Part shown: piece by piece, positions 1 through 64,000 of the stretch
How positions within the stretch are numbered: the first letter of the stretch is position 1
Layout of the letters: the number at the start of each line of letters is the position of its first letter
Source of the DNA: Balneolaceae bacterium
GTDB taxonomy: Bacteria > Bacteroidota > Rhodothermia > Balneolales > Balneolaceae
Direction: 5' to 3'
NCBI GenBank assembly: GCA_034521445.1
Contig: JAXHMM010000003.1
Coordinates: forward strand, 496,001 to 560,000
Length of the DNA: 64,000 nt
The notes under the pieces: model-generated
Database searches by the model: none
Seen by the model: the letters and a program-made list of their open reading frames with translations, nothing else
What the model was told of the DNA's origin: nothing
Program-made: the position numbers and the translations under genes

Positions 1-288
1 TGGTATTTCGTGAAACACGAAGATTTGGCAGTTCAGCCCCGGAACGAATTCCGACAACTGTTTCAATTTCTGGATATACCTTTCAACAGGGAAGTGGAAG
101 AGTATATTGAGAAATATACTTCAGAGAGAAATCCTGTGGAGTCACAATCCGATAATTATGGGCCACGAGCGTCAATAGAAACACTTTACACTTGGAAGGA
201 TCGGTTAACGGAAGGAGAGGCAGAACGTGTAATAACGGCAACCAAGGAAGTGGCATCTTCATTTTATAAACATTCATATGTATACTAA
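1..288 (+). CDS. Sulfotransferase, C-terminal part (cut by window start)
   Basis: The reading frame is open from base 1 and ends at the stop at 286-288. The first visible residues read WYFVKHEDL, the late 'R/K-x-E-D-L' segment that follows the 3'-phosphate-binding region in PAPS-dependent sulfotransferases. It is followed by an amphipathic C-terminal helix region (FRQLFQFLDIP) typical of the family. The catalytic N-terminus lies outside the window, so no substrate can be inferred. Context is a polysaccharide cassette on the same strand, with the next gene 10 bp downstream, which suggests sulfation of a surface glycan. Only about 95 residues are visible. Confidence 0.65.
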   Translation, partial: WYFVKHEDLAVQPRNEFRQLFQFLDIPFNREVEEYIEKYTSERNPVESQSDNYGPRASIETLYTWKDRLTEGEAERVITATKEVASSFYKHSYVY

Positions 289-298
289 ATTCTAAGTA

Positions 299-1116
299 GT
301 GAGTACTTCAAGGGAAACAGTATTATTTCAAAGTCATATCCTTAGCAAGCCGGTAGTCCAGGAATTTCAGCGCCTGCGGGAAACAGCAGGTAACCGACAC
401 GTGGTTTTTCTATATAATGGCCCAAACACTGAAACAAGCCCCAAGCCCATTTTCCAGTACTCTGACGAAATGGTGCAGCATGCTGATTATCCTACCTTTG
501 ACCGGCAATTATTTCCATGGCATGTACATTTCCCCCTATTCTCATACTTTGCGAATAACCAAGAAATAAAAGTTGACTATTTCTGGGTGGTGGAATACGA
601 CGTTCGATTCACCGGCCCGTGGCATCTTCTATTCGATGGCTTGTCGGATAGCAAAGCAGATCTTATATCATCTCATATTGAATGGTTTTCGGATCACCCG
701 GATTGGTCTCTCTGGCATTTGGAACACCCGGTTGAACATATCCCTTAAAGAAAAACGAGTCCGTTCATTTAATCCCATATACCGCATTTCACGACGGGCT
801 CTGGAATTTCTGGACCAAGCATATCGTGATGGTTGGAAGGGCCATTATGAAGTCACATATGCTACCCTTTTAAATCATAGTGGATTTCAGATATTGGATA
901 TGGGGAATAGAGGTTATTTCGTTGATGAAAATCGGGAGCCATACTACTATACATGGGTGGTTCCTCTTCTTGGTATAATTCTCGGAAACGATGCGTCACA
1001 GGCCAGCTTTCCGTAGTCCCGGACTCATTTCAAATAAAATTTACCACCCCGTAAAACCGGAATCATCGGCGGGTCTATTGAATTCCTTACGATACTACAA
1101 AAACCAAATTATATAA
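299..1116 (+). CDS. Conserved hypothetical protein of polysaccharide clusters (two frameshifts)
   Basis: Three frames are needed: 299-about 745, about 745-985 and about 985-1116. Joined, they give a continuous protein of about 270 aa. Visible landmarks are VVFLYNG, a WWxEYDVRFTGPW-like stretch, [21 protein letters not shown] and the C-terminal IYHPVKPE. I recognise this as a conserved uncharacterised family found beside glycosyltransferases; a glycosyltransferase-like role is inference only. The start at 299 (GTG) is the first in-frame start after the upstream stop. A fragment of a second copy of the same family lies at 9979-10151, at the far end of the cassette. The first break is next to an A run, so error is as likely as decay. 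Confidence 0.55.
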
Positions 1117-1126
1117 CATTGATAGC

Positions 1127-2246
1127 TTGGTCGTTTTATTCGGCATAGCGTCAACCCGTCCGTCCCACGGAGGCACTACACGTGTTTCAGCATATTTGGC
1201 GAATAGCTTGGTAGAGCTAGGTCATCCGATGCATATCGTCACAGCAAATCCCCCTGATATTGATCGACCGGATTTTCTCTCGCGAGATGTCCATTTTCAC
1301 AATTTGGTAGAACAGGGATGGTTTAATCGTGTTTTTCGCAGTCCTTTTAAATTTTACTCCCACCTACGTAAGGCAGTAGAAATTATACGTCCGGATGTTA
1401 TACATGACCACGGGGCCTGGCTTCCCAGCAACTGGGCAGCATTTCAGCATAAGTGGTAAATATGATATTCCTTTAATTGTCACACCTCATGGACTTTTGA
1501 AATCAGGGGCGATGCGCCAGAATACCATCAAGAAGCGGCTGGCCTGGAATTTATATCAGAAAACCATCCTGAAAGAGGCAGATCTGGTCCATGTAACCTC
1601 AGAGGACGAAAAGGAAGATCTACTCCGCCTAGGAATTAAAACGGAGATAACGGTTATTCCCAATGGCGTTAATATTCCGGATTGTCTTTCCCGTGAGGAT
1701 TCAGGGGGACTCAGGAAGGCTCTTTTTCTATCACGTATGGAACCGATAAAAGGATTGCCCATGCTTCTGAAAGCATGGAATAGCCTGAATACTTCAGGTT
1801 GGGAACTGATACTAGCTGGGCCCAGCAAAGGATCATATATTGACTCAATTCGAAATTTAATCTCCAAATTGCAACTGGAGAACGTGAAACTGAATGGCGA
1901 AATCGCTGAAAATGACAAGTGGGATCTGTATTGTGATTCAGATCTGTTTATTCTGCCGAGTCACTCGGAAAATTTTGCGCTTGTCGTAGCAGAGGCGCTT
2001 GCAACTGGTTTGCCGGTGATTACTACTACATCCACACCTTGGGAGGAGTTGCGGAGCCATAGGTGCGGGTGGTGGGTGGCACCGGAATTGGATCATATTC
2101 GGACCGCACTAGAAGAAGCCCTGAACCTATCACGCATGGAACTGAAGCATATGGGTAAGCGTGGACGAGATCTTATAGAGCGAAACTATACTTGGGAAAA
2201 TGTCAGCGCTCGTATGGAGACCCTGTATCGAAAGGTCTGTTCTTAA
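1127..2246 (+). CDS. Glycosyltransferase family 4 (group 1), one frameshift
   Basis: A GT-B fold transferase adding a sugar from a nucleotide-sugar donor to a lipid-linked glycan at the inner membrane. The N-terminal half (1127-about 1450) shows GGTTRVSAYLANSLVELGH, the acceptor-domain pattern. The frame changes around 1440-1455, and the rest runs to 2246 with LFLSRMEPIKGL and the donor-binding E-x7-E region around SENFALVVAEALATGLPVI. Total length is about 373 aa, normal for the family. The start is TTG at 1127. The stop overlaps the ATG of the next gene (TAATG), so the two are translationally coupled. Acceptor and sugar cannot be read from the sequence. Confidence 0.8.
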
Positions 2247-3110
2247 TGTCTTTACCAATTACAACCATTTTGGCAGTTAAGAATGAAGAGCGGAATCTTC
2301 CGGCATGTCTGGAGGCGCTTGATGTAATGGACAAGGTATATGTAGTTGATTCCCAGAGTACTGACCAGACCGTTGAAATTGCCCAAGAATACGGGGCGAA
2401 TGTTCGGCAATTTCACTTATGAGGGTGGATATCCCAAAAAACGCCAATGGGCAATCGACACATTGGAAATCCACACTCCTTGGGTACTGTTACTGGATGC
2501 CGATGAGGTAGTACCTAAATCTCTCATGACGGAAATAAAAGAAGCTGTGGAGGGACCGAATCCTGCAGATGCATACTTCATTCGCAAGGGTTTCCATTTC
2601 ATGGGTAGAAAATTTCGATACGGTGGATTCTCATTCGATAACATATTATTGTTCAGAAAAGGAAAGGCAATGTTTGAACGTTTGCTTGATAATTCGCCAG
2701 ATAACCTGGACATGGAGGTTCGTGAGCGATTGATTGTGAAAGGGAAGATAGGTCGACTGCATTCTGCCTTGATACATGCTGATCAAAAGGATCTCCAAGC
2801 ATATTTAGATCGTCACAATCAGTACTCAACTTGGGAGGCTCATCTTCGGCATGAATTTTTTAAACAAGATCGTTACGGTGAGCAAAGTATAAAACCTACT
2901 CCGTTCGGGAATGCTCAACAACGCCGAAGATTCTTGAAGAAATGTATAATTCGACTACCGTTCGAACACTTCTTTTGGTTCATTTATCATTATATTCTTC
3001 GGCTTGGCATCTTGGAAGGAATTCCGGGATATTACGCCCTAAAGATACGTTCAAATTACATTAGCGAGGTCAATGCTAAATTGTATGAACTCAGAAGGGA
3101 TGTACTTTAA
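2246..3110 (+). CDS. Glycosyltransferase family 2, WaaE/KdtX-like (one frameshift)
   Basis: The GT-A domain starts with TTILAVKNEERNL and VYVVDSQSTDQT. The metal-binding DAD is in VLLLDADEVV, after a break near 2415-2420. The protein is about 287 aa with a basic, aromatic C-terminus (FEHFFWFIYHYILRLGILEG) typical of WaaE-like enzymes that act on LPS core or O-antigen at the membrane face. The ATG at 2246 overlaps the stop of the preceding GT4 gene, which supports both the start choice and an operon. The donor sugar is unknown. Confidence 0.78.
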
Positions 3111-3181
3111 AACCGCTGATTTCATACGTATATGCATAATCCCGTTTCAATCGGTGATCCCAAACTAAGACCCACAGAGTA

Positions 3182-4404
3182 TTGAGTTTGAAAGACAACC
3201 AAAACGACAATCAGAACAAGCCTACTTTCAGAGAATACGAGGGTGAACTTCATATCCATGTACATAATCAAGGGTATGAGGATGAATCTGATAATGAGAT
3301 AGATCTCTTCGCACTCACAAGTAAAATATGGCAGTCCCGAAACAGAGTTTTAATGAGTATCGTCATCTTTGCTGTTATGGGGCTCATTGTTGTATTTCTC
3401 AGTTCAGTCGAATACCGGACGGAAGCTACACTGATGCCGGAATGCAAGAGCTGCACAGAGTCAGTCCAGTAATATGTTGCAACAGTACGGAGGATTGTTG
3501 GGAATAAGCAACCGGCGTCTCGCAGATGCAGAGTGACGTTATTCCTACGCAGCTATATCCACAAATTGTCCGAAGTCTTCCTTTCCAGATGGAGCTTATG
3601 CATACTCCCACGAAATTCATGAGTCTGGATACCACATTAACACCGCATGAATATTTTTATAACTGGCATTCCTGGTCCCTCGGGGGATATGTACGTGAGT
3701 ATACTATTGGTTTACCCAGCAAGTTATTCGGACTGTTTTCGGGAAGTCCCAGTGAGGTTATCAGAGATACTCCAGAGGGAGGGTTTGACAGGGATACTAT
3801 CGTACGTCCCCACTAAGGCGGAGATGGCAACTATCCAGACACTAATAGGACGAATTAATGTTAACCAAGATCAGGAAACAGGCGTTATAAATATATCCGC
3901 CGAAATGCCTGATGCACGGGCGGCTGCGGAAGTAGGTAAGAGCTGCCATTGAATTGCTTAAACAACACGTGAAAGAATATCAGGACACAAAAAGCGAAGG
4001 CCGATCTGGCTTTCCACCAGCAGCAGGTGGATAGAGTACGAGGTCAGTTCGAAAAGGCTCAAGCCGAATGGGCGGAATTTCAAGACAGCAATCTGAACCC
4101 GGCCACGACCCGGGCACAGGTCAGAGGGGAGGAGCTGCAAGCTGAATACCAGCGTCTGTCGAATCTTTACAACTCCCTCAGCCAGCAGCTCCAACAGGCG
4201 CGTATACGTGTACAGGAGAGCACGCCTGTATTTTCCATTATTCAACCGGTAAACCAACCATTGGAAAAAAGCAAGCCAAAAAGTTCGCTTATCCTATTGT
4301 TCTCAATATTACTTGGTGCTATGGTTGGAATTGCTTGGGTACTATTGAGCGATTTGAAGGAAGAGTTCTCTCAGAACGTGTTGCAAAGTGGAAGCACCCC
4401 TTGA
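3182..4404 (+). CDS. Wzz-type polysaccharide copolymerase / chain-length determinant (several frameshifts)
   Basis: The joined frames 3182-3472, about 3470-3816, about 3800-3952 and about 3950-4404 give about 400 aa. The order is cytoplasmic N-tail, a first membrane segment (RVLMSIVIFAVMGLIVVF), a periplasmic Wzz region (LLQQYGGLLGIS, QLYPQIVRSLPFQMELM), a coiled-coil stretch (QQQVDRVRGQFEKAQAEW), then a second membrane segment near SSLILLFSILLGAMVG. This is the architecture of inner-membrane chain-length regulators without a fused tyrosine kinase. At least three breaks are needed. It lies between two glycosyltransferases on the same strand, as expected for a Wzx/Wzy or synthase-dependent cassette. 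Confidence 0.72.
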
Positions 4405-4433
4405 AGATTTACGTATCAGACGGTCTGATTCCC

Positions 4434-5187
4434 ATGAAGGTCTCGATCATTACGCCCTGTTTGAATAGCGAATTAACCATCGGGGATTGTATCCGATCGA
4501 TCAACAGACAGGATTATCCCGATATAGAACATGTCATTGTGGACGGCGGTTCTTCAGACGGTACATTGGCAACTGTACGTGACCTCGATGGGAGGAAACC
4601 AATCCTGCTTACCGGGCAGGATGAAGGTATCTATGATGCTATGAATAAGGGTATACAAGCCGCAAGTCGGGAGATTATCGGAATATTGAACTCAGATGAT
4701 ATGTACAATCGCCGGGATGTGGTTTCGCAGGTTGTTCGCTTATTCCAAGTACCACAGACAGGCGTGGTTTTTGGTGACCTACATTATGTTAAAAGAAACG
4801 ATCTCGATACCACAACTCGATACTATTCGTCAGCTCATTTTAAGTGTTATAAATTCAGGTTTGGATTTATGCCAGCTCATCCTGCTATGTTTATCAGAAA
4901 ACGAGTCTATGAAAAGTACGGGTATTATAGAGTCAGATTACAGAATAGCGGCCGATTTTGAACTGTTACGACGTTTCCTGATGATTCACAAAGTGCCCTA
5001 TAAATATATACCTCTGAATATGGTTAAAATGCGACTAGGGGGAGCAAGCAACGATTCATGCGGAGACAAATATGTTCTCAACAAGGAGGTCGTACGTGCA
5101 TGTCGTGAGAACGGAATATATACAAATATGATATTTCAGATACCCAAATACTTAATCAAGATGTTTGAACTCTACCGAAAGGAATAG
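4434..5187 (+). CDS. Glycosyltransferase family 2 (one frameshift)
   Basis: The N-terminus MKVSIITPCLNSELTIGDCI and VDGGSSDGT are textbook GT2 nucleotide-binding sequence. EGIYDAMNKGIQAA and ILNSDDMY supply the DxD-like metal site. The frame changes near 4925-4935, and the second part runs SDYRIAADFELLRRFL to the stop at 5187. Total length is about 250 aa, normal for the short WcaA-type transferases. The ATG at 4434 is preferred over an upstream in-frame start because homology begins exactly there. It probably adds one sugar to the lipid-linked repeat unit; donor unknown. Confidence 0.8.
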
Positions 5188-5201
5188 CCGACAATTAACC
5201 A

Positions 5202-6282
5202 GTGCCAATAATATCCTCTACATCTCTTCTATTAGTATTGGGACTGGTGGTAATGAACTACCTGTTTTACAGGTGGTTTATCGCTTATGCAAAAAAACTG
5301 CGGTATGACGGATGTTCCTACCCACACAAAGCTCGCATTCTCATCCCATTCCCAGCGGTGGGGGCATTGGATTTGGCGGGGCGGTGATTGTTGCAATGGT
5401 GCTATGGATTCTGGTACATACGGGGCAGAGTTTGAAGTATCCCATTATCGCTACGCTGTCTGCGATGAGCATGTTACTGATTACCGGCTGGTGGGATGAT
5501 CATTGGAGATTAACACCGGCTTTCCGGTTTGGTGTATATTCGCTGGCCGCTTTAAGTGTGATGTATACGATTTCGGCCTAGAGACCTTCTATATTCCCTA
5601 TTTTGGGTGGGTGCAAACCGGAATCGTTGGCTACCTAATGGTCTATCTCTGGTTAACGGGATGGATGAATGCCTACAATTTTATGGATGGCATAGATGGG
5701 ATTGCGGCAAGCCAAGCTGCTGTTGTTGCCATGGGATGGTCCTATTTTGCATTGAAAGTGGGATGCCCCCTTGATTTTAGCATTCAATGTTTTTTTGCTA
5801 ATCAGCATTGGCGTCTTTCTAATCGACAATTGGTTGCCCGCGAAAATTTTTATGGGAGATTGCGGTAGTGTATTCTTGGGATTCACCTTCGGGATGATGC
5901 CATTTCTGGCGTCTGTTCAGGTAGAAGGTTTGCAAGCGGGATATGCTGTTTGGCTGGCTGCGGTTATGCTTTGGCCTTTTCTCTTTGACCCGTTCTATAC
6001 CTTTATTGCCCGACTGATTAATGGGGGAAAGGTTTTTATACCCCATCGGACACATCTATATCAAAGATTAAACCGCTTGGGGTGGTCTCATGCCCATATA
6101 ACCTTATTTTATACCGCTTTTTCTGTTTGTACTTTTTTTGGAGCAATCCTTTTTTGAAGAGGGAGGAGAATGGATGCGCCAATCCGTTGGTGGGGTGCTC
6201 ATCGTACTATCGATCCTATTCGTGTGGGTCGTTAGGTTGAAAGAAAACCGTACTTGTACAGGGCGGGAGGCCCATCCTTAAG
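5202..6282 (+). CDS. Undecaprenyl-phosphate glycosyl-1-phosphate transferase, WecA/MraY family (several frameshifts)
   Basis: An integral membrane enzyme that starts glycan assembly by moving a sugar-1-phosphate onto undecaprenyl phosphate. Visible landmarks are YPHKARILIPFP with a glycine-rich loop near 5350, the paired-aspartate segment NAYNFMDGIDGIAASQA at about 5670-5715, and FMGDCGSVFLGF at about 5850-5885. Nearly all remaining sequence is hydrophobic and about ten membrane segments are expected. Breaks occur near 5340, 5575, 5770 and the T run at 6149-6156. Reading through the last gives a tail to 6282 (WMRQSVGGVLIVLSILFVW). GTG at 5202 is the chosen start. It sits at the 3' end of the AT-rich transferase operon. 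Confidence 0.78.
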
Positions 6283-6337
6283 ATTTTTACTGTCACTAAG
6301 TTATATATTCTTGTTTGATTTCAATTATTAGGTTGCA

Positions 6338-7119
6338 TTACAATTTTTTGTAACCAAATAGATTAAAAATTGGTCGCTCGTAGTTGTAAATCAGTTCAAG
6401 CAGTCGCTGAGGTGTAATATGCCCTGAAAGTTTTGGGAGTCGCATGCTAGCAGATTGATCTCGATCCATCGAATAAATGTGACTCAGTTTGTTTTTAGAA
6501 TACCCCACTTTTTTAAAGCTTCAAATAATTCATTATTTAAATTTTCCATTTCGAGAAAAATTATATCGGATTTGGTAAGATCGGGTTGTCTTTTCCGCAG
6601 CAATTCCGAGGAATTTTTATAATACATCTGTATGAACTTGTCGGTATCGATGCCATATTCTACTTCATAACCCGATTGTTTCTTGTACTCTACACCCTCG
6701 ATGAAGAAGGGTAGAAATTCACTGAAGGAGAGATCAGGAAATGCGGGATATTTCCTTTTAATTTCAGCCATATCCATGGCTGGGTATTTTTTCCACCAGC
6801 CGAAGTGATACAATGACACATATCGGTCGTAAGGATTACGTACGGAGAAGAGATTACAGGTTTATCCTGAAAGCGGTCGGGGAGATCCGTAATGAAATTT
6901 GTGCTGACTGGGAAATACACACAATTCTCCATTTCGGCATGCATCTGATTGGCGTGCGGTAAAATTTGTAGTAGTAAAAATCGCTCAAAAAGAAAAGTTT
7001 GTATAGTTCTCAGCAGTTCGACAAGTACGGGATGGTACATTTTCTGGAGGGCGCTTGTCACGAAAGTACCCCCCGTCTTACCCATGTGAAGAAATACGTA
7101 GTTTGTCCGTCAATACCAT
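6338..7119 (-). CDS. Sulfotransferase family protein (several frameshifts)
   Basis: Read on the minus strand from ATG at 7119. The 5'-phosphosulfate loop is HMGKTGGTF (about 7085), and the 3'-phosphate segment is SVRNPYDRYVSLYHFGWW (about 6800-6850), reconstructed across a break. The last part of the protein (SKNKLSHIYSMDRDQSA to NLFGYKKL) lies beyond a break near 6496 and ends at 6338. Roughly 260 aa in total. It should transfer sulfate from PAPS to a glycan hydroxyl. It is the only minus-strand gene of the first 12 kb and is convergent with the WecA-like gene. Four breaks are needed, so the exact residues at the joints are uncertain. Confidence 0.62.
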
Positions 7120-7223
7120 TGCGCGATCAATTTTGCAAGTTGGCTTCCGCATTTATGGCGCAGAAAACGAACTCAATTTGTACATTTTAGGTTGAATACC
7201 CAACACGTGACCATGCGTTGTCC

Positions 7224-7856
7224 ATGCTGATATCGAGGGAACACCAGTTTATTTTTATTCATCTCTACAAGACAGCGGGAACCAGCATCAAGCAGGTATT
7301 GCGGCCCCTTATCGTGAACGGGTGGGAATGGGCGGCCGCGCGGGCGCTGAAAAAGCTCAAACTGCCGGTGCCGGCCTCCATGGATCCAACGCCCTATCCC
7401 GAGCACGCTACGGCGGCGGAGTTGCGGTCAGCCATGGGACCAGAGGCGTTCGACCGCAAATTCTCCTTCGCCTTCGTGCGCAATCCCTGGGACTGGCAGG
7501 TATCGTTGTATAAATACATGCTGAAAACTCCCGCTCACTTCCAGCATGAAAAAATCCGCCGAATGGATAATTTCAAAGAATACGTATTCTGGCGCTGCCA
7601 GGAGGAAGTGCGGCTTCAGAAAAACATGATCTGCTCGGAGGAGGGGGACGTACTGGTCGATTACGTGGGCCGGTTCGAGCGGCTGGAAGAGGACTTCGCG
7701 GAGGTCTGCCGACACATCGGCCTGCCGTCGCTCAGCTTGCCTCGCACCAACGTGTCCAATACCAGGCCCTATCGTACTTTTTACGATCGGGAGAGCCGGA
7801 AGTGGGTGGAGGAGGCCTTTGCCCCCGATATCGAGATGTTCGGCTATGAATTTTGA
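7224..7856 (+). CDS. Sulfotransferase (Sulfotransfer_2-like), intact
   Basis: An intact protein of about 210 aa. FIHLYKTAGTSIKQ is the 5'-PAPS loop and SFAFVRNPWDWQVSLYKYML is the 3'-phosphate-binding segment. VDYVGRFERLEEDFAEVC is the conserved late helix of carbohydrate sulfotransferases of the chondroitin/dermatan type. An in-frame TTG at 7218 is an alternative start; ATG at 7224 is preferred. It is the first GC-rich gene after the AT-rich block and stands alone before the DegT gene. The likely job is sulfation of the surface polysaccharide made by the cassette; the acceptor is inferred only from context. Confidence 0.82.
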   Translation: MLISREHQFIFIHLYKTAGTSIKQVLRPLIVNGWEWAAARALKKLKLPVPASMDPTPYPEHATAAELRSAMGPEAFDRKFSFAFVRNPWDWQVSLYKYMLKTPAHFQHEKIRRMDNFKEYVFWRCQEEVRLQKNMICSEEGDVLVDYVGRFERLEEDFAEVCRHIGLPSLSLPRTNVSNTRPYRTFYDRESRKWVEEAFAPDIEMFGYEF

Positions 7857-7895
7857 ACTAAATGTTTTTCATTTACCCCCAAACAGGATTTGATT

Positions 7896-8995
7896 ATGAG
7901 CATTTCCCTTTTTGACCCGTCACCGGAAATTTCCGAGCTGCGGGATGAGATTGACGAGGCTATTGGCCGGGTCCTCTGACCACGGGCAGTTTATCCTGGG
8001 TCCTGAAGTTCGGGCAGTTCGAGGAAGATGCCGCGGACTACCTGGGTGTCAGGCACGCTGTGGGCGTCAGACTCGGCACCGACGCCCTGGTGATCGCTCT
8101 GGAAGCCGCTGGGCATAGGGGAAGGGGATGAGGTGCTAACGAGTTCCATGTCCTCTCCGCCTCCGCCGAGTCGATCAGCCAGGTGGGCGCCAAGCCGGTA
8201 TTCGTGGATATCGATCCCGACACCTATAACCTGGACGCAGCGGACGTGGAGCACCGCATCACCGAGCCGCACAAGGGCCGATCTGCCGGTGCATCTCTCG
8301 GCAGGCCGGCGCCTATGGGCGCTTGCGGGGCTGGCCGAGAAACATGATGCTCCGGATTGTCGAGGATTGCGCCCAGTCATTCGGGGCGGTCGACGACGGC
8401 GACTAGACCGGCGCCATGGGGGACCTGGGGTGCTTCTCCTTTTTCCCCACCAAGAACCTGGGGGGTATCGGCGACGGCGGCCTGATCACGACCGATGACG
8501 ACGAACTGGCGGAAAAAGCCCGGATGCTGAGGGCACACGGGGCGCACGACAAGTACCGCAACCAGATGCTCGGGTACAATTCGCGCCTCGACACCATACA
8601 GGCTGCGGTGCTGGACGTGAAATTGAAACATATCGACGACTTCAACGCCGGACGGCGGAGGGTAGCCGAGCGCTATTCAGAAAGGTTGTCAGAGATCGAT
8701 GAAATCGTCACGCCTCCTGTCACCGGCGGGCACATATTTCACCAGTACACCATTCGCGTCCGAAACGGCCGGAGGGATGCCCTCAAGGGCTACCTCAAGG
8801 AGAAAGGCATCTCCTCGAAGATCTATTTCCCCCTTCCCCAGAACGAACTGCCGGTCTACGAGGAGAAGGGATATCGCCCTGCCCCAGGCCCGCAGAATGT
8901 CCGAGGAGGTGTTGAGCCTGCCGATGTGGCCCCAACTGGAAGAGGAGGCTATTGACAAGGTGGCCAATGAAATAACGTCCTTCTTCGACCGGTAG
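7896..8995 (+). CDS. DegT/DnrJ/EryC1/StrS sugar aminotransferase (many frameshifts)
   Basis: A PLP enzyme that aminates a keto-sugar nucleotide. The joined frames give about 365 aa: N-terminal MSISLFDPS, then TTGSFILGPEV, GVRLGTDALVIALEAAG, AKPVFVDIDPDTYNLD, and the lysine-bearing FSFFPTKNLGGIGDGG at about 8436-8482. The C-terminus is LPMWPQLEEEAIDKV to 8995. Breaks are visible at short G runs; for example the g triplets at 8012-8014 and 8111-8113 have one g too many for the conserved reading. The K-N-L-G motif resembles WbpE/DesV-type enzymes. The neighbouring RfbA suggests a dTDP-linked 3- or 4-amino sugar, but the regiochemistry cannot be assigned. Confidence 0.75.
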
Positions 8996-9107
8996 CGCTG
9001 GAAACGGGAGATTTGCCGGGAATCTGCGCCGCTTGGCAGGTATGAGACAGAAAGCTTAAGTTCGGTCTTCACAAGATTTATGCAAATAAGACCCTGAGAT
9101 GACGCCC

Positions 9108-9980
9108 ATGAAGGAATTCGTACTGGCCGGCGGCAGCGGAACCCGACTCTATCCCATCACCAAGGGGGTTTCCAAGCAGCTGCTGCCGGTATACGACAAA
9201 CCGATGATCTACTACCCGCTCTCGGTGCTGATGCTGGCGGGCATACGGGAGATCCTGGTGATTACCACGCCGGAAGACCGGCAGAGTTTTAAGAAGCTGC
9301 TGGGCGACGGCTCCGAGTGGGGACTGGAGCTGTCGTATAAAACCCAGCCCGAGCCCAAGGGCATCGCCCAGGCTTTTACGCTGGGAGCGGAATTTATAGG
9401 GGAGGACCCGGTATGCCTGATTCTGGGGGACAATATTTTCTACGGTCGCGGATTTACGGAATTGCTGCAGAGGGCGGCAGGCCGGCCGGGAGGGCGCCAC
9501 GGTATTCGGCTACCAGGTGCGTGACCCCGAGCGCTTCGGCGTGGTGGCCTTCGACGAAGACCGCAAGGCCGTCTCCATCGAAGGAGAAGCCGGAGAAGCC
9601 CCGGAGCAACTACGCCGTCACGGGCCTCTATTTCTACGACAACCGGGTGGTCGAGATGGCTCGCGAACTGGAGCCCTCCACCCCGGGCGAGTACGAGATC
9701 ACCGATCTCAACAAGGCCTACCTGGAGCGCGGAGAGCTGCATGTGGAATTGCTGGGCCGCGGTTTTGCCTGGCTGGACACCGGCACCCACGACGCTCTTA
9801 TGGAGGCCGGGCAGTTCGTGGAGGTGATCGAGCGTCGGCAGGGCATGAAGATCGCCTGCCTGGAGGAGATCGCCTGGCGCAAGGGCTGGATCTACGGACC
9901 GGGAGGTCCTGGGGCGCGCCGAAGAGCTGGCCAAGACCTCCTACAGGGACTACCTGAAGGAGCTGGTCAGCCCGTCCTGA
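9108..9980 (+). CDS. rfbA: Glucose-1-phosphate thymidylyltransferase (frameshifted)
   Basis: Makes dTDP-glucose from dTTP and glucose-1-phosphate, the first step to dTDP-rhamnose and dTDP-amino sugars. The nucleotide-binding signature is [20 protein letters not shown] at the N-terminus, followed by [49 protein letters not shown] and [12 protein letters not shown]. From ATG 9108 to the stop at 9978-9980 there are about 290 codons, the usual RmlA length, which favours 9108 over 9099. Breaks lie near 9475-9500, 9580-9600 and 9900. It follows the DegT gene on the same strand. Confidence 0.85.
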
Positions 9981-10151
9981 ATCGCTGGCATTCCTGCACG
10001 AAGCTTTACGGGATGGTTGGAAGGGGCACTACGTGGTGAGCTTCCCAATACGCTATACCACCCGGCAAAACCGGAAGAGGACAGGGGGAGGTGGCAGGCG
10101 CTGCGGCACTACCTGGAAAAACCGGCAAACGGGGGCATAATTTTGCCATAG
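9979..10151 (+). pseudogene. Remnant of a second copy of the 299-1116 family
   Basis: Directly after RfbA, translation gives [16 protein letters not shown] and then, after a skip in the middle, LPNTLYHPAKPEEDRGR up to a stop at 10149-10151. These match [13 protein letters not shown] and IYHPVKPE in the gene at 299-1116. The segment between the two motifs (about 50 residues in the other copy) is missing, so this is a deleted fragment and not just a sequencing error. Same strand as the first copy. It marks the far edge of the polysaccharide cassette. Confidence 0.6.
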
Positions 10152-10242
10152 GCTGCAATCCAGCCGTTTGTTATTGAATCTCTATGGTATCCTGCGTACA
10201 CTGCGCAAGCGTCAATTTCTTCTAAATATCATACTACGATCC

Positions 10243-10900
10243 GTGAGAAAATCATTTCAGGCCTGTCTGTTATCGCTTTTTTTGTGCCTGCCGTTGTGCG
10301 CCGCCGCCCAGAATTTCGGTGTAGGTTTCAGGGGAGGGACCACCGGGTTGGGTGCGGATGTGATCGGTTCCATCAACGAGTCGTTGAATGTCCGCCTGGG
10401 AGGCTCCTATTTTCCCTATTCGCATGACATGATCATTGAGGATGCGGACGTGGATGTGCGTTACGAGGGAGAGGTAAAACTGATGTCCTTGTCGGCCATT
10501 CTGGATTGGTACCCATCCCAATCGGCCTTCCACCTGAGCGGGGGGATAATCTCACAATGGTACGCAGGGCACCGCTACAGGTCTGCCCATTGAGAATTAC
10601 GAATTCGGCTCGCGTACTTTCAGCCCGGATGAGCTGGGATCATTATCGGCGGAAGTGGGGTATGAATCGAACATCGCACCTTATGTGGGACTGGGATTCG
10701 GTAATCCTGTGCAAGGCAGCCGGGCCCTGGGATTGTTTGTCAGGCTTGGCGTGATGTACACCGATGCACCCCGCTTTGACATGCAGGGTGAGGGTTTGAT
10801 CGCCCCGACCGCCAACCAGGACGAGGATATAGAGGAGGGCTTGCAGGATTTCAAATGGTACCCGGTACTTAATCTCGGATTTTCCGTAAAGATACGTTAA
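10243..10900 (+). CDS. Outer-membrane beta-barrel protein (one frameshift)
   Basis: A signal peptide (VRKSFQACLLSLFLCLPL ending CAAAQ) precedes glycine- and aromatic-rich alternating strands: NFGVGFRGGTTGLG, LNVRLGGSYFPY, and, after a break near 10575-10590, EVGYESNIAPYVGLGFGN and LGLFVRLGVMY. It ends in a terminal strand (LNLGFSVKIR). About 215 aa after joining. GTG at 10243 is chosen because the signal peptide starts there; in-frame codons continue upstream. The function of these small FCB-group barrels is unknown. The next gene, a lipoprotein, follows 24 bp downstream. Confidence 0.6.
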
Positions 10901-10923
10901 CGCCATACCCTCAGATGCAGAAC

Positions 10924-12556
10924 ATGAAAGGACGGAAACCTACTTTTTTACCAGCTCGATACGCTGCATGACCGCTGCACTGCTGATGGTCGCCCTTGCG
11001 GCAGGGTGCGATACCACCCGGCTGAACAACGCCACTGGATGATTTCAACGTGGTTATCGGCCTTGATTCCGTCGAAACCACGGTATCGGGACAGTTTTTG
11101 GATGCCCGTACGGGCGAACTCATCGAACAGCCGCTCACCGTTACCTTCCAGGGACCCAACGCCGATGATGTGATCGACATGTTCAGCAAGCCCATGGACC
11201 GGCAGGAGATAGACGGCGGACTGGCCTCCTTCGGTTTGCGCAACAGCCTGAATTTGTCGGAGGAGTCGCCGGCCAGGGTAACCGTGGTGGCGGAGTCGGA
11301 TGGATATATCCCTACCGGCCGGCCGGTCACGGTGAATTCGGAAGGGGAGACCACCTTTATCGTGTACATGATCGATCCCGGAAATCCGCCCGCGGGATCT
11401 GCCGTTCGCAGTGAGCGTAGCGGTGAGGCGGGATCGGACGGAACGGTTCAGCAGGATGTCACGGTAGGGTCCGGTACCGAACAGCAGAGCAGTGCCCGGG
11501 CCGCCATACAGCTCAGCCAGGGCACGGTGGTGCGTGATGCCGACGGCGGAACCCTGAGCGGTCCGCTGACGACCACGCTGGGCTATTTCAACAACAGCTC
11601 GGGCCCGTCCCTGAGGTCGTTTCCGGGCGGCGTGGAAACTCCGGAAGGGGAGAACCTGGTTACCGCCGGCTACACCTCCATTGAAATCGAGGAATCCGGC
11701 GGCAGCGAGGCGGCCACCTTTTCGCAGCCCGTGCAGCTTACCGTTGACCTTCCGTCCGGCATGACGAATCCCGGCACCGGTCAGCCCATTCAAGCCGGCG
11801 ACGATATCGACATCTACAGCTACGATACGGACCAGGCCAAGTGGGTCCATGAGGGATCGGCCACGGTGCAGGGCCCCAGGGCCAACGGCAACTACTTCGT
11901 GGAATACCCGGTCGATCACCTGTCGTACTGGAGCCTGATTTTTCCCGGCGTCCCGACCTGCACCTCCGGCGCATCGATTACCATTAATCGCAGCGGGAAC
12001 ACGGGTCCACTCCAGGCGACCTTGCGTGCGGAGGGATTCAGCAAACACCTGACCATACCGGCGGGTGTCAGCACCATCTCTCTTCCCGATGACCTCAAGC
12101 TGGGCAGCGTACCGGCGCTCGATGCAACGCTGACCATTCGTACGGAAACGGGCGAGAGCACGCAGACGGGCAACCTGTGTTCCGGCAGCTTTAACATCGT
12201 TCTGGCGCAGGCACCGGACGAAGCGTCGGATGTTACGGGCAATGTCACGCTTCAATGTCCCAATACCGACGAGTATGTTCGCATGACCAGCATCCCGACC
12301 GCCACGGTGAAGTACCGCAGAACCGACGCTTCGGAGGGGACTACCTGGGATACGGCCACCGACCTGCAGTGGGACTATCAACGAAGAGGAGCACCGCCTG
12401 GATGGAGGCAGCTTTTCCGTGCAGGGCGTGACGGACGGGGCGGACTACGATTTCAAGATCTTCTACGACGGGGATACCTATACCCGGGAGGCCATCACGG
12501 TAACGGCCCCGGAGACCTCCTATACCGAAGTGGTCAGCGGGGACAGCTGCAGCTGA
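10924..12556 (+). CDS. Surface or periplasmic lipoprotein with Ig-like/beta domains (frameshifted)
   Basis: From ATG 10924 (MKGRKPTFL) a break in the T run near 10942-10950 leads into MTAALLMVALAAGC, a lipobox with the acylated Cys in LAAGC. The body is a long acidic beta-rich chain (DVTVGSGTEQ, YDTDQAKWVHEGSATV, VDHLSYWSLIFPGVPTC). The last segment, after a break near 12375-12400, is SFSVQGVTDGADYDF and ends at 12554-12556. About 540 aa. DHLSYWSLIF resembles C-terminal parts of Bacteroidota carboxypeptidase-regulatory/Ig-like lipoproteins. The specific function is unknown. Probably co-transcribed with the beta-barrel gene upstream. Confidence 0.55.
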
Positions 12557-12621
12557 GGTTTTGCTCTAGCCGGCTGGCCGGCCTGGCTCTTCGGCGGCCC
12601 GTGCTTTAGCGGGCCCGTGCG

Positions 12622-13870
12622 TCAGCTTGCCTTGCTATTCGGCGGCAGATGCGGCCGGAGCGACAGGTAGGCCAGCAGGGAGCCCAAGGCGACGGAGATG
12701 ACGGCCCAGGCCAGGATGGTCTCCATGGTAACGTTGCGGTCGAGCAGCCAGCCCATCAGCGCGGGACTCAGCGCGGTGCTCAACACCATGAGTGTGGCGA
12801 AAAGGGATCGCACGCTTCCGATGACCTCCTCCCCGTACCGCTCGGCCCACAGCGCCGACTTGATCGGGCTTCCGGCCCCCAGGGTGAGTCCCATAAGCGC
12901 CATGTAGAGGAAGGCCGACCAGTCGCCCGGGTGGTACCAGGCCACGGCCAGGCCTGCGCCGAGTGGCAGCAGGTGGTAGGGAAAGAGCCTGGCGGCGCTC
13001 CAGCGATCGATCAGGGGACCAATTCCGAGGGAACTCGTTATACGCGCGACGGCAAAGGCGGTAAAGGCTGTGGCCAGCAGGGCGGCCGTCCACCCGAATT
13101 GTTCGGCGATGGAGATCTGGTACAGAAAGAGTGCCGTCACCCAGAAGGAAGGCAGGATGACGGCGGGGACCAGCAGCCAGAAGCGGAGATCGGACACCAT
13201 CTTCCGGTAAAAGGGGAAGGTAGGGCCTTTGGCTTTTTTATTGGACCCGTTTGCCCGGCCGTTTGCCCGTCCTTTGCCCGTTCCTTTGCTCCGCCGGGCG
13301 CTTCAGAACGACCGCCAGGAAGGGGATGAAAACGAAGGCGATGACTCCGGCAAAGATCAGCCAGATTTCCCGCCAGCCCAGGATGGTGAGCAGTCCTGCT
13401 ATGAGCATAGGGAAAAAGGCCTCGCCCAGTGGGTAGCCCAGTCCCACGATGCTGAGGGCTTTACCCCTTCGGACGGTAAATTGACGGGCCATGGCGGTCT
13501 GGGCCGTGTGGCCGCTGAGTCCCTGTCCGGTGAGGCGAAGCAGCAGGAGGGCCGCGAAGAATACCGCCACATGCCAGGAGAGCGCCAGAAGAAGGCTGGC
13601 CGCCAGGAGTCCCCCGGCCACCAGGTAGCTGTAGCGTTTCAATGGCAGGCGGTCGATCCCGCCGCCCAGCCAGGGCAGGGTGGCTGCGCTTCCGAGGGTC
13701 GCCAGGGAGTAGAGGGTGCCGAAGGCGGCATTGGAAAGCTGAAAATCCTCCAGGAAATGGGGCACGAAGAGCGAAATGAGGAAGGTCTGGCCGAAGCTGG
13801 CAATGAAGGTGAAGGAGAGGCCGAAGGTCAGCATCCTTTTTTCCCGGAGGGCGAAGGCAAGATAGTTCAC
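12622..13870 (-). CDS. Major facilitator superfamily transporter (one frameshift)
   Basis: The minus-strand start MNYLAFALREKRMLTFGLSF is at 13870. The first half (six membrane segments, conserved LPWLGGGIDRLP loop) ends in a Lys/Arg-rich linker with a small repeated QRNGQRTGKRPGKR stretch near 13240. The second half (SDLRFWLLVPAVILPSFWVT onward) is in another frame and stops at 12622. Twelve membrane segments in total and about 415 aa are typical of MFS. Substrate unknown. The gene is convergent with the lipoprotein gene, 66 bp apart. Only one break, in the linker, is required. Confidence 0.75.
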
Positions 13871-13970
13871 GGGAATGCGGCGGGGGGCTTGGGCGGGTAG
13901 CTGTTGATGATAATCACGTTCGTGGACGGCAAAGATAGGCTATTTCGCGGCTTTAATAAACCGGAATCGG

Positions 13971-14075
13971 TGGGCTATTTGGTCTGCCTCCGGGTAGTTG
14001 CTGACGCCCATCGACACCTACCAGGGAAAGCCAATCCTATGCCCGCCAGACTCTGGCACTGGTCGTATTTCCACG
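13971..14075 (-). repeat. Diverged partial copy of the batB 3' end
   Basis: About 85-100 bp here match 15451-15550 (the end of batB) with scattered substitutions and single-base indels; for example both contain gttgctgacgcccatcgaca. Read on the minus strand this copy encodes a VSNYRRQTK-stop ending if one C is dropped. That is a more natural BatB C-terminus than the run-on at the main gene. The two copies are in the same orientation and bracket the HTH/Fic/hypothetical island at 14.3-15.4 kb. The flanking bases 13871-13970 and 14076-14298 hold no gene I can recognise. Confidence 0.6.
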
Positions 14076-14298
14076 CCTGTAAGGCATCTTCCCATCTTGT
14101 GAGTCACATAGCCTGTATCAGGATTTTTGTTGTAATTAATTAACCTATAGATTAATTTGTTTTGAAACGTACCTGCTTTTGAGATAGATAGAAGCCAATC
14201 TGCACATAAAATACTGTATGTAGACGAGGCGAACGCGGAAGAGAAGCCAAGAGCCTGGATACCAGATTCAGGGAATATTATAAATCGGATCGGAGGGT

Positions 14299-14711
14299 AT
14301 GAATATGATTTCGAAAGTTGAGGAATTGAAGCGCCGATTTCAGCGGCTCGATCAATTTGAAAGCAGGGAAGACGAAATTGAATATGCGGAAATGGTGTCC
14401 AGTGTTCAGCTTTCTGAGTGATGTCCAGCGGGAACTTGATAGAAGAAACTGGACTAGAAAGAGGCTGGCCGGGGAGATCGGAGTTTCCGAAAGCTATTTA
14501 TCTCAAATTGTTCCATGGTGAAAAAGTGATCAATCTGGAAACCATGGTCAAAATTTCCAAGGCTTTGGATACTGAGTTTGAACTGAGAATCTCCCCGAAG
14601 AATCAGTCAAACGGTAAGAGAAGCCCATGGCTCAAATGGATCTTTGGATATGATCTCCCGGTAATGTTTAATAGTTGGGTAGCGGGTACGCTATTCAACG
14701 CTTACCGTTGA
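14299..14711 (+). CDS. XRE-type HTH protein, antitoxin-like (frameshifted)
   Basis: From ATG 14299: MNMISKVEELKRRFQRLDQF, then, after a break near 14395, FLSDVQRELDRRNWTRKRLA and GEIGVSESYLSQ. After another break near 14510 comes LFHGEKVINLETMVKISKAL. The helix-turn-helix is RKRLAGEIGVSESYLSQLF. The architecture (about 100-135 aa, N-terminal helix plus HTH_3) is that of antitoxin-like regulators. No toxin gene is directly attached; a Fic fragment follows 55 bp later. Two breaks are needed. The C-terminal tail after ISPKNQS is of uncertain reading. Confidence 0.55.
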
Positions 14712-14765
14712 ATAACATAGATTTTCAATATAAAGGAAGAAAGTAATCGATTTTCACGATATTGT

Positions 14766-14994
14766 AGCCGCATTTCGCCGTTACACCTTACCGGAAAACC
14801 CGTCCCGGAGCATATCTCCGCCCGGTGGCAGGACGTCCCCGACCTGATCGAGGAGTTGTTGCAGGCGGAAAAACAATTGTTCGAAGGAGACTTCGATACC
14901 GTTCTGGTCGATGCCCTTTTTGCCTTTGGATTCGTCTTCATCCATCCTTTTGCGGATTGGAACGGTCGTAATTCACCGTTATGGAAGAAAAATA
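14766..14994 (+). pseudogene. Fic-domain fragment
   Basis: The frame reads ISPLHLTGKPVPEHI, ELLQAEKQLFEGDFDTVLVD and FIHPFADWNGR. The last matches the Fic AMPylation motif HPFx(D/E)GNGR, with Trp (tgg) in place of the first Gly (ggg/ggt). Only the segment up to the motif is visible; the helices that normally follow are missing. No start codon with a signal is evident. It is therefore a remnant of a Fic protein, next to an HTH antitoxin-like gene, and part of the island bracketed by the two batB 3' ends. Confidence 0.6.
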
Positions 14995-15117
14995 CAGGGA
15001 GTTGTTCGAGCTGTAGCCTGACGGCGATACGAAACTGGCGTTCTGCTTTCGTATCTTACCTGCGCATTCACGAATTCGATGCACGTGAAGCCGCAACCGA
15101 AAACCAATATTTGTTGA

Positions 15118-15439
15118 ATGACGACCCTATCTATAGCAGACGAGACGAAACCGCTCCAGGAGGTCAGCCTGGACTGGATAGTCAGCACCATCAGCCGGAA
15201 TCGGATCATGGATATCCGGAACTGCGTGGTGGTGGAGATTGAGTCGGAGAAGGTGGATCTCCGCCTGACTGCCAACTGCGAGGATCAGCGGGAGGCCACC
15301 TCTTCCAATGAGTTTGAAAGCCGCATCGTGTTTCTGTGGCAAGACCTGGTGTTGGGTGAAGGACGACCTGGATCCGCATGCGCTCTATGATTTTCTGAAG
15401 CGCATGGATCAATGGGTCGCCTATGAGCCCAAAAAATAG
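15118..15439 (+). CDS. Small hypothetical protein (one frameshift)
   Basis: MTTLSIADETKPLQEVSLDW starts at 15118. The frame is coding-like (EIESEKVDLRLTANCED, FESRIVFLWQDLVLG) and, after a break near 15350-15358, continues as DDLDPHALYDFLKRMDQW to the stop at 15437-15439. About 106 aa, acidic, no membrane segment. I do not recognise the family. It overlaps, on the opposite strand, the run-on tail of batB, which supports the idea that the batB tail after 15450 is not native. Confidence 0.4.
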
Positions 15440-16480
15440 CCTTTTGGCGGGTTATCGTGGTCTGTCTCCGGTAGTTGCTGACGCCCATCGACACCACCAG
15501 GAAGGCCAGTCCTATGCCCGCCAGCCACTGGTACTGGTTCTTGTAGTCGGCGTACTCCTGGCTGGCGAATTCGCCCTGCTGCAGCTCGTCCAGCCTCCCC
15601 AGGAAACGGTCGATACTCTTACCGCCTGTATCGATGGCGTAGTACTCTCCGCCGCCCTGCCCGGCGATGTCGCGTAGCACCTGCGGCTCCAGCCGGGTGG
15701 TGACCACCTGTCCCTGTGCGTCGCGCTTGTTGCCGATGAGCGTGCCGCTCTGGTCATAGAGCGGGATGTTGGCGCCGGAGGTGGTGCCGATGCCCACCGT
15801 GTAGATGGAGACGCCCATGGAGGTCAGGGCATCCAGCTCCTCGCTGTAACCCTCCCCATGGTTCTCTCCGTCGGACATGATGAGCATCACCTTGGCGGCC
15901 TCGGTGGAGCCGCTCTCCTCGTCAATGGATTCAAAGGCCTGGCGGGCGGTTTCCATGGCTGCGCTGAAGTCGGTGGAGGTGGAGGGCATCTGGTCGGAAT
16001 CCACGATGTCCAGGAAAAGACGCATGGCGGAGTAGTCCAATGTCATGGGGGTCTGCAGGTAGGCGTCACCGGTAAAGACCACCAGGCCCACCCGGTCGCC
16101 CTCCAGCCGGTCGACCAGCCGGGAAATTTCGTATTTGGCCTTGTCCAGGCGGCTGGGCCTGACGTCCTCGGCGTTCATGGAGGCCGACAGGTCCAGCGCC
16201 ACCAGCAGATCCACGCCCTGGCGCTGCACCTCGCGCACCTCAGTGCCTAATTTGGGTCCCGGCGAGGGCGATAGCCAGGAAGAGGAGTCCCAGGTAGAGG
16301 CTGGCGGACCGGATGGTCTCGCCGGTGTCCCAGTAGCCGCGGCGCAGTTTTTCAAAGAGGCCGTCCTCGAAGTACTGCTCGCGCTTTTGGTGCAGCTTGC
16401 GGCGGTACCACCAGATGCCGGCCGCCAGGGCGGGAATGAGCAGTAGAGAACCAGAGGTAATGAATGTTTTGCCAGATCAT
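15285..16480 (-). CDS. batB: BatB-like von Willebrand factor A protein (frameshifted; altered C-terminus)
   Basis: The minus-strand ATG is at 16480 (MIWQNIHYLWF). Two N-terminal membrane segments follow, reconstructed across breaks near 16430 and 16250. The VWA domain has the MIDAS motif DLSASM, and TGDAYLQTPMTLD and MIMSDGENHGEGYSEE are typical of BatA/BatB. A third membrane segment (WLAGIGLAFLVVSMGVSNY) ends the family homology at about 15460. The frame then runs on into unrelated sequence to 15285. In Bacteroidota, Bat proteins sit in the inner membrane with MoxR ATPases and are linked to stress tolerance. The DUF4175-like gene lies upstream on the same strand. Confidence 0.75.
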
Positions 16481-16580
16481 GCTTTAAAGTCTAATAAGTC
16501 TAGTAAGTCTTAAAGTCTAGAAGTCCAGAAGTCGGAAGTACCGCCTCCCCCTTCTCTACCCCTCCCCCCAGAGGCTCTGA

Positions 16581-16735
16581 ATATGGGTACCGAAAGTTGT
16601 GATTTTTTCACAAAAGCTAAATGGCCCATGGGCCATGTGCGCTTCCAGAAGCCGATTGGCGTTTCGGGATTTGTGATAAAATTCACAAATATCAGGTACG
16701 AAAAAATCACCCTGTGAGGGGTATACATGGTGCTG
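16581..16735. repeat. Element E1: paired dyads, 74-bp spacing
   Basis: The first dyad is 16597-16613 (TTGTGATTTTTTCACAA). The second is 16669-16690, with core TGTGA-TAAAAT-TCACA. Centre to centre is 74.5 bp. Flanks carry ggtac on both sides in inverted sense and C/T-rich or G-rich outer arms. It lies in the 324-bp gap 16481-16804 between DUF4175 and batB, two genes in the same direction. No reading frame in the gap looks coding. Confidence 0.85.
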
Positions 16736-16804
16736 CATGAACAGCCTGTTCTGCTGTTTCCCTGAACTTTCTGTGCGGGCCGAAAATCAACGGCTGGTTT
16801 GGCA

Positions 16805-19800
16805 TCAGTTGTCTTCGATTTCTTTCAATAGCTCGAAGTAGCGCTGGATGAGCTGCTGGTAGTCCTGCTTGAAGCGGGTGCGCTGGGGGTCGTTGAGCAG
16901 GCTGCGGATGCGGTTCTGCAGCTCTTCCAGGGTGACGTCGGGGGGCGTGGCGCGCGGGGCATCTTTAGCGGTGCTTGCCTCGCGCTCTTCCTTTTCTCCG
17001 CGCTCCTGCACCGCCTGCTGCGCGCTGAGCATGCGTGAGAGGATGTTCTGCTGGCGCTGGGCCACGTTGGCGTCGGTCTGTCCCCCGCGCATGTCGTTGA
17101 TGCTCTGCTCCATCTGCTCGGACATGCGCTCCATCTCGCTGAGCACCTCGTCGCCGGGTTCCAGCACGCCGCTCTGCTGGAGCTGCTGAAGCTGCTCGCG
17201 TATCTGCCGCTGCTGGCGGGCAAGCTGGTTGAGGCGCTCCATCTGGTCCTGCGAGAGGCGGTCGCCGGCCATGTCGTTGATCATCTGCTGGAGCTGGTCG
17301 TTGAGCTGCTGCTGGTTCTGGCTCATGTTCTGCATCTGCTGCATGAACTGCTGCATGCTCATGCTGGCGCTCTGGCTTTGGCTGTTGCTGATCTGGTCCA
17401 GCAGCTGCGCCAGGGAGGAGGCCAGGTCGTTGATGCCGCCGAGGGACTCCCGCAGGGCGAAGGAGGCGTTGGACTTGTTGCGTTCGGCCAGGTAGGTGAC
17501 GGCGTTCTCGAGCTGCCGCTCCACCTCCAGCTTTTTCTTGTTGATGGCGTTGGAGAAGCCGGGGATCTGCGTGGAGAGGCTGAAGAGGGAGTCGGATAGC
17601 TGGATAAAGTGCTGGCGTATGGAGCGCTGGGTGCGCGCCTGCTCCACGAAGGCCTGGCTGCGGTTGGCCAGGCGGTCGGTCTCCCGGGCCACCTCCTCCT
17701 GGTTGAGCGAAAGGTCGATGAGAGAGAAGAGTATGTACTGCCAGGCCGGACATGTTGATCCGCCGGCCCTGCTGGCTGATCTGCTGCCGTGCGCTGCGCA
17801 TGGCGTCGGCCGTCTGCTGCATGCCCTGGCTGATCTGCTGTTGCTGCTGCTGAATTTGCTGCTGGCCTTCGCCGGGGGACTGCTGGCCTCCCTGCTGCTG
17901 TCCGGCCTGCTGCGCCCTGCTGCCATCCTGCTGGCCGCTGGCCGCCGGCCTGCGCCTGCTGTCGGCAGCGGCAGTCCCGGTGCCGTCCGTGGCGTGCTAT
18001 CGGCCTGCATGCGCGCATCTGCTCCAGGTTCTCCTGCACCTGCGCGGCCAGGGAGTCCATGCGGGCGCCCTGCCCCTTGCTGAAGCTGTTCCACCTGCTC
18101 GCGCGCCTTCTCGGGAGCGTCCCGGTTGAGGGAGTCCACCTTCCCGCGCAGCCGCTCCATATCCTGCCTGGACAGCCTCCTGGCGCTGCACCTCTTCCCG
18201 GCCGGTTTGGTCATCGCTGGCTGAGTTCCTGCTCCTGTTTGGCCAGCTCTTCCATGGTATTGGCCAGCTTGTCCAGGTTGCTGTTGAGCTTGAGGCTGCG
18301 GAAAAGCTCCAGGGTGCGCTTGAGGCGCTCGCTGTAGAGCTCCTCGTTGAATTCGTAGTTCTCCAGCGCCTCACGCAGGCGGTCCTGGCTCATGCTGTCC
18401 ATGGCCTTCCGAAGCTCTTCCATGGCCTGCCGGAAGGCGGGGTCGTCAATCTCCTGCATCAGCCGTTGCAGCTCCCGGTAGCTCTCGCGGGTCTCCGGTG
18501 AGACGGCGTCGCTCTGTTCCATCTGCCGGCGAAGGTCCTGGAATTTCCGGTTGAGCTCTTCTACCTGCTGCTGCATCTCCTCGCGCCGCTTCTGCATCTG
18601 GTCCAGGCTCTGTCGCTGCTCCCAGTTGGTCTGGGGATTCTCGCGGAGCTGCTGCCGGAAGCGGTCGAACTCCTCCTGCATCTGTTCGTAATTCTCGTTG
18701 ATTTTCTCGAGGGACTCCTGAACGTCGGACTCCCCGCTCGGGAGCTCAGCTCCTCCATCGATTCGGTCACCGACGGAAAGCGGATGGTGACCGTGCGGGA
18801 GAGGCCCTCCTTGGGACCGTTGTCGGGGTCGTTGTCCAGCACGCGGATGCGGAAGGTGAGGCGGTCGCGGGGACCCGGCCCGAGGCGGGTGAGGTCCCAT
18901 TCCAGGCTGCCGCTCTGTTGTTCGGGGCTCCAGTCCAGCGGCACGCTTCCGCTGGAGGGGCTGTCCGTGAAGGCCTTCTGCAGCTCCCAGTCCAGCGTGG
19001 CCGCCTGCAGCCCGAAATCGTCGCCCACCTCCCAGGCTACCTCCAGCGGCTGCGGCGTGCGCATCTCGGGATCGCCTTCAGGGGGCGGTGATCTCCGCCC
19101 AGGGGAAGCGGTCGCTGACGGGCTCCACGGTGAAGGAGAACCGGTTCTCGTTGGTCAGGCCGTTGGCGTCGGTGATGGCAAAGGAGAGGCTGTCGGGTCC
19201 GGCCAGGGTGAAGGCGTGCTGGAAGGAGGTGACCTCCTCCGGCTGCTGCTTCTCCGTTGCAGCATTTCCTGAGGCCATGAGAGCGATGGAGGTGCCCGGC
19301 TTGTTGGTGGCGCCCCGATGCGCAGCTCGGAGCCGTGCATGGCCTCGATGCGTGAGAAGGGGTAGCGGTAGCCGGTGGAATCCAGGCCTGTGTAGGTCGG
19401 GGGATCGACGGTTACGGAAAGGGACTCGAAGCGGGGGCGGAGCTGTACGTCCACGCGGTAGAGGGGGCTGCGGAAGCCGTCCATTTCCACGTAGTAGCTG
19501 CCGTCGGTCTGCAGCGTGACGCCCTCGAAGCGCAGGGTGTCGGAGGCGGCCGCAGGCCGTGCGCGGTCCGAGCTGGCGGAGCCCGTCCCGGCGGCCGGCG
19601 GGACGGCTGCGGTACTGCTGCTCCAGCGTCGGTCTTGAAGGCCAGGTTCACCCGCCGGTGGCACTCCCCGTGGAAAACCACCCGCGGTTCCAGGCGTGCG
19701 CCCTGTTCCAGGGTATGGTCGCCCGGGCAGCACAGTATAACTCGTAGGGATTGGGCTGCTCGTAGCTCTTCCAGAAATGCAGGGCGCGTCCGGCGGCGCT

Positions 19801-20357
19801 GCCGAAGACCAGCACGGCGGCCAGCAGGAGGAGCAGCGAACTTCCGGCGCCCAGGCCGGCGCGGCGCAGCAGGCGCTGGTTGGAGGAGGCCTTCAGGTAG
19901 GCTTCCAGCTCCGAGCGCACGCTGATTCGCGGTCCAGATCCTTCCAGGTTGGCGCGGATGGCGGCCTCCCGCAGGCGTTGGGAGGCGTCGGCGCGGTCAG
20001 GTGGAGCCGCAGGTCGCAGGGCGTGGCGCAGTACCGGGCAGGTTGCGGCGAGCTTGCAGAAGTCGAGGTAGAAGGAGCGGAAGCCGGTTACGCTTGCCGC
20101 CGCCGCATGAGCAGCCAGGCGACGTGCCCGCTGCGGTGACCGCGAACAGGGCGACGAGGGCGGTCTTGGCCCAGGCAGGCAGCCAGAGCTCGCTCTCCAG
20201 CAGGCTCAGCAGGGCGAATCCCGCCACCGGCGCCAGCAGGGTGAACAGGAGGGAGGCGGCCAGGTATTTCCGGCGCAGGCGTTCCCAGGCCCCGTGGAGC
20301 ATCTTTTGCAGCTCCTCCAGACCGCCGCTGTCGCTATGTGGGTTCTGCCTGGCTCAC
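16805..20357 (-). CDS. DUF4175-like large membrane protein with Gln-rich coiled coils (many frameshifts)
   Basis: Reading on the minus strand from about 20357 (GTG): LEELQKMLHGAWERLRRKYL, two hydrophobic segments (AASLLFTLLAPVAGFALLSL; TALVALFAVTAAG), then a third (GSSLLLLLAAVLVFGSAAG) near 19830. Beta-rich domains follow (RVDVQLRPRFESLSVTVDPP; LTFRIRVLDNDPDNGP), then several hundred residues of Glu/Gln/Arg coiled coil and a Met/Gln-rich stretch. The end is YQQLIQRYFELLKEIEDN at 16805. About 1,170 aa with at least seven breaks. The architecture and the BatB neighbour match the DUF4175 family of FCB bacteria. Function unknown; an envelope role is likely. Confidence 0.62.
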
Positions 20358-20504
20358 AATGGATGCATTTCCTTAACGATGCTGTTAAGGCTAACGGCCC
20401 CATGTCTCTCGTGCGCGCGACCCTGTAATAAGATATGGAAATGGGACGATGCGCCAACCGGCGTACCGTCCCATCGCTGCAATGTGGGATCCCGAAGGTT
20501 TACC

Positions 20505-20537
20505 TCCCGAACACTCACCTCCCGAACACTCACCTTC
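20505..20537. repeat. Short tandem repeat upstream of DUF4175
   Basis: Two copies of a 16-bp unit (cctcccgaacactcac) lie side by side in the 189-bp gap between the SLBB gene end and the DUF4175 start. No promoter was recognised in this gap. One of several short tandem repeats in the window. Confidence 0.6.
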
Positions 20538-20546
20538 CGCTTGCGG

Positions 20547-23204
20547 TCACCTGGAAATCTGGATGATGGTGGTCACGATCAGCGAGGCCGTGGAGACGAT
20601 GGCCGAGTAGAGACTCACGCGCTCTTGCGGCGTCAGGCGCAGGGTCTCCGGTTTTTCGGGCACCACGATGGTGGCACCGGGACGCACCTCGGGGTAGTTG
20701 GTGAAGATGCCCAAGGGCCTTTTGGTCTGGGACACCTCCCCGTTGGCGTAGATCACGTAGCCCTTTTTGTCGCGAGCCAGCTCGGTAAAGCCGCCGGCCT
20801 GGGAGATATAGTCCTTAAAATTGCTTCGCTCGTCGTAACGCACGGTGGTGGGGTGCTGCACGCCGCGCTGGATGGTGACGCGGTCTGCAGGGTGCTGCGG
20901 GATGAACGAGGAGTCTGCCCGGTTCCAGGTAGAGGTCGTATCGGGAACGCGGGATTATCGCACCACCTCCTGCAGGTCGATACCCACCTGCACTTTCTGT
21001 GAGAAGGACACGCCCTGGCCGCCCATTTGGCCATCTCCGTTACCGTCTCCCTGGTTCCCGGCCACGGCCGCCAGACCGGTTCCCTGGGCCTGCCGCGCCA
21101 TCTGGGCCTCCTGCTGGGTCTGATTCCTTTGACGGAATAGGGAGGCGCCTTCGATATAGGCCTCGGGGGTCAGTCCACCGGCCCGCTCGATCAAGTCGGA
21201 AATACGTTCGTTCTTGTCCGAGAGGGTGTATTTACCTGGGAAGCGGACCTGTCCCACGACTCTCACCTCCTGTTGCTCTTCGTAGTTGGGCAGCTCGCGC
21301 ACATAGACCTGGTCGTAGGGCATCAGCTCAAACTGGGCTTCCTCGCCGGTCAATCCAAGGTCGGGATCCACCTCAAAGGTGAATACCTCGGCGATGCTGG
21401 TGCTGACCTCCTCCTGGTTCAGGTCGCGTATGCGCCGGGAGACCTCAATCTGATAGGGTGCGGCCGATTCGCGGAAGCCACCGGACCGGAAGATGGCATC
21501 CCCTAGGGTCATGCCGTTCACGAAGCGCATGGTATCGCGGCTCCATTACGGGTCCATTGATACGGACGGTGTGCGTCTTCACGCATCTCGAAGATGTTGT
21601 TGATGTAGATCACGTCCCGCTCCTGAAGCTCGATGTCGTTGGCGGAGGGGTTCTGCATCACCGCCTGCAGGTCGAAGGAGATAGCCTCGGTATCGAAATT
21701 ATCCTGTTCCCGGTAGATGACGCCGCGGTTCATAAAGGCGTCTTCCTTCAACCCGTCGGCCCGTTCGATAAGGGAGTGGAGGGTGGTTCCCTCGGAGAGC
21801 TCGTATTTGCCGGGACGGTAGACCGCGCCCTTGATCTCCACCATATTGGCGAATCGGTCCAGGATCTTACCCGCGTGCACCGAGTCGCCCGATTCCAGGT
21901 CGAACATTGCCGAAGTTGGCCTGTCCCACGTCTGCTACGGTCCGCTCGCGGGGGGTATTGCCGATGACGGTCACCCGGTCGGTGTAGGCCTGATCCGTGA
22001 AATCGCCGGCAAATTTTATAAGATCGGCTATCGTTTTCGCCCTCTTCCACCTCGTAGAGGCCGGGGCGTTTCACCTGCCCTGAGATGGCCACGCGGTTGG
22101 TGTAGGGCTTGATCTGGATCATGTCCTGACTGCGTAGCAGGATGTCACCGGAACGGTCGCCGTTGATCAGAATATCGTACAGGTCGAAGGTGGCGGCCAC
22201 CGAATCGCCGCGGATAATGTTGATGTGGCGAAAGCTCCCGTTGACGTTGGGTCCGGCGGAGGCGTAGAGCGCATTGAAGACCGTGGCCAGGGAGGGGAGG
22301 GTGTAGGTGCCGGGCATGGTGGACTCGCCCATGACGGTCACGTTAATGCTGCGGATCTGTCCCAGCGATACCTGCATGTAGGTATCCTTCTGATTTTCGT
22401 TGTCAGGGCTGAGTCCGCTATAGATGGTGCCCAGGCGTTCGTAAAGGCGCTGCCGGGCCTCCTCGATGGTCAGGCCGCTCAGCTGAACCGGTCCCAGGTT
22501 GTCGATCAGTACCATCCAGTCGGGTGAGACCTCCAGCTGATAGGTCATCTGCGCGGCGCCCCAGATATCTACGATGAGCTGGTCGCCGGTGGCGAGCACG
22601 TAGTCTTTCGGGTGTGGGAATGTTAAGTTCGGCCTGGAACGCGTTGCCCGCCCTGGCCCTGACCCTGGCCTTGCATGCCTCCCGTTTGCCCCTGGTCCAT
22701 CTGGAAGCGTCGCACCTTGAACAGTTCATAGCCGTAGATACGGTCCCGCAGTTTCTGGTTGGCAAGGTTGGTCGAGTCTTGACGCGACTGATATTTGATC
22801 TGCTCAATGGTGCGGTAGAGGCGCAGGGAATCGATGCCTGTAGCGCCCCCGAATACGGTGTCAAATACGTTGTTTGCGGTTTGCAGGTCCAACCCGGAAC
22901 GTTGCCGTCCCGTGGTCTGGTCTCCCGCCTGTTGCCCACCAAGTTCACCGCTCTGGGCGTCCTGCAGCCGGCGGCGTAGTTCAGCGGCTTGCGACTGTGG
23001 CAGACCCCGCTGGACGGCCAGCTGTACCATCTGGTCGATGGAGAGCCCCCGAGCCTGGGCGCTTTCGTAAATGGCCATAATGCGCTGGTCACTCAGATTG
23101 CCTACATCGGCGGTCTGAAAGTCGATGTTGCCGATGTTCTGCGCGGTCGCCGCGGAGGCCAGGCATAGCAGTGCGATTACGAAGAAACTCTTTATCAGTC
23201 GCAT
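20547..23204 (-). CDS. Wza-like polysaccharide export protein with multiple SLBB domains (frameshifted)
   Basis: The start at 23204 carries a signal peptide (MRLIKSFFVIALLCLASAAT). A Gln/Gly-rich region follows, then the export domain (YVLATGDQLIVDIWGAAQ) and successive SLBB units: VMGESTMPGTYTLPSLATVF, VAISGQVKRPGLYEVEEG, VEIKGAVYRPGKYELSEGTT, RVVGQVRFPGKYTLSDKNER. The C-terminal hydrophobic segment is AIVSTASLIVTTIIQI. About 885 codons span the locus, with breaks near 22610, 22020, 21890-21910, 21540, 20955 and 20870. It should form or gate the outer-membrane exit of a polysaccharide. The cassette at 1-10 kb is the likely client, though it is 10 kb away on the other strand. Confidence 0.78.
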
Positions 23205-23311
23205 TAAGATTCCCTTGTTTTATGAGCGGTTGGAGTCCAGTGAAAAACTAAGCCACCAAATTAAGTAATTTTGAGGTAAAAAGAATATGGGGATTTGGCC
23301 TTCCTGCTTGC

Positions 23312-24193
23312 CTAAAGCTCGTTCAGGTGCAGTTTTTGATCTACCTCGTATTTGTTATTGTTTTTGCGGACGGTGATCAACTCCTCGGCGGCGTCGTGCT
23401 CCAGGTAGAGGTGCCAGCCGCCGGCCGCGGCGTTTTCCAGAAAGGCCTCTTTCTCGCCGAGGGTCTGCACGGGATGCATGTCGTAGCCCATGACCCAGGG
23501 CAGGGGCACGTGTACGTGGGTGGGGATGAGGTCAGCCATGAAGACCAGGGTGGTGCCGCCTCCCTCGATCTTGGGCAGTTGCTGGGAGATGGTGTGGCCG
23601 TGCACCGGGATGGCGGAGAGGCCGGGCTCGTACTCATGGTTTTCCTCCACCAGGTTCGAGCCGGCCGGAATTTTTCAGGGACGCCGGTTTTCCTCGAAGA
23701 AGCTGGCGGTTTCTCGCTTGTTGGGATTGTTGGCCGTTTCCCAGTGCTTGGCGGTGACGTGAAATTGTGCCGCGGGGAAGATGACTTCGGCGGTATTCTC
23801 CCCGCCCTCGACCCATTGGGTCGTGCCCCCGCAGTGGTCGAAGTGGAGGTGCGTGAAAATGACGTCGGTGATGTCGCCCAGCCCGAAACCGTGGGCTTTC
23901 AGAGAGCCTTCCAGGGTGCTGTGATTGTGATCCACCTCGTAGATCTTCTCCATCTTCTCGCCGAACTTGGTGCCGATGCCGGTGTCCACCAGGTAACGGC
24001 GGCCGGTGTTCTTGGATTCGATCAGCAGGCAGCGCATGGCCATGGGGATGCGGTTCTTCTCGTCCACCTCGATCTGCCGTGACCAGAGGGTTTTGGGCAC
24101 CACCCCGAACATGGCGCCGCCGTCCAGCCGGAAGCGCCCCGTTTCGATGGTGTAGAGGTGGAAGGGGCCGATTTCGGTGTGGGAGAGGCTCAT
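23312..24193 (-). CDS. Metallo-beta-lactamase-fold hydrolase (one frameshift)
   Basis: MSLSHTEIGPFHLYTIETGR begins at 24193. The zinc-binding motif THLHFDHCGG is at about 23855, a further His in AQFHVTAKHWE, and the late His residues in PVHGHTISQQL and HVHVPLP. About 294 aa, normal for the family. One break near 23665-23680 separates ENRRP from SLKNSGRLEPGG. It is a soluble, probably dinuclear Zn hydrolase; substrate unknown. A sigma70-like promoter lies about 105-135 bp upstream. Its upstream gap also contains element E2. Confidence 0.78.
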
Positions 24194-24301
24194 GATGTGT
24201 TGCGCTAATCGGTTAGTTTTTTCAAATCGTTCAAATCGGAAGGGCGGCCGGTTGCTCTTTTATTGATTCGAAGTTGTTCCTTGCCAATTGCGTACTGCGC
24301 T

Positions 24302-24330
24302 ATTATACACTATCTGAGCTCTATTGTCTA
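24302..24330 (-). promoter_or_regulatory. Promoter for the MBL hydrolase gene
   Basis: On the minus strand: TAGACA (24330-24325), 17-bp spacer, TATAAT (24307-24302). The same arrangement, including the spacer core CTCAGAT and the AGC after the -10 box, occurs upstream of the MerR gene at 35011-35039. The two regions are otherwise unrelated, so the match is informative. Start of transcription would be near 24295, about 100 bp before the ATG. Confidence 0.5.
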
Positions 24331-24371
24331 ACGGTTGGATGGCTAGCACGTGGGGAGGGGGTACTCCGCAA

Positions 24372-24520
24372 ATGGGGCCGATAATGCAGGTTGATATTTG
24401 TGATTTTCACAAATGACTTTTGACGGAAGGGTGCGTGGAGCATGTATACCCACTTGGGTCCGCGAACATTTGTGAAAAAATCACAAATATGGAGGGCCCT
24501 ATTTGGTCACCATGGGAGCC
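24372..24520. repeat. Element E2: paired dyads, 73-bp spacing
   Basis: The first dyad is 24396-24414 (ATTTGTGATTTTCACAAAT, loop two bases shorter than in the other copies). The second is 24468-24488, with core TTTGTGA-AAAAA-TCACAAA. Centres are 73 bp apart. The outer arms carry ggggcc on the left and ggagggccc on the right. It lies in the 578-bp divergent gap 24194-24771 between the MBL gene and the membrane transferase. The rest of the gap (24521-24771) is C-rich and holds nothing I recognise. Confidence 0.85.
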
Positions 24521-24771
24521 CCCAATGAACCTCATGCCCCATGCCCCCGAATGGCCGCTCAGCCGCATGGTCCCACACGTCCCCACATGCCCCCATGCCG
24601 CTCATGCCCGCCTGACATTTCTCCGGCGTTGTTGAACAGTTGTGCTAAACCGGTCAAACATTCGATTCATCTTTTATAATTGGTGTCAAATTGGTTCCTT
24701 TGTATTGCGAGTTTCCACTGGCGTTCTACGTGCCCAATACCTCCAGGAGGCCATCACCGTGATTATGCAAG

Positions 24772-26294
24772 ATGCCGAGAGCAGTTATTCGGCGACATAA
24801 ACTGGCTTGTACTTCGCCGGCCGGACTGGCCCGATATGGATTGCTATGCCTGCTTTATCTTATTTTCGGACATCCAAGCGCCGACGAGGGATGGTATCTC
24901 AATGCTTCACAGCTGACCATGGAGGGACTCGCACCTATCATGACTTCGCCTTCACCCAGATGCCGCTGTTGCTATATCTCTATGGGCTTGTGCTGGAACT
25001 GGGCGGATCGGAGATGTACCTGGGACGCGTGTTTTCGGCCGTTTGCTCCATGGCCTCCATGGCTTGGGGGTGAGCATTGCGGGGCGGCACGCAGGCGAAC
25101 GAGCGCGGCCCCTGACCGCTTTGCTTCTGTAGCTTTACTTTCGGCATCTATTATCTCGCACTGGTCAAAACCTACGCCCTGCTGAGCCTGCTGATTATGC
25201 TTGCGCTGTATGTGATGAATGCGGGCATGGATGAGCGCCACGCGTGGTTTCTGGTCCTGCTGTTTGCGTTTCTGGCGGTGACGGTGCGGCTTTCGGCCCT
25301 CGCGTTTTTCCTGCCTGTAGCTTCTTACGCGATCTGGAAGGCGATCGACTCTCCCCGTCCCGCCTGAACCTGGCGCTGCGGGCCGGTTTCTGCGTGGCGC
25401 TGCTTGCGGGTTTCGCATGGTATGTATATCCCTGGACGCCCGTGGTATGGTGGAATATCCTGGGCTATCACATGGCCCAGTGGGGAGACGCCGGCCTGGC
25501 AGAAAAATTGGCAAGCATGGCGGCCCATCGTCTACCCTCTTTTGTGGCCTTCTATGATTATTACCTATTCCTTGCGATTCCCCCGCTGGTGCTGGCGGTG
25601 TGGGACCAGAAGCTGCGGGATAGCCTATGCGCCTTCCTGCGAAATCGTCCGGAGCTGGGGATTGGGCCGGGGCCATCCTGCTTCGTTGCTCTGAGCCATT
25701 TTCCCGCGCGGGGATGGCATCTGGAACATCTCGTTCCCTCCATCGCGGCCCTGTTGCCTCTAGTGGCTATCGCCTACGACCGCCTGCTGGAAAGATACCG
25801 GGCGTCGGCCGGCGGTCTCATCCTGGCGGGGAATTCTGGCGGTAGCCCTGCTGGTGGCCCCCATGCGCCACAACGTGCAGCACCTGGATCTTTCCGGCGA
25901 CCTTCCCCTGGAGGAAATACGCACCCTGGGGGAGAAGGTTGAACGTCAGTCAGACCCGGGAGAACGTCTCTTGGTATTGGAAGCCATGTGGCTGGTGGTG
26001 GAGGCGGACCGTTCCACGCTGCCAGGCATGTCCATGGCACATTTTTCCTACCTGGAGATGGAGCGGGAGCGGGCCCGGAGGCTGGGTTACGTGAACGGTG
26101 AAATACTCCTGGAGTACATCCACGAGTCCCGGGCGGAGCTGGTTATCCTGACCGACCGCGACTGGGGACTCTTCCGGCAAAGGGACGTGGCCGGGCAGGT
26201 CCGCCGCGGCCTGTCCAAAGGCTATCGCCTGGAAAGCAGCCGCCGGATCTTGGGCCGGGGCAACAGTCTCATTGAGATCTATAAACGACTCTGA
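24772..26294 (+). CDS. GT-C type membrane glycosyltransferase, GT39/ArnT-like (frameshifted)
   Basis: MPRAVIRRHKLACTSPAGLA starts at 24772, followed by the first membrane segment. The key acidic loop SADEGWYLNAS, with the Asp-Glu pair typical of polyprenyl-phosphate-sugar-dependent transferases, is at about 24880. Later segments are MPLLLYLYGLVLELGG, FLVLLFAFLAVTVRLSALAF and VALLAGFAWYVYPWTPVVWW. A soluble C-terminal domain (LEEIRTLGEKVERQSD to SLIEIYKRL) ends at 26294. About 505 aa with breaks near 24950, 25075-25140, 25360 and 25840. It opens the putative polyprenyl-arabinose cassette, so it could be the transferase that uses that donor. This is inference. Confidence 0.6.
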
Positions 26295-26296
26295 GA

Positions 26297-27824
26297 ATGG
26301 TTATCGATCTGAAAACCGATCCGGTTCCCGAACTGCAGCCCTATGATGTCTGCATTGTCGGGGCAGGGGCGGCCGGCATCACTATAGCCCTGGGGCTGGC
26401 GTCAAGTTCCCTGCGCGTGTGCCTGGTGGAGAGCGGCGGGTTTGAACCTTCGGAGGAGACGCAGAATCTCTACACGGGAGAAACCGCCGGCAATCTGCGG
26501 GGGAGGGTTATCTGCGAGGTACCCGGCTTCGCTATTTCGGGGTACTCCAACCACTGGGGAGGCTGGTGCCGTCCCCTGCGATCCCATCGATTTCGAGAAG
26601 CGTTCCTGGGTGCCTGACAGCGGCTGGCCCATCGACCGGGCCGAATTGGAACCCTGGTACCGGGAGGCCGAGCGCCTGGTGGAGATCCGTCCTTTTCCCT
26701 CGCTGTCCAAAAGGGGGCACCTGGACCAGCGCGCGGCATCGCTTTGACGGCATGCGCACGCCCTGGTTCCAGTCGAGTCCCCCCACCCGGTTTGGTGACC
26801 GTTACCGCCAGGAGATCGTAGAAGCGGAAAACATCGACCTCTTCCTCAACGCCAATGTCACCGGTTTCAGGTTGGGGGAGAACGCCAGGCGGGTCGAACG
26901 ACTGCCGGTGCGATCGCTGAATGGGAAAGCGATGGAAATCCGAGGCCGCCCGCACCGTGCTGGCCTGCGGAGGCATCGAGAATCCCCGCCTGTTGTTGAA
27001 CTGCACCGAGGGGCCGCCAGGCGGACTGGGCAACGGGCATGGGCTGGTGGGCAAATACTTTATGGAACACCCCCATTACGGCGGGGCAGGGCTGGTCCTG
27101 GTATGGGACGCTCGGATCATACGCTGGGGTCGGTGGCGGGAATTCCGCCTGCATAACCGCGAGGATGTTCCCCGGACCCGCTTTTTTGCCCTGCAGGAAA
27201 AGACACAGCGGGAGGAGGAGCTGCTGAATATTTCCTTCCAGTTTCGCCGCCTGCTTTCTCTCTCCGATCCCGGGCTGGGAGAGCGGGAGACTTCCATGGC
27301 GAGGGCGGTGGCCCGGCTATCCGAACAGACCCAGGTGGAGCTGTCGGACTGGGGACCGGCTTACCGGGCTTCGACTGACCGACCAGGCCCAGCTTTTTAC
27401 CTGTTACGTCCGCGCGGAGCAGATACCCGACGCCTCGAACGCCGTGAGGCTCACGGGGGAAAAGGATGCGCTGGGATTGCGAAAAGTCCGCCTTGCCTGC
27501 CGGGTGTCGTACCGCGAGGCGGACAGCTACCGCCGCTCGCTCCGTCTGCTGGCCGGCGCGCTGGGCAGGGAGCGGATGGGGCGCCTGCGTCTGGATCTGG
27601 ACAGGGCAAGCCGGGTGGATGGCGGGGCCCATCACATGGGAACTACGCGGATGAGCGCGCACCCGGGAGAGGGGGTGGTGAATCCCGACTGCCGGGTTCA
27701 CGGTATGGATAATCTATATATAGCGGGCAGCTCGGTTTTTCCAACTTCCGGCTTCGCCCATCCCACCCTGACCCTGGTCGCTCTTGCAGCCAGGCTGGCG
27801 GATCATCTCAGGAAGAGCGCCTGA
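26297..27824 (+). CDS. GMC-family FAD-dependent oxidoreductase 1 (many frameshifts)
   Basis: Starts 3 bp after the membrane transferase. The dinucleotide fold YDVCIVGAGAAGITIALGLA is at residues 15-35. NHWGGWCRPL is the FAD-contacting segment of the glucose/gluconate dehydrogenase-like branch, and HHMGTTRMS precedes the C-terminal GSSVFPTSGFAHPTLTLVAL with its catalytic-type His. About 508 codons span the gene; breaks near 26510, 26575, 26730, 26925, 27130, 27375 and 27430 are needed. It is a close paralogue of 29533-31079. Substrate unknown; the context suggests an alcohol on a sugar or polyol linked to the glycan. Confidence 0.75.
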
Positions 27825-27851
27825 CACGGTAGAACAAGAAGCAGATGCGAG

Positions 27852-28465
27852 CTATTGAAAGGGTTTGTAATGCGACTCGTCGGCCAGATCAAGAAGCTGG
27901 CGGTCGCCCTCGCTGTCTCCGTAGGCGATGATATGGCAGGCGTCCAGATCGGGTATGAGCGACCGTAAGCGGGCCGCTTTTACCTCCCCGGAACAGTTCC
28001 GGCCCTCCAGTCCGCCGGTAATACGGCGGCTGTCCCGGCGGATCGAAGAGCAGATTACATGGTGAAAGGAGTGGCTAACGCCCCACGGTTTGACGTACAG
28101 ATCGGGCGAGGCGCTAATCAGCACGAGGGTATGGCCGGCGGCGCGATGATCGGCTATGCGATCGAGGGCGGCCGGTCTCAGCAGGCCGGGCAGGACTTCG
28201 TTGAGAAAGAATTGGCTTGCCTGATCAACCGTGCGAGTCGACTTACCCCTGAGAAATGTATCCAGTAATTGATTTTTGGCTTTTTCGTTGCTAACTATGC
28301 CCAGGCCGTAGGCCAGCAACCAGGGCATGCACCTGGTCATCCCGGCGAAAAACTCAACGGGTGAGCTTTGAGATGCCACAGCCAGGGCAGGAGGGTATCG
28401 CCGCTGGTTATGGTACCGTCAAAATCGAAGACGGCGAGGACCTCTTTGGTATCGTTTACGGGCAT
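27852..28465 (-). CDS. HAD-IB family phosphatase (one frameshift)
   Basis: The minus-strand start MPVNDTKEVLAVFDFDGT at 28465 contains the nucleophile motif DFDGT. A break near 28345-28375 joins it to VEFFAGMTRCMPWLLAYGLG and on to LISASPDLYVKPWG (motif II) and YGDSEGDRQLLDLAD (motif III). About 205 aa, the size of PSP/SerB-like or Rv3807c-substitute phosphatases. UbiA-type decaprenyl-phosphate phosphoribosyltransferases are often fused to or beside such HAD domains, and here the UbiA gene starts 25 bp away on the opposite strand. The likely job is removal of the 5-phosphate from polyprenyl-phosphoryl-5-phosphoribose (inference). Confidence 0.75.
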
Positions 28466-28489
28466 GGTTAACAAGCGTTCATAGGGATT

Positions 28490-29435
28490 ATGGCAAATCA
28501 CGAACATTCCGGGATGGAGGACCGATCCTCGGCGGGGGACCGCCCTCAATCCCTGCCGCGCCTGCTGCTCCGGGAGCTTCGCCTCCACCAGTGGGTCAAG
28601 AATGTACTGGTTTTCCTGCCCTTTATCCTGGCTCACGAGTGGGATATCACGGGAAAGTGGATATCGGCCGTCTATGCGTTTTTCTCCTTCAGCCTGGTGG
28701 CCTCCTCCGTATATGTGGTCAACGACATCTGGGACCGTGAAGCGGACCGCCGGCATCCCACCAAGAGATATCGCCCCATTGCGTCCGGTGCGCTCAGCCT
28801 GCGGGTCGCCTGGATCACCGTGCCCATCGTGTTGCTGGGGGGGCTGTCGCTGGGCTGGTTTCTCATTTCCCGAAATTCGCCGGCGTTCTGCTGCTCTACG
28901 GGCTGGTTAACTGCAGCTATACCTTCTACCTGAAGCGCAAGGTCATGCTGGATGTGCTGATCCTTGCCGGCCTCTACACGACCCGACTGTATGGAGGGGC
29001 CGTTGCCACACAGGTTGAAATAAGCGAGTGGCTCATGGATTTTCCTCTTTTTCTTTTTTCTGAGCTTGGCGCTTATCAAGAGGTATACCGAGCTCATGGA
29101 CAGGAAAGAGCGACGATGCGGGCATTCGCAGCAGCAGGGGTTACGAGGCGGGGGACCTGAACCTCCTGATGTCTACCGGGATTTCGTCCGGCCTGATATC
29201 GGTGCTGATCTTCGCCCTCTATCTTAACAGCGAGACCGTTCGGAAGATGTACGTTTTCCCGCCCCTGCTCTGGCTTATCACGCCCGTGCTTATCTACTGG
29301 ATTATGAGAATGTGGAGCGTGGCCATACGCCGGAACATGCACGACGATCCGGTGGTGTTTGCCGTCAGAGACTGGGTCAGCGTGTCGTGCGGCGTGCTGA
29401 TCCTGGCGCTCCTGTTTCTTTCCACCCAGCTATGA
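28490..29435 (+). CDS. UbiA-family prenyltransferase, decaprenyl-phosphate phosphoribosyltransferase-like (frameshifted)
   Basis: After a hydrophilic N-tail, LRLHQWVKNVLVFLPFIL leads to the prenyl-diphosphate site NDIWDREADRRHPTKRYRP, with Asp pairs and the HPTKRxRPIASG signature of DPPR synthases rather than quinone UbiA. A break near 28870 continues as LLLYGLVNCSYTFYLKRKVM, and another near 29065-29080 as LALIKRYTELMDR. The end is ISSGLISVLIFALY to 29435. About 315 aa and eight or nine membrane segments. It should couple PRPP to polyprenyl phosphate, the committing step to polyprenyl-phosphate arabinose. Confidence 0.75.
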
Positions 29436-29457
29436 GGCTATTGACCACCCGTAATCC

Positions 29458-29534
29458 GAGTGAACGCCCAAGTGAACGCCCAAGTGAACGCCCAAGCAGC
29501 AACTCCCACGTCAACGCCCAAGCTGAACGCCCAT
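29458..29534 (+). repeat. 12-bp tandem repeat ahead of GMC oxidoreductase 2
   Basis: Three exact copies of gtgaacgcccaa follow each other from 29459, then two degenerate copies (gtcaacgcccaa, gctgaacgccca). The last runs into the ATG of the next gene at 29533, so copy number would alter the leader of that gene. The 97-bp gap 29436-29532 holds nothing else. Confidence 0.75.
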
Positions 29535-31079
29535 GATCATTGACCTCAGAGAGGACGAGGTACCCGAACTGGAGACCTACGATGTGTGTATCGTCGGGGC
29601 CGGAGCCGCAGGCATCACCCTGGCCAGGGAGTTTGCGGGTGGTAACCTCAGGATTGCGCTGGTGGAAAGCGGTTCCTTCACCCAGGAGCAGCAGGTGCAG
29701 CAACTGTATGAGGGCGAGGCGCAGGGCGAAATTCCGGGCGCCGACTCCTACCTGAATACCTCCAGGCTTCGCTATTTCGGGGGAACGACCAACCACTGGG
29801 GAGGATGGTGCAGGCCGCTGGATGCCATCGATTTTGAGGAGAAAGCCTGGATGCCCTACAGCGGCTGGCCCATTTCCAGGGACGACCTGAATCCCTATTA
29901 CCGGAGGGCGGAAGAGGTCGTCGAAATCAACTCTTTCGAGCCGCTGGACCAACTTCAGTACACATGGTCGGACCAGCACCGGAGGAACACGACATTCGCG
30001 CGCCCCTCTTCCAGGAGAGTCCTCCCACCAAGTTCGGCCAGAAGTATCGATCTGAGATCGTCGACGCCGGGAATATTGACGTCTTTCTTCACGCCAATCT
30101 CACCAATCTCAGGCTGACGGAGAATGCCTCGCGGGTCAGCCACTGCCTGATTCGGTCCCTGAACGATAAGGAAGCTACGCTGGAGGCCCGCAAGCTGTAG
30201 TCCTGGCCTGCGGGGGCATCGAAAACCCCCGCATCCTGCTCAATTGCCGCGACACCGTCTCCTCCGGCATCGGAAACGAGGAGGGACTGGTGGGCAGGTT
30301 TTTTATGGACCATCCCCACTACAGCGGCGGCGGGATGTGCCTGGTGTGGGACACCCTGAAGTCGGAACGTCTGGGCAGGTGGAGGCTTTCGATCCGCACA
30401 CACGCGACGGGGTCACCTGTTTCCGGGTTTTTTCCCTGAGTGAGGAGCGGATGCGCGAGGAGCAGCTCCACAACATGTCCATTCAGTTTCACCGTGCGCT
30501 GGGCCTCGACACCGACCAGCTTGACGAGGAGGAGCGCAGGTTTACAGGCGCTCTGGCCTCCCTTTCCGAGAAGGTGTTTGCAGAGAGGTCCATCGTGGAT
30601 CGCCTGACGGGAATCGGGCTATTGGACAAGGCGCAGCTCTACACCTGTTTCGTCCGGACCGAACCGGCCCCGTCTGCATCCAATCTTGGTGGAACTGATC
30701 GACGAACAGGATGCCCTTGGCATGCAGAAAGTCCGCCTCTCCTGTTCGGTTTCCTCCGCGGAAATTGCTAATTACAGGAAATCCCTCTCCATCCTGGGCA
30801 ACGTGCTCGGCCTCATGAGGGAAGGGCGGTTCCGGGTTGACCTCAGCAGTGAAAGCAGGGTGGGGGGAGGCTATCACCACATGGGTACCACCCGGATGAG
30901 CGAGGGGCCCGGCGAGGGCGTGGTGGACCGGAATTGTAAAATCCATAATGTGGATAACCTCTACGTCGCGGGAAGCCTCCGTTTTTCCGACCGTAGGATT
31001 TGCCAATCCCACGCTGACCATCGTGGCGCTGGCCATCAGGTTATCCGACCATCTGAAAGGGGAGCTCAATCATGGCTGA
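29533..31079 (+). CDS. GMC-family FAD-dependent oxidoreductase 2 (frameshifted)
   Basis: MIIDLREDEVPELETYDVCI with GAGAAGITLAREFAGG is the FAD-binding fold. RYFGGTTNHWGGWCRPLDA, GWPISRDDLNPYYRRAEEV and the late HHMGTTRMSEGPGEGVVDRN and NPTLTIVALAIRLSDHL match GMC oxidoreductase 1 closely. About 515 aa; breaks near 29965, 30030, 30200, 30360, 30680 and 30985. The ATG of the next gene (31072) overlaps its end. Two paralogues in one cassette suggest either two successive oxidations or different substrates. Confidence 0.75.
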
Positions 31080-31572
31080 ATCTGATACCTTAAGCAGGCG
31101 AAAATTTCTTCTGATATTACTTGGGCGCGGCGGGACTCTCTTGCCGGGGATGCTCCTGCGTTCGTCCTCTCTCCCGGGAGACCCTTGAGCGGCTGGAGGA
31201 GGGCCTGGATGGAGGAGGAGTTGCTGAAGAATTTTTCAGGTCTATCGGCAGGAATCTGCAACACGTAGGGAAACGGGTCATGAACGATCCCCTGAAAGGC
31301 TATACCCGGCAGCAACTCGTCGCCGAGCTGGACGCGTCGCTGCGCCTCGGCAGCGACTTCCAGGTGGGTGAACGCTGGACCTACAAGCTGAGATCTGGTC
31401 ATGCGTTCTGGAACTTTCAGGAAACCGCCACGCCTGCATGGTCGACCGACTGGATCCTGCGCACCGAACCGAGGCGAAAATGTGCGCCCTGTTTCTACCC
31501 TGCGCGTACCTGATTGGTGTTACCGGGCGGCGTGGCCTGTGCCCGAATTTGATGGCTGCTATTCCTCGCTAA
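31072..31572 (+). CDS. Small Tat-signal protein following the GMC oxidoreductase (frameshifted)
   Basis: MAESDTLSRRKFLLIL is a twin-arginine signal (S-R-R-K-F-L) starting inside the last codons of GMC oxidoreductase 2. After a break near 31125, AAGLSCRGCSC and then LSRETLERLEEGLDGGGVAE, KRVMNDPLKGYTRQQLVAEL and GSDFQVGERWTY are coding-like. A further break near 31400 is needed to reach the stop at 31570-31572. About 165 aa. By analogy, membrane-bound GMC dehydrogenases have a small Tat-exported partner subunit. Sequence similarity to that subunit is not evident to me, so the link is from position only. Confidence 0.5.
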
Positions 31573-31721
31573 TGGCGCGGCCAGCTTTTCCGTGCCCCCT
31601 AATCACCATGTGGTGGGCAAACACGGCCAGCGACTCCATGGCCTCTACTTCCCGCGAATGGCAAAAACAGCCAGCGATTCCGTGACTCCTAATCTATTCG
31701 AATGGCAAACACGGTCCCCGT
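31569..31721. repeat. Degenerate tandem repeat, 34-45 bp units
   Basis: Three and a half units of the form aatggc(a)aacacggccagcg(a/t)ttccgtgactcc occur between the Tat-signal gene and DprE1. Good copies begin near 31613 and 31659, with a partial one at 31700. Frames across it are broken. The remaining gap to 31850 is AT-richer and holds no recognisable feature. Confidence 0.5.
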
Positions 31722-31850
31722 ATCTCTTGACAAGTGATGTTTGCTAGCTTTGGATCATAGAATTACCTTCAAAGCGAGCGATGGAAATTTTGTATTGAAC
31801 AGCTCCTTATTCAACCAAAACGAACAGCAAGCCGGCGGGCGATACCTTCC

Positions 31851-33157
31851 ATGAAGAAAACCGTAAGCGGATGGGGTCGATACCCGGTGATGGAGGCGGA
31901 GGTGCGGGAGCTTCTGCCGGGCTCGACGCCTGCCCTTCCGGAGGAGGGGGTTATCGCCCGGGGACTGGGTCGCAGTTACGGGGACAGTGCCCTTGCGGAA
32001 ACCATGTACCAGACTCTTCCCCGTAACCGTATGCTTGATTTCGACAGGGAGCGCGGGGAGCTGCACTGCGAGGCGGGGGTTTCTTTTGCCGAACTGCTGC
32101 GGGTCTTCGTGCCCAGGGGCTGGTTCCCGCCCGTGACGGCCGGCACCAAGCATATTACGGTGGGAGGGGCCATTGCCAGCGACGTGCATGGCAAAAACCA
32201 TCACCGGGATGGCTGCTTCTCGGATTACGTAAGGGAGCTGACCCTGCTGGGGCCGGGGGGAGAGATCTTTGTCTGCTCACGGAAGGAGAACCCGGAACTA
32301 TTTCACGCGACGTGCGGGGGCATGGGACTCACCGGCATTATCCTGGAGGCCCGGATGCAGGATGAAGCCGATCGGGAGCTCAAGACTGGATGTTGAGACC
32401 CTGAAGGCGGAAAACCTGAAGGAGATTTTCCGCCTGATGGAGGAGTACGGCGACTGGCCCTACTCCGTCGGCGTGGCTCGGACTGCATGGCGGGGGGAGG
32501 GAAACTCGGGACGATCCCTGCTGATGGCGGGCCGGTTCGGGAGGAATGGCCCGACTGCGACTACACGGAGAAGGCCGCCCCGGGGATTCCCTTTACTCTG
32601 CCCGGCTTCCTTTTGAACAGGGGAACCGTTTCGGCTTTTAACGCCCTCTACTATCACCGTGTGTGTGGCAAACGTACCTCGGGAATCCAGGAGGATCTCC
32701 ATTCGTTTTTTATCCCCTGGATATCATATCGAACTGGAACAGGATCTACGGCAGGCAGGGGTTCCTGCAGTACCAGTTTGTGCTCCCCAAGAAAAACAGC
32801 TACGAGGGCATGAAATCCGTATTGGAGGAGATCAGCGCCTCCGGCATGGGGTCCTTTCTCTCCGTTCTGAAATTGATGGGACCGGAAAACGATACGTTTC
32901 TTTCCTTTCCCTGGAGGGATATACGCTTGCGCTGGATTTCGAGAGGTGCAGCCGGGCCTGCTTCGATTTCCTGGACGGGCTGGATCGCCTGGTAGCTGAC
33001 CTGGGAGGCCGCATTTACCTCGACGAAAGACGCCCGAATGTCGGTCGGCATTTTCGAAGAAGGCTATCCCGGGCTGCAACGTTTCCGCGAGGTACGCAAA
33101 AGGTATGGCATGGCGGGGTGCTTTGAATCAGAACAGTCACGAAGACTCGAAATCTAA
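31851..33157 (+). CDS. dprE1: DprE1-like FAD oxidase (decaprenylphosphoryl-ribose 2'-epimerase subunit 1), frameshifted
   Basis: An FAD_binding_4 protein that oxidises polyprenylphosphoryl-ribose to the 2'-keto form. Visible are IARGLGRSYGDSALAE, VTAGTKHITVGGAIASDVHG followed by KNHHRDGCFSDYV (the family's HGKNHH motif) and ATCGGMGLTGIILEA. The C-terminal part is YGRQGFLQYQFVLPKKNSYE to YPGLQRFREVRKRYG, and the gene ends at 33157. About 435 aa, normal for DprE1; breaks near 32385, 32475-32510, 32695, 32930 and 33040. The GNAYYxx-type N-terminus is absent. Two bases separate its stop from the DprE2 ATG. Confidence 0.78.
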
Positions 33158-33158
33158 G

Positions 33159-33913
33159 ATGCATATACTGATATTGGGCGGTAATTCGGACATCGGACTT
33201 GCCATTGCCCGGACCTACGCCGAAAAGGAGGGGGCCTCCCTGACCCTGGCATCCCGGGAATACCGGGGAGCTTGAACGCGATGTCCTCCCGATTTGTATC
33301 CATCCGGTACGGCGTGGAGGTGGACGCGGTTCGCTTCGATGCCCGCCGATTTTGATGCTCACGGGGAATTTTTCGAGATCGGCTGGAGAACAGACCCCGA
33401 CGGGGTGGTGCTTGTTCTGGGTACAACGGGGACCAGGAGAGGGCGCAGACCGATGCAGAGGAGCAGCGTCCTGTGCATGGAGAGCAATTTCCTGGGGGCG
33501 ACCAGTATTCTGAGGGTGGTTGCCGGAGAGTTCGAAGGGCGGGCGAACCGGGGTGAAGCATCGCTGTTTATTTATTGGACTCAGTTCGGTGGCGGGCGAG
33601 CGGGGACGGAAGGCCAATTATGTCTACGGGAGCTCCAAGGCCGGCTTGTCGGCCTATCTTTCAGGTCTGCGCCAGAGGCTGGCCCCGCAAGGCATCCGGG
33701 TTGTCACGGTGGAACCGGGCTATGTGGACACCAAAATGGCGGCCGGCATGGACCTGCCGGGCCCCCTGGTATCTCGCCGAAAAGGTCGCCCGGAAAACGT
33801 ATTCCGCCTGGAAGAGAGACAAGAGCGTAACCTACGTAACCTGGTACTGGCGCGTGATCATATCCCTGGTGAAAATGGTGCCCGAACGGCTTTTTAAGCG
33901 ACTGGAATTATAA
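33159..33913 (+). CDS. dprE2: DprE2-like short-chain reductase (frameshifted)
   Basis: MHILILGGNSDIGLAIART holds a Rossmann nucleotide loop (GGNSDIG). The catalytic Tyr-x3-Lys is YGSSKAG within NYVYGSSKAGLSAYLSGLRQ, and IRVVTVEPGYVDTKM follows. The membrane-facing tail YWRVIISLVKMVPERLFK ends at 33913. About 250 aa. It reduces the 2'-keto intermediate made by DprE1 to polyprenylphosphoryl-arabinose. Breaks near 33265, 33345, 33410, 33530 and 33790. The tight coupling to DprE1 supports the assignment. Confidence 0.75.
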
Positions 33914-33991
33914 GGGTGCTGCGTGCTCAGATCGGGCTGATTGCCTATTCAGCTCATACCTGTTTTGCCTTAGTGGCTCGAAGGTGGCCTT

Positions 33992-34504
33992 TCAGGTGTT
34001 CAAAATGGCCATTAATATCACATCAATATACTCCCCGTCAATGTACTTGGCATCCTTCAAGGTCCCTTCATGTTCAAAACCACATTTTTCGTAGGTTTTG
34101 ATGGCCCTGGTGTTGGGGGCGTGTACCTCCAGCTGCACCCGATGGAGATTGAGGTCCTGAAAAGCAAACCGGACCAGTTTGTTCACGGCCTCGGTTCCCA
34201 GGCCCTGTCCCCAATAATCACGCTCACCAATCCTGATCTGAAGTTCAGCCCTGCGGTGCGTGCGGTGGATTTCCTTCAATTGGCAGGAACCGATGGGAAT
34301 CTCATCCTCAATATGCTCGATCACAAAGAGTACCATATCGTCCCGCCCCTCTAACATGGTCTCCACCCATTCCTCATGCTCATATTCGGAGACGGGATGA
34401 TAGGTGGCGTTGTATAACAGCAAATCCCGATCGGTAATCCATCGGTAGAAACGATCTGAATCCTCTTTTCTGAGTGGTCGTAATCGGATGCGTGAGTCGC
34501 TCAC
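33992..34504 (-). CDS. GNAT acetyltransferase, RimJ/RimL-like (intact)
   Basis: Intact, 170 aa. IRLRPLRKEDSDRFYRWITD is the family start. GERDYWGQGLGTEAVNKLVR is the acetyl-CoA phosphate loop (Q/R-x2-G-x-G/A). NLHRVQLEVHAPNTRAIKTY and EKCGFEHEGTLKDAKYIDGE are the beta4-beta5 signature of RimJ/RimL-type enzymes. Acceptor unknown (amine of a protein, sugar or antibiotic). It is the first gene after the frameshift-rich part of the window that reads cleanly. Convergent with DprE2, 78 bp apart. Confidence 0.85.
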   Translation of the reverse strand: MSDSRIRLRPLRKEDSDRFYRWITDRDLLLYNATYHPVSEYEHEEWVETMLEGRDDMVLFVIEHIEDEIPIGSCQLKEIHRTHRRAELQIRIGERDYWGQGLGTEAVNKLVRFAFQDLNLHRVQLEVHAPNTRAIKTYEKCGFEHEGTLKDAKYIDGEYIDVILMAILNT

Positions 34505-34600
34505 GGAATAGGGTTGGGTGGGTGAGTTTGGCTCAGTTGGTTTGGCCTGCTTTCAGGAGGACCGGTGTAGAGGTGAAAGAATTCGTGGTGAAATGGCGTG

Positions 34601-34933
34601 TTATAGTTTTTCAATCAGCTTTTCCAGGAATAGCTTCACTTCCTTGAGGTCTTTTTTGACGGTGGTGGGTACTTCGGCCTTGCCGTTGCCGTCGTCCTCC
34701 TGCCGTTCCCGCTTCAGGGCCTGCTTGGCCCCCTTGGTGCTGTACTTTTTCTCCTGGATCAGCTCCTTCAGTTTGAGCACCGTATCGATGTCTTTATCCC
34801 GGTATACCCGGTTGCCCGCCTTGTTCTTTTTGGGACTGAGTTCCTTGAAAATGGTTTCCCAGTAGCGAAGTACGTGGTCTTCCACGTCGGCGATCTCGCT
34901 GACTTCCCCGATGGAGTAATAAAGTTTTTTCAT
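34601..34933 (-). CDS. MerR-family transcriptional regulator (intact, short)
   Basis: Intact, 110 aa. KKLYYSIGEVSEIADVEDHV and LRYWETIFKELSPKKNKAGN form the winged-helix HTH, then RVYRDKDIDTVLKLKELIQE is the second helix pair. The C-terminus is a basic/acidic coiled coil (VKKDLKEVKLFLEKLIEKL) without metal-binding cysteines. Short MerR proteins of this form are widespread and single-copy in Bacteroidota; their regulon is unknown. Preceded by a promoter at 35011-35039. The 96 bp up to the GNAT gene hold nothing recognisable. Confidence 0.85.
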   Translation of the reverse strand: MKKLYYSIGEVSEIADVEDHVLRYWETIFKELSPKKNKAGNRVYRDKDIDTVLKLKELIQEKKYSTKGAKQALKRERQEDDGNGKAEVPTTVKKDLKEVKLFLEKLIEKL

Positions 34934-35010
34934 GGCTGGACGGATTCTGGTTTGGGCAGCGGACTTGGACCGGTGTGCCTGTGACGGGCCTGGGCCATTT
35001 GCTTAATGCT

Positions 35011-35039
35011 ATTATACATGATCTGAGGAATATTGTCTA
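35011..35039 (-). promoter_or_regulatory. Promoter for the MerR gene
   Basis: Minus strand: TAGACA (35039-35034), 17-bp spacer, TATAAT (35016-35011). It shares spacer core CTCAGAT and the following AGC with the MBL promoter at 24302-24330. The MerR ATG is about 70-75 bp downstream. Confidence 0.5.
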
Positions 35040-35164
35040 ACCTGTTGCGCGGGTTGGGGCGAGGAGGTGGTGGTTGTGCCTGAGAGGTGGTACATGTGCC
35101 GGGGTGGCGGTTGTGCTGGTAAGGCGGTGGTTGTGGTTGTGCTGGGATGAGGGCGCCCCTCAAA

Positions 35165-35340
35165 GGCCTCAAATTCTATGGTCTATATTTGTGATTTTTT
35201 CTCAAATCCCAATTGCCCTGTATGGCACAGGAACTCCCAGGGGCCCATCACCTCCTGCGGAATTGTGATTTTTTCACAAATATCAGGGTCCGAATTTTGG
35301 GCTTTTGGAAGGGACTGGGGGAGTGGGGGACTAGGGGATA
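35165..35340. repeat. Element E3: paired dyads with G-quadruplex-type tail
   Basis: The first dyad is 35187-35207 (one mismatch, CTCAAAT). The second is 35261-35281, with TTGTGATTTTTTCACAA as core. Centres are 74 bp apart. Left arm (caaaggcctcaaattc) and right arm (gaattttgggcttttgg) are inverted relatives. At 35311-35336 four G runs (GGG, GGGGG, GGGGG, GGGG) with loops of 3-4 bases follow. It lies in the 543-bp gap 34934-35476 between MerR and a sulfotransferase, same direction. Confidence 0.85.
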
Positions 35341-35380
35341 GGAGACAGGGGACAGGGGTGCAGGGGGTCATGCCGGGACT

Positions 35381-35475
35381 CCTGCTACGCCTGGCAAGAC
35401 CAGCCACGCCTTGCATTACCTGCTACGCCTTGCAATACCTGCCATGCCTGGCATAACTCGCAACGCCTCGCAATT
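35381..35475. repeat. 19-bp tandem repeat, five units
   Basis: Five diverged units of a 19-bp sequence (consensus cctgctacgccttgcaata). The block abuts the sulfotransferase stop codon, whose last codons on the other strand (ggctacgcctggtag) contain the same core inverted. 35384-35394 (gctacgcctgg) and 35479-35489 (ccaggcgtagc) are exact inverted repeats. Confidence 0.7.
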
Positions 35476-35476
35476 C

Positions 35477-36361
35477 CTACCAGGCGTAGCCCAGTACCTC
35501 GATCAGGTCCTCGGTCACCTCGCGAAAATGGCTCTCCACCTGCTCGTCAAAATGATTGCGCCAGTCGCCGGCCACGCCCTTGCGGTAGTGGTGCTTGCGG
35601 TCGCCGGTGCCCTTGCTGCGTCCCCCGGCAAGTTTCTGGAAGGCGTAACGATCGATGAGATCCGCAAGCGCCTCATCGGGCATGGGGATGGTGCAAAAAT
35701 CGAAGAGCTCCCGCAGGTGCTGGAACTGATCCCCTCCCACGAGATCCTCGTAGCGAAAAATACGCACGTTGGAATTTTGGGCGCCATCCCTCACCCAGGA
35801 GCGTTGGGCCTCGAGAGCTCCCATATTGTGCAGGGTGTCGATGGACCAACAGAGGCCTTCCTCCCGGGAAAGCGCGTCCAGCCTCTTGCGGAGCCCCTCG
35901 CCGATATTCCCGTGGGAGTGCTTCATGGAAAAGTAGTAGGATACGGCCAGGTCGCGCGGGTCGCGCATGACAAAAAAGGCGCGGTGATTTTCGGGTTTTT
36001 CCAGGGCCTCGAAACACTCGTAATGAAAATAGAGAGGGCCGCAGATGCGCCGGCGCGGGAACGCGCGGCTGAAGCGGCGTTCGTTGTAGGGGCGGGAGTC
36101 CTTCCCGTTTGGCATCCACGCCTTCTGGTACTGAAAGCCGGTCAGTCCGCTGTAGCGGTAGGTCTCCATATCGAAGAGCAGTCCCTTGACCCACTGGCTG
36201 GCCGATTTGTGGGTGCAGCAGTGATAGATGTTGTCTACTTCAGCCTGCCTCTTCACGTAGAAAAACCGAAAAAGGGCGCTGGTTTGAATGCCGTTTTTCA
36301 GGGAGCGAGGAATGCGTTGCTTCAGAGAGTGGGGAATGCGTGATTTCAGGGTCTCGAGCAT
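35477..36361 (-). CDS. Sulfotransferase (intact)
   Basis: Intact, 294 aa. NIYHCCTHKSASQWVKGLLF is a variant 5'-PAPS loop (the usual K-x-G/A-T/S-W), HRAFFVMRDPRDLAVSYYFS is the 3'-phosphate-binding segment, and NVRIFRYEDLVGGDQ is the late conserved motif. The C-terminus KHHYRKGVAGDWRNHF is typical of Sulfotransfer_1 glycan/lipid enzymes (G-x-x-G-x-W). The N-terminus carries a repeated RIPHSLKQRIPRSLK basic segment. It is divergent from the GT2 gene at 36558, with a 196-bp gap that holds no recognised site. Confidence 0.85.
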   Translation of the reverse strand: MLETLKSRIPHSLKQRIPRSLKNGIQTSALFRFFYVKRQAEVDNIYHCCTHKSASQWVKGLLFDMETYRYSGLTGFQYQKAWMPNGKDSRPYNERRFSRAFPRRRICGPLYFHYECFEALEKPENHRAFFVMRDPRDLAVSYYFSMKHSHGNIGEGLRKRLDALSREEGLCWSIDTLHNMGALEAQRSWVRDGAQNSNVRIFRYEDLVGGDQFQHLRELFDFCTIPMPDEALADLIDRYAFQKLAGGRSKGTGDRKHHYRKGVAGDWRNHFDEQVESHFREVTEDLIEVLGYAW

Positions 36362-36557
36362 GTGTGTCAGGTGTTATTCCGGTGCGTGCCAAATGTAACA
36401 AATAATACACAGGAGTTGGAGCGGGATCGTTGAAGCAGGATTGAGCGCGGATCCCGAATTTCTCTCCCGCATTCTGAATTCTGGACTGCATGCTCTATAT
36501 TTTACCGGTTCCTGATTCATCCAAACTCCAACAGACCCTGTTCAGCATCCACTGACC

Positions 36558-37622
36558 GTGCCCGAATCGACGGATAGCCATACCGACCCCATAAAAGAGC
36601 AGTCGACCAGCGACGGCAACGGCAACGGCCGCAGGGAACCCAATGGATCCCCGCGGCCCTCCGAACGCGGCCGGAAGGAGCTGACGCCCGATACGCAGAC
36701 GCATATCAGCGTGGTGGTGCCGCTGCTGGACGAATCGGAATCCCTCCCCGAGCTGGCCCGGCGCATCCGTGACGCCCTGAAGGAGGACTTCAGCTACGAG
36801 ATCATCATGGTGGACGACGGTTCGGAGGACGACTCCTGGCAGGTGATCCGGCGCCTGGCCGAACAGCACGACGAAGTGCGCGGCATCCGCCTGCAGCGCA
36901 ACTACGGCAAGAGCACCGCCCTGCAGGCGGGCTTCGACGCCAGTCGGGGCGAGTACGTGGTGACCATGGACGCCGACCTGCAGGACGACCCCCGCGAAAT
37001 TCCGGAGATGATCGACCGGCTGAAGAAGGGCTGCGACCTGGTGAGCGGGTGGAAAAAGAAACGCCACGATCCCCTCTCCAAGACCATTCCCTCGCGTTTT
37101 TTCAACAAGGTGACCTCCTGGGTGACCGGCATCGGGCTGCACGATTTCAATTGCGGGCTGAAGGCCTACCGCCGCGAGGTGGTCGAGCACCTGAAGCTCT
37201 ATGGCGAGCTTCACCGCTACATTCCCTTCCTGGCCAAGCTGGAGGGCTATACCCGCATCGAGGAGCAGGTGGTGCAGCACCATCCCCGCAAGTACGGCAC
37301 CACCAAGTTCGGGTTGTCGCGTTTCATGAACGGGTTCCTGGACCTGCTGACGCTGATCTTCGTGCGCAATTACCTGCAGCGCCCCATGCACTTTTTCGGG
37401 GCGGTCGGTTTTCTGTTTCTGTTTGTGGGCGGCGTGATCAACGCCTGGCTGGCCGTGGAGAAAATCTTCTACGGGGCCAACCTGGGCGACCGGCCGCTGC
37501 TGCTGCTGGGCGTGATGCTCATGGTACTGGGCGCGCAGTTCTTTTCTATCGGATTCCTGGGCGAGCTCATTCAGAAGGGCAACGAGAAGAAGCAGGCCCC
37601 CAATATAAAAGACCGGGTCTGA
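36558..37622 (+). CDS. Glycosyltransferase family 2, DPM1/GtrB/ArnC-like (intact)
   Basis: Intact, 354 aa from GTG 36558. After a polar N-tail, ISVVVPLLDESESLPELARR and EIIMVDDGSEDDSW bind the nucleotide. VVTMDADLQDDPREIPEMID gives the DAD metal site, and HDFNCGLKAYRREVV is the acceptor-side motif. Two membrane segments (FFGAVGFLFLFVGGVINAWL; LLLLGVMLMVLGAQFFSIGF) end the protein. Such enzymes load a sugar onto undecaprenyl phosphate on the cytoplasmic face. The methyltransferase gene starts 3 bp after the stop, so the two form an operon. Confidence 0.88.
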   Translation: MPESTDSHTDPIKEQSTSDGNGNGRREPNGSPRPSERGRKELTPDTQTHISVVVPLLDESESLPELARRIRDALKEDFSYEIIMVDDGSEDDSWQVIRRLAEQHDEVRGIRLQRNYGKSTALQAGFDASRGEYVVTMDADLQDDPREIPEMIDRLKKGCDLVSGWKKKRHDPLSKTIPSRFFNKVTSWVTGIGLHDFNCGLKAYRREVVEHLKLYGELHRYIPFLAKLEGYTRIEEQVVQHHPRKYGTTKFGLSRFMNGFLDLLTLIFVRNYLQRPMHFFGAVGFLFLFVGGVINAWLAVEKIFYGANLGDRPLLLLGVMLMVLGAQFFSIGFLGELIQKGNEKKQAPNIKDRV

Positions 37623-37625
37623 TCT

Positions 37626-38450
37626 ATGAGCCGCATCGCCTACGACCCGGTAAAGGATCGATTCGCCCGCATCATCCGATCGTCCCGCCTCCTCCGTACC
37701 CTCTTCTACAAAATCCTCGACCTCTTTTTCCTGCGCTCCTGGTACATCCGCCGGGTGCTGCGTCGCGAGGGAGGGCGGCTGGACGGGGAGGGGCCGTGGA
37801 CCCTGCTGGACGCCGGGTCGGGCTTCGGGCAGTACGACCGTTTTATTCTGCGGGAGTTCGACCGGGTGTTGGTAACGGCGGTGGACGTGAAGGAGGACTA
37901 CCTGGAGGATGCGCGCAGGTATTTCAGGCGGGAGATCCGGCGCGGACGGATTACGCTCAACCAGGCCGACCTGCTCAAGCTGAACTCCCCCGATGCCTAC
38001 GATTTCGTGCTTTGCGTGGATGTGCTGGAGCATATTGAGGAGGACGTGCGCGTGATGCGCAATATCGCCGGGGCGCTGAAAGAAGACGGGCTTTTCCTGA
38101 TGCATTCGCCCTCCATCTACTCGGAGGAGGACGCCGAAGGGGAGGAGAGCTTTGTGGACGAGCACGCCCGCACGGGCTACTCGGAGGAGGACCTGCGCGT
38201 AAAGCTGCGCGAGGCCGGCCTGGAACCCGTGGAGATCTCCTATACCTACGGGCGGAAGGGGCACCGCGCCTGGGAGTGGATTATTAAATACCCCATGCTC
38301 TGGATGACGCGCTGGCGGCTCTGGGCGCTGCCTTTTATGGCCGTCTGGTATCTGTTTGTGCTGCCGCCCGCCCTGCTGCTGATGCGGCAGGACATGGAGG
38401 AGGAGAAGGAGTGGGGCACGGGGATTTACGCTTTGGCGAGGAAGGGGTAG
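37626..38450 (+). CDS. Class I SAM-dependent methyltransferase, membrane-associated (intact)
   Basis: Intact, 274 aa. Motif I is WTLLDAGSGFGQYDRFILRE, and AVDVKEDYLEDA is the acidic strand-2 loop. FVLCVDVLEHIEEDV is motif post-I/II and LKEDGLFLMHSPS is motif III. It lacks obvious Rieske or metal sites. A late hydrophobic stretch (LWALPFMAVWYLFVLPPALL) suggests membrane contact. Together with the GT2 gene just upstream it probably modifies a lipid-linked sugar; the substrate is unknown. Confidence 0.82.
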   Translation: MSRIAYDPVKDRFARIIRSSRLLRTLFYKILDLFFLRSWYIRRVLRREGGRLDGEGPWTLLDAGSGFGQYDRFILREFDRVLVTAVDVKEDYLEDARRYFRREIRRGRITLNQADLLKLNSPDAYDFVLCVDVLEHIEEDVRVMRNIAGALKEDGLFLMHSPSIYSEEDAEGEESFVDEHARTGYSEEDLRVKLREAGLEPVEISYTYGRKGHRAWEWIIKYPMLWMTRWRLWALPFMAVWYLFVLPPALLLMRQDMEEEKEWGTGIYALARKG

Positions 38451-38463
38451 GGGGTGGCTGCTT

Positions 38464-38545
38464 ACCTGCCGGCCTGGATCTTCACCTGCCGGCTGCCGCC
38501 CAGCAGCAGGTAGCTGCCGTCCCCCGTGCGCCGGGAAACATTTTT
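38464..38545 (-). repeat. Diverged copy of the 3' end of the 39389-40708 gene
   Basis: On the minus strand it encodes SRRTGDGSYLLLGGSRQVKI up to a stop at 38465. This parallels FRRTGAGQYLLLGGSRQVSV at the end of the gene at 39389. The match is about 50 bp at roughly four of five bases. Copies have the same orientation and bracket the VapBC-like pair. The rest of 38546-38637 holds the VapB upstream region. Confidence 0.65.
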
Positions 38546-38637
38546 TGATGTAATGGCTGCACTTCTGGCGTATCTCATTTTGTTACCCGTTGCTTGTGCC
38601 TTATGTCATTTCAAGGTAGTTTTAATATGGTGTCAAA

Positions 38638-38895
38638 ATGAAATCATCTCATATGCCTGCCAGTATCACCATCCGTGAAATACCCGATGAGGTACACCGG
38701 CGCTTGAAAGAGCGTGCGGAGCGCCATCATCGAAGCCTCAACAGCGAGATTATCGTCTCCCTGAAGCGGAGTGTAATGAGCCATGAAAGGGATCCGGATC
38801 AGATTCTTGCACGGGCGGATCAACTCAGGAAGAGGATTAAGGGAAGCCTTACCATGGAAGAGATTCAGGATGCCATCGAGGAGGGACGGCCGTGA
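38638..38895 (+). CDS. Antitoxin of a VapBC-like pair (ribbon-helix-helix, FitA-like)
   Basis: Intact, 85 aa from ATG 38638. ASITIREIPDEVHRRLKERA and ERHHRSLNSEIIVSLKRSVM form an Arc-type ribbon-helix-helix as in FitA/StbC antitoxins. The acidic C-terminus (SLTMEEIQDAIEEGRP) would bind the toxin. It overlaps the toxin start by 4 bp (GTGA), so translation is coupled. These operons normally autoregulate. Base composition is less GC-rich than the flanking genes. Confidence 0.85.
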   Translation: MKSSHMPASITIREIPDEVHRRLKERAERHHRSLNSEIIVSLKRSVMSHERDPDQILARADQLRKRIKGSLTMEEIQDAIEEGRP

Positions 38896-39293
38896 TTGTG
38901 GCTGACACCAATGTTCTGGCGGCTGTCTGGATGCCCAGTGAAGAGGAAAGTGTGGTCCGGAAACTGCTTCGTACGGATTCTGAATGGGTTGCACCACGGT
39001 TGTGGCGGTCTGAGTTCAGAAACATGCTGAGTCTCTATTACCGGAAGCAGCTTCTGGACTTTGATACCGCTCTGCAAATCATGCAGCAGGCGGAGGAATT
39101 AATGGATCAGCGGGAGTACGAAGTGCCCTCGGTGCGCGTGATGGGAAAGGTGTCGGATTCCTCCTGTTCCGCTTACGATTGCGAATTCGTCGCCCTGGCC
39201 GAAGACCTCGACATAACGCTGATCACGTTCGACCGCAAGATCCTGAAAGAATTTCCGGGAATTGCACGCACTCCGGAATCCCATCTGGCCTAG
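38892..39293 (+). CDS. PIN-domain ribonuclease toxin, VapC-like
   Basis: Intact, 133 aa from GTG 38892. Acidic PIN residues are visible: MIVADTNVLAAVW (first Asp), WRSEFRNMLSLY (Glu), SAYDCEFVALAEDLD (Asp, Glu) and LITFDRKILKEFPG (last Asp). PIN toxins of this type cut tRNA or rRNA. With the antitoxin it forms a complete TA module inserted between the methyltransferase gene and a diverged 3'-end copy plus its parent gene. Confidence 0.88.
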   Translation: MIVADTNVLAAVWMPSEEESVVRKLLRTDSEWVAPRLWRSEFRNMLSLYYRKQLLDFDTALQIMQQAEELMDQREYEVPSVRVMGKVSDSSCSAYDCEFVALAEDLDITLITFDRKILKEFPGIARTPESHLA

Positions 39294-39388
39294 TTGCTGG
39301 TTAGGCTTGCCCATGCCTCCCGTATTAACCCCGCCAACAGGACTCTTTCAGAACGCGACCTATAGCCTCATCTGCCAACGGTTCTCGC

Positions 39389-40708
39389 TCAGAACGAGGT
39401 GCGTACGGATACCTGCCGGCTGCCGCCCAGAAGCAGGTATTGGCCGGCGCCTGTGCGCCGGAACTGTGGGCGAAAGTCACCGCTGAAGCCCAGGGATGTG
39501 CCCATCTCGGCGCTTGAAATGCTGCCGGCGCCCAGGTCGATGGCGTAAAAGCCTGCGTTACCGAGCATGCCTGCGCGCTCGCTGAAGTTGCCGGTGAGTC
39601 CCACAATGGTTTTATCTTCCGGGAAGTACTGCGCGTGGTAGAGGGGGTCGCCGAAGCTGGCGCTGCGCACGCGCTCGCCGGTGAGGGTGGAATAGACGAT
39701 GGCGCGTCCGGGTGACCATGCCACCAGGTATTCCGCGCTGCCCGAGAGGTTGGCGCCGGCAAGCTCCTCGTCGGTGGTTACAGCTGCGATGGTGTTGCCG
39801 TAGCGGTCGAGGATGTGCACGCGGTCGTCGGTGCCTTGCGCGCGGGTGACCAGCACCATGAACTGCCCGTCGTCGGAGACGTCGGCGTAGATGATGGTGC
39901 GGTCCTGGCTGTAGAAGATGGATTCGAATTCTGGCTGCGTGATATTGCCCTGCTGTTGCCCGCCCTGCTGTTGCCCGCCCTGTTGTTGCCTGCCTCCGCC
40001 GGACTGCTGCCCGTTCACGGCGAGCCGCTGGGCGCCTGATCCCAGGCTGCCGCTTTCTGTCTTGATCTGTGTGGTATAGAGCATGAGGGTTCTGCCCGAA
40101 GGGTCGGCGGCCACATGCGGCATGGTGGCGCCGCCCGATCCCTGGCTGCCTCCGGAGAGGGAAAGGGAGGAACGGCCGAAGATGTCGTAGCCGGTGAAGG
40201 TGCTTATGTTGCTGCGCACCCAGAGCGAGCCGTTGTCGCCCGGGAAGAGGGCGAGGGATTCGTCTCCTGCGGGGGTGGAACCCAGGGAGTAGCTGGCCAG
40301 GGTGTCGCCGGTTGTGTTCATGATCAGGGCGCGGGTGCCTCCGGCGGTAGCTCCGGTGCCGGCGCCAGCGTTTCTGTTTGTAGTTCCGCCATCCTGCGCC
40401 ATGGCCACCACCGAAAGGCCGGGGGAGACGCCCCAGGCTTGCACGTTGTTGATCTCGGTGCCCGTAGCGAGGAAGCGCACGGTGCCGTCAATGAAGCTCA
40501 CCTCCCCGCTGTCGAGGGCGTAGGTGGCGGGGTTGTTGTCGCCGGTAGGCGTCTGCACGGAGAGGTCGAGGTCCTGGGCGATTGCCTGCTGGGCCGGCAA
40601 AGCCAGCAGGGCTGCGAATAGAACGGCCAGGGAAAACGTCAGGCTATAGGCAGCGATCGTTCTGATCAGACCGTGGATGCAGATGAGGCCTTCGGGGTGG
40701 TGCCGCAT
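39389..40708 (-). CDS. Secreted beta-propeller-like protein with Gln/Gly repeats (intact)
   Basis: Start at ATG 40708, because the signal peptide (RTIAAYSLTFSLAVLFAALL ending QQAIAQ) begins just after; an in-frame extension to 40834 is probably not translated. About 439 aa. The body has repeated strand-turn units (IIYADVSDDGQFMVLVTRAQ; AEYLVAWSPGRAIVYSTLTG; LYHAQYFPEDKTIVGLTGNF), as in WD40/PQQ-like propellers. A low-complexity QQQGGQQQGGQQQG insert lies near 39960-40000. No catalytic motif is seen. Function unknown. Confidence 0.6.
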   Translation of the reverse strand: MRHHPEGLICIHGLIRTIAAYSLTFSLAVLFAALLALPAQQAIAQDLDLSVQTPTGDNNPATYALDSGEVSFIDGTVRFLATGTEINNVQAWGVSPGLSVVAMAQDGGTTNRNAGAGTGATAGGTRALIMNTTGDTLASYSLGSTPAGDESLALFPGDNGSLWVRSNISTFTGYDIFGRSSLSLSGGSQGSGGATMPHVAADPSGRTLMLYTTQIKTESGSLGSGAQRLAVNGQQSGGGRQQQGGQQQGGQQQGNITQPEFESIFYSQDRTIIYADVSDDGQFMVLVTRAQGTDDRVHILDRYGNTIAAVTTDEELAGANLSGSAEYLVAWSPGRAIVYSTLTGERVRSASFGDPLYHAQYFPEDKTIVGLTGNFSERAGMLGNAGFYAIDLGAGSISSAEMGTSLGFSGDFRPQFRRTGAGQYLLLGGSRQVSVRTSF

Positions 40709-40818
40709 GGAGTGGTTCTTGTAATTCCGGTGATTGAAAGTGGGGAATATACCGGAATTGGGGCAAGTAGAAAAAGGGACTTGGTCTGGAATATCTGGCT
40801 GCCTCGCCCCGGTGGGTT

Positions 40819-40874
40819 CACCAGACGAGATCACTCACCAGACGGGATCGCTCACCAGACGGGATCGCTCACCG
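40819..40874. repeat. 17-bp tandem repeat over the osmC stop codon
   Basis: Three units of tcaccagacgggatcgc (the first with two changes), at 40819, 40836 and 40853, followed by a partial unit. The OsmC stop lies inside the block at 40852-40854, so unit number could change the end of the protein. Confidence 0.75.
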
Positions 40875-41301
40875 TTACCTCGCATTCCAGCCGGATGCGC
40901 GTTTTGACGGAACGGGAGATGAGACAGTTTTTCTCGGCCTTTTCCAGCAGCCGGACGGCTTTGTCGCGGTCGCGCTCGCGTTCGATGGTGAGTGCGGGAT
41001 AGAGGGTGATTTCCGTCATCATGTACCCCTCCTCCGTCTTATCCAGGGTGCCGCGGGCATGCACTTCAAGATGACTGTAGGAGAGGCGGGCGTATCCCGC
41101 CATGGCCAGGAAGGTGGTCATCAGGCAGCTGCTCACCGAGGCGACAAAGAGATGCTCGGGCGACCAGATGCCGGGCTCGCCACCCTCGAACTCGGGCGGG
41201 GTGGCCACTTCGATGCGATCGTTCAGTTCGGGCGAGCTGAGGGTGCCCCTGCGGTCTTCCCGCCAGTTCAGGTCTACCGTATAGCTGTGTTGGTCCTTCA
41301 T
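40852..41301 (-). CDS. OsmC/Ohr-family thiol peroxidase-like protein (intact)
   Basis: ATG at 41301 (MKDQHSYTVDLNWREDRRGT), 149 aa. The two family cysteines are present: VASVSSCLMTTFLAMAGYA (peroxidatic) and LEKAEKNCLISRSV (resolving). PPEFEGGEPGIWSPEHLFVA is the conserved active-site approach with Glu/His. It reduces organic or lipid hydroperoxides in the cytoplasm. A longer in-frame reading up to 41532 has no family similarity. Element E4 lies about 185 bp upstream. Confidence 0.85.
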   Translation of the reverse strand: MKDQHSYTVDLNWREDRRGTLSSPELNDRIEVATPPEFEGGEPGIWSPEHLFVASVSSCLMTTFLAMAGYARLSYSHLEVHARGTLDKTEEGYMMTEITLYPALTIERERDRDKAVRLLEKAEKNCLISRSVKTRIRLECEVTVSDPVW

Positions 41302-41467
41302 GATTTCAGTTGATATGCCGGGTATGTTTCTCGGAATAATAGGCATTATCGGTGTACGAACGGGAGGGGAGATGTAGGGTGCGGATGTAGGGACATACCC
41401 GTCAGGGGTGGGTTGGGGAACGCATTGGAGCAGGGATGTGGCTGCTACGGGGGGGTGTTCATGCGGC

Positions 41468-41620
41468 CATATTTTGGTGGTCAGAATTTGTGATAATTTC
41501 ACAAATAGGGACAGCGCGCATGGGCTATACAACCCGCAGGGGCCGTTGGTAGCTGATTACTTTGTGAAAAATTCACAAATATTGACCATGCTTTTCAGGC
41601 TCCTGGGGGGCATGTGCTAC
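41468..41620. repeat. Element E4: paired dyads, 74-bp spacing
   Basis: The first dyad is 41486-41506, with core TTTGTGA-TAATT-TCACAAA. The second is 41561-41579 (TTTGTGAAAAATTCACAAA). Centres are 74 bp apart. ggtggtcag on the left and ttgaccat on the right are inverted relatives. It sits in the 424-bp gap 41302-41725 between OsmC and SafE, which run in the same direction. No gene was seen in the gap. Confidence 0.85.
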
Positions 41621-41725
41621 TCCTGTACAATCTGGCTGCTCGGCCGATTGGCTGCGTGGTCCGTTGTCTCCCGACACGTCACAGGCCCTGCCCAGCCCGT
41701 CGCATGCACCCTGTCACCGCGAGCC

Positions 41726-42398
41726 TCAGTACACCGGACTCAAAAACGGAATACCCAGGCCGAGTCCACGAAGCACCAGCAGCACACCCACCGCCGCCAC
41801 GAACCAGGGCGACCATCGCTGCACCCGTTCGCGAAACTCCACCGGAACCAGTCCCCCGGCCAGGCTGACCCCCAGCATGGCGGGAACGGTTCCCAGCCCA
41901 AAACCCAGCATAAACACCGCCCCGGCCCGGGCGTCGCCCAACGTAACCGCAGCCAGCAGCGCCGTATAGACGAATCCGCACGGAAGCAGCCCATTCAGCA
42001 GTCCGATGGCCAACAGAGAGAAAGGGTTTTCGTGCCGGAAGAGCTCTTTGAGGGGTCGCGAAGCGCGCGACACCCAACGGGCGGGCATGGCTTTCCAGCG
42101 GTTGGCCTGCCGTCGAAGGGCGGGAAGAAGGGGTCCAAGCAGCAGGAGGGCGCCTGCGCCGATGGACAACCCCTGCTGCAGGCCGGCCAGCGAAAAAGCC
42201 CGGCTCAGCAGTCCTGCCGCCATCCCCAAAGCCGTATAGGTGAACACGCGCCCGGCGTTGTATAGGAGGCGTCCCCCGATAAAAGCCGCGTCGCGGCGCG
42301 CCTCCCCGGGGAGGGCGAGGGCCAGGGGGCCGCACATGCCTACGCAGTGGAAGCTGCCCAGGAAGCCAAAGGTCAATCCGGCGAGGATCCATTCCATG
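41726..42398 (-). CDS. SafE/TauE-family membrane protein (cytochrome oxidase copper-linked type)
   Basis: ATG 42398, 224 aa, six membrane segments. FLGSFHCVGMCGPLALALPG is the Cys-bearing HCxGMCG signature of the short SafE branch found beside CcoI and oxidase genes. IGLLNGLLPCGFVYTALLAA is the second-half repeat with a conserved Cys. Members are thought to help copper or thiol handling for cytochrome oxidase assembly. It is divergent from the ba3 oxidase operon, in line with that role. An in-frame extension to 42610 is likely untranslated. Confidence 0.75.
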
Positions 42399-42751
42399 AT
42401 CAGCACCCCTGTACTTGCAGTTCCATCCCGGCGGAGGGGAAAGGTGCCTGAACCGGGAGGAGCGACTCTCCGGCCGAGGCGGACAGCTTGCAGGCGAAAT
42501 CCAGCCGATACCGGAACGGCCCGGCCCATTGCTACTTCGCCTGTAGGGAAAATTCCCACAACTCCCTGCACCCTTTCCCCTACGTCACGTACGCCAAAAA
42601 TGTGTTCCATTTGCTGGCCTTGATAGTTGTCGGGCTTCCGGTTGACTATTTGACTTTTTGAGGCTACTGTTTAGTTTATGATATAAAATCAACGGGGCGT
42701 TTGCACCTAAAAAGGGCAGACGGCATTGCTTACTAACCAAGGGACAAGCTG
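42399..42751. other. Divergent gap between SafE and the oxidase operon
   Basis: 353 bp. A minus-strand frame (42610-42399) is open in phase with SafE, and another frame reads FRYRLDFACKLSASAGE before a stop, but neither resembles a known protein. The part from 42620 to 42740 is AT-rich (gtttatgatataaaatcaac) and probably holds the promoter of the oxidase operon. No box can be assigned with confidence. Confidence 0.35.
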
Positions 42752-43072
42752 ATGACCGACGACCGTTCCACGCCTTCCGACCCATCCGGGGATCGACCGG
42801 CATCCTCTGCCGGCGCAGGTGACACCGCGCCGCAGGCCGCGACGCCAAGCGGCGATACCGGCGGCCGAGGCAGCGACCAGACCGCCGATAGCCGCGACAC
42901 GGACCGCCGCCAGAACCGCGATCCCGAGATCGTCCGTGAAATCTCCATGGAGGAGTTCCAGCCGACGGGCACCCTGACGCTGGCGCTCATCTACTTTGTG
43001 ATCGTCATTCTCATGTGGGTTTTCATGTACTTCTTCGAGTTCGCGGGCAACGATCCCTCCATCCTCGGATAA
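42752..43072 (+). CDS. Cytochrome c oxidase subunit IIa-like small membrane protein
   Basis: Intact, 106 aa: about 65 residues of disordered Asp/Ser/Gly-rich tail, then EFQPTGTLTLALIYFVIVIL and a single membrane helix, ending NDPSILG. The helix and the P-x-G-T/A-L start match the one-helix subunit IIa of Thermus-type ba3 oxidase. The long N-tail is unusual. It lies 18 bp before subunit II on the same strand. The role is structural in the oxidase complex. Confidence 0.65.
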   Translation: MTDDRSTPSDPSGDRPASSAGAGDTAPQAATPSGDTGGRGSDQTADSRDTDRRQNRDPEIVREISMEEFQPTGTLTLALIYFVIVILMWVFMYFFEFAGNDPSILG

Positions 43073-43090
43073 ACCAAACCAACGACCGAA

Positions 43091-43609
43091 ATGCACATAC
43101 ACAAACTGGAGAAGTTCTGGATCTATCTCTCCTTTGTGGCCATCGCTTTCTTCATCGGCACCGTAGTCTACGGCTTTACCGTGATGGAACTGAAGGTGAT
43201 CGACAAGGAGAATACCCTGGACCCTGACCGGATCAACGAAACACGCTTCGGCAATCCCGGCGTCTACGAGGCCGCCGAGGGCAGCGATGCTGAGTACGAG
43301 GTCTACGTCAAGACCATTCAGTTCGCCTTCCAGCCGGGTACCAGCCAGCCTATTACGGTGCCGGCCAACACGCGCATCACCTTCTATATCACCAGCCCCG
43401 ACGTGCTGCACGGTTTCGATGTGGTGGGCACCAACCTGAACACCATGGCCATCCCGGGGCAGGTTGCCAAATTCACCACCATCTTCCCAGAGGTCCGCAG
43501 CTACGGCATCGTCTGCAACGAGTATTGCGGACTGGCCCACCACTTTATGGAGGGCTCGATCAACGTGGTTCCCAAATCCGAGTTTGACCAAAGCTACCTC
43601 GTACAATGA
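43091..43609 (+). CDS. cbaB: ba3-type cytochrome c oxidase subunit II
   Basis: Intact, 172 aa. One N-terminal membrane helix (WIYLSFVAIAFFIGTVVYGF), then the periplasmic cupredoxin domain. The dinuclear CuA ligands are visible: His in SPDVLHGFD, and Cys, Cys, His and Met in CNEYCGLAHHFM. The short length and single helix are typical of the ba3/B-family. It receives electrons from cytochrome c or a cupredoxin. Its stop overlaps the start of subunit I by 4 bp (ATGA). Confidence 0.9.
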   Translation: MHIHKLEKFWIYLSFVAIAFFIGTVVYGFTVMELKVIDKENTLDPDRINETRFGNPGVYEAAEGSDAEYEVYVKTIQFAFQPGTSQPITVPANTRITFYITSPDVLHGFDVVGTNLNTMAIPGQVAKFTTIFPEVRSYGIVCNEYCGLAHHFMEGSINVVPKSEFDQSYLVQ

Positions 43610-45282
43610 ACTTTCTGCAACGATATCCCAAGGCGGCCAAGCTGGCCAAGGCCAATTTTCTCGTAGCGTTTATTGCGCTCCTGTTGGGCGGGTTGTTCGG
43701 TTTTATCCAGGCCCTTCACCGCACGGACGTTTTCCGGGGCTTTTTTGACTCTTCCGAGTACTACACCCTGCTGACAGGCCACGGCGTGCTGCTGGCCCTC
43801 GTGTTTACCACCTTTTTCATCATGGGCCTGTTTGTCTGGGGCGTGACGCGCAGCCTGGAGCGCGAGCCTGAGAATATGGCCTATACCTGGAGCTGGTACT
43901 GGCTGATGGTGGTGGGACTCACCATGACTTCGGTGGCCATTCTCGGTGGACTGGTCCCGGGATCTTCGATCAGGGCCGCCGTGCTCTACACCTTTTACCC
44001 TCCCCTGCAGGCCCACCCGCTCTTCTACATCGGGCTGGCCCTGGTGATCGTGGGCACCTGGATGGCGGGGGCCGACTGGTTCCGCTCCTACCTGAAATGG
44101 AGGAAGGACCATCCCTCCGAGCGCATCCCCATCCTCACCTTCATGACGCTGTTCACCATGCTCATGTGGTACGTCTGCACCATCGGCGTGGCCATTGAGG
44201 TGGTGGGACTGCTTATTCCCTGGTCGCTGGGCTGGGTTACGGAGATCGAGCCGCTGCTGCCGCGCACGCTCTTCTGGTACTTCGGGCACGCGGTGGTCTA
44301 TTTCTGGCTGCTGCCTGCCTACTACGTCTGGTACGCCATCCTGCCCAAGCTGAGCGGGGGGCGGCTGTTCAGCGATTCCATGACGCGCGTGGTGTTTATC
44401 ATTTTTCTCATTCTCAGCACGCCGGTGGGGTATCATCACCAGTATGCGGATCCGGGCATCTCGACGGCATTCAAGTTTTACGCCATGGCTACCACGCTGC
44501 TCTTGCTGCTGCCCAGCATGATCACCTTCTTTACGGTGATCGCCTCCATGGAACACGGCGCGCGGCAGCGCGGGGGCACGGGGAGGCTGGCGTGGATCAA
44601 GAAGTTGCCGTGGGATTCGCCCGCGTTTGTGGGATGCGCCCTGGCCGGGGTGATGTTTGCCGCGGGCGGCTTCAGCGGGATGATCAACGCCTCGATGAAC
44701 ATCAACCTGCTGATCCATAATACGATTTGGGTGCCGGGCCACTTTCACCTGACCGTGGGTACGGCGGTGGCGCTGACCTTCATGGCCGTCACCTACTGGC
44801 TGCTGCCGCAGCTCACCGGACGCAAGCTCAAGGACAAGACGCTGGCATTGATTCAGCCCTACGCCTGGTTCCTGGGCATGACGCTGATGTCCAACGCCAT
44901 GCACCGCGCGGGACTGGCCGGGGTGCCGCGCCGCACCTCCGAGCCGCAGTATACGCAGTTTGATTTCGAGCCGGTGTTCGGCACCATGGCCGAAATGCAG
45001 TGGCAGATCGCCATCGGCGGCACCATTTTGACCATTTCACTGCTGCTGTTTCTGTGGGTGGTGGCCCGCACCTGGCTGGCTGGTGAGAAGTCTGACCGGC
45101 CGGTGGACGATCACATTCCCGAGCCGTTGTCGGGTCCCGAGCACACCCCCGCCGTGCTTGATAATATTAAATTGTGGGTGGCCATTGCGGTGGCCCTGGT
45201 GCTGCTGGCCTACAGTTTCCCGCTCTGGGAGATGGTAGCCGACGGCGTGTTTGAACCCGGCTTCCTGCCGCGTCCCTCGTGA
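43606..45282 (+). CDS. cbaA: ba3-type cytochrome c oxidase subunit I
   Basis: Intact, 558 aa, 13 predicted membrane helices. Ligands visible: His of the low-spin heme in LLTGHGVLLALVF; WYFGHAVVYFWLLPAYYVWY with the CuB His and the cross-linked Tyr four residues later; VGYHHQYADPG with the other two CuB His; and WVPGHFHLTVGTA with the heme a3 and low-spin heme His. Proton-pumping terminal oxidase of the B family, usually made under low oxygen. It overlaps subunit II upstream and the next gene downstream (GTGA). Confidence 0.92.
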   Translation: MNFLQRYPKAAKLAKANFLVAFIALLLGGLFGFIQALHRTDVFRGFFDSSEYYTLLTGHGVLLALVFTTFFIMGLFVWGVTRSLEREPENMAYTWSWYWLMVVGLTMTSVAILGGLVPGSSIRAAVLYTFYPPLQAHPLFYIGLALVIVGTWMAGADWFRSYLKWRKDHPSERIPILTFMTLFTMLMWYVCTIGVAIEVVGLLIPWSLGWVTEIEPLLPRTLFWYFGHAVVYFWLLPAYYVWYAILPKLSGGRLFSDSMTRVVFIIFLILSTPVGYHHQYADPGISTAFKFYAMATTLLLLLPSMITFFTVIASMEHGARQRGGTGRLAWIKKLPWDSPAFVGCALAGVMFAAGGFSGMINASMNINLLIHNTIWVPGHFHLTVGTAVALTFMAVTYWLLPQLTGRKLKDKTLALIQPYAWFLGMTLMSNAMHRAGLAGVPRRTSEPQYTQFDFEPVFGTMAEMQWQIAIGGTILTISLLLFLWVVARTWLAGEKSDRPVDDHIPEPLSGPEHTPAVLDNIKLWVAIAVALVLLAYSFPLWEMVADGVFEPGFLPRPS

Positions 45283-46073
45283 GTGACAGGGACGGTTTAT
45301 CCGGCGCGGGCGCCGGCGGTTCCGGCCAGTCTGGCGGCTCTGACCAGTCTGGCGGCTCGCGTGAGCCAGGTTCCGGCCAGTCAGGCGGCTCTGATAACAC
45401 CATGCGGCTGGTCAAGTGGCTGGTGATTATCGGCATCGGCATTCCCGTGCTGGTGGAGGTTTTGACGCTCTTCAACCTGGTGCAGGTTCGGCTGTTTGAG
45501 GGGGAGGACCCCGCCTCAGAGGTGCGCAGCCAAGACCCGGCTGCCGCGACCGACGGCCTGTCCGTGCTGGGCGCAGGCGACCGTCTGACTTTTGAGGGCG
45601 ATGTGCCTGTGCTGCGGCTGGAGGAGAAGATGATAATGGTGGCCCCGGAGGAGTGGCAGTTTACGTTGAGCCTGGCGCCTGACAGCCTTTCTGTTTTATC
45701 CGAGGGTGTGCAATTCCGGTTTTTTGTGGACAGCCTGCGGCTGCGAAGCGGCGAGCTGCTGGAAGGGAAAGGACCTTTTCGCTGGCCGCTGGAGGGAGAA
45801 GGGGTGCAGGGGCAGCCCGAGATTCAGCAGTTTCTCTGGCGGTGGGCTTTTCCGCCGGGTGATTTGCCCCAGCGCGTATTTGTGCGATTTGAGTGGGAGG
45901 GGGGCGCGGTTGTCGGTGCTGCTGGACGTGCCGAGGCCGAGCGGGACAGCGCCGCCGGGGTCGCAGGTATTGCCGAGGATTCCCTCCGCGTGGTTCGCCG
46001 CGAGTTCAGCCTGGGGAATATCCCCACGCGTTACCAGGAGGGCGCTTCTTCCCGTTCCGGGAACCAGCGATGA
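45279..46073 (+). CDS. Uncharacterised single-pass membrane protein coupled to the oxidase operon
   Basis: Intact, 264 aa from GTG 45279, overlapping the CbaA stop. The N-terminus has a repeated GSGQSGGSDQSGGS tract. One membrane helix (LVKWLVIIGIGIPVLVEVL) follows, then an acidic exterior domain (TFEGDVPVLRLEEKMIMVAP; FPPGDLPQRVFVRFEWEGG). I do not recognise the domain. Its position suggests an accessory or assembly factor of the ba3 oxidase. A fragment of the FPPGDLPQR region is duplicated at 46480-46556. Confidence 0.6.
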   Translation: MSDRDGLSGAGAGGSGQSGGSDQSGGSREPGSGQSGGSDNTMRLVKWLVIIGIGIPVLVEVLTLFNLVQVRLFEGEDPASEVRSQDPAAATDGLSVLGAGDRLTFEGDVPVLRLEEKMIMVAPEEWQFTLSLAPDSLSVLSEGVQFRFFVDSLRLRSGELLEGKGPFRWPLEGEGVQGQPEIQQFLWRWAFPPGDLPQRVFVRFEWEGGAVVGAAGRAEAERDSAAGVAGIAEDSLRVVRREFSLGNIPTRYQEGASSRSGNQR

Positions 46074-46103
46074 GGAACCAGGCCGTTGAATGAGTGACCA
46101 GGG

Positions 46104-46347
46104 GACCCTCCCCCAAAGCGGTGAATTTTGCACCTCGAAATTTGTGATTTTTTCACAGATGCAGAGGGGGGCACGTTGTCTTGCTGCATGGAGAAGCAAT
46201 CAGGTGAAATCGTTTTTGTGATTTTTTCACAAATTCGGGGGATAGTTTTTTGGGCCCTGTGAGGGCCCTGGGAGGGTATTGAGGGGTATTGAAAGGGTTT
46301 CGGGAGAGGATCAGGAGGGGGTCGGGGAGGATATTATTGGGGGGGGT
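46104..46347. repeat. Element E5: paired dyads within a 244-bp repeat shared with E6
   Basis: Dyads at 46141-46159 (one mismatch, CACAGA) and 46215-46233 (TTTGTGATTTTTTCACAAA); centres 74 bp apart. The whole block, including the G-rich right tail and ggccctgggaggg, is closely matched by 51241-51483. Only scattered substitutions and short indels differ. It lies between the oxidase operon end and the remnant at 46480, where genes converge. No gene in the block. Confidence 0.88.
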
Positions 46348-46479
46348 TGGAACCCGGCTTGCAACGTACTTCTTACTGTAACCAAGGTGCGGCACGCACG
46401 GACACGCACGGACATTAGCGAGGACATGGTCGAGGGTGCAGCCTCGCTCGCGCGCGCGTCCGAGATTTTTCGGTTCCGC

Positions 46480-46556
46480 TGGCGACGGCCTTTCCCGCCC
46501 GGAGACCTGCCACAGCGACTGTATGTGCGATTTGAGTGGGAGGGGGACGCGAATTG
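46480..46556 (+). repeat. Duplicated fragment of the 45279-46073 gene
   Basis: Encodes FRWRRPFPPGDLPQRLYVRF-EWEG and then a stop, against FLWRWAFPPGDLPQRVFVRF-EWEG in the parent at about 45832-45900. Roughly 75 bp with about three of four bases equal. Same orientation. Together with the parent it brackets element E5. Confidence 0.7.
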
Positions 46557-46570
46557 ACCAACTCTTTTTC

Positions 46571-46936
46571 TCAGCCGGTTATGACGGGATGGTCGGCGAT
46601 GCCGCCGGCTCCTTCGGCCATCAGGCCATAATCCTCCAGGTAGATGCCCTCGTCGAGGGTTTTCACATCTTCGAGGAGCAGCTGCATCATGGGAACCAGC
46701 ATTAGGGTTTCAGGCCGCTTGCCCTACACGGCTTCGTTTTCACCCTGCCCGGTTCCGAGCTCAGCCTGTCCTTCGGCGCTTTCGGCTTGACCTGCAGCAC
46801 GGTCAGTCTGTCCAGCGGCATCCTTCCCGCCCTGCCCGGTTGAACGGCCGGACTCCCGTGGGGTGCAGGCCTGGAATAGTGCGGCGGCCAGGGCGGTGAG
46901 AATGAGCGTGGCGAGGATGGGAAGATAGTTTTTCAT
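46571..46936 (-). CDS. Small lipoprotein, possibly cytochrome c'-like (one frameshift)
   Basis: MKNYLPILATLILTALAAAL then a lipobox ending FQAC at residue 24. A Gln/Gly/Ala-rich repeated linker (AGQAESAEGQAELGTGQGE) runs to a stop at 46724. A break near 46725 joins it to MLVPMMQLLLEDVKTLDEGI, YLEDYGLMAEGAGGIADHP, ending at 46571. The M-x2-L-x2-D plus I-A-D-H-P pattern is seen in four-helix periplasmic proteins of the cytochrome c' type, but no CxxCH is visible. Start 58 bp downstream of the next gene's stop. Confidence 0.45.
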
Positions 46937-46993
46937 GACAGCTTGATGGGTACGCGGAGTTCCGAATTCTTTCGTCGAGAGCGGAGCGACAGG

Positions 46994-48859
46994 TCAGGCC
47001 GTAGCCGGCTCCCCTTCCAGCCGGTGCGAGAGCTCGCGCAGCCGTTTACGCTGCCTGTCTGCAACCTCGCGGATGGAGGCGAGATTTTCCATTCCGTAGT
47101 TGATTCCGTTTGCCAGCTCTTCACCGTAGTCGATGCCGGAATGCAGGTTGGACAGGAAATCCAGGAGTTTCTTGCGTTCGCCCTCCGATCCGTCCGCGGA
47201 CGCCGGTGCTCCCGCCTCCACCGCATCCTGCGAATCACGGGCCTCCTCCCACTGGGAAATTCGCTCCTCCAGGTAATCCACGTACATGGCCATCTCCTTG
47301 GCAAACATGTGCGGGCGCTCATTCGCCACCAGGGATTCCCCGCGGCCGTAGATGTGGTCGATCATCTCGCGCAGGCTGTAGCGACGGTCGAACCAGGCGA
47401 TATTGGGACCCGGGCAGATGGCCTGCGGCGCGCGGTGCTCTTCCAGGATGTCCAGCGCGATCAGGGCGCCGTTGCCCAGGTGGTCGCACAGGCAGGCCTT
47501 GTCGAGGACTTCCTCCCGCAGCGATGCCTTCCTGTCTTCATCCATTTCGGACTCGGCGATCTGGTTGAGCTTGAGCAGCTGGTACTGTGTGGAGGCGGTG
47601 CAGATGGGGTTCTCGGTGAATTCCGTGTTGGATTCCAGGAAGCCCTTGGGACAGGGAGACCCGGGCTTGTCCTTTTCGATGCGTTCGCGGTGCCACGCCT
47701 CGGAGCCGGTGTCGCGGACGTTGTTGAAAGGCACTCCGAGAGGGGAGACCCCGCTCAGGTAGAGCTCCTCCTCCCCCGCGTTCTCCAGCAGCCGGCGCGT
47801 GGGACGGTCGACGGTGGTGGCCTCCGGGACCAGCAGGAATGGGCTGCCCCACCCGGTGGTGTCCATGCCGTATTCCTCCATCAGCCTGCGGGCCTCGCCC
47901 GCGGTGCCGATGCCGCCCTGGACGGTCAACCGCGGCTCGGTATGTTCCCATTTCGGATCCCACGAGTCGTTTTTTTCGTACCATGCCTCTACCAGGGGAC
48001 GGACTTTGGAGATGAGCTGATCCCTTCGTTCCCGGAATTCCTTAAGCAGGGCGGGCAGAAGGTGCCCGTCGGAAGGGAAGGCGTGTCCCCCGCAGTTCAG
48101 CCCCGATTCGATACGGTATTCGTAGACTTCCAGCCCTTTTTTGGCTAGGTACATGCCCTGGATCAGGGCGGACCGGAAGTCCGACACTTTCAGGATGATG
48201 CGTTTTTTGATCTCGCCGGCCCGGTCCCGGTAGAAATCCTGGAACTCCTCCAGGTAGTTGTAGAGGCGGGGATTGAAACCCGCCGAAAGCACCAGGCTGG
48301 AACGGAGTCCGCTTCGGGCGTATCCACGCAGCGCGGCGCTGGCGTCGGTGAACTCCGCGCTCATCGGCGTGCCGTCCTTCCGGTAGTTCATCCCGTCCAC
48401 CTTGGCCATGATGTTCACGTCGATGGACCCGGGCCGCATCAGGCGGGTCAGTTCGCAGGCCAGGGAGTCCCTCGCGGGGCCCGCATCGCCGGACATCATC
48501 CGGTCGTACATCTGCCGGAGCCTGCTGCTGCCGGGAAGCATCTCGAAGTAGGTGGCCTTGTCGTTCTCTTCAAAAAAGGGCTGGCTTTTCACGCGCTCGA
48601 AATTTTCGCTCACCAGTCGCCCGACGAGATCCAGGTAGGCCGTGATGCGTCGGGCCCGTCCGTCCTCGGCCTTTCGGGGGATGTTTTCGTAGGGGAGGCT
48701 GGCCTGCCGGCAGTAGTGCTTGCGGATGCGCTCCACGAGCAGGTCGTCAACGATGGAGATGACCGAATCGATGCCGTAGTGGGCGACGCGGATGGGAGAG
48801 TCGATGGAGTGTCCGGTTCCCATGACGGGAATGGAAAAAGTGTGGGGTGAAGCGTTCAT
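46994..48859 (-). CDS. Conserved uncharacterised protein, 621 aa (intact)
   Basis: Intact from ATG 48859. I do not recognise a named family. Visible features: an N-terminal HYGIDSVISIVDDLLVERIR; RSSLVLSAGFNPRLYNYLEE; a TIM-barrel-like run ILKVSDFRSALIQGMYLAKK; and cysteines in GLNCGGHAFPSD, GSPCPKGF, NPICTAS, KACLCDHLGNGAL and ICPGPNIAWFDRR. They could bind a metal or Fe-S cluster. The C-terminus is helical. It starts 26 bp after the stop of the acyl-CoA synthetase upstream, so the two are probably one operon. Confidence 0.6.
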   Translation of the reverse strand: MNASPHTFSIPVMGTGHSIDSPIRVAHYGIDSVISIVDDLLVERIRKHYCRQASLPYENIPRKAEDGRARRITAYLDLVGRLVSENFERVKSQPFFEENDKATYFEMLPGSSRLRQMYDRMMSGDAGPARDSLACELTRLMRPGSIDVNIMAKVDGMNYRKDGTPMSAEFTDASAALRGYARSGLRSSLVLSAGFNPRLYNYLEEFQDFYRDRAGEIKKRIILKVSDFRSALIQGMYLAKKGLEVYEYRIESGLNCGGHAFPSDGHLLPALLKEFRERRDQLISKVRPLVEAWYEKNDSWDPKWEHTEPRLTVQGGIGTAGEARRLMEEYGMDTTGWGSPFLLVPEATTVDRPTRRLLENAGEEELYLSGVSPLGVPFNNVRDTGSEAWHRERIEKDKPGSPCPKGFLESNTEFTENPICTASTQYQLLKLNQIAESEMDEDRKASLREEVLDKACLCDHLGNGALIALDILEEHRAPQAICPGPNIAWFDRRYSLREMIDHIYGRGESLVANERPHMFAKEMAMYVDYLEERISQWEEARDSQDAVEAGAPASADGSEGERKKLLDFLSNLHSGIDYGEELANGINYGMENLASIREVADRQRKRLRELSHRLEGEPATA

Positions 48860-48885
48860 GGAAAGGGTCCTGTATGGGTCAGAGA

Positions 48886-51048
48886 TTACGATGAAGAGAT
48901 TCTTGCGCAGCTGCCCCTGACGTCCACGGCCCAGGCTCCCCCGTTCCCGGCCATGACGCAGAGCGGATTAATTTCCAGTTCCTCGATTTCGGGATGATCG
49001 GCCGCCAGCTTGCCCATGGCGACCAGGCACCGGATGACGGCCCGGCGGTCTGCGGCCGGTTTGCCGCGCCACCCCTGCATCCTGCGGCCGGCCAGTGTGG
49101 CGTCGATCAGGCGGGCGGCCTCCCGCTCGCTGAGCGGTGCGATGGCCGTCGCCACGTCACGCAGAAGCTCCACTTCCGTGCCCCCCGTACCGAAGAGCAC
49201 CAGGGGACCAAATTGGGGATCCCGGCGGATACCTACGATGACCTCCTGGCATTCGGCGGCCATTTTCTGCACGAGGGCGCCCCTCATGTCCACCTCGTTG
49301 CGCGCCGCGGAGGTTTCCAGCTCGTTCCAGGCCTCTTGAAGCGCCTGCCCGTCTGCCAGGTGCAGTTTGACCCCGCCCATTTCGGTTTTATGGGTGACGT
49401 CGTCCGACATCAGTTTCAGGGCCACCGGCCAGCCGATCTCCTCTGCCGCTTCGACCGCCTGTTCCGGGCTTCCGGCTTCCCTTTCGGGGGGAAGTTCCAC
49501 GCCGTAGTCCTGCAGCAGTGCTCGCCAGCTATCTTCGCCGGGGAAAGATGCGTGCGATGGGGAAGGCGTCTCTGCGTGCGATGGGGAAGGCGTCCCCGCC
49601 TGCTTTTGCGAGGGACGCTCACTCTCCGGTTTCGGGGATGCGTTGGTGCGCATATCAGGGAGTGCTTCGGGAGCGTCCTGAACCCGGTCCAGCCATTCCC
49701 GTCGCTCGGCCAGGGCCGACATGACCGAAGCCAGCCGCTCCGGGAAGGATACGTTGGGGATTCTCCGTTTGTGAAGCATGGCCAGGGCCTTGTCAACCGA
49801 CGCTTTGCCCATGATGGAGGCGACCACCGGCTTGTCGTGCACGCCGGCCACCTCCCCGATGACCTCCGCCAGGCTCTCCGGCAGAAACCAGTCCTGCGGG
49901 GCCTGGATGACCGCGACCGCATCCACCGTGTCGTCGCTCAGCAGGGCGTCCAGGGCCAGGGCGTAGGTGCCCGGTCCCGATCCGGCGAGCACGTCCACGG
50001 GATTGCCGACGCTGGCGGCACCGGGGAGCCGGGACCGGAGAAATGCACGTGTGCTGTCGCTCAGGGGTGCCAATTCCAGGCCTGCCGCCTCCAAGGCGTC
50101 CACCGCCAGGATGGCGGGCCCGCCGGCATTGGTCAGCACCGCTATCCTTCTTCCCGCCGGCAGCGGCTGCCAGGCAAGGGCGCGGGCCCGGTCAAACATC
50201 TCTTCCATGCTGTCCGCCTGCTGTATGCCGCATTTGCGAAAGGCCGCATCGTAGGCTTCGGCGCTTCCGGCGAGGGCGCCGGTGTGGGAGGCCACGGCGC
50301 GGGCGCCACTTTCGCCGCGGCCGCCTTTCAGCGCCACGACCGGCTTGTCCATGGAGGCTTGGCGCATGGTCTGCAGGAAGGCCCGTCCGTCCGACACACC
50401 CTCGATGTAGGCGGTAATGACGCGGGTCTGGCGGTCCTGCCACATGGCTTCCATGATTTCGGTTTCGCTCACGTCCGCCTGGTTGCCCAGGCTGGCAATG
50501 CGGGAGAAGCCTACCCCGGCGCCCCGGGCCCAGTCGATGACGGCTGCCACCATGGCGCCGGACTGCGAGCAGAATCCGATGTCACCGGTCTCCGGCATGC
50601 CGGTTACGAAGGTGGTGTTCACCGGGGTGTGGGTGTCGATGGTGCCGATGCAGTTCGGGCCGATGATGCGCATGTCCCATTTGCGCGCGATCTTTTTCAG
50701 CTCTTCCTCCCTTTGCTCGCCTTCCTTGCCCGTTTCGCTGAATCCCCCGCTGATGATCACGGCATGACGTATGCCGCGTTCCCCGCACTGCTCCAGGGTA
50801 CGGGAGACCGCGGGGGCCGGTACAATGACGATGGCCAGCTCTACGGGGTCCGGCACTTCGGAAGGGGAGGAATAGCAGGTGAGCCCCAGAATTTCCATCG
50901 CTGTGGGATTGACCGGGTAAACGGGTTCCCGGTAGCCGTGTTCCTTGAGGTTGCGCACCACGCCGTATCCCAGCTTGTGGGGATCCCGCGAGGCGCCGAT
51001 CACCGCAATGCCGTCCGGGCGGAAGAAGGGGTTCAGTGTGGCACTCAT
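48886..51048 (-). CDS. ADP-forming acyl-CoA (acetate-CoA) synthetase, fused alpha-beta (intact)
   Basis: Intact, 720 aa. The CoA-binding N-domain has GIAVIGASRDPHKLGYGVV. IISGGFSETG and IGPNCIGTIDTHTPVNTTF lead to the phospho-His in VASHTGALAGSAEAY. The C-terminal ATP-grasp part is AEEIGWPVALKLMSDDVTHK to FGTGGTEVELLRDVATAIAP. Interconverts acyl-CoA + ADP + Pi and acid + CoA + ATP in the cytoplasm. A linker with duplicated TPSPSHAE units sits at about 49545-49600. Upstream is a TTGACA-type promoter and element E6. Confidence 0.88.
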   Translation of the reverse strand: MSATLNPFFRPDGIAVIGASRDPHKLGYGVVRNLKEHGYREPVYPVNPTAMEILGLTCYSSPSEVPDPVELAIVIVPAPAVSRTLEQCGERGIRHAVIISGGFSETGKEGEQREEELKKIARKWDMRIIGPNCIGTIDTHTPVNTTFVTGMPETGDIGFCSQSGAMVAAVIDWARGAGVGFSRIASLGNQADVSETEIMEAMWQDRQTRVITAYIEGVSDGRAFLQTMRQASMDKPVVALKGGRGESGARAVASHTGALAGSAEAYDAAFRKCGIQQADSMEEMFDRARALAWQPLPAGRRIAVLTNAGGPAILAVDALEAAGLELAPLSDSTRAFLRSRLPGAASVGNPVDVLAGSGPGTYALALDALLSDDTVDAVAVIQAPQDWFLPESLAEVIGEVAGVHDKPVVASIMGKASVDKALAMLHKRRIPNVSFPERLASVMSALAERREWLDRVQDAPEALPDMRTNASPKPESERPSQKQAGTPSPSHAETPSPSHASFPGEDSWRALLQDYGVELPPEREAGSPEQAVEAAEEIGWPVALKLMSDDVTHKTEMGGVKLHLADGQALQEAWNELETSAARNEVDMRGALVQKMAAECQEVIVGIRRDPQFGPLVLFGTGGTEVELLRDVATAIAPLSEREAARLIDATLAGRRMQGWRGKPAADRRAVIRCLVAMGKLAADHPEIEELEINPLCVMAGNGGAWAVDVRGSCARISSS

Positions 51049-51141
51049 CGCAGGAGAAAATTAATTTACTGAACGTGATTATTCAGTGAATAGTGAATAA
51101 GGATTTACTGAATAAAGAGTATTATGTCTTAATACTAGATT

Positions 51142-51170
51142 ATAGTACCATCATTTCTGTCTATTGTCAA
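51142..51170 (-). promoter_or_regulatory. Possible promoter of the synthetase operon
   Basis: Minus strand: TTGACA (51170-51165), 17 bp, TACTAT (51147-51142). A TATAAT also occurs at 51144-51139, at a longer 20-bp spacing. It lies about 95-120 bp before the ATG. An AT-rich stretch with three near-repeats of attcagtgaataa (51078-51115) follows. Confidence 0.4.
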
Positions 51171-51240
51171 CGTGTACTTCCTGTCGGAGGGAGGCCAGGC
51201 TGGAGGAGCCTGGCTGAAGATATCTGGCTGGTGACCTGTG

Positions 51241-51483
51241 GACCCTCCCCAAAAGCGGTGTATTTTGCACCTCCAAATTTGTGATTTTTTCACAGATGTA
51301 GAGAAGGGTACCTTGTCTTGCTGCATGGAGAAGCAATCAGGCGAAATCGTTTTTGTGATTTTTTCGCAAATTCGGGGGATAGTTTTTTGGCCCTGGGAGG
51401 GCCCTGTGAGGGTGATGAGGGGTATTGAAAGGGTGTCGGGAGAGCATCAGGAGGATGTTGGAGAGGATAATAGTAGGGGGGGG
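51241..51483. repeat. Element E6: paired dyads, long repeat partner of E5
   Basis: Dyads at 51278-51296 (CACAGA variant) and 51352-51370 (CGCAAA variant); centres 74 bp apart. The block copies 46104-46347 in the same orientation. The two copies bracket the lipoprotein, the 621-aa gene and the synthetase. It lies in the 579-bp divergent gap 51049-51627, which otherwise holds the two promoters listed. Confidence 0.88.
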
Positions 51484-51593
51484 CTTTTTTGTTTAAAGGG
51501 TTGGAACTGTACTAAAGTCTATTTCTATAAAAGAGCTGATATGTTTCTCAATAGCTAATCTCATCCCTCTCTTTACCCTCCTCCATTTTTAAA

Positions 51594-51623
51594 TTGCAAA
51601 TGTTCGCATTTATGCTAACTTTG
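51594..51623 (+). promoter_or_regulatory. Bacteroidota-type promoter of the higBA remnant
   Basis: TTG (51594-51596), 19 bp, TAACTTTG (51616-51623): the -33/-7 pattern (TTG/TTTG and TAnnTTTG) of Bacteroidota housekeeping promoters. Transcription would start at about the ATG at 51628, giving a leaderless message. Confidence 0.45.
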
Positions 51624-51627
51624 ATGA

Positions 51628-51833
51628 ATGCGCGTTATCATATTCTACTGAACCCAGTCCGGGAATTGTCCTGTGGAGGATTTCTTGAAAACCCTTCCGG
51701 ACAAACAGTCAAAAAAGATTGCCTGGACTATGCGAGTGGTTCGAGAATTGGATCAGGTTCCAACACAGTACTTAAAGAAATCGAGACGGCCGAACAACGA
51801 AAACTGGATTATTACCGGAGGAAAGGACAATGA
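51628..51833 (+). pseudogene. HigB/RelE-family toxin, broken
   Basis: The frame from ATG 51628 reads MRVIIFY, a TGA where this family has an amino acid, then CPVEDFLKTLPDKQSKKIAW and ELDQVPTQYLKK. The C-terminal motif ETAEQRKLDYYRRKG follows directly in another frame. The central 35-40 residues that carry the catalytic strands of HigB-type toxins (the F-R-L-L-G-F-type segment) are missing. Its final codons overlap the ATG of the antitoxin by 4 bp, as in intact pairs. An internal deletion plus a stop makes real inactivation likely. Confidence 0.65.
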
Positions 51834-52111
51834 AAAAAGACGACCTGGAAATATTTATTGACCAAAAGAAGGCAGAAAGCGCGGAGTTTGCGGAGGACTT
51901 TGAGGAAGGATACCTCAATTTTAAAATCGGGGTGATTCTGCGTCAGGCCCGAGAGGATATTGGGATCACGCAAGCCGACGTGGCGGAAAAACTGAATACC
52001 ACCAAATCGGTTATATCCCGAATGGAAAACCATGCGGAGGATATCAAGCTTTCCACTCTTACCAAGTATGCCAAAGCCCTTGGTAAGAAAGTGACCCTCG
52101 ATATACAGTAG
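51830..52111 (+). CDS. HigA-like XRE antitoxin (intact)
   Basis: Intact, 93 aa. A charged N-terminal helix (EIFIDQKKAESAEFAEDFEE) precedes the HTH ITQADVAEKLNTTKSVISRM and STLTKYAKALGKKVTLDI. This is the usual order for antitoxins encoded after HigB/RelE toxins. Because its toxin gene is broken, it now stands as an orphan regulator of its own promoter, or has other targets. Confidence 0.8.
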   Translation: MKKDDLEIFIDQKKAESAEFAEDFEEGYLNFKIGVILRQAREDIGITQADVAEKLNTTKSVISRMENHAEDIKLSTLTKYAKALGKKVTLDIQ

Positions 52112-52129
52112 TTCAAAACATTACAATCG

Positions 52130-52290
52130 CATGGACCTCTAGCAGCCTAAGAAATGGGAGTTGCAGTTACCGGTTCGCTTGGCACTTTGGTTACTGCGAA
52201 AAGGAAAGGACATATTCAGACAATTCAACCGATCGTTGGGAAGACACAAGAAACGAGCCTTCTGAATAGGGAACCGGACTTGGCTGTGGT
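52130..52290 (+). pseudogene. PIN-like (DUF3368) fragment
   Basis: The frame reads EMGVAVTGSLGTLVTAKRKG then HIQTIQPIVGKTQ, preceded in phase by LAA and a stop. The G-x-x-V-T-G-T-L-G-x-L-x-x-A-K-x-x-G-x-I pattern is the C-terminal signature of DUF3368 PIN-like toxins. The rest of the protein is missing on both sides. It adds a third TA-type relic to this window. The remaining gap to 52373 holds nothing else recognised. Confidence 0.45.
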
Positions 52291-52373
52291 GGTCCACGCA
52301 GCCCTCGTGCATGGTATGGTAGTGACGTAGCACCACGTCCATGCATTCCCTTCATCTCTTCGGCAAGCGGATC

Positions 52374-54984
52374 TTAATCATCCAGGTTCATACCGCGCGC
52401 GGAGTTGCCGACCACCAGCAGGCTGCTGGCTGCCATGGCCAGGGCGGCAAAGAGGGGATTGATGAGGCCTGCCACGGCCAGGGGAATGCAGACAGCGTTG
52501 TAGAGAAAGGCCCAGGCCAGGTTCTGGCGGATTCGGCGGCGCGTGAGCCGGATGGCCCGGAAAACCGAAAAGATGCGGTCCAGGCGGGGTTCGGGAATGA
52601 CCACCTGGGCCGATTCGGCCGCCACCGCGGTAAGGTCCCCGAAGGCGATGCCGTAGTCGGCTTCCGCCAGGGCAGGGGCGTCGTTGCTGCCGTCGCCGAT
52701 CATGGCCACGGTGCCGAATTTCTTCAGTTTACGCAGGATTTCGGTTTTTGACTCCGGACGCGCTCCGCTGAAGAGGAAATCAGGTTGCAGGGCGTCGGCC
52801 AACCGGCGGGAAGCGCGCTCGCTGTCGCCGGTGATGACAGCCACTTTCTTGCCGGCAGCCTGGAGGCGTGGGCCACGGCCTCGGGCGCATCCTCCCGCAT
52901 GCGGTCGCCCACGACCAGCACGGCGCGGGCGGCCGGTTCCGGGTCATCCCGCTGATCTTCATACGCCACCGCAACCGGCACCTGTCCGGCACCCCGGGCG
53001 TCCTCCACCGCATGCTGCTGCGAGGTACTCAGGGCAAAACCCAGCTCCTGTATCCATTCGGGCTGGCCCACATGCACCAGCTTACCGTCCACCGTGCCTG
53101 AGATGCCGGTGGATGTGGTTCGCAGGTCGGTCACGGGGAGGTTTGTGGGGTTTGTGGCGCCCGTGACCGCGGCGGGCAGGGCAGCAGCCACAGCCCGTCC
53201 TACCGGATGCGTGGAGTAGCGCTCCACGGCGGCGGCGAGGGTCAGGGCGCGGGGGTCATCGCCGGCGTCCAGCAGCTCCATCCTGCCGCCCGTGAGGGTG
53301 CCCGTCTTGTCGAAGGCCACAATGTCGGCCTCGCCCTCCTCCTCAAAGAGCGCACCGGTCTTGAAGATGATGTTACGGCGCAGCGCCTCGCGCATGCCCG
53401 AGGCCAGGGCCAGCGGCGTGGCCAGTCCCAGCGCGCAGGGGCAGGAGACGATGAGCACGGCCAGGGCCGACAGGAGGGAGGCGGAGGCCGGAGCACCTCC
53501 GAGCCAGCCGACCAGAAAGGTGACGGCGCCCAGCAGCAGCACGCCGGGCACAAACCAGGAGGCGATGCGGTCGGCCAGTCGCTGCCGGCCCGGGCGACTG
53601 CTCTGGATGTCCCACATCATGCGCAGGAGGGCGTCCAGGGTGCTGCGTACGGTCTCGCCGGTGTCGATTTCGAGGCGGTTCTGGGTGAGCACGGTCCCGC
53701 TGGAAACCCTGTCGCCCTCCCTTTTGGTGACGGGGAGGGATTCGCCGGTGATGAGCGCCTCGTCGACCACGCCCTCGCCTTCGATCACGGTGCCATCCAC
53801 CGGAATGCGCTCCCCGGCCAGCACCACCACGGCGGGATGCACTTCCCGAGGGTGCGTAGCCCGGAGCCGTGCTCGCATGCTGTCGCTCGCGAGCCTTAGC
53901 TCGTGCCGTTTCGCCGCACACGGGCGTGGTCGGCGCCCCTTTGGGTGAGCTCGTCGAGAATGCTGTTGCGGCTGCGGCGGATGCGCCGCTCGTAACGGTT
54001 TCCCAGGGTGACCACCAGCACGACCGCCATGGTGACGTCGAAGTAGACCTCCCCGCCGCCCGACAGCAGCACGCCGGTGCTGTAGAACCATGCGCTGCAG
54101 GCCGCAATGCTTACAAGCAGGTCCATATTGGGCTGGCCCACCGAGAGGGAGACCCAGGCGCCGCGCAGAATGGGGAAGCCGGTGTAGGCCAGCACGAAGG
54201 TGGTCATTACAAAGATGTTGGCGATGATGAAGCGGCTCTCCATGGGACGCAGGCTGACGATGCCCTCGCCGCCCAGGTAGACAGGGTAGAGGAAGAGAGC
54301 GTAGAGGAGGAGTCCCATGATGCCGAAGAAGCCTCCTATGGCCAGGCGCGCGGACTGGTCGTCGGGCTCCGCGGCAGCTGCGTCTGTTGTGTCCGCGGGC
54401 GGCTGGTCGTGGTCGGCAGGCGGATGTTCCCTTGCCGGCTGTTGTTGCCCCGTTGGAGGCTGGTGCTCCGCTGGACGTTGTCCCGCCGCATATTGTTGCC
54501 CCGCCGGCCGTTGGCGCCCCGCCGGCCGGGCCCGGTAGCCCATGCGGCTGAGGGCTGAGGCCACCTCGGTGGGATCGGTTTGCCGCGGGTCGTAGCGCAC
54601 GCGGGCCATCTCCGAGGCGTAGCTGGCCTCGCAGGAGCGAACGCCGGTCTGCCGCATGGCGAGGGCGCCCAGGAAGGATTCGCAGGTGGCGCAATGCATG
54701 CCCTCTACGTGCAGGAAGAGGGTTTCGGAGGTGTGTTCTGCGGCGGTACCGGCGGCAGTTCCGGCGGCGGTGCCAGCTACGTTTCCAGCTGGAGTGCCTG
54801 TTTCCCGGCGTGCGGCCGCCTCGTCGCGAACCTGGCGTGCCTCCCCCTCGTCCAGATCCTGCAGCAGCCGATGGACCTGCAGGCAGCCCTGGCAGCAGAA
54901 GGCACCCTCTGTATCCGATGCCGTAACAGGCGGGTCGGGGAGGGGGAGCTCACAAAGGGTGCATCGTTCGTGGGTTACGGGCAT
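52374..54984 (-). CDS. Copper-translocating P-type ATPase, CcoI/FixI-like (two frameshifts)
   Basis: ATG at 54984 (MPVTHERCTLCELPLPDPPV). Order: CxxC and AFCCQGCLQVH metal-binding N-region as in CcoI; an HMA domain (VEGMHCATCESFL); a long Gln/Pro/Ala-rich linker; eight membrane segments with SCPCALGLATPLALASGMRE; the phosphorylation site FDKTGTLTGGRM; and the hinge MIGDGSNDAPALAEADYGI. Breaks near 53895-53910 and 52860. About 870 aa. It exports Cu(I) across the inner membrane for oxidase assembly or detoxification. Divergent from the small Cys protein and TonB receptor. Confidence 0.85.
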
Positions 54985-55104
54985 GGGCGCCGCCGGGGGT
55001 TGATTGCTGCGGATAACCTGTAAACATAAGGGGATTACAGGAATATCGCGGGGCCAATTGCCGTTCGGGCGGCCGTTGGATTGCGCGGCGATTCGGTACG
55101 GGTT

Positions 55105-55265
55105 ACCCCATGCCTCATATCGGCCCAAAAACGTTGGTCTGTATTTGTGATTTTTTCACAAATACAGATTGTTGAAATCACTGTCAGACAATCTGTAAGG
55201 CTTTTGGCAAAATACTTTTTGTGAAAAATTCACAATTATGAGGGGTGGTTTTTTGGCGGTTTTGA
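55105..55265. repeat. Element E7: paired dyads, direct-repeat partner of E8
   Basis: Dyads at 55144-55162 (TTTGTGATTTTTTCACAAA) and 55218-55236 (last arm CACAATT); centres 74 bp apart. From accccatgcctcatat on the left to atgaggggtggtttttt on the right it matches 58309-58465 nearly base for base. It lies in the 381-bp divergent gap 54985-55365 between the copper ATPase and the Cys protein. Confidence 0.9.
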
Positions 55266-55365
55266 GGGGTGGTGTCAGGTGTCTCCTTACATAAGGGAAT
55301 AATGTGAAAATCACGGCGTCCGCGAAGGCCTGTCAGTTTTTTATTACCGGGGGAACTTCCCTACA

Positions 55366-55758
55366 TTGGGAACTGTGTTGCGTAAGGTCATCTCCATACT
55401 ACTTGTGGCATGCCTCCTGGGCGCGCTGGCGCAGTTCACACTGCCTTATCTCTGGTACTACGCCAACTACGAATATATCGTGACCGAGCTCTGCGTGAAT
55501 CGTTTCAATCCCGACGTGGAGTGTGAGGGCTACTGTCAGCTCCACGATAAGGTGCGCAAGCAGCACAATGACCACAGCGAGGACGCGCCTCAGGCTCCAG
55601 CGCCACAAACCGACAAGCGCCTCCAGCTTTTCTACAGCGACGAAGAGCAGCCTTCAGCTGACCGCGAGCGCAAGGAATCCCGTTTCAGATCCCACCTGGA
55701 ACGCATGCAGACCCTCTGGTACGGCGAGCCCGTTTTCCCTCCTCCCAAGGCGGCCTGA
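55366..55758 (+). CDS. Small membrane-anchored Cys protein upstream of the TonB receptor
   Basis: Intact, about 125-130 aa; TTG 55366 or GTG 55375 can start it. A signal or anchor helix (VISILLVACLLGALAQFTLP) precedes YEYIVTELCVNRFNPDVECE and GYCQLHDKV. The C-V-N-x(5-6)-C-x-G-x-C spacing recurs in small Bacteroidota proteins encoded beside metal-related TonB receptors. No formal family name comes to mind. The polar tail has no further Cys. Position between a copper ATPase and a TonB receptor suggests metal handling. This is inference. Confidence 0.6.
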   Translation: MGTVLRKVISILLVACLLGALAQFTLPYLWYYANYEYIVTELCVNRFNPDVECEGYCQLHDKVRKQHNDHSEDAPQAPAPQTDKRLQLFYSDEEQPSADRERKESRFRSHLERMQTLWYGEPVFPPPKAA

Positions 55759-55923
55759 TACGATCGAAGTTCCCTTTCCGGTGATCGGTTCATCCGGCCA
55801 AACCTTATCGATATAACCCATCGGCGGGCTCATTTCGTGCGCCCCGTACGTCGCCGCATTTGCGTGCCTTATTGCCAGGCAGCACCCGGCGGCGTGGTCC
55901 GCCTTTCATAACTGCATGAATTT

Positions 55924-58281
55924 ATGTACAAATCTACCTTCTCGATTCTATTTGTCCTTGCAATCATACTGACGGCCCTTGCGCCTCAAGCCCTCCATGC
56001 CCAGGAGCGTGCCGCCCTCCGCGGCGTCATTACCGGCGGCGCCGAAGGGCAGGAGCGCCGCGCGCTGGTCGGCGCCAACGTGCTGGTGCTCGGCACCAAT
56101 CTGGGCGCCTCCACAGATGTGGATGGACGCTTCTCCCTCAGCTCGGTGCCACCGGGCACTCACGAGGTGCGTTTTACCTATATCGGTTATCGAGAGCGGG
56201 TGGAGACGGTCACCCTGCAACCCGGCCAGACCCTGGAGATGCAGATCAACCTGGAGCCCTCATCCTTCATGATGGAGGGCATCCGCGTGACCGCTCTCAG
56301 CCCCAACCTGGAAGTGGACGCCACCATGGAGCAGTCGGATGTGCGCGAGGCGAATCCCCGCGATTCCGGCGAACTTCTGCGCAGCGTGAGCGGGGTGGGA
56401 GCCGTGCGGCGCGGCCCTGTGGGCCTCGATCCGGTGGTGCGCGGGCTGCGCGAGACCGAGGTGGGCACCTACCTGGACGGCACGCGTATTTTTCCCGGGG
56501 GACCTGCACGGATGGACTCGCCCCTGAGTCACCTCGATCCCTCCACCATTTCGTCTATAGAGGTAGTCAAGGGTCCCTACGCCCTCACCTGGGGCGCCGG
56601 TAACATGAGCGCCATCCGCGTACAGACGCAGCAGCTGCGCACCCTGAACCGATCCTTCGGTGGCAACGTCAGCAGTGGCTACGACTCCAATTTCAACACC
56701 TTTGAAGAATCTTTTTCGGTGCAGGGAAGGCTGGATGCGGGGGGATCCGGACGCATGAATCCCGGTGATGCCGGCGATTTCGGCTATTTGCTGAGCGGCG
56801 CCTGGCGCACGGGCAGCGACTACACGACCGGCGACGGCGTGAGCGTGCCGGCTGACTACCTCTCCCGTGAGATCCGTGGCAAGGCGGGTTACGGCACCGG
56901 GGAGAACTCCTGGCTGACCCTCTCGGCCGGCTACCAGAATCAGGAGAACATCGACTACCCCGGGCGGTTGCTGGATGCTGACTATTTTGACGCCTACAAC
57001 CTGGCGGCCGACTGGGAGCTGCGTCCAGAGGAGGGCCTGGTTTCTGCCGTGAACGCCAAGCTCTACCTGAACCAGGTGGATCATGGCATGGACAACGACG
57101 ATAAACCGACCGCCCAGCCTGCACCGGGACGCATGCCGCCCTTCGGCCTGGATGTGGAGGTGGATGCCCAGGCGAAGGTGGTTGGAGGGCGCCTGGCGGC
57201 GGAATTGGATCCTGCCGGTGACTGGCACCTGGAGGCGGGCGGTGATTTCTATAGCGCCTATCGCGAGGCCACCCGGTACATTAGCCGCCGCGACAACGGC
57301 ATGCTGATGTTCACCGATTTCATGTGGCCACAGGCTACCATTAACGACGTGGGTATTTTTACGCGGGCGACACACACCTTCAGCGACCGGCTGAGCGCCA
57401 CGGGTACGGTGCGTCTTGACCTGGTGTCGGCTGATGCCGACACGGTGAGCACTTTTTTTCGCGACAATGTATCGGGCGATCTTGCCTCCTCGGAGACGAG
57501 CATGAGCGCCTCAGCCACGCTGAACTACCTGTTGGGCGACCACTGGTCGTTGGGATTGGGTGCCGGCAGCGTGACACGTACGGCCGACGCCACCGAGCGC
57601 TATTCCGACCGCATTCCTGCCAGCAAGGCACAAACCAGCGCGGAATTTGTAGGCAATCCCGAACTGGATCCCGAGCGCAGCCTGCAGGCCGATCTATGGC
57701 TGGAGGGAGAGTTCGCTGCGTGGACGCTCTCGCTTAACGCTTTTGTGCGCCGCATGGACGATTACATCACCCTGGAGCCTACAGAGCTGCCCAAGCGCCT
57801 CCCGCTGAGTCCCTCCACCGTCTATCGCTACGTGAACGGCTCGGCACAATTTCACGGCTTCGATCTGAGTACGGTGTACCGCCTGGCGCCCGAATGGCGC
57901 CTGAAGACGGGCGTGCACTACCTGTGGGGCGAGGATACCGAATTGGATGAGCCAGCCCTTGGCGTGGCGCCTCCCGGCGCGGATCTGGGCCTGCGTTACG
58001 AGGGGGATGAACGTCCTCTCTTTGTGGAAGGGACGTTGCACCTGGTCGGCGAGCAGGACCGTGTGGCGGTCACCCGCGGCGAAACGTCCACGGATGGTTA
58101 CATGACCGCCGATCTGCAGGCAGGCTACACCTTCTGGGAGCGGGTCTCCGTGCAGGCGGGCGTGAAGAATGTGCTGGACGAGAACTACGTAAATCATCTG
58201 AACGCCAAGAATCCTTTCACCGGCATGCAGATTCCGGAGCCGGGAAGGGTATTCTTTTTAGACGTCAATGTGCAGTTCTAG
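55924..58281 (+). CDS. TonB-dependent outer-membrane receptor (intact)
   Basis: Intact, 785 aa. A signal peptide (SILFVLAIILTALAPQALHA), then a carboxypeptidase-regulatory-like domain (ALVGANVLVLGTNLGASTDV; GRFSLSSVPPGTHEV). The plug (GELLRSVSGVGAVRRGPVGL, VVRGLRETEVGTYLDGTRIF, ISSIEVVKGPYALTWG) and a 22-strand barrel follow, ending FFLDVNVQF. The plug resembles OprC/NosA-type receptors, consistent with copper uptake for the ba3 oxidase, but this cannot be proven by eye. No riboswitch was recognised in the 165 bp upstream. Confidence 0.85.
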   Translation: MYKSTFSILFVLAIILTALAPQALHAQERAALRGVITGGAEGQERRALVGANVLVLGTNLGASTDVDGRFSLSSVPPGTHEVRFTYIGYRERVETVTLQPGQTLEMQINLEPSSFMMEGIRVTALSPNLEVDATMEQSDVREANPRDSGELLRSVSGVGAVRRGPVGLDPVVRGLRETEVGTYLDGTRIFPGGPARMDSPLSHLDPSTISSIEVVKGPYALTWGAGNMSAIRVQTQQLRTLNRSFGGNVSSGYDSNFNTFEESFSVQGRLDAGGSGRMNPGDAGDFGYLLSGAWRTGSDYTTGDGVSVPADYLSREIRGKAGYGTGENSWLTLSAGYQNQENIDYPGRLLDADYFDAYNLAADWELRPEEGLVSAVNAKLYLNQVDHGMDNDDKPTAQPAPGRMPPFGLDVEVDAQAKVVGGRLAAELDPAGDWHLEAGGDFYSAYREATRYISRRDNGMLMFTDFMWPQATINDVGIFTRATHTFSDRLSATGTVRLDLVSADADTVSTFFRDNVSGDLASSETSMSASATLNYLLGDHWSLGLGAGSVTRTADATERYSDRIPASKAQTSAEFVGNPELDPERSLQADLWLEGEFAAWTLSLNAFVRRMDDYITLEPTELPKRLPLSPSTVYRYVNGSAQFHGFDLSTVYRLAPEWRLKTGVHYLWGEDTELDEPALGVAPPGADLGLRYEGDERPLFVEGTLHLVGEQDRVAVTRGETSTDGYMTADLQAGYTFWERVSVQAGVKNVLDENYVNHLNAKNPFTGMQIPEPGRVFFLDVNVQF

Positions 58282-58308
58282 GGTGTCTGGCTGGGGTCGC
58301 CGCTGGTC

Positions 58309-58465
58309 ACCCCATGCCTCATATCGGCCCAAAAACGTTGGTCTGGATTTGTGATTTTTTCACAAATACAGATTGTTGAAATCACTCTGAGGCAATCTGG
58401 AAGGCTTTTGGCAAAATGCTTTTTGTGAAAAATTCACAAATATGAGGGGTGGTTTTTGGGCCGTG
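58309..58465. repeat. Element E8: paired dyads, direct-repeat partner of E7
   Basis: Dyads at 58348-58366 (TTTGTGATTTTTTCACAAA) and 58422-58440 (TTTGTGAAAAATTCACAAA); centres 74 bp apart, both perfect. It copies 55105-55265 in the same orientation. It lies in the 453-bp gap 58282-58734 between the receptor and the GbsR-like gene. Confidence 0.9.
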
Positions 58466-58559
58466 AGGGGGCTATAAAGGTTGGATGCCTGTATTCAGCG
58501 CGTTTGCCACCGGTACTCGAATAAATGGCCGCCATTACCTATGTTTATCCCAGAAGGCG

Positions 58560-58713
58560 TGAAATGCCGGAACGCCAGGCACCGATGCTGCTGGCACGCC
58601 AGGTACTGCCGGAACGCCAGGCACCGATGGAGCGCCGGGTACTGCTGGCACGCCGCGCACCGATGGATCGCCAGTTACTGCCGGAACGCCAAGCACTGCC
58701 CGAATCGCCTTAA
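58560..58713 (+). repeat. 18-bp minisatellite with an open hexapeptide-repeat frame
   Basis: About eight units of an 18-bp sequence (type ccggaacgccaggcaccg). The frame from ATG 58525 is open for 62 codons and reads ERQAPM, ERRVLL, ARRAPM, DRQLLP, ERQALP repeats before a stop at 58711-58713. The minus strand is also open (VPAVPG repeats). Coding status is uncertain; it ends 21 bp before the GbsR ATG. Confidence 0.6.
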
Positions 58714-58734
58714 ACCTCAAACGGACTTATCCGA

Positions 58735-59283
58735 ATGGCCGACCCCCAAGACGTCAGCTATAGCCGTAAAATCGCCTTCACCGAGAAGATCAGTGTTATA
58801 TTCGAGGAGGCGGGAGAACCGCGCATCAGCGGTCAGATTCTGGGTTGGCTGCTGGTCTGCGACCCGCCGGAGCAGTCCTTTTCACAGCTTGTGGAGCACC
58901 TGCAGGTCAGCAAGGGTTCCATCAGCACCATGACGCGCAGGCTGCTTCAGTCGGGCCTCATCGTAAAAACGCGCAAGCAGGGGGAGCGGCAGGTCTATTT
59001 CCGTCTGGCTGAGAATGCCTGGAGCCGGGTGATGGAGCATCGTCTGAAATTTGCCCATACGCTGCGTGACATGGCGGGCGAGTGGCTGGAAGGGGAGGAG
59101 GGGCGCAGCAAAGGCGATTCAGATAGAGCTGGAGAAGCTGCAGGAGAAAATACCGGCAAGGACGCGGGGCAGAACGCCGTAGACACCTCCCGCCTGCGGG
59201 AAATGCACGCATTTCACCAATTTGTCTCTGAAAAGCTGGAGGAGACTATCGAGGAGTACAACAATAAGCGGGACACAAAATAG
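58735..59283 (+). CDS. GbsR/MarR-family transcriptional regulator (intact)
   Basis: Intact, 182 aa. SQLVEHLQVSKGSISTMTRR is the recognition HTH and LLQSGLIVKTRKQGERQVYF is the wing, both in the GbsR order. A polar Gly/Asp-rich insert (SDRAGEAAGENTGKDAGQN) precedes the dimerisation helix FHQFVSEKLEETIEEYNNKR. Such regulators often control adjacent efflux systems. Here the RND pump genes are convergent, 94 bp away, so control of that pump is plausible but not shown. Confidence 0.82.
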   Translation: MADPQDVSYSRKIAFTEKISVIFEEAGEPRISGQILGWLLVCDPPEQSFSQLVEHLQVSKGSISTMTRRLLQSGLIVKTRKQGERQVYFRLAENAWSRVMEHRLKFAHTLRDMAGEWLEGEEGRSKGDSDRAGEAAGENTGKDAGQNAVDTSRLREMHAFHQFVSEKLEETIEEYNNKRDTK

Positions 59284-59377
59284 GGGCGGTCTGGCAGCGC
59301 CGCCCAAGTAGCCCCAGCCAGCTCCGGCTGAGGCGGAAACCGCGCTCAGCCAGCCGCGCTCAGCCGCCCAAACAGCG

Positions 59378-62300
59378 TCAGGCTGCCATCCGCTCCCTCC
59401 AGCCGCGCACCTTCTCCTTAACCCTCACACCGAGGTAGTACATGGAGGGCACCAGCACCAGCGTCAGAAAGGTGGCGAAGGCGAGCCCGTAAATAATGGT
59501 CCAGGCCAGGGGTCCCCAGAAGGAGGCGCTGTCGCCGCCGAAGTAAATATTCGGGTCCAGACTGGCAAAGAGCCCGTAGAAATCGATATTCAGTCCGATC
59601 GCCAGCGGAATGAGTCCCAGTATGGTTGAGGCGGCGGTCAGGATCACCGGGTTCAGGCGTACGGCCCCGCCCTCGATGACCGCCTCCCGCAGGTCGAGGC
59701 CTTCCCTCCGCAGGATGTCCGTATAGTCAATGAGTATAATGCCGTTCTTGACCACAATGCCGGCCACGGCAATAATCCCCATCCCCGTGAGCACCACCGA
59801 GATGTCCATGCCGAAGGTGGCGAAGCCGATGAACACCCCAATCAGGCTGAAGACTACCTGCGACATGATGATCAGCGGCTTGCCGATGGAGTTGAACTGG
59901 GAGACCAGCACCAGGAAAATTAATCCCACGGCCGATAACAGCGCCATCATCAGAAAGTTGGCGGTTTCGGCCTGCTCCTCCTGTTCGCCGGTCAGCGAAA
60001 CCTCGTACCCGTCGGGCACCTGAAAATCCTGCAGGGCCTCACGAATCTGCCCATTGATCTCATTGGCGTTGTAGCCCTCCAGTACATTGGAGGAGATGGT
60101 GATCACGCGCTGAAGGTCGATGCGGTTGATGGAGCCATAACTCGACTCGAAGCGCGCGTCGGCCACCGCCGAGATGGGCACCAGTCCCTGGGGCGAGGGC
60201 ACGCGCATATTCATGAGGTCGGTGATGTTGGAGCGGAACTCCTCCTGCAGCCGCAGGGTAATGTCGTATTCTTCCTCCTGCTCCCGGAAGGTGGAGACCG
60301 GCTCGCCCAGCAGGGCAGTGCGGATCTGGTTACCCACCTGGGCGTGGGAAATACCGTAGCTGTTGGCCTTCACCCCGTCGATGTCCACTACGATTTCGGG
60401 GTTGTTGGCCTGCAGGTCCGACTTGAGCTGCTCGATGCCGGGGATGTCCTGCGACTCGATATACTCGCGGAAGCGGGTGGCCAGGCTGATCAGCTGCTCG
60501 AAGTTGTCGCCCGACACCTCGATGTTGATGGGTTTGCCGGTGGAGGGGCCCGACTGCTCCTGCTCGACCACGATCTCGGCCCCAGGGATGCCTTTCATGT
60601 TGGCGCGGATATCCTCCAGGATGCGCTGGGTGGAGACCCCGCCGCGGTTCTGGTAATCCACAAAGGAGATGGCCACCCGGCTCTTGTTGGGACTGGGGGT
60701 CTGGTCCATATCGTTGGGCGCGGAGGCCCCGACAGCCACGTTGGAGATCACCGATTTCACCACGGGGTTGTCGCGTCCGATCACCTCGTAGACCCGGTCC
60801 TCGATGGTGCGGGTGACCTCGTTGGTGACGTCCAGGTCGGTGCCCGAAGGCATGGTGTTGTAGATGTAGACCGAATTGGGTTCGTTGCCGGGAAAGAAGA
60901 CCACGTCGGGGGAGGCGATGCCCAGCAGCACCACGCTCCCGATGAGTCCCAATACGGTGCCTCCCAGCGTGTACCAGGGGCGGTTCCCCTCCAATACAAA
61001 GGAGATGGTGGCGCGGTACCGCCGCTGTATCCAGGGGAGTACGCTGCGGTTGAAACCCAGGATCATGGGCTTGAGAGCGAAGCGTTCCAGCAGGTAGAGG
61101 GCGAAGAGAAAGAGTATCAGGTTGCCCACGATGGTGAGGCCCAGCAGGTGGAAGATCGTGCCCAGCACCACGAAAATGCCGCCGCCTATGGCGAGGCCCC
61201 GCGTGAAGCCGGGCGCACTGTCGGACGAGGCGCCGGATGCGCTTTCGGACGAGCCGCCGGATGCGCTGTCGCCGGAGCCGTCAGGCGCGCCGGCCTCCGC
61301 CGCATCCCCGTCGGTCATGCCGTAGCCTTCCGAGCCCTTGCCGTCCCCGGACTCCATGAAGCTGACCGCAAAGACGGGGTTCATGATCAGCGCCACCACC
61401 AGCGAGGCGAGCAGCGTGACAATCATGGTGATGGGCAGGTAGATCATAAAGCGCCCGATGATGCCGCCCCAGAAGAGCAGGGGAATGAAGGGTGCTACGG
61501 TGGTGAGGGTGCCGGTGATCACCGGAAGGGCGATCTCCCCCGAGGCTTTCTTGGCCGCCTCGTATTTGTCCATGTCCGTGGTGTTGATATATCGGTAGAT
61601 ATTCTCCACGATCACGATGGCGTTGTCCACCACGATGCCGAGCCCGAGAATCAGCGCAAAGAGCACCACGATGTTGATGCTGAAGTCCATGGCCGGCATG
61701 AGGGCGAAGGCGATCAGCGAGGAGAGGGGGATGGCGAGTCCCACGTAGATGGCGTTTTCGACGCCCATGATGAACATGAGCACCAGCACCACGAAGAAAA
61801 AGCCCAGTACCACGGTGTTGAAGAGGTTGGCCACGCTCTCGCGGGTGTCGTCGGAACGGTCGCCGGTGTAGGTGACCTCCAGTCCATCGGGGAAGCTGCC
61901 CTCGCGCAGCTCCTCTACAGTGGCGCGGGTCTGCTCGGAGGTTTCGATGAGGTTGGCGCCGCCCTGTTTGATCACGTTCAGGGTGATGACGGTCTCCCCA
62001 CCGAGGCGCGCATAGCTCTCGCGGTCGGCGAAGCCGTTGCGGATCTCGGCGATGTCTTTCAGGTAGACGTCGCGGCCCAGGGTGTTGGTGAGGGTGACCT
62101 CGCTGAGGTCGGAAGCGTCGGTAACCTCCCCGTCTACCCGCACCGCGCGCTCCTTGTCGCCCACGTCGAGGTTGCCGCCCGAAATGGTGACATTCTTGCC
62201 GGCTACGGCCTCGCGGATCTGGTTAAAGGTGACGTTGGCGGCCTGCATCTTGTGCAGGTCCACGTTGATCTGGATTTCGCGCTCCAGGGCGCCCACAATT

Positions 62301-62836
62301 TCCACCTCGTTGATGCCTGACTGGCTCTCCACAGCGTCCTGGATCTCGTCGGCGAAGCTTTTGAGCCGCACCAGGTCGTAGTTGCCGGAGAGGTTGATGT
62401 TCATGATGGGCTGGTCGTCCAGGTTGACGTCGGTGACCTCCGGCTCCTGGGTGAGCAGCGTGGGGAGCTCGTTGCGCGCGGCCTCCACCGCATCGTTCAC
62501 CTCCTGCTGGGCGACCAGTTTCTCCTTGCTGGTTTCGAATTCGATGGTGATGATGGAGGTGGCCTGCTTGGAGACGCTCCGGATCACGTCCACCTGGTCG
62601 ATGCCCTGCAGCTCCTGCTCGATGGGGCGGGTGACCAGGTTTTCCATGTCGGCCGGGGAGGCGCCCGCGTAGACGGTGACCACGTTGAAGATGGGGATCT
62701 CCACCTCGGGGTACTGCTCCTTGGGCAGGGTCATGTAGGAGAAGACCCCGATGAGGGTGATGAGCACCGTCAGCAGGTAGACGCTGGTGCGGTTGTTGAT
62801 GGCGATGCTGGACGGTTTGAACTCTTTGATGTCCAT
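59378..62836 (-). CDS. RND-family efflux permease, inner-membrane subunit (intact)
   Basis: Intact, 1152 aa. DIKEFKPSSIAINNRTSVYL opens TM1. The TM4 proton-relay Asp is in LGLGIVVDNAIVIVENIYRY. TGERSDD-type and periplasmic porter domains, a Gly/Ser/Asp-rich insert (SGDSASGGSSESASGASSDS) in the central cytoplasmic loop, then the second half with IGVFIGFATFGMDISVVLTG and GIVVKNGIILIDYTDILRRE. Typical of the AcrB/MexB relatives of FCB bacteria. Pumps drugs, metals or lipids out with the adaptor upstream. The central insert is longer than usual and contains tandem repeats. Confidence 0.92.
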   Translation of the reverse strand: MDIKEFKPSSIAINNRTSVYLLTVLITLIGVFSYMTLPKEQYPEVEIPIFNVVTVYAGASPADMENLVTRPIEQELQGIDQVDVIRSVSKQATSIITIEFETSKEKLVAQQEVNDAVEAARNELPTLLTQEPEVTDVNLDDQPIMNINLSGNYDLVRLKSFADEIQDAVESQSGINEVEIVGALEREIQINVDLHKMQAANVTFNQIREAVAGKNVTISGGNLDVGDKERAVRVDGEVTDASDLSEVTLTNTLGRDVYLKDIAEIRNGFADRESYARLGGETVITLNVIKQGGANLIETSEQTRATVEELREGSFPDGLEVTYTGDRSDDTRESVANLFNTVVLGFFFVVLVLMFIMGVENAIYVGLAIPLSSLIAFALMPAMDFSINIVVLFALILGLGIVVDNAIVIVENIYRYINTTDMDKYEAAKKASGEIALPVITGTLTTVAPFIPLLFWGGIIGRFMIYLPITMIVTLLASLVVALIMNPVFAVSFMESGDGKGSEGYGMTDGDAAEAGAPDGSGDSASGGSSESASGASSDSAPGFTRGLAIGGGIFVVLGTIFHLLGLTIVGNLILFLFALYLLERFALKPMILGFNRSVLPWIQRRYRATISFVLEGNRPWYTLGGTVLGLIGSVVLLGIASPDVVFFPGNEPNSVYIYNTMPSGTDLDVTNEVTRTIEDRVYEVIGRDNPVVKSVISNVAVGASAPNDMDQTPSPNKSRVAISFVDYQNRGGVSTQRILEDIRANMKGIPGAEIVVEQEQSGPSTGKPINIEVSGDNFEQLISLATRFREYIESQDIPGIEQLKSDLQANNPEIVVDIDGVKANSYGISHAQVGNQIRTALLGEPVSTFREQEEEYDITLRLQEEFRSNITDLMNMRVPSPQGLVPISAVADARFESSYGSINRIDLQRVITISSNVLEGYNANEINGQIREALQDFQVPDGYEVSLTGEQEEQAETANFLMMALLSAVGLIFLVLVSQFNSIGKPLIIMSQVVFSLIGVFIGFATFGMDISVVLTGMGIIAVAGIVVKNGIILIDYTDILRREGLDLREAVIEGGAVRLNPVILTAASTILGLIPLAIGLNIDFYGLFASLDPNIYFGGDSASFWGPLAWTIIYGLAFATFLTLVLVPSMYYLGVRVKEKVRGWRERMAA

Positions 62837-62891
62837 GTATGGGTGGTGGTCGGTTGTGCTGTGCTGTGTTGTGCGTTAAGCTCGGGTTGCT

Positions 62892-64000
62892 TTATTGGCG
62901 CTGCAGGGTGATGCGGTCGCCCTCCTCCACGTTGCCGTAACCCCGGGTGATGACCAGGTCGCCCGCGGTGATTCCGCTGTCGGCCACCACGCGATCGTTG
63001 TAGGACATGCCCGTGACGACCGGCTGCCGGCGGGCGGTCCAGGCGCTGTCGCCGCCGGCCTGCTCGGCCAGGTAGACGAAGCGGCTGTTGTTGCCCGACT
63101 GCACGGCGTTGACGGGGATGGTGAGGGTCCCGGGCCGGGTGATGTCGTTAATGCGCAGGCGAGCCATCATATTGGGACGTATGCTGTTGTCGGTTCCCGG
63201 CAAGAATATTTCTATGCTGAAAGTGCGGTTGGCCGGGTCGATGACCCTGCTGACCACATCGATGACGGTGGTCCGTTCGTAGCCGATGCTGGGGATGGTG
63301 ACGGTCACGCTGTCGGTGGTTTCGATGCGGGAGATGTACGACTCGGAGAGCTCGGCGGTGACCTTCAGCGCCTCGGAATTGGCGATCTGGAAGGCGGGCG
63401 CGGTCGGGGATGCCGTCTCGCCCACTTTCAGGGAGACGCTGTTGACGGTTCCCCCGATGGGGGCGGTGATGATGTAGTTGTCGTACTGCTCGCGGAGGGT
63501 GGCCAGCTGGCTTTCGAGGGACTGTACCTGGTTGCGGGCGCGCAGCAGCTCGATCTCTGAGCCGATGTCGTCCCGGCGCAGGTTCTGCTGGCGCTCGTAG
63601 ACGGTGCGGGCCAGGTCCAGCCGGGTTTTCAGCTCCTCGATCTGGGTGCGGGTGACCTCCCCGTCAAGGGTGGCCAGGGTGTCGCCGGCCTGCACCTGCC
63701 GGCCCGACCGGACGTGTATGGTTTCGACGGTGGCCGTGGCCTTGGGAAGGATGCGGATGGTGCGGTCCGATTCGACGGCGCCCTGGATGTGCACGTAGTG
63801 GCGGAAGGTGCCCGGCTGCACCTGCTCGGTGTAGACCGGGACGTGGTTGTTGGGTGTGGCCTGTTGCTGTGTGGCAGCCTGTTGGGTGGCCTGTTGTTGC
63901 GCGGACTGTTGCTGCGCGGGCTGTTGCTGGGCAGCCTGCTGTGCGGGCTGCTGTGCGGGCTCACCGCCGCAGGCCGCGAGTGTGCCGGCCAGGGCCAGGA
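62892..64000 (-). CDS. RND periplasmic adaptor (HlyD/AcrA-like lipoprotein), cut by window end
   Basis: Reads in from the right edge. The lipobox LALAGTLAACG is at the last visible bases. A Gln/Ala-repeat linker (QQPAQQQSAQQQATQQA) follows, then VQPGTFRHYVHIQGAVESDR, the lipoyl half-motifs (GRQVQAGDTLATLDGEVTRT; NYIITAPIGGTVNSVSLKVG) around a coiled-coil hairpin, a beta-barrel and a membrane-proximal domain ending at 62892. It bridges the permease to an outer-membrane channel. The first few codons lie outside the window. Operon with the permease, 55 bp gap. Confidence 0.88.
   Translation of the reverse strand, partial: LALAGTLAACGGEPAQQPAQQAAQQQPAQQQSAQQQATQQAATQQQATPNNHVPVYTEQVQPGTFRHYVHIQGAVESDRTIRILPKATATVETIHVRSGRQVQAGDTLATLDGEVTRTQIEELKTRLDLARTVYERQQNLRRDDIGSEIELLRARNQVQSLESQLATLREQYDNYIITAPIGGTVNSVSLKVGETASPTAPAFQIANSEALKVTAELSESYISRIETTDSVTVTIPSIGYERTTVIDVVSRVIDPANRTFSIEIFLPGTDNSIRPNMMARLRINDITRPGTLTIPVNAVQSGNNSRFVYLAEQAGGDSAWTARRQPVVTGMSYNDRVVADSGITAGDLVITRGYGNVEEGDRITLQRQ

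Follow-up and report, generated by a model that had tools for sequence, protein, structure and literature searches.

The element described here is a two-fold symmetric unit of ~165 bp with conserved outer arms, built around two palindromes, and a 3.2-Mb bacterial genome carries 26 full copies of it. We tentatively interpret it as a large docking site with two-fold symmetry, recognized in double-stranded form by a sequence-specific protein that serves the chromosome, and give this interpretation slightly less than an even chance. The initial annotation had offered both a dispersed two-site element for a protein and a mobile cruciform. The better-conserved stems, the symmetry, the fixed spacing of about seven helical turns and the absence of covariation favor the former, on double-stranded DNA, and not the latter. 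These features, like the presence of copies at the borders of low-GC modules, are observed; the binding protein, any wrapping of the DNA and the role are what we infer.

Copies of the element in the window and in the genome

The window (the whole 64,000-nucleotide stretch analyzed) is C3:496001-560000 of a genome of 18 contigs (97.8% complete, 3.84% contamination). A re-scan recovered the eight dyad pairs at the positions given by the initial annotation and, as it had also claimed, found the first 16 kb of the window free of any pair. With the outer ends of each element placed 38 bp from its dyads, the elements and the neighboring genes in the window are as follows.

E1, 16559-16726, no strand assigned: dyads 16597-16613 and 16671-16688
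E2, 24360-24524, no strand assigned: dyads 24398-24412 and 24470-24486
E3, 35151-35317, no strand assigned: dyads 35189-35205 (one mismatch) and 35263-35279
38653-39293, + strand: FitA-like antitoxin and PIN-domain genes (PF22513 and PF01850, above cut-off), between E3 and E4 and outside the element
E4, 41450-41616, no strand assigned: dyads 41488-41504 and 41562-41578
E5, 46104-46270, no strand assigned: dyads 46142-46158 (one mismatch) and 46216-46232
E6, 51241-51407, no strand assigned: dyads 51279-51295 and 51353-51369 (one mismatch each)
51830-52111, + strand: HTH_3 antitoxin-like gene (PF01381), right of E6 and outside the element
E7, 55107-55273, no strand assigned: dyads 55145-55161 and 55219-55235
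E8, 58311-58477, no strand assigned: dyads 58349-58365 and 58423-58439; direct copy of E7

Across the genome, the pattern TTGTGA-N(3-6)-TCACAA occurs 39 times, compared with 0 for a reversed-pattern control, and dyads with a 5-nt loop and up to two mismatches number 72, compared with 20 for the control. A sequence-only model, with 150 of 226 first-look candidates scored, recognized the 26 full elements and one half element, each of them on both strands; it had been built from 21 copies, so that most of the 26 matched copies also served as its input. By our own tally, C6:232191 is the only one of the 39 exact dyads outside the elements, which contain the other 38. The copies are concentrated in two clusters, C3:512-568k (10 copies) and C5:336-394k (nine and the half copy), such that 19 of the 26 occupy two stretches of ~57 kb; of the seven found elsewhere, three are on the sibling contigs described below. 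Neither a flat distribution of distances nor an abundance of single dyads emerged from the genome-wide pattern search and the distance histogram of the 370 kb around the matches: the distances are peaked and single dyads are rare, and the pairing noted initially is confirmed.

Architecture of the unit

Each palindrome has the form ATTTGTGA-W5-TCACAAAT, and the dyads are nearly invariant. For 25 pairs in the 370 kb around the matches, the centre-to-centre distance is 74 bp (22 pairs), 73 bp (two pairs) or 74.5 bp (one pair); the remaining distances below 300 bp in the same 370 kb (80, 90.5, 103, 154, 164.5, 177, 219, 244.5 and 293) occur once each. The 74-bp spacing proposed initially is thus fixed in all but three pairs, and the departures from it in E2 (73 bp) and E1 (74.5 bp) may be sequencing errors, because their counterparts on contig C16 (C16:10991 for E2, with a left loop of 5 nt, and C16:18892 for E1) lie at 74 bp with 5-nt loops, and because the part of the window around them carries frameshifts that are absent from C16. 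The second 73-bp pair is C3:635856, in which the left dyad is degenerate.

The two dyads of the initial annotation are indeed the core of the unit, but equating the unit with them makes it too small, since it reaches ~38 bp past each dyad. Half-site alignments (52 half-sites, and also 36 from 18 distinct copies) give the order of the arm as a step from G-rich to C-rich, a W step, GGGCC, an AAATTT-like block, CG, CC/CT, ATAT and the dyad. Arm identity among distinct copies is 0.44-0.45, compared with 0.257 in shuffled arms. The left and right arms of the same copy show no excess likeness (0.44, compared with 0.445 between elements; permutation p = 0.62), and the values for left with left and right with right arms are 0.449 and 0.436. 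As identity within an element is no higher than between elements, each arm is a separate instance of a shared consensus, with neither hairpin nor terminal-inverted-repeat coupling. The interiors, initially described as unrelated, are in part weakly related: among the 153 pairings of distinct copies, 21 score above the 99.9% shuffle level, and the interior of E3 matches that of C3:562656, inverted, at 82% identity.

The A/T profile of the arm has its best period at 12 bp, a result that none of 2000 column shuffles reached (neighboring columns correlate, which makes this control weak); the interior lacks this period. This combination argues only faintly for wrapping, and exact phasing at 10.5 bp was rejected.

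Conservation of the palindrome stems

Over long stretches, contig C16 and the initial 20 kb of C12 match C3 at ~86% and, judged by this alignment, probably represent a sibling species inside the same bin. Comparison at orthologous gaps found three copies in place on these sibling contigs. At the three loci, with gapped positions excluded, differences affect 1 of 71 stem positions, 0 of 29 in loops, 19 of 169 in interiors, 25 of 211 in arms and 112 of 1464 in the flanks, which are in part coding; the stems differ from the interiors (p = 0.010), and their difference from the flanks is not significant (p = 0.058). Indels at C3:635856 and C12:7610 fall in the degenerate left dyad. The neighboring paralogues (five pairs, one copy being used twice) differ at 1 of 120 stem, 3 of 50 loop and 27 of 285 interior positions (p = 0.0009), a stem count that is biased because the copies were detected via their own dyads. 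Pooled, the stems are changed at 2 of 191 positions versus 46 of 454 for the interiors. Both the stem-flank result and the dyad-based detection count against the protein-site reading.

We read the pattern as selection acting at fixed places, which would be more in keeping with a protein of the host than with a relic of selfish DNA.

A putative protein-read site for the chromosome

On the protein-site reading, the element would present two operator-like palindromes on the same face of the DNA, at a separation of about seven turns. Two protein dimers or one tetramer might occupy the pair and fold the ~165 bp into one complex, looping of the pair by one protein being possible, and the degenerate arms, with their alternating A/T and G/C blocks, may aid bending or wrapping. 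The copies occupy all kinds of gap (from ORF picks with ORFs below 100 aa set aside), and five of them, C5:336137, C5:347659, C5:393797, C6:356687 and E5, are located between convergent genes according to our own ORF picks. As copies are found there too, the complex would serve the chromosome, by organizing it or by insulating operons from one another, and not a single promoter. Some copies may have multiplied along with inserted toxin-antitoxin cassettes, and a role as cassette border is plausible as secondary to the protein-read site. Should the copies be DNA-bridging docking sites, they would represent a new layout for a bacterial chromosome site, with two operators locked seven turns apart between patterned arms.

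Two observations run against a pure chromosome organizer: the copies cluster near low-GC islands, an unexpected arrangement for a site that organizes the chromosome in general, and some of them border cassettes. The dnaA gene is at C5:511k, and a role at the replication origin or terminus was rejected, the clusters having no clear skew flip in the stretches fetched.

Elements at the borders of toxin-antitoxin modules

The copies could instead be border sites of an integron-like, cassette-capturing recombination that acts on double-stranded two-palindrome sites: a circular cassette with one element would recombine with an element already in place and so end up flanked by direct copies. We consider this role possible, if doubtful. 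In its favor, the near-identical copies that lie next to each other form six pairs, all in direct orientation (alignment shows this for five, inspection by eye for 338/half-339), and copies on C5 border low-GC toxin-antitoxin modules. An apparent 100% match of E338 with E339 was discarded, as the aligned windows overlap. In the window, E5 and E6 are 90% identical over 253 columns and E7 and E8 92% identical over 169 columns, both in direct orientation, the homology of E7 and E8 stopping near the element ends.

Both clusters lie beside or around low-GC islands. The clearest arrangement on C5 runs beta-galactosidase, E378, AbiEii and DUF6577, E380, MazE and Fic, E382, alpha-L-fucosidase, and the GC content in 500-bp bins drops from 0.65-0.69 to 0.38-0.47 and then returns to 0.61-0.69, switching at the elements. 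The groups E336/E338/half-339 and E342/E347 adjoin HTH antitoxin-like genes and AbiEii, for which one match is below cut-off. Besides the AbiEii-DUF6577 and MazE-Fic modules, the low-GC modules bordered by elements on C5 are a weakly matching AbiEii gene partnered by DUF7343; an HTH antitoxin-like gene; and a group in which HTH/M78 and a PIN domain that narrowly misses its cut-off accompany an HTH protein and AbiEii. Elements bracket both of the AbiEii matches above cut-off and one of the two weaker ones. For the HTH_3 gene beside E6, the 500-bp bins have a GC content of 0.43-0.52, compared with 0.64 and 0.68 on the flanks.

Gene order in relatives is also consistent with insertion at these sites. 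The fucosidase is present in 14 relatives, of which 11 loci were read (L100-L110); in two of the 11, a transporter-like gene (named by eye) directly adjoins the fucosidase gene, and in the element genome this same gene lies beyond the beta-galactosidase, two genes from the fucosidase. The beta-galactosidase has no match in the short transporter-fucosidase loci of those two relatives, so the ancestral order at this locus is known in part. In relatives G006 and G024, g56 (27-29% identity) adjoins a copper-ATPase-like gene (by eye), and in the element genome 6.6 kb with E5 and E6 separates the pair. Finally, the left outer arms of E1 and its orthologue differ, and the two agree to the right of the left dyad apart from scattered changes, a difference that also speaks for a border site.

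Several results do not fit a border site. No dedicated recombinase was found: the PF00589 profile search of the genome returned XerD (above its own cut-off), an XerC-like protein (325 versus 335 bits, just below the XerC cut-off) and an integron integrase (TIGR02249, 434 bits versus a cut-off of 265) on C6, far from the elements, and serine recombinases (PF00239) gave 0 matches. The better conservation of the stems is unexpected for a purely selfish site, and no presence or absence of a cassette distinguishes the sibling contigs at the three loci compared. The DNA enclosed by E7/E8 and by E5/E6 has a native-like GC content, the antitoxin-like module beside E6 has no element at its far end, and the right arms of E7 and E8 diverge inside the arm. 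Exchange exactly at the dyads, which E1 fits, was rejected on this last point, the divergence of E7 and E8 not being at a dyad. E5/E6 and E336/E338 share an additional 75-114 bp on the right side.

The genome has an integron of its own at C6:704-716k, an array recognized from its repeats and integrase, with small genes (toxin-antitoxin-like by eye) and attC-like repeats in one orientation. The attC-like form TAACG...GTTA[GT] occurs eight times on one strand and twice on the other in the 16-kb array and seven times in 370 kb of other sequence, but in 0 of the 26 elements, which are therefore unlike the attC sites of this genome. The general attC boxes, RYYYAAC...GTTRRRY, likewise fit 0 of 26 elements, in a strict scan that does not discriminate because it misses the C6 array as well. 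A second cassette system, separate from this conventional integron and gathering toxin-antitoxin and Abi modules in tandem with the element as its double-stranded attachment site, is rather doubtful; if the elements are cassette borders, defense and toxin-antitoxin genes would accumulate by a route that does without attC sites. Toxin-antitoxin genes are plentiful outside the elements too, as in the C6 array (named by eye).

Mobile elements, operators and folded forms

It is unlikely that the copies are MITE-like non-autonomous elements with subterminal palindromes, whose transposase was lost or is unrecognized, even though a unit of ~165 bp, fairly clean ends in E7/E8 and 26 clustered copies would suit one. 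The arms within a copy are no more alike than those of different copies, unlike terminal inverted repeats, and the stems outlast the arms and interiors, whereas dead copies should decay evenly. Moreover, the three copies that were compared are in place on the sibling contigs, with no empty site seen, and a Y1 (RAYT) transposase is absent from the genome (PF01797, 0 matches).

Operators of dimeric repressors are palindromes of similar look, and a separation close to seven turns, with many copies upstream of a gene, would allow an ordinary transcription factor to loop the DNA between paired operators at each regulated promoter. We regard this as very unlikely in view of the five copies between convergent genes, the conservation of the outer arms far past two operators and the identified neighbors, which have no evident common pathway.

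The whole element folds more stably than shuffled sequences (mean z = -3.05 for 26 copies), as a symmetric consensus necessarily folds, and the mean z values for the interior (-0.29), left arm (-0.34) and right arm (-0.16) are near zero. The best covarying helix among 18 distinct copies scores 2.17, compared with 2.29-2.59 in 10 column shuffles; the dyads, being nearly invariant, are uninformative on covariation in either direction. Together, the missing covariation and the uncoupled arms indicate that the element does not act as a folded RNA or as a long hairpin, and the "mobile cruciform" of the initial annotation is unsupported on the same two counts. At the gathering score, Rfam gave 0 matches in the window and four in loci L017, L021 and L023, none of them at an element. 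A structured RNA or single-stranded DNA element (a terminator, riboswitch or attC-like hairpin) is thus scarcely credible, its one point of support, the whole-element stability, being attributed to the symmetric consensus.

Comparison with known systems

In arrangement, the element resembles chromosomal integron cassette arrays, which also have direct-oriented repeated sites between toxin-antitoxin cassettes. Sites of the attC type have a variable sequence around conserved core boxes; the element differs in lacking both the form found in the genome's own array and covariation. The dif site has 28 bp in an 11-6-11 layout, and the dif/pdif sites of Acinetobacter, acted on by XerC/XerD, similarly border discrete modules with symmetric recombination sites, whereas the element has 165 bp and two 17-bp palindromes. 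In the part of the literature consulted, pdif modules are discussed together with toxin-antitoxin genes.

The sites of MatP (matS), SlmA and Noc share with the element a few dozen short fixed palindromes clustered in part of the chromosome; they are single palindromes, unlike the pair locked at 74 bp with conserved arms seen here. REP/REPIN, ERIC and MITE sequences resemble the element as dispersed, symmetric intergenic repeats of 100-200 bp, but this genome is without a Y1 transposase, and the element has no inverted-repeat coupling and is unevenly constrained. Operators of the CRP, Rex and lac type have TTGTGA/TCACAA half-sites with even spacers, unlike the odd spacer (5 nt) and the 74-bp pairing of the element. 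The element also does not match the TTACACATATTTTWTACATA direct repeat, the Balneolaeota LexA box, as printed in PMC7739468. No element recognized as matching this layout was found in the literature searched.

Distribution in relatives and sequence collections

The site is apparently restricted to its lineage, as far as sequence searches can tell. The exact pair is absent from 57 relatives, the one positive genome among 58 being the element genome itself. With model R1, the element genome is again the only positive among 92 genomes of the family, the 91 others being negative under strict filters (30 candidates per genome) that recover 30 of 54 strand matches in the element genome. The host family comprises at least 21 genera, and the family genomes listed include no second member of the element genome's genus.

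Eight stretches in a genome collection carry pairs, at spacings of 63, 69, 81, 82, 84 and 85 and none at 74 (range 59-89), and a viral collection holds one exact pair, at a spacing of 85 and not 74; as these scans demand exact letters, more diverged forms of the site may have escaped them. Neither a BLASTN search of plasmids with one element nor one of phages with another gave a match. When repeated dyad pairs were sought de novo, the window returned 13 at 74.0, and 20 stretches from relatives returned none at 74 bp, one of these stretches (L055) being N-masked and uninformative.

Sibling contigs and assembly quality

The first 20 kb of contig C12 and much of contig C16 match C3, the contig that holds the window, at ~86% over long alignments, and on this sequence evidence both are probably contigs from a sibling species within the bin of the Balneolaceae genome. 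Within window positions 16800–23200, genes are split over several frames; their C16 homologues are intact (887 and 1205 aa). Judged from these sequences, the broken frames are probably indel errors of the assembly there, and the affected part probably extends over window positions 7000–34500. C16 also carries a 5.75-kb insertion (C16:20057–25810) relative to C3:511469–511489, with a junction overlap of 20 bp, ~1.1 kb away from E1, the leftmost of the eight window elements.

Surroundings of the elements

A low-GC island (GC 0.38–0.46), covering C3:466000–496000 and window positions 1–8000, adjoins the element cluster and holds zero elements. Short tandem runs, e.g. AAGTCGGG, lie directly outside E1 and the copies at C3:378113 and C5:393797. 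A lone dyad with one mismatch (C5:380481–380497) precedes the copy at C5:380561, 80 bp to the left of that copy's left dyad, and is possibly the leftover of a further element.

Paired dyads in Nocardioides albus

Paired TTGTGA-N5-TCACAA dyads, spaced 81–84 bp apart, occur on four contigs of Nocardioides albus (L038, L042, L043 and L044), and the intervening sequence is alike among them. These pairs are a different element from that of the Balneolaceae genome.

Integron and riboswitches

A chromosomal integron lies at C6:704000–716000 of the same Balneolaceae genome. Its integrase was identified by profile search (TIGR02249, 434 bits), and it contains eight attC-like sites of 114–126 bp each, all in the same orientation; by eye, its small genes look like toxin–antitoxin cassettes. 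Two riboswitches were recorded in the sequence stretches L017 and L021:

L017:17501–17571, fluoride riboswitch
L021:6732–6825, SAM-I/IV riboswitch

Follow-up and report, generated by a model that had tools for sequence, protein, structure and literature searches.

Introduction

Insertion with long target duplication has been inferred for restriction-modification (R-M) systems in two papers (PMC3874152, PMC3031569), the second of which cites Nobusato et al. 2000 and Furuta et al. 2010 for the original reports. Like the locus described here, these insertions involve an addiction-type unit that lacks a recombinase of its own and is bounded by direct repeats of variable lengths, from tens to ~100 bp or more. 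Unlike the R-M insertions, the cargo here consists of type II toxin-antitoxin (TA) operons, and the copies are older (75–93% identical). How recombinase-less TA modules spread, from one genome to another or inside a genome, is poorly understood. A TA pair can form a genomic islet by itself, as described for ccdO157 (PMC2654758); the locus analyzed here resembles that islet in that the TA pair alone makes up the unit, and here, the duplicated end of a host gene flanks it. The closest known kind is thus the R-M mode of insertion, and the novelty lies in the cargo. If the interpretation offered below is correct, TA operons would join R-M systems among the addiction units whose insertion entails a long target duplication. 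A long direct repeat at the end of a gene would be a recognizable scar by which single TA insertions could be dated and counted, and whether such scars are enriched can be examined in any set of closely related genomes.

A VapBC pair between two copies of a gene end

We analyzed a 64,000-nucleotide stretch (hereafter, the window) of a Balneolaceae genome; the features discussed are listed in Table 1, with positions counted from the first nucleotide of the window. The predicted products of vapB and vapC match PF22513 and PF01850, respectively, above the cut-offs. The antitoxin gene lies directly upstream of the toxin gene and overlaps it at 38892–38895, and the acidic residues D5, E41, D96, and D114 of VapC are present, as read by inspection of the sequence. 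By gene order, overlap, and the PIN acidic residues, this is a predicted type II TA locus of the VapBC kind, and the pair is probably active. The nearest plasmid-borne relatives of this VapC are 45–49% identical to it. The GC content is 0.39 in the region upstream of vapB and 0.52 across the entire segment between the repeat copies, compared to 0.62–0.64 in the neighboring genes.

Table 1 Coordinates of the features at the vapBC and batB loci (window positions)
Feature	Position	Strand	Remarks
batB 3′ end, distal copy	13969–14063	-	With indels; ends ...SNYRRQTK-stop allowing one extra base
batB insert	14064–15445	.	GC 0.47; degraded remains of HigA-like and Fic genes
batB 3′ end, proximal copy	15446–15538	-	Frame now continues into the insert
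SAM methyltransferase gene, left neighbor	37626–38450	+	Tail-to-tail with the host gene
Continuation of the distal-copy frame to an in-frame stop	38464–38483	-	VKIQAGR-stop; DNA not alignable to the gene
Distal (outer) copy, gene 3′-end DNA	38484–38534	-	51 nt, 86% identical to the proximal copy
Segment between the repeat copies	38535–39410	.	876 nt, GC 0.52
vapB, FitA-like ribbon-helix-helix antitoxin	38638–38895	+	PF22513, PF03869
vapC, PIN-domain toxin	38892–39293	+	PF01850; GTG start overlapping vapB
Host gene	39389–40834	-	Fast-evolving Balneolaceae gene; no Pfam family found
Proximal copy	39411–39461	-	51-nt repeat within the intact host gene

The intact VapBC pair lies wholly between the two copies of a direct repeat, which align without gaps and are in frame with the C-terminus of the host gene (39389–40834). 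A search of the whole assembly (3.2 Mb) with positions 38450–38640 as the query retrieved, apart from the query itself (E = 8.5e-96), the partner copy (E = 1.6e-10), whereas the third-best match had an E-value of only 0.012. The two copies are therefore the only good matches in the genome, which rules out a chance repeat at the VapBC locus. The observation of the sequence-only reading from which this analysis started, that a TA pair is located between a gene and a diverged copy of the 3′ end of that gene, thus stands, with the repeat now delimited and found to be unique.

In translation, the distal copy reads SRRTGDGSYLLLGGSRQVKIQAGR followed by a stop codon, and the C-terminus of the host gene reads FRRTGAGQYLLLGGSRQVSVRTSF followed by a stop codon. 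The match between the two that was proposed previously holds, but the stop codon of the distal copy lies four residues beyond the ‘KI’ of that reading, and the continuation of the frame at 38464–38483 holds a second ACCTGCCGG. At the DNA level, homology between the copies stops at 38483/39410, that is, 22 nt before the end of the gene, so that the rightmost part of the segment between the copies (39389–39410) consists of the last codons of the gene itself. The change is abrupt, with 8 matches among the adjacent 24 nt past the repeat versus 44 of 51 inside it (Fisher P = 8e-6). The last eight codons of the two copies are wholly different, yet the stop is in the same codon register. In relatives, the gene ends in patterns like LxLRASF; therefore, the gene at 39389, not the remnant, carries the family-like end. 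Two kinds of specialized repeat were considered for this locus: a diversity-generating template/variable repeat pair was disfavored, given that the differences are not restricted to adenines of one copy and that no reverse transcriptase was noticed, and no match of 38451–39470 to the attC array of the same genome was detected.

The host gene and its history

The host gene is present in 46 of 58 relatives, where it lies beside clpC, in several of them with a glycosyltransferase gene on the other side; the clpC-linked ortholog is located a few kb from the methyltransferase gene. In the genome analyzed here, clpC directly adjoins the glycosyltransferase gene, 70 kb from the host gene, which is arranged tail-to-tail with the methyltransferase gene. 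Relative to its usual position in the family, next to clpC, the host gene has thus been displaced by ~70 kb. The encoded protein is 34–38% identical to its homologs in other genera, which is normal for this gene (36–46% between other genera), so that a recent import was rejected; within one genus, the protein differs by 18%. No same-genus genome was found in the collections scanned: the scan for close relatives based on the host gene gave nothing, that based on the methyltransferase reached other genera only (at most 68% identity), and these collections contained no uninserted congeneric allele of the VapBC locus.

Similar arrangements at other TA loci

The sequence-only reading had described the same arrangement at batB. 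The repeat at that gene is real (96 alignment columns, 86% identity, with indels), but the 1.4-kb insert consists of decayed HigA/Fic fragments rather than an intact pair. Furthermore, batB reads through into the insert, whereas what seems to be the former stop codon is retained in the distal copy, which is frameshifted; as judged by these reading frames, the end of the gene is not preserved, contrary to the notion that the end of the host gene is always spared. Apart from the frameshifts, the differences in the distal copy of batB are mostly transitions, a pattern that, taken at face value, is that of plain decay of a duplicate.

The sequence-only reading had proposed a scan for duplicated gene ends around TA modules. 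We took a census of local direct repeats, with a minimum length of 45 nt, a minimum identity of 78%, and a maximum spacing of 20 kb, in an uninterrupted 416-kb part of C3, the contig that holds the VapBC locus, and at the TA loci. The 416 kb contain only six to seven local pairs, with the VapBC pair counted and one simple AAGTC-type repeat set aside. In three of the seven pairs, the copies enclose a TA module next to a gene 3′ end, namely, VapBC, the HigA/Fic remnants at batB, and HigA at the locus L130, and more were detected in related Balneolaceae (see below). In L130, the 3′-terminal part of a GSDH-family gene, its stop codon included, is repeated as a 54-nt copy (93% identical), and an intact HigA (TIGR02607) and a toxin fragment lie between the copies. 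We assigned this fragment (MIRTFGDKTTEDLI...) to the toxin by eye; the HigB profile PF05015 has no match in the genome. At a further locus, L113, an intergenic element occurs twice (178 nt, 92% identity), and its copies enclose MazE/Doc and DUF433/DUF5615 pairs; this locus also has a lone attC-like site. In this genome, the inserts are AT-richer than the host DNA.

Small TA operons between direct repeats are also found within integrons, and the same genome contains an example: at 704–714 kb of the contig C6 (locus L141, offsets ~6000–14800), PIN, ParE, PhdYeFM, and Fic genes lie between ~120-nt attC-like repeats (TAACG...GTTAG), forming a chromosomal integron, or cassette array, of TA modules. 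The integron cassettes differ in that the attC-like ~120-nt sequence occurs there in many copies, and none of the VapBC, batB, and L130 inserts resembles this array (L113 alone does), so that an integron cassette was rejected for these three inserts.

We further sampled 60 PIN loci from genomes of the family, together with as much as 10 kb of flanking DNA per side. Local direct repeats straddle 8 of these loci, compared to 2.9% of the control positions (P = 3.6e-4); when only simple repeat pairs are counted, the numbers are 4 of 60 and 1.8% (P = 0.024). These P values treat the loci as independent and are, accordingly, a guide only. Some of the eight straddled loci represent repeat-rich intergenic families or attC arrays; three are informative (L207, L195, and L209).

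In L207, the 3′ end of a gene, which we take to encode an acyl-CoA-reductase-like protein from its resemblance, is followed by an AbrB-PIN pair, beyond which this 3′ end is repeated up to an identical stop codon (75% identity). Only the two species of the respective genus carry this pair, and 28 of the 30 orthologous loci lack the TA; therefore, the TA is a derived insertion at this site. The insertion is also present in the sister species, where vapC is truncated and the second copy is lacking. In L195, it is the 5′ end of a gene that is duplicated around the PIN module, the stop codon of which abuts the repeat; from resemblance and from its place beside a cas3-like gene, the host gene is presumably cas6-like. 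In L209, a vapBC pair is flanked by a 131-nt, 98.5% identical repeat (9542–9672/10342–10472) that comprises the 3′ end of the toxin gene (vapC) itself and downstream DNA. This fresh-looking repeat could represent either a tandem duplication that has suffered a partial deletion or a scar of circle integration.

Thus, VapBC, HigA, HigA/Fic remnants, and an AbrB-PIN pair are all found in this arrangement at unrelated genes, a recurrence that makes chance unlikely, as had been argued from batB. The suggested route of TA capture with the host gene end kept is supported only in part, however. It applies to a minority of loci, with only 1 of the 14 PIN loci in the genome analyzed here, the VapBC locus, showing the arrangement. 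Neither is it specific to 3′ ends, given that the duplicated DNA is the 5′ end of a gene in L195, the end of the toxin gene itself in L209, and an intergenic element in L113. Nor is the arrangement confined to TA modules: part of the 3′ half of the gene 45279–46073 (plus strand) is repeated downstream (45817–45908/46460–46551), and the two copies (92 nt, 78%) enclose a repeat element that is not a TA module. As in batB, the outer copy at this site ends with a stop codon (RFEWEGDAN-stop), and the gene reads on.

Origin of the duplicated gene end

The reading that we favor, with a probability of roughly 55%, is that VapBC inserted, without a recombinase, at the 3′ end of the host gene and that the insertion was accompanied by a long target duplication. 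Under this scenario, a short unit, comprising little beyond the promoter and the vapBC operon, would have inserted at the end of the gene in an ancestor and, in landing there, duplicated 51 nt or more of that end. The gene would have kept one full end, whereas the outer copy would have become a remnant that lost its outermost part and diverged. Because the copies cease to align 22 nt before the end of the gene, a clean target duplication requires such a later loss of the outer end of the copy. We infer both that the duplication accompanied the insertion and the mechanism of repair: the insertion was probably illegitimate, since no recombinase is encoded, and could have involved repair of a staggered break or template switching during replication, the processes inferred for R-M units with long target duplications. 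Gene ends would be frequent among the insertion sites because gene-destroying insertions are not kept.

The loci share a small TA operon, the lack of a recombinase, repeats of 51–178 nt derived from local host DNA, and inserts that are unrelated to each other. The distance from the end of the insert to the last TA stop codon is 0 nt in L195, 8 nt in L207, and 23 nt in L130. We tentatively extend the favored reading to the family: minimal type II TA operons, from promoter to stop codon and without a recombinase, might be insertion units in Balneolaceae that produce 50–180-nt target duplications and land for the most part at gene ends; this kind of mobility has so far been described for R-M systems.

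Alternatively, the outer copy could be xenologous, if VapBC came joined to the gene end of a related species, or if the gene came with VapBC and left the resident tail behind, in either case, through one-sided homologous combined with illegitimate recombination. With the VapBC and L130 loci combined, the differences between the copies look codon-constrained (8 of 11 in third positions, 9 of 11 transversions), the stop codon has stayed in register behind eight wholly different codons, and the within-genus divergence of the host protein (18%) is similar to the difference between the copies. These sites are few, however, and the excess of third-position changes and transversions appears not to be decisive, given that changes of this kind are expected from the functional copy in any case; the pattern is compatible with both decay and coding divergence. 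The frameshifts and predominant transitions in the distal copy of batB point instead to plain decay of a duplicate, and both copies in L207 fit duplication of the host's own end. Altogether, we consider a xenologous origin unlikely.

The outer copy could also be the remnant of an older tandem paralog, or a leftover of the rearrangement that moved the gene, with VapBC later replacing the body of the paralog. The relocation from clpC to the methyltransferase gene implies that other rearrangements have touched the site, and the in-frame stop of the outer copy is compatible with such a history. A full-length tandem paralog in relatives had been named from the outset as the observation that would refute TA capture; the 46 relatives with the gene contain it as one copy (one or two HSPs), with no sign of a second. 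Moreover, the recurrence of the arrangement at unrelated TA-bearing genes would need repeated, independent loss of paralogs exactly around TA modules, so that this origin, too, is improbable.

Site-specific integration, by a recombinase-borne element that used gene 3′ ends as attachment sites and was later reduced to the TA, is very improbable: the geometry does resemble that of integrative elements in gene 3′ ends, where the gene end is kept, or restored, and the opposite boundary is marked by another copy of it, but the inserts are 0.5–1.4 kb long with no integrase or integrase remnant seen, share no DNA, junction motif, or common attachment sequence, and are not confined to 3′ ends (L195). 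A common mobile element was rejected as well, because the seven inserts share no DNA and have no evident junction motif.

Other repeats and gene pairs

Two pairs of intergenic direct repeats in the window (169–253 nt, 90–92% identical) flank genes other than TA modules: 46094–46346/51231–51482 enclose an ATP-grasp CoA ligase gene and a gene without a Pfam match, and 55101–55269/58305–58470 enclose a TonB-dependent receptor gene. Many intergenic regions contain paired, CRP/FNR-like TTTGTGA-N-TCACAAA palindromes, ~75–110 nt apart (at 16578, 24364, 35170, 41478, 46123, 51250, 55126, and 58330), which are also present inside the L113 repeats. At another locus (L077, 6904–7685), a gene pair that, from its resemblance, we take to be HEPN/MNT-like lies between a cluster of tRNA genes and the glycosyltransferase gene, on the side of the 3′ end of the latter.
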